Below, in pieces: positions 1 through 64,000 of a stretch of 64,000 nucleotides of DNA. Within the stretch, counting starts at the first letter, position 1, and each line of letters opens with the position of its first letter. The notes under the pieces are model-generated. The model searched no databases. It worked only from the letters and a program-made list of their open reading frames with translations, and was not told where the DNA came from. The DNA comes from Styela clava (lineage: Eukaryota > Chordata > Ascidiacea > Stolidobranchia > Styelidae): assembly GCF_964204865.1 (NCBI RefSeq), contig NC_135251.1, positions 29,984,943 through 30,048,942 of the forward strand, written 5' to 3'. Made by a program: the position numbers and the translations under genes.

Positions 1-628
1 TACAACTTAATGAGTGTTTTACTGGAGTTTTCTAACCACCTAAAATCACCTTTTTCACAATAAACGACGAAAAGTCATTTTAACATTTAATTTTAATCAA
101 CTTTATGTTTGGTTATGCAAGAAATGGCTAATGACATGTCACCAAGCTTGCGGAGTTTAAAGTCTGGGAAATTTATTTTAAATATGTAATCTGGTTTGAC
201 GTTTCTAAAGTTACGGAACGGTCGGGTACGTTTTTTTTGCAAAATATGGAATTGAAACGATACGGTATTAAGTGCAAAGATGAGCATATAACACCATAAC
301 GCAAAAGCAACGATTTTCTAAATTTGTCGTTTTTTTCTGATAGCGAGCGCCGTTGGAAAATCTCGCAGTTTTGAGTTGGAGACGCGCGAGTTCGGTGTCC
401 AAGCAGAGCGGTGCAGGTTACGTGGTACCAGATATTCAAATAGTAAAATGCAATTCAAATATTTTGCCCAGTCCTAGTTGTTACGTGTGTTGTTGTTACG
501 ATGACTTGGTATTTTAAATACGCGCTTAAGTTTTGTTGCTATTTTACCTTGCGTTGTTTGTGTGCGGCTCTTCATAACATTGAGGTTTAAAAATGCGGCT
601 CTGGGACTAAGAAGGTTGAGAACCACTG
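1..628. mobile_element. Right end of a hAT-like element, left end outside the window
   Basis: The sequence GGTTGAGAACCACTG ending at 628 is the inverse of CAGTGGTTCTCAACC, a terminus typical of Charlie-type hAT transposons. The matching left terminus is not in the window, so the element would begin before base 1. The next 8 bp (CCTTAGAG) would be the target-site copy but cannot be checked. No transposase reading frame is evident. Confidence 0.45.
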
Positions 629-996
629 CCTTAGAGGCCAGAGGGAACACTGGTCGCGTCGCATTTGCGCGAGGGTAAACAAAAAAATCGCATTTGGTGT
701 TGTTTCGTCATAAAAATAACCAGAAAAATCTTCTGACATATTGTTACATCACTAATGTCACTGAATTGACTAATGTGCTGGCTAGCTGATGCAACTAGCG
801 AAGTTGAATAATATGCCAAACCATTCGCGAGTGCGCGATAATTTGATGTTTTATGTGGCGATTTTTCATTGGCGAAATTAATGTGGCTCGCGCACTACCG
901 AAATTTGTGTCGACCACAGCTTCATAGTTTCAGTGGCATTTCAGTGACCGCTCTTAGGTCGCTTTGCATTGTTGGACGCGAAGCATGCCTTTAGAT

Positions 997-1427
997 CAGG
1001 AGTCGGCAAACTTTTGTCGTTCGCGGGCCAAAATGAAAGGTTGCAAGTCATTGACGGCCGTACATATTTTTAGAATATTAAAAACTAAAGGAAGGGCCAA
1101 TGAATCACATTTTTTCACACAGATTTCAGTTAAATTTCAAGTAGTGCGCGAAGACTGATCATTTGAATATTTTCTGCGTCATTGAAGCATTTGCACTCAG
1201 CATCAACTTTTTTATGTACTGTTGCCATTTGTCTAAATATAATCAATTATAGGCTCATTAAACGAGTGGTTGTAAATTATTTACTTGTTATGTTATAATA
1301 TACTTCAGTGCCTCAAAACAAATTTTGTCACGTAAAGAATATAATCGTCAATACAGCTGTTTTGTTAATATAATTCAGTGAAGCGTCGCGGGTCGGATTA
1401 TATTGCTCCGTAGTTTGCCGACCCCTG
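997..1427. mobile_element. Non-autonomous hAT MITE, 431 bp, perfect 8-bp TSD
   Basis: It starts CAGGAGTCGGCAAAC and ends with the inverse of CAGGGGTCGGCAAAC, giving 15-bp terminal inverted repeats with one mismatch. Both sides carry the same 8 bp, CTTTAGAT (989-996 and 1428-1435), the TSD length expected of hAT. No coding capacity is seen. Its interior (about 1190-1275) matches, in reverse orientation, about 11150-11255 inside the larger element at 10329-11704, so both probably derive from related parents. Confidence 0.9.
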
Positions 1428-3134
1428 CTTTAGATCGTTTTGTTATTATGTTGTTGTCGTCGATTTTCTTGTGACTGTTGTTGTGAAAAAATGGATGATC
1501 TCTCCAACTACTGGACCAATTGCTTTCTTCAGAGGTTGTAGATTGTTGTTGTCGCCAGAAGGGTATTACTTTCATTTATTTCCAAATTTGACCCACTTAC
1601 GGACCAAGTCACAAATTAAGAAAAATAATCATACAAAAATTTTGTTAATATCATTTGATAACATATTCGACTTCAATTCAATATGAACTGACATGTCATA
1701 GGATAAGCCATAGCGGTATGCACCTATTGACAACACTACTGTTACATCGTTTATGACATAAAATAAAATTGATCAAAGTTGTTTCGTTTTCGAGATTCCC
1801 CTTCGGAGACGCGTGGACCAGATGAATTGCTTGGGGGTCATACAAGACCTGGATGCTCCTCTACAGTCCTGCATACAATGTCCCTTTAACACAAAATTTT
1901 GACGACCTGAATTAACGACTACAGAAATTTGAAAAAAACAATGCAGTACGATGGTAGTGTCTTTGCGGTGAAAAATCAGTCGATATACAATTCTGCCAGG
2001 GTGGAACCTCTTTTTAACACTTTTGAAATACCAAGAAATAATTTGCTATAGCTCTATAAAGGTTTTTCGGTATGTTATATGCATGCAAATCCGTGTTTTC
2101 TCAGATGATTCTCATGAAGTCAAGTTATAGACATCGTCTCAGTAGTCAGTACTGATATGTATGTTTCGTGAGTAAAGTTCAAAACTACACAATGCCAATA
2201 ACCGATACCAAAACTTGTAAAAAAGCAATTTTCCATTTATTAAATATCTATGACTCACAGTCTTCTTTTTCTTGATGAATAGGTAATTTTTGCCCATTCG
2301 AATAAAAAGTTTCACCATCCCAGTTCTACATCAACAACCTACACATATATATATTTAAACACAATAACTTATTGCTTTTTCATTATTGTTTAAAATCCGG
2401 AGGGGGCTTTAATTCGATAACTTCGCAATGTTTTTGACAAAGTGAAAGTCTTGTATTTGTTATTATATTTTGCAAAATTTGTACACTGTTCACGAAATAA
2501 ATATAGTGTTTTACATTTAAACTTATAGTGGCGGCGGTGTAAATTCCTAATTTGACTAGCTCTCAGCTATTACTGCCCGTGTATGTCTTCGAGCACGTAG
2601 GCTTGTAATGGTATGTGACGTTGCTATCTTCCGCACGTCCAAAGAATATCATCTCCTTTATCTAGGGAATTTCGGTTAACTTTCATACCATCATATTTCA
2701 ACCATTTTTGATGTTGATGAAAAGGTAAAAAAGAATACCTTTAACAAAGATTGAGTATACTAAAAACATATATAGGAGAGACAGACAAAAGTTTTACAAT
2801 GGACCATGCTCGGTTTTATGGTGCGATCATCGGACAAGTTTCGCTTTCAAAATAAAACCAGCATGAACAGAGAAATTTGATATGACCCTTTGATCCCAAA
2901 ACATACGAACTTATTTTATTGTTAACGCAGATCTCCAGCAAATTGTCCATTGTCTTCCTCAGCATGACTTAGGCGATTTCACTTCATTATGACGATTGTT
3001 TTGAAACATTGGGGTGTGATAAAACTGGAGCGAGGCGACAAATTTCATAATACACTGCGTAGGTCTTCGCGTGAACGACAAGGCGAGCCATCTTCTTCTA
3101 ACGGCACGATTGAACGTTAAGCTGGTATCAAGCC
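1428..3134. other. Intergenic, no gene recognised
   Basis: AT-rich sequence between the MITE and the tetraspanin start. The short open frames here have no recognisable protein pattern. The last part should hold the tetraspanin promoter and 5' UTR, but I see no convincing TATA box. Confidence 0.6.
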
Positions 3135-4005
3135 ATGGGAGAAAAAGCGGTGAAAGTTAGCAAGTACCTGCTAATTGCCTTTAATTGTTTATTCTTGGTA
3201 AGATCACTTTTGCTATTATAGAAAAGACATTAGTTATTGAAAACCCATCCCACACGGGAAATAAAAAGTGGCATAAACTAAATAATTTGGAGTATTGCCA
3301 ATATTCATAGATCAATATTTTCGCTGAAATGTTGTCTCGTATGGTCTTTTATGTAGGTGGCGTTCCTACGATTAAAACAATCTGCAATTACCGAAAACGT
3401 ATATAAGTCAAAATTTTCGATATCGTAATATAAGAATATATATCAGAAAAAAATGGGAACAACATATTATGTATTGAACACAGTTTTCAAATCCATGGTC
3501 TGTTGTATCACTCAATAGCCCAAATATGCGAGTAAAAACAGAGGCGAAGACTTACGAGTAGATTTTGAACTATAGATGGACTTTTAGTTTTACTACCCTC
3601 TTTGGATTCATAAAAAAATTTCCACCAATATCCTTTTACAGCTTGCAGGCTTAGGATTGCTGGGAGGTGGCATCTGGATTGTAACTGCCTTTTCAAGTTT
3701 CAACGACACGTTTTCACAATTCCTTGACGTGGAATCGTTGATGTACGACTGGATCGGTTATGTGGCAATTGGATTTGGAGCATTTGTCGCTTTAGTAGCA
3801 TTTCTGGGATGTTGTGGTGCCATTTGTGAAAACAAATGTATGCTTGGATCGGTATGTTAATTGTTAACACTTCTTTGCTATTAAAACGTTTTGTATACTA
3901 TGACAAAATAAAAAACAGCACACAGAAAACGTTATGCAAAGATTTTTACAAAGTACCACAGTGGTGGATCGTAACTCGTAAGTAATGTGTTTCCGAACAA
4001 CAAAA

Positions 4006-4036
<31 letters not shown>

Positions 4037-5573
4037 AACTTAGATTGAATAGCCATTTACGATCGAAATGAGGAAAACTCGAATTCCCATGTGTTTCTCT
4101 GTGCAGTATTCTATATCTCATTTAGTAAATACCATATCTCATTCAGCACAATTTATCCACGTTGCATTCTATAATTCCATTTATACTCACTTTTCAGTTC
4201 TTTGTGATTATATTGATATTTGCCCTTGTCGAAATTGCCTTGGCGATACTCGTGTTCGTATACGCCGGTAATCTGAAGTCTATTTTGGAATCACCAGTGA
4301 AGAACGTCATACAGAACACATACCTTCATGGAACGGCCGTTGGAAATTCGTACGACAACATACAAAAAGAAGTGAGTTCTTTTAAATTCTTTATTTATAT
4401 CAAGTTAAATCCAAGTAGGCGGTATTCATATAAATTTCTATATACATATTTATAACGGCAAAAAAGTTACGATTTTTGCGAGGGTAACTAACTTGATTTA
4501 CCTCCCTTGGTTTTGTTTCATTCCAAATAAATATAACCTTACTTTCAGCATCATTGTTGCGGTTTCAGTGGGGGAAGTGACTACGCAAACAGCGTATACG
4601 CAAATACGCACAACCGAGTGAATCCTTGGCCTCCGTCGTGTTGCACAGATGAGAATGATACGAGTCCGTGCACGGATATCAATCCTCCAACAAAATCAAA
4701 CTCTGATAAGGTTTGTATTATTCAGTTATCGTATATATATTCAGGCTATGCATTTTCAAATACCTGATAATTTTTAAATCTGATCGAATAATATTTATTT
4801 TTCGAATCGAATCTTGAATACTCGGAAGATATTCAATTTTATATGGCTTTTTATTATAGAGTAGAAAATAGAATTCATCACTCAGTCAGTTTGCTGAGTT
4901 GTCACACAATAAGACATGTTAAATTAATTGTATTTTGCAAATACAGCTTCACAAAAAATAAAGTGATTCACATTCCCCTTTGGTGAACAAAAAAAAGATG
5001 GCGGCGGTTCGAAATTTTCAGCTGAACTGATTCGAATAACTTTCTAATCGATTCGAAATGCCCAGCTCTAGAACTTAAAAAAAAACAGTACAGTTTCAGA
5101 GAAAAATATTTCAAAAATGTTGGAATGTAGCTAAACAAATCTCAGATACATGTATTAATAAATAATAATAAATTTGTCATTCTCAAAGGCACAGTCTCAA
5201 CCAATACATAAATAACAATTGTTGTACATCGCTTTGCTATCAGAATATAATTCGCATTGCGTTGCCGAAGGGGAACAAAGAATTCTTGGTCAAAGAGAGT
5301 TCTATGCATTTTACCGTCTTTTATCTCTAGAATATGAAGACTATTTGTAGTTTAAAATAAATTACATTATACCAATTTTGAATTCTCCTATTTTATTCAC
5401 AGGGATGTTTCGAACCTATTTCGGAGATACTCATTGGTTATTCTGGTTTGATCGGTGGTGTGGCTATTGGACTTGCGGCGATCAAGATCTTATCAATGGT
5501 CTTCACATGTTGCGTGTATTGTGGAATAGGGGGGCATAGTGCAAAAGTTGGCCCCTTCGGTGGAAGGCCGTAG
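3135..5573 (+). CDS. Tetraspanin, five exons, 259 aa
   Basis: Exons are 3135-3197, 3642-3851, 4198-4371, 4549-4710 and 5403-5573, all phase 0, 780 nt including TAG. TM1 spans the first splice junction (YLLIAFNCLFL then LAGLGLLGGG). TM2 ends in the family signature GCCGAICENKCML. TM3 is FFVIILIFALVEIALAILVF. The large extracellular loop has the diagnostic HHCCG, then PPSCC, SPC and GCF, so the six loop cysteines are present. TM4 is followed by a short cytoplasmic tail ending GGRP. Tetraspanins organise membrane-protein microdomains with integrins and other partners. Length is normal for the family. The ATG is chosen because MGEKAVKVSKYLL is the usual short cytoplasmic N-terminus. Subfamily is not assigned. 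Intron 2 contains a (TA)n run. Confidence 0.95.
4011..4036. repeat. (TA)n microsatellite in tetraspanin intron 2
   Basis: Thirteen uninterrupted TA dinucleotides following a short GTGTG run. Confidence 0.95.
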
Positions 5574-5956
5574 AAATGGACTTGTTATGTCTGATGACGT
5601 ACATTGAAATGCAGTGTCAAACTTTTTAATCCCACGAGAATTCAAAACTAAATGTATATACTTCCTCCAAATAATATATATAGTAGATATGATCTGTACA
5701 AAAATGTGTGAGCTATAAGACGGTTTGATATCTGATGTTAGCACGCTAATGAATGTGGTTTCAGATTTTAATCCGTTTGTATAATACATATAAGCTTATT
5801 AATCCCATATGATAGTCGTTTGCAGGGATGATAGACTTATTCTGTTAAGTAACCTCTTATGAACTTATCAAAACTGATCTTCAGAGTTCATAATTTGTTA
5901 AAGAATTCAAAATTGAAAGTTTCGAGTGACGATTTCTATTTTTATATATTTGATAC

Positions 5957-5962
5957 AATAAA
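5957..5962 (+). terminator. Poly(A) signal for the tetraspanin gene
   Basis: An AATAAA hexamer lies 384 bases after the tetraspanin stop, with no further coding sequence between. This is the best 3' end candidate; it is inferred from the motif alone. Confidence 0.5.
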
Positions 5963-6908
5963 CGAGTAAAATTATGAGGGGGGCTGTCGAGGTGCCGGAC
6001 ATTTGTTATGAGTGTTCACCCAGGTAAAGAGAATACTACATATATACGGCTTAGCGAAACCTGTGAAATACGTTATAAGTCTGTTATGCCATGGGGATTG
6101 ATAATCATTTCAGTGTTTAAGATGCATAGACGTGACCGGATAAGTGGGCACGATGACCTGGCATCGCAGGGTACGCGTGCCTCTGGTTAAATCAGCATAC
6201 CACTGAGGGTGTAATAAATTGGATGGGCAAAGCCGTACCGGAAATGAAAGTCCGTTGAATTACCAGGGCTTGTTCAGAGTAGAGTGAAATTAGAGTATTA
6301 CAAAATGGTTTTAAACGTCAAGCAACCATATGCCAATTTCCGACAAGATTATACTCGGTAATTCAGGCAGGATGACAACATCGAGCATGTGATTTAGATC
6401 AACATTATAGCCTGTTGATCCGATGCTCAATTCATTCATTGCCCGATAAATCACAATGAAATCATTGTGAGGTAATATGGGTCGAATAAAGAACATTGTA
6501 CGTTCGATTGTGTATGTCGCAGGGTTAAAAAGTCAGGATCTTATTTCATGCTTCTCTCTTTGTCAAATTTCGTATTCGTAAATTTCTAGTCAGACATGTT
6601 TCGGTTGCCTCACGGCGATAATAATGAAGAGAATCTATAGTTCAAAATAGAAACAATTGTTCTAGAATAGGGTTTCCCCAAACTTTCTGTTCATAGGTAC
6701 CATAATTAATTGGTCAATTAAGGATCGTTCGAGAACCCCCAAAAAGTTCTCCTATTCTTGGGTGCGAAGCTGAAATTACTCCGATGCACAACCTATTTTT
6801 ATATAGCTAGGTAACCCATTATATCCCTCTGAATTTGCTAAAAACTTTAAAATTGATTATTTAAGTTCAATATGAAGATCTGCTTAATTAGCAGTAATCG
6901 TGTTTAGG
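5963..6908. other. Intergenic, no gene recognised
   Basis: There is no ORF with a recognisable family. The final 8 bp (TGTTTAGG, 6901-6908) are the left target-site copy of the hAT element that follows. Confidence 0.6.
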
Positions 6909-7381
6909 TAGGGTTACCATATTTTTTTGACTCCAAAGCGGGACGCCTCCTGTAACTTTACGGCTTCCAATTTTACTACATAGGCCTACATTTAAGCCAT
7001 CCTGGCTATCTTCATTGGCCATATCGTCGTCAAGAAATCATGCGCATATTCTCTGTCTAAATATCGGCTTCAATTCGAAAAATGGAAAGGAATAGACGCT
7101 AACGATTTAGATTTTTTATGTACAGCAAAAGGAATGAAGAATAATGAAATAGTCTGTGGTTTTCAAGCATGAAGAATTTACTTATTCGCCCAAGCATGCT
7201 TTTCTGTAGATAACACCTTTAAAAAAACGTTGTTCAATGTTACATTCACGTGAACGTCCGAACAGGACTAATTAAAATTAATTTTACTTGTAATACGTTC
7301 GCTAACGATGTTAGGGGGAAACAACGAAACAAACAAAATAACACATTCACCTTCAGTAAGTACGCTAGCGTTGCGCTACAC

Positions 7382-9174
7382 CAAGCCTGGGCAAGTTGCG
7401 GCAACGTTTTATCCGGCCCGCGAGCAAGTTTCTAGATTTAGACACTTTTTTTTTATTTACATAAAAAAAATATACTTTGATTGCGAACAAGAGAATTTTT
7501 AGGACAATGAAAAAGTCGATAATAACATTCGACTAAATTTCCTTTAAATCGCCGATTGTTTTCGTCATCTCGAGGTGTTATTTAGATTTTAGAACGTAAA
7601 CACCTTTACGTCGGCGTTTAGTCTCCTCAAATCACAAATTTTCCTTAACATATATATATATTATATATATGTCTTGTATACGGAACTGTGAAACCATTGA
7701 AAAAAACGAGTTATTATATAACCATCGGCGACGAGATGCTAAAGATAAATAAAGGAGTGAATCTGCAAGCAACCTAAATCTAGATTTAGAGCGGCAATAT
7801 AAAATACTAAAAATTGAACAGAAACAAGTTATGAATTAAACGGCTCGCGACAGATTAAAAACGCTTTTGTGAAAATGGAAACTAAAAAATTTCTGGTGCT
7901 CACGGCACACATTTTAATTGCGTAGCCTTTGTGGGGGCGATGTACCTTTTGATCATTTCTAAAACTACCGACGGGGCCTGATTTATAAGATAATTAATGT
8001 AAGGTAAACTCAATCGATTTTTATGTAACTGAAAAGAATTTTACTCGGTGTACTTTTATCGCAGGCGTGGGGATTTTTCTGATGATAAAATCTTTAAAAC
8101 AGAGCTAAGTCAGTGTTGCAGGAACACATCAGATTTGTCGAATTCACAAAATAGCAAAACACGAATAAAAATAATCTGGCACGTTACCACACATTATGAT
8201 GTCCGCGGAATGCGAGGGTATTTCAGAATTCTAATGCTTATATTTTATCAGAGCAGCCGCGGGTTAGGTTGAAACCAACAAGACATTTCAATGTGCCCGT
8301 ATCAATGTATTTTAAATATATCCGTATCGCAAAAATAGATATAGTATATATATAAAGTACATTAAATCCGCAGATAGCCGGGGTATTTTAGAGCAGACTT
8401 TTAAGCGTCTTCCAATGCATTAAAATTTCCGCGAACCTTGTTCACCGTAAAAATGCTATGATGACAGCAAAATTATATGAATCACGATGTTTGGTCACCA
8501 AAGGCATGGTCCTAATTCCGCATTGTTACTCACTTTCCACCATTAATGACAAAATTCGGCATTGTTATGCAAGCGTTCCGTTTCTCTGATCCAATGTATT
8601 GTCTCGAAATCGCCAGATTTACGTTTTAATCAAACTAGTTTTATTAAATGCGCTTTGAATAAAAATTCTAACAAAGCGCAATAAATTTAGTACTCATTAC
8701 TTATCGATCTTAAGATCGGTAAGTATATTGATAGGTATTTGTATGTCTGTCTGTGTGTGTGTGTGTGTGTGTGTTAGATGAACGCGATATCTCACGGAAG
8801 CGAGGTTGAATCTGCTCCAAATTTGGCATGTGCATTCATCATATCTCTGACCAGAACCCTATTGCTTTTGGATGAATTATGTCGTATAATTAGCGAGTTA
8901 TTAATTAAGTAGTGATACGGCACACGGTGTCGCTATTATGCAAGAGCGAATGAATCTAAACCGCAGTTTCTGTTTCGGGATCCCCTAACTTTCGATCGAT
9001 AAGTCTTCGGTCTCCCACCGATATTCTCGTTTATATACTTACTTATATATAGTACGTATTTAAATATGTAATAAAATACAATAAAAACGCGCAATTGACT
9101 CTACTTAGTCCGGCCCGCCACTGCATTTTGAATATTCGATGTGGCCCGATACCAAAAATAATTGCCCAGCCCTG
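7382..9174. mobile_element. Inner hAT-like element, 1793 bp, nested in 6909-9329
   Basis: The left end is CAAGCCTGGGCAA and the right end is the inverse of CAGGGCTGGGCAA. The 8-bp TSD is perfect: CGCTACAC at 7374-7381 and 9175-9182. CGGCCCGC-type GC-rich motifs lie near both ends, as in many hAT MITEs with CAGGGGTGGGCAA termini. The interior holds a (TG)n run and a distinct block at about 8690-9010. No intact transposase is seen. Confidence 0.9.
8744..8775. repeat. (TG)n microsatellite
   Basis: A run of TG dinucleotides after GTCTGTC inside the inner hAT element; it adjoins the conserved-looking block at 8690-9010. Confidence 0.85.
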
Positions 9175-9337
9175 CGCTACACAGTAACAACAGTAACGAG
9201 AACATGTTCGTGTGTTATGCTGAATGGCTGAACGCAAAAGCGGGACTTTTGGCTGATTTGTCGGGACGGCTGGACAAGACGCTAAAAAGCAGGACTGTCC
9301 CGCCTAAAGCGGGACGTATGGTAAGCCTATGTTTAGG

Positions 9338-10328
9338 TGATTTGCATTTGAGATATTATGTTGGCGGAACCAACGACATTGCGTGAATAGCAGGCTCCGC
9401 AATCTTTTGCACTTCGTAAACCAAAAACTATTAAGATTTCGCTCAGAGTACACATCGTACTAAACATGGAAATGGTGCCAGAGCAAAATTTCCCTTCACA
9501 TCTGAAGTTTCACCAGAACCGCTTTGACTTTATCTATGAACACACACAATGTTAGGTTTTTCTTTGGAGACTCTTCTTTGGCATATTCTTAGCATCAAAA
9601 ATATCAACAAGGTAGGCATGGATCGAAATAAAAATCAGAATTTTAACATCAGTTGGAAAATTCCCAGTAAATACACGTCTCGTAACATTTCATCTGGAAG
9701 CCGTAAGAGATTAGCAGACTGCTGTTGCTTTGTAGAATTGAAATAAACCCGGGTCTTCAAATTATTAGGATCAAGTAGAAAAATATTTTAGAGCAGATTT
9801 GAAGTTATGGTGTAGCGTGTACATACGGATAGCTCCTATGTATATTAATACGTTTAACCACTTATTTTTTACAGTGCTTGTTATTTGTCTGAAACAATAT
9901 CGTTGTAAAAAATCATTTTCTTTATGATATTTTGTGCAACGTATTATGCGAAAAAGTTTATATATATATATATATATCGCAATTCCCACTCTAGCTGAAA
10001 GATTAATCGTTTTGTTTTATCGTTAGTTTCATTGCATAAATATATATTACTTGCGTTAAGGTTTTAGGTGAATTTTGTTATCTGGATCGATTCAATCGTA
10101 CAAATCTGCAATATACGAATTAAGAACATTTGGCATTACAACCGCTCATTGACCTCTGAAGGAGTTCAGTTGGCAATTGCTCAGCTAAAGTTCGTTAAAT
10201 AGTACTGGGGTAAGGACAGGCAGAATAAGGCCATCGTCGCCTATAATGGAAAGAATATCCCTATACTTATTCCAATTGTACCTATTGAAAAGACGAAATT
10301 TAGCTACACTGGGAACCCCAGTACTAGA
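9338..10328. other. Intergenic, no gene recognised
   Basis: AT-rich sequence with a short (TA)n stretch near 9960-9976. I recognise no coding or RNA gene. Confidence 0.55.
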
Positions 10329-11704
10329 CAGTGATTCCCAAAGTGGGCGAAAAAGTCGAAGGGGGCGATTTCGCGAAACCTATTTTTGGTCGGCGCATCG
10401 TGCACTTGATTATTGTACTCTGCGTGCTTTCGTAGGTTTGAATCACGTGGGCGATTATCACACGCGAAAGGATTGCTGGACTCGTCTTCGCAGAAAGGTA
10501 CGGTCTACGGTGGTTCGCGTATCCAATTGGTCGGGAAATCTGTAGTAATCTGGCCCGGGACGCTTCACTGAATGAATCTTTTCTCGACCTTTGACCCCGT
10601 TAAATTTTTCCAATACTTGACCACTCTAAAATTTTCGGTGTTCATTTTAAGAGTGATTTCGCGAGTTGTTGCCTATAAAATGAAGTATTTGTTTCAAACT
10701 ATCATTCTAATTCATACCCTTCAACATTCTGTCCAGTGTAGTCTATCACAGCTATTTCTACACTAATTTTTGATCACTGTAATTAAACTGGAACTTTTAG
10801 GAGGACAAGGTGATCATTGACTTTTTTTATTTAAATTTTCAAAAAACAACTAAAAACTAACGAATATAATTTAAAATCGCGAAAATGAGGTAATGTTCAC
10901 GACCACGCCTGAAAGTCTGTCTGAGCGGATGCGAAAGGGGGCATTGTTACGTTTATATTTGCATCTTGCTGATTGGCCAATGTCACGAAGTAAACAAGAA
11001 AGTCTTTGCCAGGAGAAACACCCAAACGGCGGTTTTAACGATGAATTAATTTTATTCATTATCTACGCTCGAGGAGTAAATTACATATTTTTTTACGTAA
11101 CAGAATTTATCGTGAGACACGTTTAGACTAAATTTTATTATATCCTAAAAATTATATTGAACAACTAACTAACTACTCGTTTAACGAGCCTACAATTTAT
11201 TTATAATTAGACAAATGGAAACACGCAGAAAAGTTGATGTTGAGTGCAGGGGTTCAATAGCGCAGTAAATATTCGAATATATTGCAATGCTATAAAGTAA
11301 AACAAATTCATATTCTATTCGAGAGATTCATCACTGCTTAATTTTTGTAAGAATGTATCTTTTTAAAGAAAATCTTTATTAAAATTTCACAAGCCATGCG
11401 AAAATATTCACTTCCATGTTTGGAAGTACATATTTGTGCGAACAATTATTTTTGAAAATGAACATTACAAAGAACTGGGATTAGTGATGCCCATTTAGAA
11501 AATCTTCCAATCTTGGCGTCGTAATGCTATCAAGCGTGATGCAGCAACAAGACAGTGTCACATCAAATGTCATTGTAATAATTTTTTAATAAGACGACTG
11601 AGTTGAGTTCACGAATTGTCGCAGTTTTTGCACGATGTTCCGTTCTTAACTTTCAAAAAATATATGCGATCCGCAAAAGACTAGCAACAGACTGGGAACC
11701 ACTG
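10329..11704. mobile_element. hAT-like element, about 1376 bp
   Basis: It starts CAGTGATTCCCA and ends with the inverse of CAGTGGTTCCCA. Flanks are GTACTAGA on the left and TACTAGAC on the right; because the terminal C/G is ambiguous, an 8-bp duplication fits with a one-base shift of either boundary. The interior is similar over long stretches to the element at 25136-27214 (10585-10760 against 25305-25470; 10880-10990 against 26380-26495) and to the MITE at 997-1427. A SINE fragment sits near its left end. No intact transposase. Confidence 0.85.
10390..10550 (+). mobile_element. tRNA-derived SINE fragment inside a hAT element
   Basis: The box-B-like stretch GTAGGTTTGAATCACGTG is followed by GGATTGCTGGACTCG, the same order as the SINE copies at 16741-17056 and 12605-12860. 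It is divergent and lacks a clear 3' tail, so its ends are approximate. Confidence 0.6.
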
Positions 11705-11712
11705 TACTAGAC

Positions 11713-12604
11713 GACAAGATGACTTCAACACTAGGTATATATTCGTTATTATAATAAAAAGCATGTTTGTTATAACTTGTATAAAAAAATGAAAAAAACT
11801 ATGAGTAGCCTACTGTACTTTGTATGTTATCTTCCTGATATTTAGTAACACTAAGTAATATCATAAAAATTCAAAAACCGATTTTTGAATGGATCCCCGA
11901 ATATGCATTTCCCGTACAAGTTGGTGGTAAAGTGCAATATTCAAGTTGAAAGTACTAGGCAGCATAAGGCGTTCACTAAGACTCGTGCCGAGCGCTTTAT
12001 TTTATTGCTGCATTCCCTAATGATACTAGTTCACAGCAACATCCCTCTCTCTTCATCAATGCACTCCATCCGTTGGAGGGAAGCTGTAGTACGTGAATAC
12101 ATGGTACAATGCTAGTTTGATTTCGCCACAATTAATTCCACTCCACCTTTTGATTCTTCATGATTAAATAATTTTTCTGTATTGCAACTATAACTACACA
12201 ATAGCGAATATCAATTTCAACCACAATGTATATCCACTATTATTAACGATTCTGCCAATAAATTTATTCAAATGTTTCCAAATTTAGTGGGTGGTAGATA
12301 TTAAAACTATTCATAACTTATAAGAATGTGTTATGTATTTGACTGACCATCTGCACTGGTATATAGCCCACTTTATGAATATTCAGATACAATTATATTG
12401 TAGGGGAATCACTGATATGTGGAAACCGGTTATCTCACTTTTAGGGCGTTTTAGGGAGAATAAATGCGTATCTCGTAATGATGAGTGAATACGTAATTCA
12501 GATTTGAAAAAAAAGGAACCGCTACCACAGTAATAAGAAAAGGGAAATTGTGAGGTACCGACCTACTATTGGAAAAGACTGACACAGAGGTGCAATATCG
12601 GAAA
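11713..12604. other. Intergenic, no gene recognised
   Basis: AT-rich sequence without a recognisable gene, repeat unit or RNA. Confidence 0.5.
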
Positions 12605-12860
12605 CGATAGGATCGGGATTCACATATTAATCGTAGAGGAAAGCCATTATAACGGCCTAATCATATGGCGAACAACGGCCTGTCGGAAAAAGCCGTAACC
12701 GACCAGAGGTCACATGAATCACTCTATGGCGGCAAGGGGTCCAGCAATCCTCTCGCACATAATTGTCCCCTGCGGTATTCAAACTTGTGAACAAACGCAG
12801 GGTAATGAGAGGTGTGTTGGCGAGCGTATTCCTAACGCCCAGCACGATGGGCCACATCGC
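12605..12860 (-). mobile_element. tRNA-derived SINE, family A
   Basis: On the minus strand the head near 12860 reads GATGTGGCCCATCGTGCTGG (box-A-like), followed by AGTTTGAATACC (box-B-like), then the family body GAGAGGATTGCTGGAC and the tail leading to a GGATTCACATATTAA-like end near 12610. Order and wording match the copy at 16741-17056. Confidence 0.8.
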
Positions 12861-13768
12861 CGAGCTGAAATGACGATGCAGTTCGTATGAAATAAAGATA
12901 GCTGCAACATGGATACACAAAATCTCGTTAATGATCTATTGTTTAGATTAAAACTAAATTAATAGGAAATGAAAGAGTTCAATTTCCTGTAGGTAATGGA
13001 ACAAGTGATAGTTCGGCCAGAAGTTAACAACAATTTACGAAGCATTTCTTGTCTATATTTGCAAATTATGAAAAAATACAATACTTTTGATCCCTAGAAT
13101 AATGAGTACTAAAATAGGATAAAGCTACCGTAAATAAAACAAATCACACAATAATTCACAAATAGGCAGGTACGAAAATATTTGATTGAAGATATAAATT
13201 ACTGCACATAGATTTCAAAATGACAACAAAAATAATCCACCCTGTAAATATCCTTTGAACATAACAATAATATTAATATCCACAAGCATTCATTTGCCAT
13301 TTTGCAATCAATGAATGTTAACTAAATTTGTATACAAAAGCACTTTAACTGTGGTCTACTGACTTATACAGTTATTCTGAGTACGAATATGCTCTCATTT
13401 AAATAAAGTTGAAGACAAAGTTTATAAACAAATATACGTTGACTACCGAAGAAACAAAATTGTTATTTGTGAACAAATATTACATGATTATGTGCATTGT
13501 TGAATTTTCAATAATAAAAGAGTATTATCGATCCAAATCTAGACTACAACATGCTGCTGATATTACTCTGCGGTGCATAATTACATACAAGAATAAGATG
13601 GGCCTAGTACAGTAATTTAACTTTGTGCTGCCGAAAATATCAATATAAAATAAATACACAAAAATTTGAGATCCAATATCTTTTTTGCCTTGAATTTCTA
13701 TCATAGAGAATTGAACTGGCAGAGGAACTAACTAAGATGTCTTTTCATTGACACACAATGGTTTGATA
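12861..13768. other. Intergenic, presumably including the CMPK1 3' UTR
   Basis: AT-rich, with short open frames only. The right part should be the 3' UTR of the minus-strand kinase. I see no independent gene. Confidence 0.5.
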
Positions 13769-16050
<2,282 letters not shown>

Positions 16051-16740
16051 TTAATGTTACTTGAAGTATCAAAAATCAATTGCAAGAAGTTAATCTGCTG
16101 CTATGGGTATTGTGGATTTCTCTTAATAATTATCATGTTAATTATGCTTTAATATTTCTTGCATGGTCTCAGTCAGCCAAGAAACTATTTGGACTCTACT
16201 TGAATACAGAAAGCTGAAATGGTCAAAATTTTGTGTGATAGTCTGAACATTACGAAAATCTTATTCCCGAATTTAAGATTTGGTTTAAATTCGTATTTCA
16301 GTATTTAGGAATAATCCAAATTTTAGGCAAACACTATAAACCAATGAAACACCACTGCAATAAATACGCATATGAAAATGAGATGCTAGTATTTTATGTT
16401 CCATTAATTCCCTAAGTTCTGTAGTATAGTAGTAATCTCTGCTAGTTAAATCACGATGAAATGATAAAGACAGAAGCGTAAATGAGATCCTAATTACTTT
16501 TTGCAATTTTTTTTCCTAAAATGTGTTGAACCCAGTAATAAGAAAACAATATTCATCATATCAAATTAAATGTTACCATCCAATATATTTTCCTTCCAGA
16601 TATCAGTACGTCACATGATTTTAGCATCAGTGGTATCCATTCCAATTACAGAATTAAAACACAGCATCAAGCAATTAAAACATGCATTATCCATTTCAGC
16701 ATTTTGATAGAATTAAAGATGTTTAAGTTATTAGAAAGGC

Positions 16741-17056
16741 AGAATCATAGGGATAGGATAGGATTTACATATTTATCCCGGGGGACCACGGCCTCTCGTC
16801 CGGTTACCATTCCAAGTCGGGTATGGGATTAGTTTTTACTGTATTGTTCGTTTTCGGAAGCATGGACTTGGTGGTGGAGGAAGCCGTAACCGACCAGCGG
16901 TTACGTGAACCACCCAACGACGGCGAGGAGTCCAGCAATCCTCTCGCACATAACCATCCCTTCATGGGATTTGAACCTGCGAACCCACGCAGAGTAATTA
17001 GAGGTGCGGTGTCGAGCGTATTCCTAACGCTTAGCCCGTTGAGCCACACCGTCATA
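16741..17056 (-). mobile_element. tRNA-derived SINE, family A, best-preserved copy
   Basis: On the minus strand it starts near 17056 with GGTGTGGCTCAACGGGCTAA (box-A region), then AGGTTCAAATCCCATG (box-B consensus GGTTCRANTCC), then a body with GAGAGGATTGCTGGACTCC and GGTCGGTTACGGCTTCC. It ends in a tail near 16745 reading AATATGTAAATCCTATCC. Other copies or fragments in this window: 12605-12860, 44068-44262, 52488-52636, 40600-40895, 61590-61795 and probably 10390-10550 and 35855-36100. It is too long and divergent after the tRNA part to be a functional tRNA gene. Confidence 0.88.
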
Positions 17057-17272
17057 AATTCAAAAGTTTTGAAATAGGCTACCAATTAGCAAAATTATCA
17101 ATGATAGGTTTCTGGCTTTAGATGGGTAAATAAATGTCACTTTTTAGACCCCCTGATCTTCCAATTTCAATTCTGCACCCTATACCGGTAGATGTAGAGT
17201 AGAGTCTAAACTTTTTGTTTGCTGTCCTGTCCTATCTGTTACCGGTACAGTACTTTTAATTTTAGTACCGTA

Positions 17273-17915
17273 CCAGACTGGATTCCATGGCAGATGCACG
17301 CCCGAGGGCGCTAGCGCTCCACAAAAATGCACGCGAGCGAATTCAATTTTGCACGCCGAAAATTTGCAATTGCTCACCAATGTAAATCGGTTTAGATAGT
17401 TTTTTAATCAATAATCTAGTAATATAAAGATGCCAAAAAATTATAACTTTACAATTGTCGACTAATACTTGCTTGCAAGATTTGGCCTGATCGAAAAATG
17501 CGAAGCAAAAATCACCATATCGTGTTGAATGATAGGAATTCCGTGAGAAAAATCGCCTCCTCACCGACGCTGGCCAGTTATGGCTCTGATTCAGCGTATT
17601 TTTAAAACAATAATTTTACACGGATGTACTGAACAGTACCGGTATCTAAAGTCGCACAAACACTCTCAAAATTAGTGACAAAATATAGAAATGATGTTTT
17701 GGGGGTCAAAGGTCAAACGTCCATTTTTTGCTATGATCCAACTCATTTTTACGCGGATGTATTGAGAGGTATCTTAGGTCGAAATCAGTTTAGCGGGCGC
17801 AGTTGTTTTGCACGCCGTGAACTATAATTGCACGCCAGAAATTCTTATTTGCACGCGGGAATTTCTGATTGCACGCCCGATTTCTCGTTCGAAAAGGCCA
17901 TGAAATCCAGACTGG
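17273..17915. mobile_element. hAT-like MITE, 643 bp, perfect 8-bp TSD
   Basis: The left end is CCAGACTGGATTCCATGGC and the right end is the inverse of CCAGTCTGGATTTCATGGC (19-bp TIR, two mismatches). The flanking 8-bp duplication is perfect: GTACCGTA at 17265-17272 and 17916-17923. Seven same-direction copies of TGCACGC occur at about 17295, 17328, 17350, 17809, 17829, 17850 and 17870, clustered near both ends at roughly 20-22 bp spacing. No protein is encoded. Confidence 0.92.
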
Positions 17916-18173
17916 GTACCGTACTTGTTTTTATCAACTTTTATCATCTGTTATGCTCATTATGGCACTATGGAGTCGAAATAATCTTTAATCAATTATA
18001 AAACATTATTACCTAATTCTACAAGTTCTATTTCTTTGAGCAAAAGCAATCATATTGAAAAAAAATTGTCACGATACATTCAATATATTAAAATTAGTGT
18101 TAAGCGGATTCCTCCCCCGAAACCGCATCAATCTGTCTAAGTTACAACTTCTGTAATCTTGAGTGAAAATAAA

Positions 18174-18299
18174 ATGACACGTTTCGCCATTCTTTGCTCT
18201 TTGTTGACATCTTACGCTTACGGTTATGACATCGCAAACCAAACATTCTTCAATATGTCTGAATGCAGGAATGTGGATGATTCTCGTTGCGTGTGAGTA
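18174..18299 (+). CDS. Small ORF with signal-peptide-like start, 41 aa
   Basis: A complete ORF begins at ATG 18174 and ends TGA 18297-18299, 16 bases before the CIAO3 ATG. Its start, MTRFAILCSLLTSYAYG, looks like a cleavable signal peptide; the rest has two cysteines and two N-glycosylation sequons (NQT, NMS). A strong splice donor, GTGAGT, lies at 18293, so it could instead be the first coding exon of a secreted protein whose other exons I cannot find, or an upstream ORF in the CIAO3 leader. No family is recognised. Confidence 0.35.
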
Positions 18300-18315
18300 A
18301 AGTAACTGAGGAACA

Positions 18316-19779
18316 ATGGCTTCTAAGTTCAGTGGTGCTCTTCAGTTAACTGATTTGGATGACTTCATTGCACCATCGCAAGAATGTATCAAGCCGACAC
18401 AGATTAAAAAGCCTTCAGTTGTATCGCTAAATAAAGGGATAAAGAAGAAATCAAAAATAAGGCTGGATGATGAAGGTAATTATGTTGATGCGGCAAATGA
18501 ACAAATCAAAACTTTGCAGAAAGCTGAAGTATCTTTGAGTGATTGTTTGGCATGCAGTGGATGTGTTACATCTGCGGAGTCTATTCTTGTACAACAACAT
18601 AGTTTTGAAGAGTTTTATAAGGTTGTTTTGTCGAATAAATCTGAAAATCATAAAAGATATATTGTTGTTTCAACGTCTCCCCAAAGCAGAGCATCTTTAT
18701 CTGCTCATTATGGACTTAGTCTTGAAGAGACTGCACTATTTTTAAGTAATTTCTTCACTAAAATTGGTGCAAATTTAGTATTGGACACTGCATATTTTCG
18801 CCAATATGCACTTGATGAATGTAGGAAAGAATTTATTGAATCATTTCAAAACAATGCAAATTTGCCAATATTGACATCAGCATGTCCTGGCTTTATTTGC
18901 TATGCTGAAAAAACTCATGGTAAACTTGTGATTCCACATTTGAGTAAAGTGAAATCACCACAACAAATTGCAGGATCTTTAATCAAAAGTATAATTCCGA
19001 GTGTTTCCGAAAACTCACCAAGCTCGGTATATCATGTGACAGTAATGATGTGTTATGATAAGAAATTAGAAGCAACAAGAGAGGACTTTTATAATGATAT
19101 TTATCGAAGTAAAGATGTTGACCTCGTTCTTGCAACAACCGAGGTTCAAACTATGATTGAAAAAGAATCCATCTCTCCTAAAGACCTATTATCATTGGAT
19201 AACCATACCACTCCTGATGTTTCATCCATTCATAAAGAATTACGGAAAGCTTTGTTAGCTCCATCAAATCTTATTAGCAATGCTGGTGGTGGTTCGGGAG
19301 GATTTCTTGAATACATTTTCAGGTCAGCTGCTAAAGAACTTTTTAATAAGACTGTAGACAAGATCGAATACAAAACAATAAGAAACAATAAAGATTTCAG
19401 AGAAGTGATTCTTAATGATGATGATGGTAATGTTCTTCTACGCTTTGCATGTACATATGGATTTCGTAGCATTCAAAATTTGGTGCAAAAAATGAAAAGA
19501 AAAATGTGTAAATATCACTATGTAGAGGTTATGGCTTGTCCATCAGGTTGTCTCAATGGCGGTGGACAAATTAAAGATCCCAAACTGAGTAGAGATGAGC
19601 AAAAAGAACATCTTGCACTTATTCAGAAAAAATATGACGAAGTTGAACCTCAGACTGAACTCCATGATGTACCTTCTCTTGCTGATAAATTCTCTGCAAG
19701 TGATTTGGACATGATATTGTATACAAAATATCACGCATTAGAAACAGATAATGCGATAGGGCTGGGTATTAAATGGTGA
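18316..19779 (+). CDS. CIAO3: Cytosolic iron-sulfur assembly component 3 (IOP1/NARFL/Nar1 family)
   Basis: 487 aa in one uninterrupted exon. It bridges early and late steps of cytosolic Fe-S protein assembly, holding two [4Fe-4S] clusters and contacting the CIA targeting complex. The N-terminus MASKFSGALQLTDLDDFI is nearly the vertebrate sequence. Cluster ligands: C24 (SQEC), C77, C80 and C83 (CLACSGC) for the N-terminal cluster; the hydrogenase-like site uses C near 190 (SACPGFICYAEKTHG), C near 245 (CYDKKLEA) and two in ACPSGCLNGGGQ near 408-412. The C-terminus ends GLGIKW with the conserved last Trp. Oddity: the usual VMPCYDKK is VMMCYDKK here. Lack of introns contrasts with its neighbours but the gene looks intact. 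Confidence 0.97.
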   Translation: MASKFSGALQLTDLDDFIAPSQECIKPTQIKKPSVVSLNKGIKKKSKIRLDDEGNYVDAANEQIKTLQKAEVSLSDCLACSGCVTSAESILVQQHSFEEFYKVVLSNKSENHKRYIVVSTSPQSRASLSAHYGLSLEETALFLSNFFTKIGANLVLDTAYFRQYALDECRKEFIESFQNNANLPILTSACPGFICYAEKTHGKLVIPHLSKVKSPQQIAGSLIKSIIPSVSENSPSSVYHVTVMMCYDKKLEATREDFYNDIYRSKDVDLVLATTEVQTMIEKESISPKDLLSLDNHTTPDVSSIHKELRKALLAPSNLISNAGGGSGGFLEYIFRSAAKELFNKTVDKIEYKTIRNNKDFREVILNDDDGNVLLRFACTYGFRSIQNLVQKMKRKMCKYHYVEVMACPSGCLNGGGQIKDPKLSRDEQKEHLALIQKKYDEVEPQTELHDVPSLADKFSASDLDMILYTKYHALETDNAIGLGIKW

Positions 19780-20624
19780 TGGAATGCTTTTAAATCTGAT
19801 TTGTTATAATATGATTTCTTATAAATATAGAAACAGCGCAATACACATATTACTAACTCCATTAGTGCCTACTCGTTTGGATAAATATTCCAGCAATATG
19901 TGCAACCTTGTTTTCAACTATGTGAGCTGTGCTTTGAACATATACTGTAAAAAATATAGTATTGTTCTGTTTGCTAATCTAATTTTGTACATTATATTAG
20001 TTTTATAAATGTGCCATAGGCGATGCCACCTTGAATAATGTTGATGATCTGTTCAATTTAGATTTTTCAATGTCAACATGTATTATGTTCCCTTCTATGG
20101 GACAATTTCCGTATATTTAATTGATACTCATAATATTGTCTAAACAACAGTTTTGATATGAATAATATTCATATGTATGGCTTTTGTGGGTGCGAAGGTG
20201 GTTGGAACGTTAATGTGAAATATTTTAGTTTTAAACCCACCTCGTTGAGGGTGTTATAAATTTGGCACATATCAGAAATAGTCGTCCCATATCAGTGGTT
20301 GCTTTTGCAGATCCTTGATAGGGTGAAGATGTGACAATACCTTGTACACTATATATATATACAATAGCCATTTATATCAATGATAAAAAAAATTCTCATA
20401 CTGAATTTTCAATATATTTGTTTGATCTCTTAATTTATTTCATGTATTATGATTCATAAAAAGAACATGAATGCCATTTCCGGTTTTCAGCAGTTAAGAT
20501 ATGTTTTCAATAATCATTGATTGGGATATTTCATTGTAAGAACACTCTATCTTTAAATGTAAATATGAAAATCTATGTTTTTTTTTTGACTCAAAGCAGG
20601 TGTAAAATTACTTTTTATATTTTG
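19780..20624. other. CIAO3 3' UTR and ALG6 upstream region
   Basis: AT-rich, with no further conserved ORF. It presumably contains the CIAO3 polyadenylation site and the ALG6 promoter; I cannot place either with confidence. Confidence 0.5.
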
Positions 20625-23600
20625 ATGATGGATTTACTATCGGAAAGGTTGTTCACGATAACTGTTCCCTTTGCTGCTATTCTTATACGTTGGCTTGTGA
20701 GTACAGGATCTTATTCAGGTATTTCAAATCATGAATAGCCTATTGATATTCTTTATATGAGTTTACTAGAATCAGCTAAAACGTTGGGATTTGTGTTGGT
20801 CAGAGTGTTTATCTTCTATTACGTACAATCCTTGCCAAAATATGGCCATCTCCATTATATTTACCCAGGTAAGGAATTCAATTTCTAGGTAAAAATTTTA
20901 TATACAAGTTATTTCTGGTATTCTCAAACTTATAATAAATTTGTTATTGAAAAGCACCAAATTTTTTACTTTTTTTTTTTTCTACTGGCAAATTCATCTA
21001 TGATAAATTATATTTTAGGTATGCACAAGCCCCCCATGTATGGTGACTATGAAGCACAAAGGCATTGGCAGGAGATAACTGTAAATCTTCCAACTTCAGA
21101 TTGGTACAGAAACACAACTGATAACGATTTAATGTATTGGGGGCTTGATTATCCTCCACTCACAGCATATCATAGCTGGGCCTGTGGAAAAGTGTAAGCT
21201 GCAATTTTTTGATGTACTATTGTATTTGAGATTATTTGTAACAAATTTTGTTTTTGTCAAGACTTTTCAAATTAGTTCAATTTTAAAATGGTATTCGAAA
21301 GAAGCTAATAGTTGATCATGAATTTGTGATTCCATTATGTCACAAGATGTTTGAACATCATTGTCATAATTTTCTGTACCATTTATGTTAAAAATATGCA
21401 TTAGCCGTGCATAATTATATAATCAGAAATAGTTGGTACCTCTAACTAACATCCAACATGCTTTTCTATGTGTAGGGCTCTGAAGAAGGTTGATGTAAAA
21501 TGGGGCTAAATATAAAACTTGTCTATTTCAGTGCAAGAATTCTGGATCCAGATTGGGTTGAACTGCATCAGTCTCGTGGGACAGAAGGATATTATCATAA
21601 ACTCTTCATGAGATATACTGTGCTTCTGATTGACATCTTACTATTTTTCCCTGCAATTTATTTAGTCTTTATTGAAAAAAATAGAAGCCAATACTCAAGA
21701 CATGTCGCATTGCTTGTGGCATTGTTTTATCCAGGAATAATTCTGATTGACTATGGACATTTTCAATATAACAACATGAGTCTTGGATTATTTATATTTG
21801 CTGTTTATTTCTTACAATGCAATCAACAAATACTTGGTGCGATTTTGTTTTGTTTGTCTTTGAACTACAAGCAAATGGAACTGTATCATTCAATACCATT
21901 TTTCTGTTTTCTCCTTGGAAGATCGATGCAACATGGAATCATATCAGGGTAACTGGCTCATCTACATTATAAATTAATACATACCGTAATTCCATTGACC
22001 ACATTGGGTATTATTCATGAAGGTTTTTTAAATAAATATGTAATAATAATTATATTGTGGATATAAGTATCATAAATTGCATTATTTTTGTATCAAACTG
22101 ACTTGTTCAAATTCAACTCTTCAAACATGCATAGTTTAATTAAAAACATTAAATTTTTATTTATTTTAAAATGGAAATTATATCATAAAATATTTGATTT
22201 TTGAGAATAATTAATTATGAACCCTACATTCCTACTTTTACTCTTTCCCAGATTCTACAATGTGTCAAAGTTAGGATTGACAGTCATTGCAACATTTGCT
22301 CTATGTTGGCTCCCGTTTCTTACTTCTGTTCAATCTGTTGAAACTGTGCTGGGACGATTGTTTCCTGTTGGACGAGGATTATATGAAGACAAAGTAGCCA
22401 ATGTTTGGTGTTCAATTTCACCAGTAAGTTTATTACCAGTTCAAATATTTAATTTTTAGATTTGGTTGATGATATCTTCCCCAAATACAAAGTCGTAAAA
22501 TCTACATTGCCTACTGGTCAAAGCGTAAATCAAATGAAAATATTATTTTTGTACGAGTGCATGAAATTTGTCTTTATTTTGTCATGATCTTTATTACAAG
22601 GTATGATTTAAAATATAAATATAGTATATAGCTCTTTTCTGTGATTTAGGTTTTGAAGATAAAAGAACTTGTACCGGCAAATCAAGCAATATACATTTGT
22701 ATTATTTCAACACTTTTATCATGTCTTCCATCATCAATTCAGTTATTACGAAATCCAACAATGAAAGCTTTTAATTTTTCATGTGTAAGTATAAAAAACT
22801 GCATATTAAAATTATTATTCAAATCCTAAATATTACACCACCATGAAAAATATTTAGTGGCACCGAACATATCATATTAAAGACGTTGATTTAATCTTGG
22901 ACTGTTTGTTTCATTGTGAATAAACTAGGACCAGTAACCAGTTTACAGTAGTCTAAGACAAGGTTACAAGTCATGCGACATCATGAAGCATCAATGCGGA
23001 GTTCTGCTCAAAATATCGAGATTCATATGTGAATATATTCTCAGACATACCTTGTTTGAACTCTGCCAATACCTTTAAATTCATTTCAGTAAATACTTGA
23101 CAGTGTCAATTGGACATTCATTTTTTATATTTACAGGTTATCGTGTCTCTGGCTTTTTTCTTATTTTCTTTTCAAGTTCACGAAAAATCGATTTTGATTC
23201 CAGCTGTGTAAGTTATTTTTGTTTTGTGCATACTGCTGTTTTATTGGAAGAGGTTGTTGCTACTGCCAGAGTACACATTCATTGTGTTCTAAACTTTTGG
23301 GAATCATGAAAATATTTATAACAAAGTTTTTCTGGCAATCCTAACAGACCTTTGACATTCCATCTTCACTTTGAAGCAAATTTTTAGTTTAAACACAAAA
23401 ATCTCCTAAGAAGTACTTTTGACCATGTTACTGACCTTGAATATTATGGTAACTATATTTTTCAGATCTGCAGTTTTAATTTACAACAATGCACCTTTTC
23501 TTGTATCATGGTTCCTCCATATTTCGGTGTTCAGTATGACACCATTGTTCATGAAAGACGGATTGATGCTTCAATATTTTGCCACAAGATATATGTTCAT

Positions 23601-24854
23601 GCTAATTACTTATGTCGGAAACAAGGATTCATTGAAGCCAAGTTCCAGTATGATTAAAACTGCTCGATTTCTTAGTTGCAATATTGTGTCATCTTCAATG
23701 GTTTCAGCCATTTTACAGTTCAAGGTATGTGCTGTCCTGTGCAACAGGGGTGTGCAACCCTAATTACAGGAGGGCCAAATACAAGTAAATGGGAGAAGCC
23801 ACGGGCCGCACCTAGAAACTCTACCTACGAAAAATCCAACTTCTGAAAATTCATCTCGTAAAAATTTTGATTTGGCTAACCTAAGATTTTCTACACACGA
23901 AAAGCCAAAAATAGAAAACTCAAAAAATGCATGTAGTGTTATCTGTTTATTCAAGGTTAATTTAATGCAGGGATGTCCAATTTAATATTCGAATATCGTT
24001 TTTCGTGTTAAATAAATACCGAATATGGCGCACATATCTTAGCAGTTTGCACACTCCTGCTTTAAAGCTTTGTTTTTTAAGTTTTTACTCTTCACTAGAT
24101 GTATTTTCACTAGATTTAACTTCACTAGATGTATTTTTTGTTCTCTCTCTTTTTCTATCCTATATTGTTCAAATTGTGAGTATAATCTTAGATGCGAGTA
24201 TAAGTATCATAAACAAAACGAAATGGGATTTATGCAATGGGGAGGAAAAAGTGAACATCTTCGTAATATCATTGATAGATGATGTTATCGCACAATAATT
24301 ATTTATGTAGTATAAGACAGGTGGAGTAGTATTGGGATAAACTACAGGTTACTCAATAATATTGATCGCACATTTACAATTGTAGGAGGAATAACAATCA
24401 TTTGTTTTACATTTGTCTTGAATGCATTAGACTCATAGATTAGATAATTTCAGGGTAAAAAAACAACGCAAAGACTTGAAGTTCAAGAAAGTTACCAAAA
24501 TTTCAAATACTTTTGAAGTTACCGAATTCTGCTAGATTTTTGTTTCTAAACTTATTCTCGTTTGAAAATATTGCATTGATATTACGCATCCTGTCGTCCT
24601 CATTATTATTATTTTAACAAACTGCATCTATATTCACAATCAAAATTATTTTTCAGATGTTTTTCTCCACTGTCCTTGCTGATCTTCTAACGTTGTGTCT
24701 AATGTTTGTGGAGCCACCAGGAAGATTTCCTGATTTATGGCCTGTTTGCATATCAATGTTTTCATGTTTGCACTTCTCAGGCTGTCTTGTATTTTTTACT
24801 TGTATGCAGCTCTTATGCAATTCCACAACTACGAAAATGAAAAAAACATCTTAG
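20625..24854 (+). CDS. ALG6: Dolichyl-P-Glc:Man9GlcNAc2-PP-dolichol alpha-1,3-glucosyltransferase
   Basis: Adds the first glucose to the lipid-linked oligosaccharide in the ER lumen before N-glycan transfer. Eight exons: 20625-20718, 21019-21193, 21532-21948, 22252-22423, 22650-22784, 23137-23207, 23466-23724, 24657-24854. All phases match; the sum of 1521 nt gives 506 aa against 507 in human. Diagnostic stretches: [20 protein letters not shown] in the first lumenal loop (the Asp of GDYEAQ is the catalytic base in GT-C ALG6), [71 protein letters not shown] and FQVHEKSIL. It is a multi-spanning ER membrane protein. ATG 20625 is followed at once by a second in-frame ATG. ALG8 is excluded by the GDYEAQRHW and YEDKVAN context. 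Intron 7 carries a hAT-like insertion. Confidence 0.97.
23745..24059. mobile_element. hAT-like MITE in ALG6 intron 7
   Basis: It starts CAGGGGTGTGCAA and ends with the inverse of CAGGAGTGTGCAA, 20 bp downstream of the ALG6 exon 7 donor. The flanks (CTGTGCAA, CTTTAAAG) do not match, so the TSD has decayed or the two ends come from different copies. A further CAGGGATGTCCAA terminus-like string at 23967 suggests a second insertion inside it. Confidence 0.55.
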
Positions 24855-25001
24855 TCTAATAATATGAAATATTTTTTGGTCATAGAGATGCTTTAGAAAG
24901 CCAAATCATAGCCATGAAAATCTGTAACGTAAAATTTCTTAAAATCTGTATCGTAAAATTTCTTAAAATATGCACATATGAAAATATGCACAATAGACAA
25001 A

Positions 25002-25007
25002 AATAAA
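25002..25007 (+). terminator. Poly(A) signal for ALG6
   Basis: AATAAA about 150 bases after the ALG6 stop, in AT-rich sequence ahead of the transposon cluster. Motif only. Confidence 0.5.
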
Positions 25008-25135
25008 TAACACAATGCTAAGCAAAGGACTTAACATCGTTAATGTCAATCATTTTTTGATTGCCTTAACTTGTGTTGGTTATTTGCAAGAGATGGGATA
25101 GTACGACTGCATAGTACGACTTCGCCACTCTAAAT

Positions 25136-27214
25136 CCGGGGTCCGCAACTACGGGGTCGCGACCCAAGTGTGGGACGCAAAGCCCTCCGCTATGGGTCGC
25201 GAAACAAGTTAAAATTGCCATAAATATGAGCATCGCCTATGTGTAGCGTATTTATGTATGACTTTATAAATCTCTGACTATAATTATGGATGTTTCCCAG
25301 AGTATGGACCTTACCCCAACCTTTGACCCCCGAAAAATTCTTCCTATACCTCGCCATTGCGAAAATTTCAGGGCTTATTTTAGGAGTGGTTTTGCGAGTT
25401 GGCGTCTGTAAAAAGGGGTACTTGTTTCAAACCATCCTTATGATTCATCGCATACAGCAATCTGTTTTTTAACCGATAAAGAATTTTAGCCTAGTCCAGG
25501 AGTGAGCAACCTTTTTCGGCCCGCGTGCCCAAATCGGCTAAATTTAACGACAAAATTCTTCCGCGTGCCGACCAAAATATAAAAAACAATGCTTTGTTAC
25601 TTTTAAAGCAAGAATACACAATAATAAACCTTCTAAACGTGTAAGCTACAGACAGATTTACTATTCAGGAAAATAGGAGCCGAAAGTCACAGGCATATGT
25701 AGATAACAACATGCAGATGCAAAGTTTTTGGGACACGAAAAATTCTCGGGAATGGCTTCCCGATCACGCGATAGTTCGTTTTCTGCACTTCTTCCTTGTA
25801 TTCCCTTCTATAATTGCTTATATTTTTTTCGAAATCAATTTATTTCAGTAAGTTAGCAAGTAACTCCAACCAACATGAGCTGTACAACTTCATAAATCAA
25901 TCAGAAATGAAGAAAAATTGTACAATGAATGCTGTGTCTCGTCACAATTAATCAAGAGCTAACTCAGTTGTTACGTCATAATATATTTCTTTGTAGCCAT
26001 GTCATGAAAAGACAAAAAGAGTTTAAAATTTTAAATGAATAACAGATTGTTAACAAACGATAATGAATAAACAAACACCGAGCTTCATCAGATCATTGAT
26101 CAGATAAACTTTTTATCTGAAAGAGAATGATCTCGTTTCTGAGGCCTCGCTCGCGTGCCGAATAAATGGTCTCGCGTGCCAAGTGTGGCACGCGTGCCAG
26201 GGGTTGCCCACCCCTGGCCTAGTCCATCACAGCTATTTCTACACTAATTTTTTTTTTACTGCAATTATGCTCAAACTTCTGAGAGATCATTGATCTATCT
26301 GATTTATATTCATATTTCCGAAACACAACTGAAAACTAACGAATAACGAACGAGTTCAAAAACGCGAAAACGAGGTAATGTTTACGATCACGCCTGAAAA
26401 TCTGTCCAAGTGAAAAAAGTGTCCGAGCGGATGCGAAAAGGAAACATTGTCACTTTTTGCATCTTGCTAATTGGCCAATGTCACGAAGTAAACAAGGAAG
26501 TCGATGCCCGGGGAAAGGTAGGAAATACACTTATTTTCTGAGCTAAACGATTTTTTCGAAGAAAACGAGTTTAGTCAAAACATTGTGAAACAATCCATAA
26601 TCAGTCATCTTCATGACCTTTCGAAGTGGTTTAATAAATATTGTCCCAAAAACACAGCAACACAACTGGATATTATCATCTTTCACAGTATCAAATATAC
26701 AACATCTATCATCAGATTTGATTGAAGCATTGGATGACCTGTCAAGTGATCGCGGGTGAAGGATCGCATTTGATGGCAAAAGAAGTTTTAGCTGAATTTT
26801 GGATTTCAGTTGCAAAAGAATATCCGGAGCTATGAGCTGCTGCGATGAATGTTCTGTTGCCATTCGGAACTACCTACCCAAAGTGAAAAGACCTTTACTG
26901 CGTGTTCATACATAAAAAACAAATACAGATCAAGGCTAAAAGTAGAAGAAGATTTTCGAGTTGCTGTCTTCCAAATTAAACCTCGAATTGATATATATGT
27001 TGTGTTCAAAAATCAAAACTAATAATTCCCATTATTACACGCTACTATTCACGATTTTATGTGCTAAGTTTCATATAATTTTGTGCAAAAAAATCGCTAG
27101 TGTCAATAATAGTCTCAAAATCAAGAACCTAATTACATGTTTACCGAATGCTTGGGTCGCGAGAAATTAGAAAATAAATTTTGGGTCGCACTGAAAAGTA
27201 GTTGCGGACCCCTG
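25136..27214. mobile_element. Outer hAT-like element, 2079 bp, interrupted by a second hAT
   Basis: The left end is CCGGGGTCCGCAACTAC and the right end is the inverse of CAGGGGTCCGCAACTAC. A perfect 8-bp TSD, CTCTAAAT, flanks it (25128-25135, 27215-27222). GGGTCGCGACCC-like motifs lie near the left end and GGGTCGC motifs near the right. The interior matches the element at 10329-11704. A 106-codon minus-strand ORF at 26543-26863 lies inside but I do not recognise it. Without the 720-bp inner insertion the element is about 1350 bp. Confidence 0.9.
25497..26216. mobile_element. Inner hAT-like MITE, 720 bp, nested in 25136-27214
   Basis: The left end is CAGGAGTGAGCAACC and the right end is the inverse of CAGGGGTGGGCAACC. 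A perfect 8-bp TSD GCCTAGTC lies at 25489-25496 and 26217-26224. Subterminal CGCGTGCC motifs occur at both ends, clustered at the right. No coding capacity. Confidence 0.92.
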
Positions 27215-27222
27215 CTCTAAAT

Positions 27223-27597
27223 GTCTGCAGTAATGGTCGGGATGGAAATTTCAGAATTCTGGAGCGATTCGGATTCGTCTTTTTGTTCATTTTATTGTGT
27301 TTACAGCTTCTCCCATGCGGTAGCACTCCTGTTGTTGCTATCATTTTATAGGAGGGTTTCATAGGCTCCTATGGTTTTATTCAATTTCATTCAACTACCT
27401 AAAATGTTCAAGAGAGGGTGAAACAAATATCAAAATATATCGGTCAATAAGTATTATTACCAATATAACATTGCAATACCATTATTCCTGATCAAATATA
27501 CCTATGTAAAGTTACTCTCTAAGCTCAATAATCATAAAATAAACCATACCAGTTGTAAGCCAAATTTCACTGGCGTATATATATATGAGAAAGGGCA
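27223..27597. other. Intergenic, no gene recognised
   Basis: No recognisable gene or repeat between the hAT cluster and the tandem duplication. Confidence 0.5.
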
Positions 27598-27970
27598 CAC
27601 TAGATGAATTCTAGAATAAAATGATCGCCGTACACCTCGACACTGGGTTTTTCCTACAGATGGAAATGTGATTCATTTTTAATTCATTATCATTCGATCG
27701 CAGAATAATCGCATTTTTTTTTCAATTTAATCAAAGTTAAAAAGAAAGGCTGGTGTTATAATGCACAGATTCGGTTCGATTCGATTCGATTCACTAGATG
27801 AATTCTAGAATAAAATGATCGCCGTACACCTCGACACTGGGTTTTTCCTACAGATGGAAATGTGATTCATTTTTAATTCATTATCATTCGATCGCAGAAT
27901 AATCGCATTTTTTTTTCAATTTAATCAAAGTTAAAAAGAAAGGCTGGTGTTATAATGCACAGATTCGGTT
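27598..27970. repeat. Tandem duplication, 194-bp unit, two copies
   Basis: The first copy starts CACTAGATGAATTC at 27598 and the second at 27792. I read no difference between the copies over about 179 bp; copy 1 alone ends in a short GATTC-rich run (about 27775-27791). The identity implies a recent duplication, or a collapsed or expanded assembly repeat. Confidence 0.92.
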
Positions 27971-28175
27971 TAAATATTCGAATAGTAATCTTCTTATTAG
28001 AAAATAAAATATTAAGAAATGTTGATGTGCGAGATGAATGGCGGCCCCGATCGGAATGTTTTACGCAATTGTCGGTCACCGTTTACGTTCATTTATTATC
28101 GACTATCCAGTTACTGCTGCAAAATAGTTATCGGACGAAACTAACTTTTTTCAAGTTGCACTGGAAAAAAGGGTA

Positions 28176-28277
28176 CTCCTGAAGTATGCGCACCAAGATG
28201 TCGCATAACCTGAAACGTAATCTGGTACACAACCTGAGTTCAGGTTGTGCGCCATCTTGGTGCGCATACTTCAGGAG
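28176..28277. mobile_element. Palindromic MITE, 102 bp
   Basis: It opens CTCCTGAAGTATGCGCACCA and closes with the exact inverse; the terminal match runs 25 bp (28176-28200 against 28253-28277), with a second inverted pair around the centre (ACAACCTGA...TCAGGTTGT). Nearly the whole element could fold into one hairpin. It is related to the element at 29455-29684 (same CTCCyGAAGTATGCGmACCA start). No clear TSD. Confidence 0.75.
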
Positions 28278-28799
28278 GTCCGAAAAAAGACCTGCATGCA
28301 TAAACTGGGTGGCAGAATTTGCAGCATGTGTCGCTGGCGTGAAAAATCATATTAGACCCAAATTATGATGGCGAAACGTTTTTTTCGGTACCATGACGAG
28401 TGTCAGATGTCGTTTCGAACGGTAAGTTTGGAAAACCCTATTATATATATATATGTTACTGTACTATGGGGAAGTTCAATAGGACAATACGAGGAATTAT
28501 CAGAATAATAACTATTGAGCTATTACCGCTTGCATCGACGTTCTTGTGCGAATTGGGCTTTTCTGACATACAGGCAAGCTTGAAAATATGAGTAAGAAAG
28601 CCCATGAGCGACTGAAAAAGTTTGAGGTCTAGAGTTGTATCACTCGTTGGATACAAACAAGAAAGCGGTCTTACTTTTTCATCGGTGTGTGTTCAAATTC
28701 ACTGTTTATTCTGGTAAATTAGTTTTGTAAATTAGTTGACATATGCCACTGAAACGTAGAAAACCAACTGATTGTGATAGTTTATCGGTTTCCCTTCCC

Positions 28800-28839
<40 letters not shown>

Positions 28840-29454
28840 TTCAATATTTCTGGAGAGTCAGATGGACAATGGAGCACACAATCCACTTCCGAACGTACGA
28901 AAAATAGTGAACTCTAATTCGAAATTTGTACATAAGTATAATTACATAAACAATCGTTTGTTTTTAATATGAATTCGAATTATTAAGCGTAACGAAATAA
29001 ACTGATCGTATGATTTTACTGACGCTGTGGAATATAATCAGCTGCGAAATATAATCAGATTTGGTCCAATTAATGACATTTACCTCCTTCCAAAAATTTG
29101 TCAAAGGATTTGAGAACACGGCACATCTGAACTCAGATAAATATATCACTAATCTGGACTATAACCAAGGAGAGGATAAAAGTTAAATGAATCAGGACGT
29201 AGAAATGTACTCATTAGGTGCATTTATTTGATTTTCAAATAGAAACGATTCCAAATGGCACATACAAAAATGATTCAAGACAAGGCTACAAAGGAAAATG
29301 CATATATATATAAGTTCGGGTGCATTTTTGAGACATAATGTACCGCGTGGGTTTTGAACCGTATTTCTGTCATTATTTCACCAAGATGGATCTGTGTCGT
29401 ATTTTAATTAAGCATGGAGACGAATTTTATAATTTTGTTAAATTTATTTTTGGT
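28278..29454. other. Intergenic with a (TA)n run
   Basis: No gene recognised. A (AT)n microsatellite occupies about 28802-28835. Confidence 0.55.
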
Positions 29455-29684
29455 GCTCCCGAAGTATGCGAACCAAGATGGCGGACATCGGAACGTAACA
29501 TGGGTAACAGGTTAGGGTTAGGCGATAATTTTTTTCCAATTTTCCTTATTTTAGTCCTATTATCAGTTCGAAGACTAGCCAAGAGCCACCCGTAGTATTT
29601 ATACCTAAAATTATGGCCTAACCCTAACCTAGTACACATATTCCATTCCGATGTCCGCCATCTTGGTTCGCATACTTCGGGAGC
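29455..29684. mobile_element. MITE with long terminal inverted repeats, 230 bp
   Basis: The left end GCTCCCGAAGTATGCGAACC is repeated inverted at the right end. The match is exact for about 39 bp and continues, imperfectly, to about 70 bp including a GGTTAGGGTTAGGC string in each arm. Each arm contains CCAAGATGGCGG, a match to the YY1 consensus. It is too short to encode a transposase. No clear TSD was found. Confidence 0.82.
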
Positions 29685-30291
29685 CCCTTATTTTTTTTTA
29701 CTTCTCTAAAATTTTACATTTCATAAAAACGTTAATGCTTCTTTTCGTTATTAACACGCATAATAGCATTGGGCTGTTACGGAAAATGCAAGGTGATTTT
29801 ACCTAAAATCTCAATTGACTCTCGTGAAAACAGTTTGATACAGTGTTGATAGAAGATGCTTTACTATATGCCTGTCTGACGCGATATTCTATGACCACAA
29901 AACTGTTATTTCAAAAAATAGGTATATCAAAATTTTATGCGAGAATCGGGGAGCCTCGTTTTTTCGAGTAAGACGTTATACACCTGCTGTTCCAGGTAGT
30001 TGATTTTATCGATAAAAGCTTGCTGTTTACATCACAGATTGATTATCACGCGCGGACCAAAGATGGACGCAGCGTCTAGAATAAACGTTGTGTCGTCATA
30101 CTGGACTGAACATGCCCAAATTTTAAAAAGACAGCAGCTGGCAACGGAGAAACGCTTAATAAAAATTGTTGAAATACGACACCACGCCTTCGATACGCGT
30201 TTGTTGAAGTGATCGTCTGTTCTCAATAGCGTTTAAATACCGCCGCGTCGCCGTTTGTATTGGCAAAATTCACGTGGGATCTCTCGAAATC
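29685..30291. other. Intergenic, upstream of ZNF367
   Basis: No gene recognised. CpG becomes visibly more frequent after about 30040, leading into the putative ZNF367 promoter. Confidence 0.5.
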
Positions 30292-30451
30292 GGCGGGAAA
30301 ATTCGGTAAATAAACGGCGCGCGGTCTAGCATATATCGGACCATGTTCAGTATACAGTATATGTTTGCTGGTTAGATGTCGCGGCGCGAAACGACACCGA
30401 TCTTGCAACTGTCAACAATGACCGGGAAAAAAGCCTGCGTTGTTTTCGCGC
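30292..30451 (+). promoter_or_regulatory. Putative ZNF367 promoter with E2F-like sites
   Basis: Three matches to the E2F consensus (TTTSSCGC or its inverse) lie within 160 bp: GGCGGGAAA at 30292-30300, GCGCGAAA at 30384-30391 and TTTTCGCGC at 30443-30451. An inverted CCAAT box (TATTGGC) lies just upstream near 30258-30264. The region is CpG-rich compared with its surroundings and sits 370-530 bp before the ZNF367 ATG. Vertebrate ZNF367 is reported as a cell-cycle-linked gene; E2F control here is inference from motifs. Confidence 0.5.
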
Positions 30452-30816
30452 TGTTTGGCACGTGGCGGCAATATATTGTACTTATTTGTGTATTCGGAAA
30501 CTAGTTGCATGTTAGAACTCATACTGTGTTAACATGCAAAAAGGACTTGGTTACACTGCTGCATGGCCGTCTAATATGAATATCAGAATATTATGAGACT
30601 CTAAATCACAAATAGGGTTAAAATCGAGTCAATCTGAAATTAGAATAAAAGCGTGAATTTTTTTGGATCATGAAAGTTCCTCCTTTAGCCTATATGATAT
30701 TCTCCAGAATGATAGAAGTTATCAGTGTATACAGATATATGATCTGATCAATGTTTCAATCTACAGGATTATTAAAGCCAATTCCATAGTGGCTGATAGT
30801 GCTGTAGTGTGTCATA

Positions 30817-33934
<3,118 letters not shown>

Positions 33935-35104
33935 TATTCTGTTAATGTTTTTTTTTTCATTTCAAGTTCCACACAAAGCTTCATATTTGTAAATTTCTAA
34001 AATATAACATTGATTTCTTTTTGCTGCTAAAAATTTTGATGTAACACATTTGATATTTTCTACAATCATTTAAAACTCTTTACCAAAGTATTTGTTTACT
34101 CGACTCTAAAACTACGTTATTTGTCACCATTGGATACTGTTAGTTGTAACTAATTTGGAAAATCATTGTTCTGTGATTCATCAGTCACTGGCCAAAGATA
34201 AATTTGTGCTAGTGATTGAATATAGATAATAGATCAAGCTTGTCGCATCGTTAAAAATCAATCACTGGTTGGTTACGATTCCTATAGCTAAACGAGACTA
34301 GACAAGCCTTAGCAAGATTTAAAATTTTTGTGTGATAAGTATCGCCTTTCTTTGTTTACAAAATTGAGCCGCCGTAGTAACGTAGTGTTTAATTGTTGAA
34401 ATTCAATTCATGGGAAATGTGAGTAATCTTCATTGAAATTCAATCTAGTTGTTGAACTATCGAATTCCAAACTGGCCTAATGTTTATAGATTAGCCATCG
34501 TTGCTATGCTCGCTATTATTTTTTATCACTAGTGATTCAGCGCTATTTAAATTTTTATGCATATTTTTAAAGCCATGTAGTGGTGCACATATAATAACGG
34601 TAATTAATGTGAAATACCATGCTTATGGTGTCATGTAGATATAAGATGTCGCATTCAAAATGTTCATGAATTTTATATTGAAATTACGACCTGTTTTCCA
34701 AAATTTCTAATTCCTTGCCAAACATGAAATGCTGTTGGCCATATTGTGATCTAGTCATTAACCTTTATATGATTTCTAATCTCTTTATTCCTTGTATAAG
34801 ATTGCACAAGAGCTATTTTTACTGCCAAAAATTTGCTAAGGAAGAACCGTCAACAAGGTTTTTTGTAAATAGTAACCAGTCCAAAATTGATCAACATTTT
34901 TATGGTTTTAAATGCTGCTACAAATGCATAATGTTGCTGATAGAACAAAGTTTACTATTATTTCGTTTGTATCTTTTATTTTTTTGTTGTGTTCCATGTT
35001 TAAGGTTTTGAGAGTGTATTTGTGAATATTAGTAATGAGATGTTGTATTCAGTGTTCTTATCATAGATTTCAAATAATTATTGATCATGATTTATGCACT
35101 ATTC

Positions 35105-35110
35105 AATAAA
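35105..35110 (+). terminator. Poly(A) signal, probably ZNF367
   Basis: An AATAAA hexamer in AT-rich sequence 1.17 kb after the ZNF367 stop. Motif only. Confidence 0.45.
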
Positions 35111-35854
35111 ATTGCACAAAATCTGTTAATTGAAATGATTGCATACTTATCATGCTTAGTGATCAGACATTGAGGGTGACATTGTCACCAATGGGTTAGG
35201 AAATTCCTTCTATTAGATTGACAGATAATTTACTATCACGACTTGAAACATCAGAGTGGTTTTGAGCGCAAGGCATACAGGACGTTTATTAAATCTGAAA
35301 CAATAACAACCTCAAAAGAAAACAATGAATATGGTCCGATGTGCAGTTATGATTTTAGGTTGTGCTTTTGGTGCCAATGCAGCATATACTCAAGAATGTG
35401 AGATGTCATCAAATCTTGTTCTTCTTGTGTGGAGGGGAAATGAGTGCAAGTTTGAAGGCTGACACAACACCACAGTGACAATAATATTTATCCAATACCA
35501 TTCTTCACTGAGTAAAGTCAGCTCAATAAGTTTAAAATATATCTCAAGTACATGGATGAAATATTTTCAGGGGGGCTAAGTTCAGTATAAATATTTTATT
35601 GGTAAGTTTGTAATATGCCTCTTCTGATAGACACTCTAAGAGTTCGTGATTGTTACATCTTAGTGATTTTCTTGCCAGAAAATTAGCAATTGATGAGGAA
35701 CTGATAAGAGATTTCTTAGCTTACACAAAGGCAAGGAATTGAATAAAACTTTATAAGGCAAGCCATGTGCTAAGTATGGAAATGTGTTTACTATTGCAAC
35801 AATGAAAACTCTACATGTGTTTGAATCTCATGACGATTGATTATACTCCAGACC

Positions 35855-36100
35855 AGAGGTTTGCTTGCTTCCTCACAGACATATGATGGTTCAGGTAACC
35901 ACTGGTCAATTGAGATTTCCTCCACAATCTAAGTCAATATATTTTGAACAAAGGCTGGGCTAGCTATCCCCATACCAGACATAGACCGGTATCAGATGAG
36001 ACACCATTGTGCGCTATATGAACGGGCCATCTAATTGTTATTGACTTTACTCTCCCTATGATGAATATCTTACAAACATTGAGTCACTATCGGCTATGCT
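35855..36100 (+). mobile_element. Degenerate SINE fragment, family A tail
   Basis: It shares the order of short blocks (CACTGGT, TTTCCTCCAC, CATAGACCGGTATCAGATGA, CTCTCCCT) with the distal part of the copy at 40600-40895. The tRNA-like head is not recognisable. Confidence 0.45.
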
Positions 36101-36166
36101 ATCACCCTTCACGAATAGAATGAAGCCATCATCAAAACATAAAATATATATTTTTAATAAACCAAC

Positions 36167-38889
36167 TCATCTAATATGCAATTTTTGAACATGTTCACGA
36201 AAAATCAGTATTGACAAAACAGTGTCAATAGGCAGGACAACCAAGATCGTGAATAAAATCGAGAAAAGTGCCAATTTGGTGATATTTCCTATACCAGAGG
36301 AAGTCATCTCTTGAGCTATAAAGATTAAACTTACAGAACAACATACTATACCAGCAAACAATATAATTGATACAAAGTGAAAAAATAACTGGCAAGACCT
36401 AGTAGTAACTGGCAAGTGAGTATATAGATATTTGTGTTGTAGTTTCTTCTCCGATTCCTCACCATGACAACAGATATTATCATCAGCAACATTTGGATTC
36501 TCTTTTTTCACATCTAATAAATCATATTTTCCTGACGGGTAAGGCACAGTGCTTTGTGAATATGAAAAAGATGTTTTTATTGGTTCACTTCCAGATTCAT
36601 CGTCTGAAGAAATACTAATACTAGATTTAAGCAAAAATGAAGAGTGAGAGTTAGTTTTATCGCTATCAACTGTTGACAAGCTTGGCTTTTTCATCAAATC
36701 TTTTGAATTTCTATCTCCTTTTCCATGTCTATATGTAGTGATGTCATTTTCAGAGCCATACACAGAATCTTCATCTTGACTTGTGACATTCACAATAATA
36801 TAATCACCATCTGAATCATTTTCTTTCTTAGAACTTGAGATTGCACTAGTGGATGTTTTCTTATTTTCATTGGTTGAATTGTTATGAGAATCATTTGATT
36901 TACTTGTGCTGTTTTCGTAATGATCAGATGATGATATTTTTCTAGTCATCTCCAGAATCTCACAGGATTTTTTCGATATTTTCGACTCAGATTTATTGCT
37001 GCTAGAATTGTCATCATCTGATGAATTATTTGCTGAAGATAATGTGTGATGAGACAAGCTTGAAACTGAAGTTATATCACTAATAGTACTCTTTTCTTTT
37101 ACAGTACCCGTGGAGAGTGTGTCATCATCCACACTGCTTGTGTCATTACTACTACCACCAGATGTAGATGTGGTGGCTAGCACTTCACTCTGTGTGGCAT
37201 CATAGCTTGTATCAGATTTACTTTCATAAACAGTGGATTCCAATGAAGAAGAATCAGCATCATATGAATCTGTTGTCAGCTCAGATATTGTCTCTGAATC
37301 TATTGTGTCGGACGGAACTAGCACAGTCTCAGATAAATTTGAGTCATTCTCAATTTTAAAAAACAGTGGTTTAAACCCGAGCCGAGTACATTCAGTCGCT
37401 AAACCAAATTGTTTCATTTCTTCTGTATTTGTCAAACCTTCAATTTCATCTTGTGGTTCAGCATCCACACCAATAATTTTTATGAAGTTATCAAGACCAC
37501 TAAAGTCAAGCACATCTTTATTAGGATCATCTTCAACTTTCAATACCTGCATATCAGCAATAGCACTCATTTGTTTTTGTACTTCATCAATGTTCGCAAG
37601 GGTGTTTGGTTGGACCTCTACACATGATATATTTTTATATGATGAGCTTCTTTTTTCACCGAGAGACAGTGCTGTGCAGGATGCAATTTGTTTAGCTTCA
37701 AAGGGCTCTAATGGACTTCTTCTAGGAATAGCTGACTCCGACCATCTTCTTGACAAAATTTTATCTGAATTCGTTTTTGAGTAATCATGAACCAAGAACT
37801 CAAATTTTGAAAGCATTGACATTGATGTAGAAGCATTAACTTTATTGCTTGGCAAAAGACCATAAAATGCTTTCAATGGTGTTTGCAACGCTGGAGCAAA
37901 AGAATGCTTAGATTGTTTCAAATCTAGTATGTCATGGATGAAGTACCTTCCAACGCCTTCACTAGAAAGAGGTATCTTTGTAATACGCCAACATACAAAA
38001 AATAAAGATCTTAAAAGCAATGGAATTGGAAGTAAAATAATTGTACCAATCACAGAAATTAGCACATCTCCTCCAATGAATTTACCAATGCTATGGGGTT
38101 CATTTGGGTCTTGCATGCTAACAAATAGCTGTAAGTAAAGAGATGAAAGACATCCACCTACCAATATGAGCATCAGACAAAGGAATCGTTCAAGACGACT
38201 GATAATTGATCCGGGCGGAGGTTTCAACAATGAGAATAAAAGGTTACATCGTAGAAACCTGAAATGGCGACTGTTTAACATGACATGAGTTTCTGATTCT
38301 TCAATTTTTTCTAAGACTAAATTTGCTGGCGTAAGCTGCTGCAGTTGTATAAAATTTTCATCATCATTCATTGATAATAGCTTCGTTACAGAGTATTTAT
38401 GTTTACGATCGTCAAGCTGTTTCACATTTATATTTGTAAGCTTCACTGAATCCTCTGATTTTAATATATCTTTTCCATCAGTTGATTGTACAGCAGAAAC
38501 AGGTCCGATCCAAGACAGCAAGCGAATTCTTTGTATTTCACCGAACTTTTCCTTCTTCATAGAGAAACAGACAATGTTTTTATAATTTTCTCTCATAAGT
38601 TGAGGACAGAAGTCTCTTCTTATCCATATTATTGGACCTTCTGCTTTGGTACCAATTACTTGCAAAAATATTTTACATTTAGCGTTCACAGTTTTTAATG
38701 TTTCGAAACTTATCTGATAAAAGGTGTAACCCTTGTTCTTCGAGGGGTTCGGAGGAGTGAATATCATAGTTCTTCTTGTGTAATTTCGGTCAAGCAAATA
38801 TAAAATAGGGCTCATTAGACACAACAGTGCAACAAAAATGATCATTAAATGAAGACCAGATGTTATATCAACAGGATATATCCATTCCC
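36167..38889 (-). other. Polycystin-1-type membrane region of the large gene (TM1-TM5)
   Basis: Coordinates follow the 971-codon last exon. TM1 is residues 77-97 (LHLMIIFVALLCLMSPILYLL). A divergent PLAT/LH2 domain spans about 118-260, beginning GYTFYQISFETLKTVNAKCK. The polycystin signature LLFSLLKPPPGSIISRLERF leads into TM2 (299-322). TM3 is about 338-365, with LLPIPLLLRSLFF like the family FPINLL motif. Residues 366-890 form a cytoplasmic loop rich in Ser, Asp, Thr and Asn. TM4 is about 897-922 and TM5 about 935-961 with VVLPIDTVLSILIF, then REHVQKLHIR and stop. In full polycystin-1 the next part would be the TOP domain and TM6-11. Confidence 0.88.
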
Positions 38890-41800
38890 ACTCTACTTCA
38901 GAAGCAAAAAATCCAATTTCTCTGACGACAGGAACAAAACCATCGTTCAATGAGCGTAAAATAATATGCATCCATAATATTTCTTCTGATATTTCATTAA
39001 AAACAAAAGCATTGGCAATAGAACTATAGTTGAGATGAAATTTTGTGTCGACAGAACCAGATGTTCCTTCATCACCATACACCTGAAATCAGTTCATGTT
39101 ATATGGGCTGCTAAAATTTAAAATCCAATAACAAAATTTTTTTGAGAAACCAATTAGGAAATAATGATTGTACTGGGCTCACTATTTTATAATTTGGACA
39201 AGCAGATTCATATCAGATAATGTGAAGTGCTATGGAGTAAAAATAAATTTTAAACATAAACATTCTTTCAATATTTTGGCATAAAAAAAGAAATACTCTT
39301 TTAGAGCAACATCAAACAAACTGAAATACTTTTATTTTAACTGCAATATTGCAGCGTATTTTACATGGAAAAATTTACATGGAAAGTTATATTCGCAATG
39401 AACATCTTTATTTTATAGCTACCTTGAATGGCCCAATTTCTTTTACTTCCTTATCTTCACTCGCAAATATAATTGAAAAATTTGAAACATCCGAAATGGA
39501 GTCATCGGCACACATTATCATCATCCCAAGGACCGCTCTGGGTCGACCAAGATATATATCTATGATCCATTCATTTTCCAAAGAAAAAGCATTTTTGGAA
39601 CCAACCCAAAATGTTAAAGGATTTGCATCCCACATGAATCTAAAGACAAATCAAAAAATGTATGAAAATTCACTCAAAATCAGACTTTTAATAATAAACC
39701 TGAGCATAACATATGACAACTTAATGTAAGGTTATGATGAAAATTTGACTGGAATCACATATGAGGCCAGTTGTCACACAGTAATCAGTAGTTTATTTTA
39801 TCACCATACGTGAAATACACAAAATGAATAGATAATGTAAAAAAGCAAAAACGGTAATTCGGGTGAAAGGAATCGCGAGAAACCAATACTGGTTATCGAG
39901 CGGCATCACCTGTGATAAAATCTAACAGTAATTGAAATACAATGAAGAAGTCAAACAATGATTGAGAAAATATAAGAAGCAATCGAGAAGACCTGAAAAT
40001 CCATGAGACGCCCGATACACAGAAAAACAAAAAACCTCCAAGCACATATGTGCGAGTAACTAGGGGAACGACAGCAAGAATGCAGTGCGAAAACAGAATA
40101 CCAATATCACAGTGTTAGTGCATTATGGAACTGATAGGTATTTGAACAGGATTTTAAATATATTCCAGGAGGGGAATTACTACGCCGATAGGATGGCCTA
40201 TTCACAGTCAAAAATGTTTGCCAGTGTTCGAATAAGATTGCATAAAGACAACTGCAAGTGCTGGTGTAAGGTGCTTCGGTGACGAAATCGTCATAAATGC
40301 GATATAAATTAGAAGCGTTATAACATTCTACAGCTATATCTTTTAGTCTTGATGTGGTAATTTGTTGAAATAACTTACTTAATATCTCGATGGCTTCTAA
40401 CTGTCAAATTTTTTAATTTCTCCTCAGTGAATATTGCAGAAAGCCCATCAGATATTGTCATCGTGTCGGGTTCAAACTTCAACCATTCTTTATCAAGACG
40501 TTCAGAAAGTTGTTTAACACCAGAACCCTCTTCATTGTCTTTTGATTTTCCTTCAAACGAGTAAAAATAGTAGTTATATCTTGTTATGCTTTATTAAATC
40601 TGGCTCGGCGGTTGGCTTATCATGCTGGGCATAGGCTTGCCATCGCCCATAGGCTTGCCATCACCCCTCGCTTACTCTACATGGGTTTACAGGTTTAAAT
40701 CCTGTGGGGGATAATTATGTGTCCGAACTCTTCACCAATACTGGTTGGTTATGGCTTCTTCCACCATCAAGTCTAAGCATCTGGATGTCTAATCCCTGAC
40801 ATAGACTGGAAACTGGATGAGATTAGCCATAAGATAAAGCCGTCTCATTACCTTTCGCTCCCCTTGGATAAATGTGTAAATCCTGATCATACACCTAATA
40901 TAAATTAAACAGATATACCTTCCTGAAATCTTTCCAGGAAAATAGAATTCTTAAGCAATTAATTTACAACCATATTCTCAATAAAGATCTGTTATGAAGT
41001 CAAAACATTATTTCCTCAATAAATGTCATATTTTTTAAATTTGTCAAGTAAAAATAGATAAATCATATACCATATATATTATTTAAATCTACTACTTAGA
41101 GTATACAAATAATGATATTTAATAAATATTCCAAGTGTTATACCTGCTGTTGTAGGCTGAGCATCATATAATGAAATACATTTGAAATCTGGTTCAGGAA
41201 ACCATTGACCATCATTTTTACATACAATGTTGAATTCTTTTTGACCTGTGTTGATATTAGAATAAAAATAATGTTTAATTCAAGACATGATTATTCAAGG
41301 TAGCAGTAATTTTTGAATAAATTATTCCACTTTTTTGTCAAAAAATTTGAATCAATGGTCGCAATATTTATTAGAAATGAAAAAACAGATTACCAGTTAT
41401 AATCCAATTATCATCTTTCAATCTGGCAATCCATTTCATCGGATGACAAACATAAGTAAACACATTATCAAACCATGGTTTATCTCCGAATATATTTGCT
41501 GAAGCAACTGCTGGTGGGGATGGACAAATTATCCTGAGATAAAGTATAAATTAATCTTAGTTTTCTTGAATATAATACATTGGTCCAATTTCTGTGATTT
41601 CAAAAATATTTTTACGTCGGATAGAATAGGATATACATTATTTAAATTATTCTGACATGCGATGCATTGAAAAATAAATGAAAAAAATAAAGGAAGAATT
41701 TCAACAATATAACATACAATTGAAACAGGTTCCGCAGCAAATGAAAACGTAATGTTACGGCCGAAACAGATGACAGAAAACACAAGAAATGATGCATGCA

Positions 41801-44800
41801 ATATGCCCCTTTTCATGCTGTTTTTATTGTCATGGCCAGGCACGACTATAATCAATTATGATTGTGTTCAAATAAAACTACCCTAACGGCGGCATCAGGG
41901 ATGTGCGCATAAATTGATATTCTTATGAACACCTTAAACGATATTCGAAAGTTATGGTATTCGACTATTTGATTTGAGCATCCCTGCAATGAAACACAAA
42001 TATTCACATCCAAATAGTACATTTTCACTTTTTTTTCAGTTTCAATGCGATTTTTGTGAGTTGAGTTAAGTGTGTACTTTTATTCAGAACTATAGCATTG
42101 AATAGCCTCTTCTATTTAAACAAAAATCCATCCGTTACCAATTAAATCATTCACTAGTGTTTGCTACATTATTACAGGCAATGTCAAATACAAAATATAT
42201 TATTTAGTTCAAAAAGTGTAGTCTCGAGTTTTTCTCGTAATTTTTAATTTTAATGACCTTTCCTGTCTGTTTCATTTGTATTAAATATTTAGATTTTTCC
42301 ACATATGGTTAATACTGGACTGATGTCTAGAAATCTTTCATTTTCAAGAAATTTTTAATATTATTCTAGTTCATCCAAAATTAATTAGCTATCATGCACC
42401 ATGCATCACTAACCAGATTGAAGCAAAAAGGTTACCTAATGCATGAAACAAATGCAAATGGTTCCCAGGAAGCCATTAACGAACAAACTTCTTCAACTTC
42501 ATATGGATTTCCTTTATGTTGAGGACCAAGCCAAAATCCTTTATTGCAAGTATATTTCACGACTGAATTGAAACTTGTGCTGTTTCCTTCTTGAATTGCA
42601 TTCTGAGATTTTGGTGGTGTTGGACAAACAATAATCACACATTTGTATGCCTTCTAAAATTGAAAAAATCATTTAAAATTGATAAATTACATTTTAGAAG
42701 TTGATCACAATATTCAAAAAACTTACATCTGTGAAGTTAGCAGACCATATTCCATCTCTACCACAAGTAGCTGTAGTAGAATGTTTGTTGCTACTAATCC
42801 AATATCCATATTTGCATTGCAGATAAGCTTTACCTCCTATGGAAAATAAAGTACAAATGGTGATCATTATAAAATTTACTTCAATGATGAAAACATTCTT
42901 TTTTACTCGTAATATCTTGACAGGAAATCATGGCTTTATTTTCTCCATACGAATGACTGTCATCTATTATTCACAACCGGTTAAATTGTTTGCAAATTCT
43001 TTATTAATATCAGCTCATATCTAATAGCTAAGCTAACCAATATAACCAATATATTGAACGTTTGTAGTAGTGTAATATAAATGGTCCAATGCTTAAAGTC
43101 AATCTCTAACAAAATCATTCTGCATTAATCTGATCTTCACCGCCAAACCACAAATAAAAAAATTTCGGACATTACCATCACATAATAAATATATTTTGCC
43201 AACACCAATAAGAGAGTGAAAGCAGCCGATTTCCAACCAATTTAAACCCTACCTGAGCATAATGAAAAAACACGCCCAGACATTAGTAAAATTAAGGTAA
43301 CATCTTCTTGACATTATTTACTGACTACGCTTAAAAACAGTAATACACATATTCTGTAACTCCAGATAAAAAAGAATTAAAGAGTATCATCTCATCATTA
43401 CTTCATTAGCATATAATTTTTATGCAATTGATTAATGCTGCTGACTTACCATAATTGAAATCCCCATAGACTGTAGCATTAGGAAGATGATCAGGAGGAT
43501 CACAGGGAATAGGTGAACAAGACAACAAATCAACTGAAGGTTCAAATTTTCCATCCTCGACACAATTGATTTTTGACTTTATTGTTGCTTTATCAGCATC
43601 AACTAATTGATATCCATCATCACAGTATACTTCAATTTCATCTCCATATTCAATATTTTTAGACTTGAAAAAAACGAGATTAACAAAATTTGAGACAAAA
43701 TTTTTTTTCTAGTTATCAGGACAACATGACATAATGCTTTTCTGGAACGGAAATTTGAAATAAAACAAATTTTCCATATTGATAAATATGAGACTTGCTT
43801 CCGCATATTCTGTTTTTGTTCACGTAAAGTGTTTGTATAATTTGAGAAAAATATGATTTACGACTCAAATTATTTATCAGTTGGGACTAAAAAAGACTAG
43901 CTTCCTTACCTTCCTCTATGTCTCTGCGCTCTTGGATTTGTATGCGTATAATGCAAGAATGGAGTAAAGGAATAAAGATGACTATATTATGTAATTCAAT
44001 AGCTTTGGTGGATAAAAATAATTTACATACCGGTAGTTATCCTGGGAAAGTGGAAAACTGAGCCAGTTTTTTGTTTTCGGAAGCATGGACTTCATGGCGG
44101 AGGAAGCTGTCCACCAAAGGTTACGTGAACCACCCTACGCAATGAGGAGTCCAGCAATCTTCTTACACATAACCATCCTGCATGGGATTCCAATCTACGA
44201 ACCCACGCAGAGTAATCAGAGATGCGGTGGCAAGCGTATTCCTAACACTTAGCATGATGGGATTTCCTTGTGTGATTCTATTTTATTCCGCTGTTTTATT
44301 CACATTCCTTAAACTAGAATAGTTATGAAACTGTATGCTATCTGGGATATTAATGAATCACTAAACAATAAAACAATGTCATGTCTGATATTGGATTTGT
44401 AAAATTAACATGATTAGTTAGCAGACTACTAAACTCAAATAAACTTTGTTGCTTTACATTTTTAAAATGAAGGTTTGCATATTGTGGAAGCTGGCATGTA
44501 GATTTCACACAATGATGATTTTGTACATTCGGATCCCACTTTCCGTCAGGACCACAGGTATATTTGTATTCTGTCATTCCTCTCTCAAACCAATACCCTG
44601 AGTGACATCTGTCGAGGAAATTTTAGTTGTTGTTTACTTGAAAAGATACAAAAGACAAATAATTCATTACAGATTTATCTGCGGTAATACCATATTTCTT
44701 AGTGGTTATCAATTATGAACATCATGAACTCTCTATACTACGTGCATTATATTTAAATATATAGAAATGGTTGTAAAATATGCAAAACCAATAGAATGAA

Positions 44801-47800
44801 TACATATTATTATTTCCCGATCGAAATTAAAAAATTCTGGACGATAGGTCCCAAATATTACCAGTGAGCTAATTATTAATGAAGAACAAGCTATCTTGCC
44901 TATTATAAAATTTTGCAAACAAGAACAAGCGACTGCATAACACACAGTTCTAGTTTTGTAATTGAACTTTTATGAATACCTGTAAGATGCAGAATCATAG
45001 ATATCGAGTCCTGTTTTTGAATAAAGATCTGCATGTGGCATCATATATTCATCGCATGTTGTATTAGTACAATTTAACGTCAAAGGATCTGGTATAAATA
45101 CACCTTCAGGTCCACATCTAGACTGTAACAGAAATACATCTTCAGATAATGAATCATGTTTCATGGAAAAATCTCACTAAATCAACAAGATTTCGAAAAG
45201 TACTTTCGAATAGTTTTGATATGCACATTTTTTTTGAATGATTTTGGTTAGGACAAAAAGTAAACATATGGAATAATAAGTGAATATACAATAAATTTTG
45301 TAGTTAACACAGGTTCAAATAGGTTGCAGAGATAAATACCTCATGGTGTACATCTACTTTTTTGCTGTCATGATTTTGAGATATTATCATTTTAATAATT
45401 TACACATTGGAACTATAGATGTGATGGTGCAATGTTGGACTTGATTATATTGACCTTGTAGGCTTGAGTTCTTCACTTTGACACCCATGCCAACTTTAGG
45501 TGCATTGAATTGAATAGGCCAGTGGTTCTTAAACTTTTTCGAGCGCGACCCAAATCTGAGTTTTATGAATACTCGCGACCCAACCCAAACGCAAAATGTG
45601 TTTTTAATGTTCGCACAGTTTGACTCAAATACAAACAACTATTTATTAGAAACAGTCCATTGACTCAGTGAGATTGATGAAGCTGAAATTTCCTTTTCAT
45701 TATATCTTCAATACACAGCTCTATTTTACATAACGCAATACGCAAGTTGTCACGGGTATCGAGGCGATTGCGAGCTTAGTTTTAATAACCGTCAGTGCCA
45801 AATATCCTCGCTCGCACAAGTGCCTTGTCGCGAATTGTAGCAGAAAAAGCGTCCGCTGTCCGTCGCAAACACGACATCCTAGCTGGCCTTTTTTACTCAT
45901 CAAATGTGCACACACTGCTTCGTTCGCGGTAAATGGTGCCTCGAGATGAAGTCACATTTTTTCTAGATATTGAATAATCTAATGTCGAGAAGCGAGCTTT
46001 TTCATTGCGTCGTCTATTACAATTTACATTACCAAATAGACACCCATTTTTGGTTATTTTAATCCACTAAGACGACATTCCACGCGTTCAACACAATGAC
46101 AAGCGACGTGCATGGTTACCGATACCATAAAAATAATACACGTGACTGGCATATCAGAATTGTGATGTAACAATGAGCTCAAGACAGTATTTCCGTGAAT
46201 GAAATTTTATATTTCATTATTTTTAAATACCAGAGTTTAGAAGCTAAATTGAAACATTGGGAAAGCTGAAAATTCGTCCTTCTCCTCTTAGATTGCCCTT
46301 GCATTGACGACCTTGTCGCGACCCATTTTTAAACCTTCCGCGACCCATGTTTGGGTCGCGACCCATACTTTAAGAACCACTGGAATAGGCATTGCGGACT
46401 GGTAAAATTTTCAGTCCTTCTATAAATTGTTGCTTTTGATGTATTAGTGGCTGAGTGTTTGAAACTTTGTTCAACATGATGTTAAGTCATGTATAAAATA
46501 TTCACATCACATATTCACATATAAACACACATAAGCAATAATGAAAACTGAAGGTTAATAAAAATAATACAGTATCTTGAAAAAAACATTTTTGTATAAC
46601 AGCTTTCATTGAGTAAATTACAAATTGAAATATTATAAGGTTTTTACCTCAACTTGATGTTCTTTCAAATGAGCAACAAACATTTCTTCAGGACAATCAT
46701 ATCGAACCGTGGTGTTGAACCAATATTGTTTACTGGCAAGTTCTCCATGTATTGTTATATTTTCAACCTGTGATAGTAGAAAAAGTTATTCTCATAATTT
46801 ATGAAACACTTGTTGAAAAAGGACAGTAATAGATTCAGAAGTTTTCTGGATGACTGAAAATTCATAGCATAATATATCTGTTGATATTGTTCCATCATTA
46901 TTGTGTAAAGATCAAGGAAATCCAACAAATATAGGCAGTGTTTCCATCAGACCAAAACCAAAAACCTAGATATAAGACTAAGATAATCCTCTATCCATTT
47001 TCTCAAATTTGGTATGAGTTGAAGGTGTGTAGTCTTATAGAATCATGCTAGGCATATGAGCAGAATGCCTGCTAAGGTCATATTATGAACGTTTTGATCA
47101 TCGTTAGGCATTTGGTCACTAATGTAATTTAGACAAATAGATTCAAATTTAAACATGAAATGTTATGTTACTCAATACGCACTTTTACAAGTAGAGGTAC
47201 CCATTCACACCTGACCTTAACTTCATGATGCAGAATCTGATTGAACATTCTGACATTATAAAATACCTAAAATGACAAAAACTGCTGAAATAAAGCACCT
47301 TGGGTGGAGGATCACAAGTCACTGTTGTACATTTGATCAGATTTGCAGGATTTGGATTCCATTCTCTATCATCAGTGCAAGTTGTTGTTTTTTCATATAT
47401 TTTATCAGGCATTCCCCAGAATCCTTCCATACATTGATATGTCAACTTTGAATTAACCTTTAAATCATATTCTGTTCCAGTGAACAATTCTGTAGCAAGG
47501 AGAAGATATAAAAATCATAAATGATTCTGATTGAGAACTAGGTCATTGCTTATAAAATACAGAATGAATATTAAGGAAAGATCAATAATTTCAAATACAG
47601 TGCAGGAGACTTCAAAACAAACCAATTACCACAGGACTGGAAGAAATTTTCATGAATCATTCAATTTGAATTCCTTTTCATTAGCTGTTTGGGCATCCGA
47701 GGACAATAAAATTAAGATAAGATATATTTAAATTCGGTCTATTTGTCAGCTGCTAACTTACAATAGCAGCACAAATAAAACTGAAAACAAAAACAATCAA

Positions 47801-50800
47801 AATTACCACAGTGTGAGTAAACACTTTGAGACAAGAACAACATGGCCTTAAAGTGGTGGTGCAGGGAAATTCAATATGCTTTTTTGAATCAGGAATTCCC
47901 ATGTATACTATTTTGATGCAATGCTGTTCTGGTAGTTTTAGCTTATATGTTTTAAAGAGGGATCATAAGGAGGAAATTGAACAATACTTCCAATGTTAGG
48001 ACCACATGTTAATAAGGGAAGTTAGAGAGTAATAGACATGAACCAACCAGTAATGACAGCAAAAGTGAAAAAGATTCATAAATGAAAAGATACAGTAGAC
48101 AAATGCAACATTTATGTTTCTGAGACACTGGATACATAAAAGTATATTATACCAGAATAGGCCATACATATTTCTGAAGAATATAAAGAGACTAAGTGAT
48201 TGCATAACTAAAGTTTGAAATTTGGATGATAAGTCAAATTTTTAATCCTACACTTTTACATCTAGAGATGAGAAGAGACACTTGAGATAATGGTCGGGTA
48301 TGATGCATGAGCACAAAAGACTTGTGCTGTGAAATAATTGTCAAATCTCATGACAACAAATCTGAGGAGTGAATTGGTGCATTAGACTTTTGCAACCTTT
48401 TAAACGTAATTCTTTAAACTTGAGTGTGTTTTATGCTTTGCAAATGATTGGTACAATTAGTACGAAATGGAGAATTACATAATATTCTTAGGGCTTCATT
48501 TTGTAAAATATCTCCTTTTTTCGACAATTTGCTAGTAACTGATTATCCCCATGCAACCAAATCGTACTAAATATAAGACTGAAAGATGGCAAAATAAATC
48601 ATACACAGAACTTGAGTAGGCAGGTGTTTGCACTTATTTAAAATTTCAACATCTTATGATAATTTTTATAGCAAATCAGCCACATGTTAATGACAGTTTA
48701 GATTTTGATCATTACATACGCTTATTATCATTACATACTTAGGTATGAATAATAGCCTATCCTCTCACAATGAATTTTCAATTGTGACTTCAGAAGCTGT
48801 AGATTAGGATTGCTTGTTTGAATAAGTAAATCAATTTGCTTTAGTGTTTAGCAACAATGTATTACTGGACAATTTTAAACTTTGATGAATGCAAAATGTA
48901 TATTTACAAAAAGGTTTGTCAGCAGATCTGAAGTATTGAGAAGGTCATTTACATATAAAAGAAAATATAAAACTCCAAGAATTGAGCCCTGAAGGACATC
49001 ACAGAACGTTCTGATAATTTTGTGTCATGTAATAGTGGTCGATTGGTCAAATAACTCACGCAGAGTTTAGAATATCTAAAAATATAGCAAATTCATCGCA
49101 GCGTTGTTTTGAATTGCCAATAGATAACATTTAATATTTGCTACGCGCTTGAGAAAAAAATTGGTATGTCATATAAAGTCTTTATAGACCCAACATTTTT
49201 AGGTCACTCATTGCAATGGAAACTGATCGTTGAAGGTTCAAGAAATGAGTTTTGAGCATAGATACACCATGAACAATTCTGATGTTGATTTGAGTAGGCG
49301 CCAATTTGCTACCAGTATCAGCAATTATTACACCATAAATGTCAGTCAGTTAATTTATCTTTAGGGGGCTTTTCTTATATTATTTTATTCACAATTTAAT
49401 TTATTATTTCCATGTTGCACAATGATTTCCATTTTTTGCTAGTAAAGACTGGTAGTGTAGTTAATGAAAGTAAAATAAATTAAAAACTGCAAGAAATGCA
49501 AATAAAAAACTATAAATTATTTTTTTCAATAAAATATGGCACACTTTTTAAAAAAACTTGAACCTTAAACAAATTCTAACTGTGTTAAAAGTCAGGTCTT
49601 ATTTGATATACCAAATTTCCAATTTAGAAAAATTTGGCAGTATCTTCACATACTGTAATACTTAAAAAAATATGATCAATAACAAATACGTTGAGAAACA
49701 GTTGAACAGCGGAATAGAATTACATTATATAAAAGTCAAAACAGACACCATTCACACTTCCACATTTTCGAGCTTAGGCTATTGAACTATGCCTTTGGTA
49801 ATATCGTTTCAAAATTGGAATTACAAATCACAAAAATAAAGAATGTATTAGAGAAAAGTACATTATACTAACCAGAAGGAGCTAACTCTTTTTCATCTTC
49901 ATCAAGAACTTTTACATGTGGAGGAATGTAGTGTGGGAGATCACATGAATATGGATGACATTTCATAATGGAATAAAACGGAGGAATCCAAACTCCTAAA
50001 CCTTTATCTGAAAGAAAAATCTCAACCATGTGAAGGCAGATAAAATTTAAATATTATATGATCATAATGAATCCACATCTTTTGACAAAAATCCAAGTTA
50101 TTACATTTATCTTTGTCAGTGACATCTTATTTAGCTGTATCTCAGATAAGTTATACTAGAAGTGTTCTACTTCAGTAGTTCCCAACCTTTCCACCCTGGC
50201 GGATCGATAAAATTAAATAAAATGTACTCACGGACGGGCAAAAAATTGAAATGACCGGAACAGAAAAGAATAACATATATGTGCGTAATATAATGCAATG
50301 TCGGTCACTCAATATGCTTCTAGACAAAATAAGAACGTTTCAAAATATTTCACACGAAGAAAATCTAGCAAATAACGTGCTGGCCAAAAAATTGGAATGG
50401 GTGAAACATAAAATAATACCATATATCTGCGTAATAAAATGCAGTGCTGGGCAGCCATTATGCGTAAGAAAGGCACTCACAAAACATCTCACATAAAAGA
50501 CATGTACATGCCAAATCATGTACAAACCCAATTTACTCTAGTGAGAATTTTGCTGCTGTTTCGTTTTCAATACAGGATTGCAAATGAGGCCTCAAGGAAG
50601 TTTCTGCAACACGTAGCTCCGCAGCGGCATGCAGCCAATTTCTTTGCTTCAATTTAATTGAAGCTAGTGATGAAAATGTTTTTTTTGCATAACGCAGTAA
50701 CTTGTTGAAAATACGAACAACAGTTCGATTGCTCGATTATATGGCAATGGTATTCGTTATCAAAAAAATATCCAAAATTGTGACAGTGTTTTTTTTTTAT

Positions 50801-53800
50801 ATCTGTTCAAAATCCTACTGTGTCTGCTCAAAATACTGGAAAAGATCTCTGCGACCCAGGCTTTTTTGCGCGTCTCTTGATCACCTGCAGGGTCACAACA
50901 AGTTTATATCTTACTGAAGTATTATACTGTCCTAGACTATTTTCTGGTTTAAACAAAGAAATATAACGTTTTATATGGATGGTCATATTAATCCAGAAAA
51001 GCATGCCGAACAGAAAGAGCACGCGTGTCGATTTTTAGGTTTCTGAATCTTGTGAGATTTGATGGAGCGCATTCGCGATAAATCGGAGCTGAAAAAGCAA
51101 AAATTGTGATTACTCGGTGCCAAGATGTCGCGAAAGAAGTCGCAATATGACGACAGAAGATAAATTGCGTAATAAACCAATGCAACTTCGTCTTCCGTGA
51201 AGCGATTGAGACGGCATAAGAACAACAAAATTTCTCGGCGGTTGGGAACCACTGTTCTATGTCATAATGTGGTTGACTATCTTAGGTGCTTCAAGCTAAC
51301 AAAGTAATTTTTGATCAAATAAACCTAAAATAAGGTACCATCTAGAATCAAAACAAACACAGCATTGAAACCCAGACCAAAAGATGGCCTCTGGTCCACA
51401 ATGACAGAAGATCAGAAAAGTCTATTTCTGAAAATTGTGACAGAAGGTTTCACAGCAGCGATGTATTGATTGATATTAATAGTACCTTCATCACATCCAT
51501 AAATCCATATGTAACCCTGGGAACATTAGTGGCAAAAATCTCTATTAGTATACTATTATTATGTCCTACATTATAAAATAGCAGCCTACATTCAAGAGTA
51601 AGTGATTACATACCATTCTTAACACATTCCATTTTAACATTATTCATGTTATGTTTAATTTCATATCCATCATTACAAGTATATTTCCATGTAGATCCTA
51701 ATTCTTTATCACCCGTACCTTGAGCATTATCCATTTTTGGTGGTTCAGCACATCTAAAGTAGAAAGTATTAAAATGTATTATCATGTTGCAAAAACTTTC
51801 CAGAATCTTAAATTTTTATTTTTGTTTATTATTCTATTCAAAATTTCATAGTTTCAAATAACAACATATATACACTTCTCTAATCTGGATAATGATCTGA
51901 ATATCGGTATTCAAATCATAGACATCAATATTCGAATCCAAAATTCAAATTTCTCCGTAGATATAAATGTTACGAATGAAATATACAGATTTTCTGAATT
52001 GAGGGGACTAGTTGTTAGTGAGTTCGATACAAAAAAGAAACCATTCTTAACATTTTGAATATCACCACTGGTTATACCTAGGTTCTAATACGAGCATAAT
52101 TTGAACCCTTTAGCTAAATTAGCATACAACATCGAGATGAAACACAAATGTATTCATTGCTCTATGATTAAGTTGACATGCTGAAGATTCAATAAAATTA
52201 AAAAAATTCACAGTCTTAATTAATTCATGAAGTTAAAACATGCTCCCAATAGCATAATAATTAGATTACTTGACTTCAGCACAAGATAATTTCATCTCAG
52301 GTTCCCATTTCCCAAACCATGTGCAAGTTTGTATGAATTGTAAGTGATCTTTTGATTTACATTGATGTTTGATTATGTCACCATACTCTTGTCTGATTGG
52401 TTCAGACAAAAACTCATTGTTATGCTTGAACGCTCTTTGAATTTCATCACTGCAGAAGCAAAACGAGAAATATATTTGTTTAGTGCTTGGCTCTTTGATT
52501 GGCAGATCATGCTAAGTGTTAGGACACGCTTTTCATCCCTGTGTAGTTTTGCAGGTTCTAATCCTATAGGAATAATTTTGTGCGATAGAATTGCTAGACT
52601 CCTCGCTGCCCTAGGGTGGTTCAAATTCTGTCCATGCTAATGTGTTTGTTATAACGGAGATGAAGAAATGTTTATTTTAATCGCAGCGACCGATGCAATT
52701 GCTTACTAGCCAATTAATTAGCTCAATTAGCTCCTATCATTTTATCATTCAACATTGTCGGGATTTAATACATAACTGGAAATTGAAGCAAACAAAATAA
52801 AATTTTGAAAGTAGAATCCCCAATTCACTCATCTGGTTAATAATAACTCAGACTACCAATATCAATAACGAGAAAATATTTGCCATTTACATTGTTGGTT
52901 CAAGTGGACATTTAACTTTTCTACATTGCGCTTCAGTAACATTATCAGCATTCAGTACCCATGTACCATTTTCAGAACAAGTATAATTAAATGATTTTAC
53001 ACCAGATGGTGTCTCATATCCTGTCAGACATCGATACAATGCAGTTGACTAGAAAAAATAAAACACAAACATTATTTGAATTGATTTTACCACAAAAACA
53101 TTTATAAGGCATCTTATTTCTGCTGATGCAATATAAAAATTTAGCATTTTAATTAAACTTAAAATTTTTTACTTGAATGAGCGGGGGATAATTTGGGGTT
53201 TGTGAAACACTTTCACAAGGTATGCGGAAGTCATGCTGCTCATTAGTTGATAATTTTTGTAGTATTGCTATTCTTTGTACAAACTATGCTTACATTTGCA
53301 GATGTCCAAATTCATCTTGTGAGACTTGAAACTAGCAACACGTTGAGTTCTGTTGCAATTTGTGTTGTATTTTTTCTACACAAATTTAACATCTTATGCA
53401 AGTCTGCGTTAGTTTGAGACAGTTTGATTTTTATTTTCTGACTAAACGTACTACAGGAATTTTGTTAATACTGTATTATTGTTATGTCACGTTAATGTGA
53501 GTTTTTGCTCACCCCTGTCATCTCCTTATGTTCAAAACATCAATTTGTTGCTAGCAAAATCTCAAATATATGTTACCCTAAAAAACTATCCCCTATTTCA
53601 GATTTCAAAAAGGCAATGGCAAACAATTTAAAAAAAAACTATGTTGCAGGATAAAATATGGATACATACTTTATAAAAGTTTCCAGCAAAAAGAACAGAA
53701 TGTGAGTTAGTAATTGGGGGTGGAATCTTGGTGCAAGTTGTTGGTTCGCACCTCACATGTCTGATATCAGTAGGATTGTCAGGAGATCCAAATGTCCAAT

Positions 53801-54614
53801 AACCATCAGTATTACAGGAAGCTTGATGGAAAAATGAAAAAAAAAATCATTACTGCTATCTAAGATGATGCATGGCAATTGTTTATAAATGGGTAAGCAT
53901 ATATCAATAAGTCTATGAGTAATATTTGCAGGATTGAATTAAAGGAAATGCTGCATCAAGTTACTGCTATAATATCAATAATTGGTGATTTATATTCTAA
54001 ACTGGAAATCTAACAATCAACATGGAACTTTATCGACTTTTGATAACAATCATGATATTTGTTAATAATGATTTTCCAATGCTACGAATCGAGTATTAAT
54101 TCAAAACATATATTTTGAGTTACATTTAAAATAATTCAATCTATTTACCAGTAATTAATAACTTGATGTCAGTTTCTCACCATTTGCTGAATTTTGTTGT
54201 TGTCCATCGACGCTAAGAATATATCCACCATGACACAAATAACTTGCCGTTGCTCCATATTGTGTATCATTATATTTTACTTCGCCATAGGGAATTTGCA
54301 ATGGCTCAGAGCAACCAACCATAACGCAAACATATTGTGAAGGATCAGGACGCCATAAGGCACTGTTTATGCAAGTAATTGTCAACTTTTTATATATTCC
54401 TGGGCTGTTGAAATTAAAGCCATCATTGCATTGGTAAGATGCCTAAAAATAATAGAAAATTAAAAGAAGACAATAAAACAATTTCACCACATGGGAGAAC
54501 ACAACCTTTCAATAGCTTAACATTCCAGGTAAGGCTCGTTTTTTTGAAATGCAATTGTTATTGTGTTTATATAAATGTATTATGTGATATTGTGTCTATA
54601 TAATGTGATGTTTT

Positions 54615-54647
<33 letters not shown>

Positions 54648-57600
54648 CATTCCAGGTAAGGCATGTAAATTGCTATCCAGTTAAAAGTTTCAGTGCAAGT
54701 CAGAAAATGTTGGAAGCGCAGCACCATTCTGTTGAGGAAAGTTCAGTGATCCATTTTCACATATTAAATAAACCCAGACTTCAGGCCTGCAAATTCTGGA
54801 CAGTGTAGTATGTTAAATAACAGCAGTGTGTTTACAATAAGTCGGACAATGACTCATTCGATGTAGAATATAAAATTTTTAAATTATGCCACATCCAATC
54901 AAATACTAACTTTTCTACCTTACTATTGAAAGCCAAGTTATTATAGTTGAGTTCCGCATTCGATATTGCAGGGGGTGGAGTACAAACAATAGGTTTGCAA
55001 ATCAACGTTTCTGTATCTGGTTTCCATTGTCCATCCAACATACATTTGATAGTAACTTCTGAAGTGCCGTTTGTTACTTCGTAACCAGCCTGGCATCTCA
55101 CTATCAATTCACTTCCAATACTGTAAGAGTCTCCTAAATATTACATATTGAAATTTGAGGCAAATATGAATAAGCATGGTTTAAAGGTTATATGATAACA
55201 CAACTTGTTGGGATCTTAAAATATCATTAACTTAAAAATATTCAAGCTGAAGATCATGAAAAAGCTTCAATTATATTCGACATGGGCAAACTACGGCCCG
55301 CGGGCTAAATCCGGCCCATTGAGTAATTCAATTTGGCCCGCCTGATGCTGACACAACCAAACTGAAACCAAATTTTGATGTTTTAGCTAAAAAACTCCCA
55401 AGGAATTTGTTGAGATTGCGATTAAATTCATTTCATGGCACGAGGCTTATTATTTTGTAACACTGCAAATATTGTTTATGAAATGTAACTTTTACGTCAC
55501 CCTTACGTGGACGGCCAGTCTAGGTGGGCAACATTTTTGGCCCCTGGTTTAAAAACTGTGTCCACCCCTGATCTATATGATATGCTAAATTGTTTGTGGG
55601 GCATTTATCAATATGTAGGAAAAGAAGTATGAGATGTTAGTGGTATTTTATCAAGATCAATGTCCAAGTGCAGATATTCTCAAACTTTTCAAACTCACGA
55701 CACATTCATTTTTTGTATTACAACAAACCATAGAACATTCGAAAAAACGGACTGAACATTAAATTGCGGCACAGAAACTTTTTCGAATATACATTTATTT
55801 ATTGTGGTTCAAGAGCTCCCCCAAAATGACTCAATCCATTGATTAATTAAGCCTTTTTTTGAAAATCAAGGAAATCAGGAAAGTTTCTTTTATACAAAAA
55901 CTACATTCAGTATGTGCAATGAATCAGTAGTATGCTTCAAATTTTTAAAAGAAAGTAAAGATACGTGTAGAACCAATATTTATTCTGTTATTATTATTTT
56001 TTATATACTTAACTGGACTTACCAATCAAGTCTGTTTTATCAACTTCTTTCGGTAAACCACAATAAATTGTTTCATTAGAGACACATTTAATTTGTGTGT
56101 AATCTGGTTTCCATTCTCCAAAATCTAAATCATGGTACAAAATAAAGTGATCAGCGTAAACTAATAGTGGCTGACTTACACATGCCATTTAATGAGTATG
56201 TATAAACATGTGTGAAGATTTTCAAAAGGAAAAAGATAATTCGAAATGGTAGTTTCAAACTATTAGTGACATAAAAGGATCAAGTCGAGTTAGCTTTTCC
56301 CAACCAGACAAAATACATTTTACTGAGGGAGGGAATCTGCAGGAAACTAAAGCTAGTTTAAAACCCAGGGTACAGACATCTATTTAAAAATGAACTATTG
56401 TTGTTATTTTCGAGTTTTTGTATGGTTTTGGCAAATTATCCAACTAAATTTGCTACAGACAGATCTTTATTATAGAATATATTGGGAGCCATCAGGCCCA
56501 CACATTGACGGGGTACTCACCACTCCCCAAAACCAGTTGATAAAACTCTTCAAAAATTGAAATCTGTGAGCAATGAAGTCCGGCAGTAAGGAATTCAACG
56601 AATTGGTAGTTGAAACTTCAAGATAGTGCACCTCAGTTTAGATAAAACAAAAACTATACCAGAACAAGTTAAATTAACTGAATCCTGTTCAAGTGTGATT
56701 GCATACTCTTCTTCGCAGTACAAAGTCACATTGGAATCGCGAGGATAAGTCGTCTCATTTTGACTTTTATCGACAAATAAATGTTCGGGAAGTTTTATTG
56801 GCAGGTCACAATCAGCAGGCACAAAAGTTAATAATGCATCAAGTAAATTGTTGACTCGTACTGATGATGCGTTTGAACTAATATATCTGAATAAAACAAT
56901 AACATCAATAATATAAATGAAAGAATTACAAATAAATATGTTGGCAATATTCAGGGTTTGCACGAGTTCATGTAAACCTGTTTTTAGAACGTTGTGATAA
57001 TCAATGAACCATTTTCGTTTTATTAGATCAAACGTTGAACAAATGAGTATTGTGCACCGAATATGACGACTATATTGGTTTCGAAAGTTATGTATTAGAT
57101 TTATGTTAAGTATGTCATGTTAATGTAGCTTCCATAGTGACGTCCATAATACATTTGACGAACCAGTACTAAGTTTGCCATGGTTTTCTGAAGTGAGGGA
57201 ACCTGTTGTTAGTGAGTTCAATACAAATTTTGTATCCCATCACTGGATAAATAGATGATCGAAATAATCATAACAGATCAAGAAAAAGACCACGATAACC
57301 CGTTACTGAAGTTATGACTAATTTAAGCAACTGATTGCATTTGGCATGTAGCGCCAACATCAAATGCTAAAAATTTTAATAATATTGCAAAATAATTGCA
57401 TTTTTGTATTGTTTTGAAATCGTAATTGTAATTTCGTAAAACATCCATGATAAGATATTCATTTTATATAAAAAAATATTCTTCACTAGAATTTGATTAC
57501 AGATTTACAAATTGTTTACTTAAAAATAGAATCTCAAGTATAGTGCTACGTTGGGTTGAAATAAATATTTATTTAGGGTTTTTATTCAAGACAAAATGAA

Positions 57601-60600
57601 AATACAAAAATACCTTTTCTTTCTTGATAATGTTGAGTTTGGGTCAGAATAACTTGTATTGGGTTCAGTAAAATTTATGTTTTGATCAAAGTAGGTCATG
57701 TTAAGATCAATAAAATCTGCAACTGGAGATTGGTGGGTTACAGCAGGTTCTGGTTCATCAACTGTATCCTTTTCTTTAATCCATTTTCCACCGGATGAAC
57801 AAATTAAAACTACAATCGTTTTCTTTGATAGTGCAGATCTATATCCGGGTAAAGCATGATAAATGATGCGATGTCCAACACCAAACCCAGTCACGTTTTT
57901 AACAGAATTATTTCTCATTCCTGGATCAGGACAAGCAAGAGGTACGCAACTTGGTGGATTATCATAAAGATCAACTGGAGTCCATCGACCTGTAAAACCA
58001 TAAATAAGTTATCATATTGAAATACAACCCATCAATTTGAAATTGAAACTACCGTAAAAAATTAATTTTTTTAATAAAGACTTGAAGTTGGGAGAAGATA
58101 TTTATAGATGCCGCATAAGCTCAAGAAGTGATGTGTCGATATATATATAAATTTTTAAAATATATTCAAGGTATTTATCACTTTTAAAGGCTACTTCAAT
58201 AATAAAAATCAAATTTGAACAAGAATGTTCAGCACACAACACACATTGGTGAATGATCAGCTCATGCAATATGAAAAAAAGGATAATATCAGCAGCCTAT
58301 CTTCCCAGTAAGCTAACAGAGCAAATTAAAATGGGCATCCTCACCTAAAAAAGTATGACAAATTCTTTCACTTCCAAATAAATAAGCAAATCTACATAAT
58401 TAATTAATAAAACAAACCTGTGTTGGAACACTGAAATTGAGAAGATCTAGTACTGGTTACTGATAGAACAAATCCTTCTTTACATATTATAGAAATATAA
58501 GCTGATACAGGAAATTCACTTGGTTCTGACAAAGAATAAGATTTTCAATTACAAAAAGTTTAAATATGATACATTAATAAAGGAGAAAATGTTAAATGAC
58601 AATTCAAGATGAAACCATTAAAGATAAATTGTGTAACTACATAAAGAAGTGGGTCCAATAATAGTTGTTCAATACAGCAAAACCTTTCTCCAATAGCAAG
58701 CAACAGACACACTCAATGAATACCAGATTCCAATTCTTTTTTATATAATGCCCAAACAAGTCCCAGTACAAGAGAGCCGGCACTAATATGTAAGTAGCTA
58801 TTTTGAAGAAAATTTTCCCTTTATAGCACTACCTACCCAATTTATTACAACTCGGGTGAGACGGTGGGTATTAGATTCAAACCAGATATGTGTAACCTGT
58901 GATGTCAATACAGTAACATCTAACGCTTCAACTGCTAAGCTATGGCGCTTGGGATATGAATTAATACAAGACATATCGTATTAAATATGATAGAATATTA
59001 AATTTCAATATAATATTCACTACATATGCTTGACATCATGTCTATATCAAAGAAGACATTTTATAATACAACTTAATATGTACTGTATAGGTCGGGTAAT
59101 GACATTTTTTGTACAAGGATAATAGGATAGAACAAACTAAAGATGAAAATGACAGTTCGAAAATTTTGCATAAATAAAAACTTTATTGCGAATAGAAGAG
59201 GCACCTGAAATGCATTCCCTCACTAATATATGGCATGTTCTAACCAAACATCTGAACATCAAGTTTAGGATTTACCTGGATTGATATCGGTTAGTAGAAC
59301 TGCATCAGATATGATACCAGGATGTATACAATGTATTATTTCACATACAAATGAATCTGTATCAACTGTCCAACTTCCATCTTCAGAGCATTCAATCAAT
59401 ATTTCTTGTTCACCCCTGAAGTTAAAAAAATTTTCAAATAAAAAAGTTAAAAGTTCTTGGTGTTTTCATTTTCATTTAAATAAAACAACTGTTTTCATAA
59501 AAGCAAAATCTCAAATCAGATTATAAAATCAAATTAATATTGAAATACATTCACTGAAATTCGTCAAATTGGGACATGAACAGAAATATTCATTAAGTGA
59601 TAATCAACTATTTTGAATATATACTGAAATAACATGTACAAGTTTGATTTTTAGCAGAATCATAATATAATGAATATCACATTTTCAATTCATATTTGGC
59701 ATCTATAGGCATAAATAGCAAACAAATGCAGTTTACTTCAAGCTTAAATGAAATTGAAAACTTTGATTTGATTTACAACATTTGACCTTAAAACCTTGAC
59801 TGACTTTAAAATAAAATAAGTGTACTATAGTTTTGGGTTACATTGCTCAGTATATACGAATCCTATGCATTGTATTTAAAACAAGTAGCAATAGCAGTTA
59901 CCGTGCGGATTTTTCTATTCCAACAAGCCAGTATTTATCAGGACACGACAATGATATCTGATCATTATAGTAATATGATGAATTATATCTTCGATTTGTA
60001 TTGATCTCTATCATAGTATTTATATCAGGAGCATCACATTGTATTGGTTCGCAAACTAATGACTGAGGGTCTGGAATCCATAATCCTAGTTTTCCACATT
60101 GTATATTAGCATTTAATTCATTAGTTTCAAGAAATTTGTATCCAATATTGCAAAAATATGTTGCAATGTCTTCATACTTTGTGCCATCGACAACTAATGC
60201 GGTATTTTCAATCAAACCTGAAAAAAAAGAAGAAACTGGTCAAAATGTTCTCCTAATTACTGGTTCAAACATATACAACAAATTGAAATGTGAAATAGAG
60301 TTTTTAAGATTTTCATGTCTGTGCTTGCAAGTCAAGCTTTCACTTGTAAACTTGTTAATACTGAAATCTTGAAAAAAATTCTATTTGAACATATTGCAAA
60401 ATAACAATAGATTTTAAAGCTGATCATTTCACAAATTTCATACCTCAATTAGTTTTCATAAAAAATTTCATAAAAGAGTTAATAATACCGCTTTATTACT
60501 GGTTCAAAGGCAAATATCAAATTTTGTCCCGCCATTTAACTCAATATATTTGGGATACAAATGCAAAAGATGAAATAATAAAAAATGTCATTCCAACCAG

Positions 60601-63600
60601 GTTTAGATATATATTAGTTGTAAAATGCAAAATCTATACAAACAATGTAAAAGGATAAATATTTAAATTTGGGTTTTTTAATAAAATTTGGCTTCTTGTT
60701 GCAATAGGTTCAAAAAAATAATGCCTACTAAATCTATTCATAGTGTGAAGCAATATTCAATAAAAAGTTACAGTGGAAGTTACATTTTTCTTCTTTTCAC
60801 AAAAGGGCGTTTCCAAGTTTAGGCCCTTTAAGTTAAAGACTCGACTCGCAGAGACGGATACACAAATTACATAGAAGTTTCACAAATATTAATGTAAAAA
60901 TCGTTCTATATTTTTTAAATATTCTTTATAAAACTTTACCTGGGTGGGGACAAGATGATATATTGCAGGTAATATCAGTCATATCTGGATACCAATACGA
61001 TTCATAAACTCTTTTTATATTTTCACGATCAGTTTCTACTTCATTTCGGACAACAGGAACTGTTGCATTCAATTTACAAGTCACATCTAACATAAAATCA
61101 TCAGAACCTCTAAGAGTAGATCCATGTGGACATACATAGTACACATGATCATCAATATGATATTGAATTCTTGAATCTAACAAACGCAAGTTTGCCACAA
61201 CAGGAGGAGGATGACATATAGCTACAATGCAGTGAAATAATCCAAGTTCAGATTCATCTCCGGGAACCCATTCTCCTTGTAAATCACATTTGAATTTGAT
61301 TTCAGTTGTTCTGGCATCGATTTGATATCCAGATTTACATCTCATTGTGACTTCATCCCCTGCAGTAAACTTTTCTTTATATTTCTGGAATTGAAATTAT
61401 TTTTTCACAAGGAGAGGGAAATTAATAAGGAAGTCTAACATCTTTGATATAAGAACATGAGGCAATGTTTATGTTTGTGGGAATGCTTAGATAAATATGT
61501 ATCTATCACTATCTATTATATATGCTACATCAGAAGGTAACTTGATAGGATTCTTCAACACTCCAAATTAAAAAGGAATGCGTAGAGAGGAAAGTTGATA
61601 AGATGGTTTAGTCATGTGGTGAACCACAGCCTCTCTCCTGGTTACCAGTCCATGTTGGGTACAGAGGAATAGTTAAGTAGGTTTTTGTTCCAGATGCATG
61701 GACTTGATGGCGAAAGTCGAACTTAAGCAGAGTAATCAGCACTATGGTGTCAAAGGTTTTTCAAACGCTTAGCACAATGCGCAAAACGACGAGATGCGAC
61801 TCCTTCCATCAATTTTTGAAATATGCTGTTGATTGTTTCGCATTATTATTGAACCTATTTCATATATCGATACCATTACAAGCTGCTATGTATATGTCGA
61901 TTGAAAACTAAAGTTGATACAAACCTTGGTTTCATTGTAAAAATAGGCATGTGTCATCTGAGGTAAAAGACCGCATTCCACTCGGTCACATCTTATGGAG
62001 AAAGGTGGAGGAAACCATCGACCATCTCCCATACATTTGACCCTTCGTTCTGATAACTTGTTTCCAATTTTAAAACCTTCATTGCATTGATATAAGACCT
62101 AAGATAATACAACTGTGATTGAGTCTAAGGGTCTAATAAGAATATTCCACATTGCAAGAGATTTCTGAAACAAAATATAGCAAAAAATTCCTCTATCAAA
62201 GAAACTCTTGAATCCTGATAACTCCCTGTTAAATCTGATGTTAAGTCTTGAAGGAAAACTTACTTCTTCATGTACAGAATAATTTTCTCCAACTTTGATG
62301 CCGTCAACAACTGTACCAGGATCACCACAAGAAACTGGGACACATTTAAGTTGAGCAGGGTCAGGATGCCATAAACCTGTCTCATTACAACGAATCTCAG
62401 AATAAGTTCGAGATACTGTAAACCAAAATCCCTAAAAAACATTGAGGTCATTAAACAACAATGAACTGATCTGAACCGTTATTTGGTTAACTGGAAAAGT
62501 AATTACAGGTAAACAAAAACAATGTTGGAGTACTGGCAATGATTTCAGATATTATTCCGCTCACTAAAAAGGTTTTAATATTTACAGATATATCAAGACA
62601 AGACTTGACTTATAATAGACAAATGTTACTGTTAACAATAAACTGATAAGGAATTCTGAAATATCAGAAAAATAAACAATCCTAATGATATCAGCAAAAT
62701 TGTATCGCATTTACTACTGTTGAAATGTACAACAGTGAATTTGATATGAAACTTTGAAAAGAGCTTTTCTGATATTTGCCACTGATAAAAAACTTTTGTC
62801 ACAATGTTCACCAGTCCACACATTCATTATGTTCAAATCCACAGATTGTCAGGAAATTCGTTATGACAGTGCTTTTAATTCAGTGATTCAAAAACTTTAA
62901 AATCATAGTATGATATACTGTATACATATAAAACAAACAAAGAGAAATTTTAAAAGGGTTTATGACAATACTTACCATATCACACTGATACTGCACAATA
63001 CTATTGTATCCAAACAACTTCAATTCATCATTCGTCCCATTATAAACCAGTGATCGAGTACTGTTAACATTTTTCGATGAATTTGTATTGATGTCACCAG
63101 TATTATTGAGATTGGTGGCATTAATTGGTGATGTTTCGTTTACTTGATCCATTACTAATACTGTGTCACTAACACGCGCACTATTTGCGATCTGACCAGG
63201 ATCATGACAATGTAAAGGTACACAAGATAATGCATCATGAATATTTGGCAAACTCCAGGAACCATTCCAGAGACATTGAGATTTGAGAATATTACTCCCA
63301 TCCATGTCACTAAAATGGTAAAAAAAATATGCTTTTTGAATCTTGTTCAAAAATGAAGTGAAAGAACAACATTTCAAGTTTTAAGGCTTGCAAAATTTCA
63401 ACAAATTCGTTCAGGATGAGCTTCCTATTACACAAAAATGAACAATAGACGAAACAAAATATTTACATTAATAATAAAAAGTATCATTAAAATCTGATAG
63501 CATATGTTCCTGTGTAAAATTTTGCTCTATGAATAAAGCACCACAAACTACCGTAGTATTCATCAGTTTGGGTACCCGGACTTCACTAGTAGCTAGCAAC

Positions 63601-63813
63601 ATCATCTTATGATCAAAATAGCTACCTTTGTATAAATTGATTTCTATCTGTTTCATCTGAAAGAGAATCACGTTCAATCCAAAATCCAGGCAGGCAGACT
63701 AATTTGATATGGTCAGAATACATTGGAATGTATGATACATTCAATTTATATCCAAAAACAATGTCACCTCTGTATGGTGGAATAGAACTTGGAGTTTCCA
63801 GCATTTGCATTAC
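36167..63813 (-). CDS. Sushi-rich, discoidin-bearing polycystin-1-like membrane protein (5' end beyond window)
   Basis: Thirty exons on the minus strand. From the right: 63626-63813, 62976-63309, 62264-62431, 61925-62098, 60940-61384, 59902-60217, 59276-59415, 58418-58525, 57614-57989, 56660-56886, 56023-56124, 54919-55133, 54181-54442, 53670-53821, 52891-53048, 52270-52392, 51614-51753, 49873-50007, 47299-47489, 46648-46767, 44980-45122, 44458-44606, 43450-43663, 42727-42836, 42437-42653, 41394-41533, 41144-41245, 40379-40550, 39423-39639, 36167-39082. Every junction is GT-AG with matching phase and the total is 8454 nt (2817 codons plus TGA). Order: about 23 sushi modules, discoidin-like domain, TM1, PLAT, TM2-TM3, long Ser/Asp-rich loop, TM4-TM5, stop. 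I infer a cell-surface protein with adhesion- or ligand-binding-type ectodomain joined to the polycystin-1 membrane half. It lacks the TRP-like TM6-11. Function is unknown. Introns hold hATs and SINEs. Confidence 0.88.
38890..40550 (-). other. Discoidin-like (F5/8 type C) domain exons of the large gene
   Basis: Encoded by 40379-40550, 39423-39639 and the first 64 codons of the last exon. Matches to the fold pattern: LSDGLSAIFTEE early, FMWDANPLTFWVGS, NEWIIDIYLGRPRAVLGMMI (WxxxDLG-like strand), SNFSIIFASED, then NAFVFNEISEEILWMHIILR and REIGFFASE near the end (the usual ARYVRI and RVELYG positions). The domain sits directly before TM1. Such domains usually bind lipids or glycans. The identification is by pattern and is moderately divergent. 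Confidence 0.7.
40600..40895 (+). mobile_element. tRNA-derived SINE, family A, intronic
   Basis: The head GGCTCGGCGGTTGGCTTATC and the box-B-like ACAGGTTTAAATCCTGTG are followed by the TTATGTGTCCGA body and a tail GGATAAATGTGTAAATCCTG. It lies in the intron between exons 41144-41245 and 40379-40550 of the polycystin-like gene, in antisense orientation to it. Confidence 0.75.
41896..41986. mobile_element. Possible 91-bp hAT-terminus mini-element
   Basis: The CAGGGATG termini face each other, with interior TCGAAAG/TCGAATA-like strings also seen at 23967-24000. The flanks show no 8-bp duplication, so it may be a decayed or internally deleted copy. Confidence 0.4.
44068..44262 (-). mobile_element. 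tRNA-derived SINE, family A, intronic
   Basis: Contains the family order in inverse: AAGCATGGACTT, GGTTACGTGAACCACC, GAGGAGTCCAGCAATC, CATGGGATTCCAATCTACGA (box-B region) and GCGTATTCCTAACACTTAGC (box-A region). It lies between exons 44458-44606 and 43450-43663 in the same direction as the gene. Confidence 0.78.
45520..46382. mobile_element. hAT element with transposase relic, 863 bp, perfect TSD
   Basis: The left end is CAGTGGTTCTTAAA and the right end is its inverse; subterminal GCGACCC motifs lie near both ends. The TSD GAATAGGC is exact (45512-45519, 46383-46390). A minus-strand frame at 45721-45915 reads HLCERGYLALTVIKTK, resembling the C-terminal hAT transposase pattern (E-x-GFSAL-x-x-IKTK) found in ZBED5/FAM200-like proteins. 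Frames are broken, so it is non-autonomous now. It is inserted in the intron between exons 46648-46767 and 44980-45122 of the polycystin-like gene. Confidence 0.93.
47490..49872. other. Longest repeat-poor intron of the large gene
   Basis: A 2.38-kb intron between exons 49873-50007 and 47299-47489. I found no sushi-like exon, nested gene or recognisable mobile element in it. Confidence 0.55.
50173..51254. mobile_element. hAT-like element, 1082 bp, intronic
   Basis: The left terminus is CAGTAGTTCCCAACC and the right terminus is the inverse of CAGTGGTTCCCAACC. The flanking octamers TTCTACTT and TTCTATGT match at 6 of 8 positions, consistent with an older TSD. It lies between exons 51614-51753 and 49873-50007. 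No intact transposase recognised. Confidence 0.85.
52488..52636 (+). mobile_element. tRNA-derived SINE, family A, intronic fragment
   Basis: CATGCTAAGTGTTAGGA, then GCAGGTTCTAATCCTATAGG (box B), then GAATTGCTAGACTCCTCG and GGGTGGTTCAAATTC follow the family order. It sits just upstream of exon 52270-52392, in antisense orientation to the gene. Confidence 0.72.
54536..54645 (+). mobile_element. Short retroposed insertion with poly(A) tail and 17-bp TSD
   Basis: A 17-bp sequence AACATTCCAGGTAAGGC occurs at 54519-54535 and again at 54646-54662, flanking about 110 bp that ends in a run of nearly 30 A. A long TSD plus 3' poly(A) is the mark of target-primed (L1-type) retrotransposition. The short body matches no gene or LINE that I recognise, so it may be a 5'-truncated LINE or a piece of an mRNA 3' end. 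Confidence 0.8.
55277..55570. mobile_element. hAT-like MITE, 294 bp, intronic
   Basis: The left end TCGACATGGGCAAACTACGG followed by CCCGCGGGC resembles the common CAGGGGTGGGCAAAC hAT end; the right end is the inverse of CAGGGGTGGACAC. Flanking octamers AATTATAT and ATCTATAT match at 6 of 8. It lies in the intron between exons 56023-56124 and 54919-55133. Confidence 0.72.
58775..58957 (-). mobile_element. tRNA-derived SINE, family B
   Basis: On the minus strand it begins near 58950 with AGCGCCATAGCTTAGCAGTT (box-A region), has CTGGTTTGAATCTAATACCC (box B), then GAGTTGTAATAAATTGGGTA. Its wording after box B differs from family A, so it is a second lineage. It lies in the intron between exons 59276-59415 and 58418-58525. 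Confidence 0.72.
61590..61795 (-). mobile_element. tRNA-derived SINE, family A, internally deleted
   Basis: It retains GATGCATGGACTTGATGGCG, AGCAGAGTAATCAGC and CAAACGCTTAGCACAATGCGC in family order on the minus strand, but the central part including box B is missing. Located between exons 61925-62098 and 60940-61384. Confidence 0.65.
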
Positions 63814-64000
63814 CTATAAAAAGTTTGATACTCCATGGTTTTGTGAAATATGTCTGCAAAGTTGCTCACATAAAAGTCTTATTAATATTCAATGAGCGAT
63901 TAAAAGGGATAAATTCAGTGAAATTGGCACTTGTTCTACATTAAAAATTGAACATGAACAAAACAATGAAATGAACAAAAAACAGTGATGTTGAAATTGT

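What the first reader, a model, noticed from the sequence alone, without database searches (positions are those of the whole stretch)
36167..63813. Polycystin-1-like protein with a giant sushi array and a discoidin domain
Seen directly: 30 minus-strand exons join in one frame with matching phases (8454 nt). They run from about 23 CCP modules through a discoidin-like domain into the polycystin-1 membrane region (TM1, PLAT, the LLKPPPGSxxSRLER signature, TM2-TM5). Known polycystin-1 ectodomains use combinations of PKD, REJ, WSC, LRR, C-type lectin, GAIN/GPS and similar domains. I know of no described member made of a long complement-type sushi array plus F5/8C, with no GAIN/GPS visible. It could be a surface recognition or adhesion receptor built on a polycystin base.
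Basis: partly seen in the sequence, partly recalled or inferred. Interest (0 to 1): 0.88.

Follow-up and report, generated by a model that had tools for sequence, protein, structure and literature searches.

The report
Giant sushi receptor on polycystin-like base
An unidentified animal carries a very large gene predicted to make a cell-surface receptor that joins dozens of sushi and other binding modules to a shortened polycystin-1-like membrane part without an ion channel, a combination not described in the papers searched here.

Summary
The exon chain is real: 30 minus-strand exons (63813-36167) join in one open frame (2837 codons plus stop), phases match, and every exon is coding-like only in its own frame. 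The sushi array is real: 23 modules, one degenerate.

The polycystin call is partly supported. The TM2-TM3 block matches human polycystin-1, a PKD1L3-type sequence and a polycystin-1 gene of the same genome beyond shuffled controls. PLAT has moderate, mixed support; TM4-TM5 rest on topology. The frame stops after TM5 and no channel was detected in the window. No GPS/GAIN or REJ was found, so a family-defining feature is not met. The discoidin domain is unsupported.

The window cuts the gene short. Upstream sequence completes the first sushi module and carries a provisional coding chain to about 97 kb (window numbering) with thrombospondin-1, kringle, weak lectin-like and further sushi modules. 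So 'sushi plus F5/8C' is not the ectodomain.

Best reading: a channel-less 5-TM polycystin-1-type receptor with a rebuilt adhesive ectodomain, acting through partners such as the polycystin-2 encoded in this genome. Nearest described plan: Ciona s-Themis-A (5 TM, with REJ and GPS). No transcript was available; the species is unknown.

The parts
41144..63813 (-). Exons 1-27: tail of sushi module 1 through module 23 (23 CCP/sushi modules; module 9 degenerate). Module 1 is completed by an exon upstream of the window
   Evidence: gene model; Pfam Sushi E 7.4e-93, 16 stretches; segmentation and own HMM, 23 of 23 modules score, 18 of them seeds; coding test
57614..57624 (-). Dibasic RKKR motif (furin-like; that name is recalled) at the end of exon 9, its last base in exon 10 (56886); the only R-x-K/R-R in the modelled window protein
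40379..40550 (-). Exon 28: first bridging exon after the last sushi module
   Evidence: phases match; coding-like only in its own frame; splice scores within the range of the other exons
39423..39639 (-).
   Evidence: no Pfam, PDB-sequence or discoidin-profile support
36167..39082 (-). Exon 30: rest of the juxtamembrane domain, TM1, PLAT-like region, TM2, TM3, long serine-rich loop, TM4, TM5, stop
38792..38848 (-). TM1 (residues 1945-1963)
   Evidence: hydropathy 2.71
38516..38731 (-). PLAT-like region in the first intracellular loop
   Evidence: hhalign to a PC1+PKD1L3-type+31 LOXHD1 PLAT profile: score 22.1, 0 of 100 shuffles reach it; no Pfam PLAT match; other tests negative
38000..38242 (-). 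TM2-TM3 block with the LLKPPPGSxxSRLER signature, homologous to polycystin-1 family TM2-TM3
   Evidence: z 7.0-9.6, 0 of 1000 shuffles; same-genome PC1, z 4.2-8.7, 0-1 of 1000; top of 1589 frames, E 2.1e-4
36461..37720 (-). Serine-rich TM3-TM4 loop (83 Ser in 420 residues)
36203..36373 (-). TM4 (36373-36317) and TM5 (36259-36203), followed by the stop
   Evidence: hydropathy 2.75 and 2.61; sequence similarity to PC1 TM4-5 not significant
36153..36169 (-). Stop codon TGA (36169-36167) and an ATTAAA polyadenylation-like signal (36158-36153)
   Evidence: read directly

Best explanation
This is one large animal gene, transcribed on the minus strand, for a polycystin-1-type receptor whose usual ectodomain (REJ, GAIN/GPS) has been replaced by many adhesive modules (23 sushi in the window, plus kringle, thrombospondin-1, further sushi and lectin-like modules upstream) and which keeps only the first five membrane spans, without the channel. 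Proposed mechanism: the ectodomain binds a glycan or protein on another surface or in the matrix. Without GPS self-cleavage, force or ligand state passes through the Cys-poor juxtamembrane domain to TM1 and the cytosolic PLAT-like loop, and the signal goes out through a partner in trans (for example polycystin-2, which this genome encodes) and/or through the long serine-rich cytosolic loop. Shown here: exon chain, sushi array, TM2-TM3 homology, five hydrophobic spans and the stop, no channel detected in the window, a PKD2-type gene in the genome. Inferred: the single transcript, surface location, ligand binding, partnership with PC2 and loss of cleavage.
For: Phased open chain of 30 exons with coding signal in 30 of 30. 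The sushi module cut by the window edge is completed by the upstream exon 64509-64241; 40 of 40 upstream chain exons of 100 nt or more are best in their own frame, a result to which the chain's own scoring contributes. TM2-TM3 homology: 0 of 1000 shuffles at three shuffle windows against a recalled PKD1L3-type sequence; exon 30 is the top of 1589 window frames for a PC1+PKD1L3-type profile at E 2.1e-4, the next being 0.093, and for the same-genome PC1 TM2-TM3, 89 against 60. PLAT profile, 0 of 100 shuffles. Topology TM1 / ~200 aa / TM2-TM3 / long loop / TM4-TM5. A PC1 channel profile finds nothing in the window better than E 0.089, an intron frame; the PF08016 search lists 7 places genome-wide, none on contig C2. 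PKD2-type protein L032 with PKD_channel E 3e-81. 5-TM precedent s-Themis-A.
Against: No transcript. Pfam, NCBIfam and PDB phmmer give no polycystin or PLAT match (the list was capped at 60 chance matches). PLAT and TM4-TM5 are not significant against the same-genome relative, nor PLAT against human PC1, nor either by PC1-only profiles. The AF2 model without alignment is unusable (mean pLDDT 38.5). No relative of the membrane part was found at E<=1 in two protein-database searches, although that database holds animal proteins. GPS, a family-defining feature, is not met. Function is entirely inferred.
Confidence: 0.62

Rival explanations
1. Two neighbouring genes: a secreted sushi/lectin giant ending near exon 27, and a separate small 5-TM polycystin-like gene using exons 28-30. 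The chain only looks joined.
For: No RNA evidence; intron 27 is 593 nt; the PC1-type part is so far confined to exon 30; the automatic chain puts two doubtful small exons between exons 27 and 28.
Against: Exons 27, 28, 29 and 30 are phase-compatible with ordinary splice scores. In the reading frame no ATG precedes the middle of exon 28, so a separate gene would lack a signal peptide unless an unseen first exon exists (read). The splice/codon chain runs through.
Confidence: 0.12
2. The last exon is an unrelated five-span membrane protein; the polycystin resemblance is a chance match of a proline-rich motif next to hydrophobic segments.
For: No Pfam, NCBIfam or PDB sequence match; PLAT and TM4-TM5 pairwise tests against the same-genome relative fail.
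Against: TM2-TM3 beats local shuffles that keep the hydropathy pattern against three relatives (0-7 of 1000, 0, 0-1; the three are related to each other) and ranks first of 1589 frames in scans of the whole window.
Confidence: 0.12
3. The protein does end in a polycystin channel, encoded by undetected exons downstream of 36167, and the stop is bypassed by splicing within exon 30.
For: In PMC1934368 9 of 15 PC1-type proteins (5 human, 4 sea urchin) have 11 spans (passages). Divergent channels can be missed: the PF08016 search did not list the C10 polycystin-1-type gene either.
Against: No channel segment found in six frames of the window (best E 0.089, an intron frame) and no PKD_channel place listed on contig C2. 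An ATTAAA signal follows the stop, and an opposite-strand zinc-finger exon lies at 31839-32162.
Confidence: 0.06

Closest known systems
Ciona s-Themis-A (sperm polycystin-1-like self-sterility receptor; PMC7018956, PMC9265791, passages)
   Same: Polycystin-1-like, five membrane spans, no C-terminal channel
   Different: s-Themis-A has a hypervariable region, REJ, GPS and LH2/PLAT; here no REJ or GPS found, a divergent PLAT-like loop, and a sushi/kringle/TSP1/lectin-like ectodomain. Nothing here shows that this animal is an ascidian or that the gene acts in fertilisation
Human polycystin-1 / PKD1L3
   Same: TM2-TM3 block, TM1 followed by a PLAT-like loop, long TM3-TM4 cytosolic loop
   Different: No GAIN/GPS, REJ or PKD repeats found by Pfam, no polycystin domain and channel found, sushi-rich ectodomain
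Sea urchin REJ family (SpREJ1-10; PMC1934368, passages)
   Same: PC1-type proteins; some have C-type lectins; number of predicted spans varies (0 to 11)
   Different: Six of the ten were sought by REJ domain and all but SpREJ10 are reported with a GPS; the word 'sushi' does not occur in that text
Ciona vCRL1 (variable sushi-domain protein, PMC9265791, passage)
   Same: Sushi-domain protein of an invertebrate
   Different: No polycystin membrane part is mentioned in the passage seen; recalled as a complement-receptor-like protein
Chlamydomonas PKD2-mastigoneme (MST1) complex (PMC10846610, passage)
   Same: Sushi-containing extracellular structure coupled to a polycystin
   Different: Separate proteins, polycystin-2 type, alga; only an analogy for how force could be passed on

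Membership tests
Polycystin-1 (PKD1) family | GPS motif / GAIN domain before TM1 (called a defining feature in PMC9672506, passage) | tested here: not met
   No Pfam match in the window protein; one Cys in residues 1738-1933; no H-[LIVM]-[ST] in residues 1701-1945
Polycystin-1 (PKD1) family | TM2-TM3 block following PLAT | tested here: met
Polycystin-1 (PKD1) family | PLAT/LH2 domain immediately after TM1 | tested here: inconclusive
   Profile-profile 0 of 100 shuffles, but hmmsearch with the same profile ranks exon 30 second at E 0.069, Pfam none, pairwise not significant, PC1-only profile not significant
Polycystin-1 (PKD1) family | 11 membrane spans with polycystin domain and channel (not in all members) | tested here: not met
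   Five hydrophobic spans; no channel found in the window or listed on contig C2
Polycystin-1 (PKD1) family | REJ domain (absent in human PKD1L3) | tested here: not met
   No Pfam REJ in the window protein or in the five upstream pieces; the genome-wide REJ search did not complete
s-Themis-A type | Five spans, HVR, REJ, GPS, LH2 | tested here: not met
   Five spans met; GPS and REJ not found; HVR not testable without alleles
Sushi/CCP array protein | Tandem modules of about 60 residues with four cysteines and a tryptophan | tested here: met
F5/8 type C (discoidin) | F5/8C domain between array and TM1 | tested here: not met
   Pfam none at E<=10, PDB none at E<=10, hhalign to six recalled discoidin domains: 48 of 100 shuffles reach the score
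Polycystin-2 partnership | Complex with PC2 | not testable with these tools
   A PKD2-type gene exists in the genome (L032)

The most novel reading that the evidence does not exclude
A polycystin-1-type receptor that has lost both the GAIN/GPS switch and the channel and has gained an ectodomain of roughly 5,000 residues (provisional chain) with about 30 sushi modules and kringle, thrombospondin-1 and lectin-like modules, so that a complement-like recognition surface works a polycystin-2-type channel in trans without self-cleavage.
Probability: 0.35. Interest if true: 0.78.

Novelty: new variant of a known kind. Interest (0 to 1): 0.58.

Why it matters
If one transcript carries all of this, the polycystin-1 membrane part can be driven by an unrelated, complement-like ectodomain and without GPS self-cleavage or a channel of its own. 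That would separate the parts of polycystin-1 that are needed for signalling from those that are not, and would give a natural test of whether GPS cleavage is essential. It would also be a large new recognition receptor of an animal.

Tried and rejected
Rejected: discoidin domain (no support). Channel downstream. A close paralogue of exon 30 in the genome: only itself at E<=0.001, 9 candidates scored. RNA genes in the window: none at Rfam gathering scores or by ARAGORN.

Led nowhere: two protein-database searches with the gene's own membrane part gave no relative at E<=1. AlphaFold2 without an alignment gave mean pLDDT 38.5; no fold search was run on it. NCBIfam none. An alignment-based AF2 model with polycystin-1 sequences was not run because it would have been circular. 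The species could not be named: the COX1 search, meant to read the mitochondrial code, did not complete. A term search in PMC5318412 gave no passage.

Results against the reading: with the PLAT profile exon 30 was second (E 0.069), behind an unrelated minus-strand frame at 4695-4501 (E 0.024). With the TM4-TM5 profile exon 30 was not among the six best frames shown. PLAT scores were reached by 58 to 73 of 100 shuffles against the PC1-only profile and 224 to 275 of 1000 against the same-genome PLAT; TM4-TM5 scores by 83 to 572 of 1000. The C10 polycystin-1-type gene showed no TM2-TM3 match above the noise. The splice/codon chain recovers 26 of 30 exons exactly, moves a border of three, splits exon 30, adds six doubtful small exons in the window and carries two internal stops at doubtful joins; its scoring was trained on the same 30 exons. 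Rows dropped: the PLAT-TM3 profile used the typed human sequence and 11 of the 21 hits (three LOXHD1-type hits and seven not spanning the region were left out); the channel profile used 5 of 8 tried.

Full report
What is there. The stretch 63813-36167 on the minus strand holds 30 exons that join in one frame: 2837 codons and a stop, 8514 nt. Every border is GT/AG and every phase matches. In a leave-one-out codon comparison against the gene's own introns, 30 of 30 exons score above zero in their own frame and below zero in both others; only for exon 8 do any stop-free intron windows of the same length reach its score, 4 of 245. For exons 2, 5, 6, 9 and 30 there were no such windows to compare. 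Exons 28 and 29, which bridge the sushi array and the membrane part, behave like the rest, and their splice scores lie within the range of the others.

The sushi array. Pfam Sushi matches with E 7.4e-93 and 16 stretches. Cutting by hand at the first cysteine of each module gives 23 modules. Of these, 21 have four cysteines, module 1 is cut by the window edge, and module 9 has two and carries the only dibasic R-x-K/R-R motif of the modelled protein. An HMM from 18 of the modules finds all 23; the five that were not seeds score E 7.9e-5 to 2.5e-17 among the 24 sequences searched.

The membrane part. Exon 30 has five hydrophobic spans, at residues 1945-1963, about 2163-2187, 2205-2223, 2770-2788 and 2808-2826, and the protein ends at 2837. 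Pfam, NCBIfam and PDB sequence searches find no polycystin or PLAT in it (the list was capped at 60 chance matches). Direct comparison does better. The TM2-TM3 block scores 94 against a PKD1L3-type sequence (recalled; itself a polycystin-1 relative at E 1.5e-34), with 0 of 1000 shuffles reaching that at each of three shuffle windows, z 7.0 to 9.6. Against human polycystin-1 (recalled, confirmed by PDB 6a70 except at its start), z is 3.4 to 6.9 and 0 to 7 of 1000 shuffles reach the score. A profile of the human sequence and 11 of the 21 hits plus the PKD1L3-type sequence, run over 1589 open frames of 25 codons or more of the window, puts exon 30 first at E 2.1e-4, the next frame at 0.093. The polycystin-1-type gene at C4:620-640 kb of the same genome, which has PLAT, TM2-TM3, TM4-TM5 and channel exons, gives 89 for exon 30 against 60 for the next window frame, z 4.2 to 8.7, 0 to 1 of 1000 shuffles. 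A second same-genome gene near C4:14.097 Mb carries the same signature; the block scores 66 on it, 51 on the next frame of that locus, without a shuffle test. The gene on C10 shows no such match.

PLAT and TM4-TM5. The loop after TM1 aligns over 66 columns to a PLAT profile built from polycystin-1, the PKD1L3-type sequence and 31 LOXHD1 domains, score 22.1 against a shuffle maximum of 16.5 (0 of 100). But a polycystin-1-only profile and pairwise tests show nothing, and in a scan of the window with the same PLAT profile exon 30 is second at E 0.069. TM4-TM5 is not significant; one search gave 0 to 129 of 1000 by method. So PLAT is likely but not shown, and TM4-TM5 rest on order and spacing.

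What is missing. No GPS or GAIN: one cysteine in residues 1738-1933 and no H-[LIVM]-[ST] in residues 1701-1945, no Pfam match. No REJ. No channel segment found in the window; the best frame has E 0.089 and lies in an intron. Of 7 PKD_channel places listed for the genome none lies on contig C2; that search scores only the best candidates and did not list the C10 gene. An ATTAAA signal follows the stop. The discoidin domain is unsupported (48 of 100 shuffles reach the score); exons 28-30 encode a Cys-poor juxtamembrane domain of unknown fold.

Beyond the window. The window is G000:C2:29984943-30048942 of a 376.6 Mb assembly in 379 contigs. I took 60 kb upstream. The exon at 64509-64241 completes sushi module 1. 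A splice-and-codon chain runs from about 97.1 kb to 36167 in 93 predicted exons. Of these, 56 lie upstream; all 40 of those of 100 nt or more are best in their own frame, which the chain's scoring favours, and no upstream intron exceeds 1267 nt. The chain was trained on the 30 exons, contains doubtful small exons and two internal stops at doubtful joins, and is not a finished model. Pfam on five hand-cut upstream pieces (2705 residues) finds thrombospondin-1 (E 4.6e-12, two stretches), kringle (E 9.5e-10 and 2.3e-14) and sushi (E 2.1e-35, five stretches, and E 3.2e-6). Ricin-type lectin (22.6 bits of 29 needed) and C-type lectin (21.2 of 22.6) stay below their cut-offs. An ASF1-like gene (recognised by eye) lies on the other strand at about 108 kb, so the gene probably begins between about 96 and 108 kb.

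How it may work. Binding through the long ectodomain, transmission without GPS cleavage through the juxtamembrane domain to TM1 and the PLAT-like loop, and output through a partner channel or the serine-rich loop. A PKD2-type protein with PKD_channel E 3e-81 is encoded in the genome. This is inference from polycystin-1 biology: PLAT of polycystin-1 binds phosphatidylserine, PI4P and beta-arrestin (PMC9672506, passages).

What is known. Ciona s-Themis-A is a five-span polycystin-1-like receptor without the channel but with HVR, REJ, GPS and LH2 (PMC7018956 and PMC9265791, passages). Of sea urchin SpREJ and human PKD1 proteins, 9 of 15 have 11 spans, some SpREJ have C-type lectins, and all but SpREJ10 are reported with a GPS (PMC1934368, passages). 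Ten paper searches (nine listed in full, one search listed 20 of 58) and passages seen in nine papers showed no polycystin-1-type protein with a sushi array. They cover only open-licence papers, and most hits were seen as listings. Two protein-database searches with the membrane part found no relative at E<=1; they only see proteins sharing exact five-residue words and of similar length.

Verdict. A real and unusual gene. The polycystin-1 link is supported at TM2-TM3 and is plausible elsewhere. Because GPS is tested and not met, I do not file it as a full member of the polycystin-1 family but as a polycystin-1-type variant.

Noticed in passing
window 18310-19779 (+): Fe-hydrogenase-like protein in one open frame (Fe_hyd_lg_C E 9.5e-60), CIAO3/NARFL type by eye.
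   Followed up: partly
window about 20889-23760 (+): ALG6/ALG8 glucosyltransferase exons; one of them, 21494-21949, tested (Alg6_Alg8 E 5e-44).
   Followed up: partly
window 31839-33934 (+): C2H2 zinc-finger exon resembling ZNF367 (by eye) and a 219-aa frame without a Pfam match.
   Followed up: partly
window 3588-4767 (+) and 14162-15180 (-): Tetraspanin exon (3588-3857) and an adenylate/UMP-CMP kinase-like exon (14926-15180), both by Pfam.
   Followed up: partly
window introns, for example 44240-44070, 40860-40640, 12935-12657: Stretches that look like copies of a SINE-like repeat by eye; a 401-base piece from intron 27 had no second copy in the window by blastn at E 1e-3.
   Followed up: partly
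G000:C10:14.860-14.880 Mb (L026, L027): Another polycystin-1-type gene: PLAT exons (E 1.8e-18 to the PC1 profile) and a 777-aa multi-span frame with no Pfam match.
   Followed up: partly
G000:C4:14.096-14.100 Mb (L006, L033): Polycystin-1-type gene with PLAT, the TM2-TM3 signature and a 989-aa frame holding the channel.
   Followed up: partly
G000:C1:11031781 (L032): PKD2-type protein in one uninterrupted 838-aa frame; together with other long frames this hints at intron-poor genes in this genome.
   Followed up: no
G000:C19:17.51-17.55 Mb: Cluster of PLAT exons, LOXHD1-like by number.
   Followed up: no
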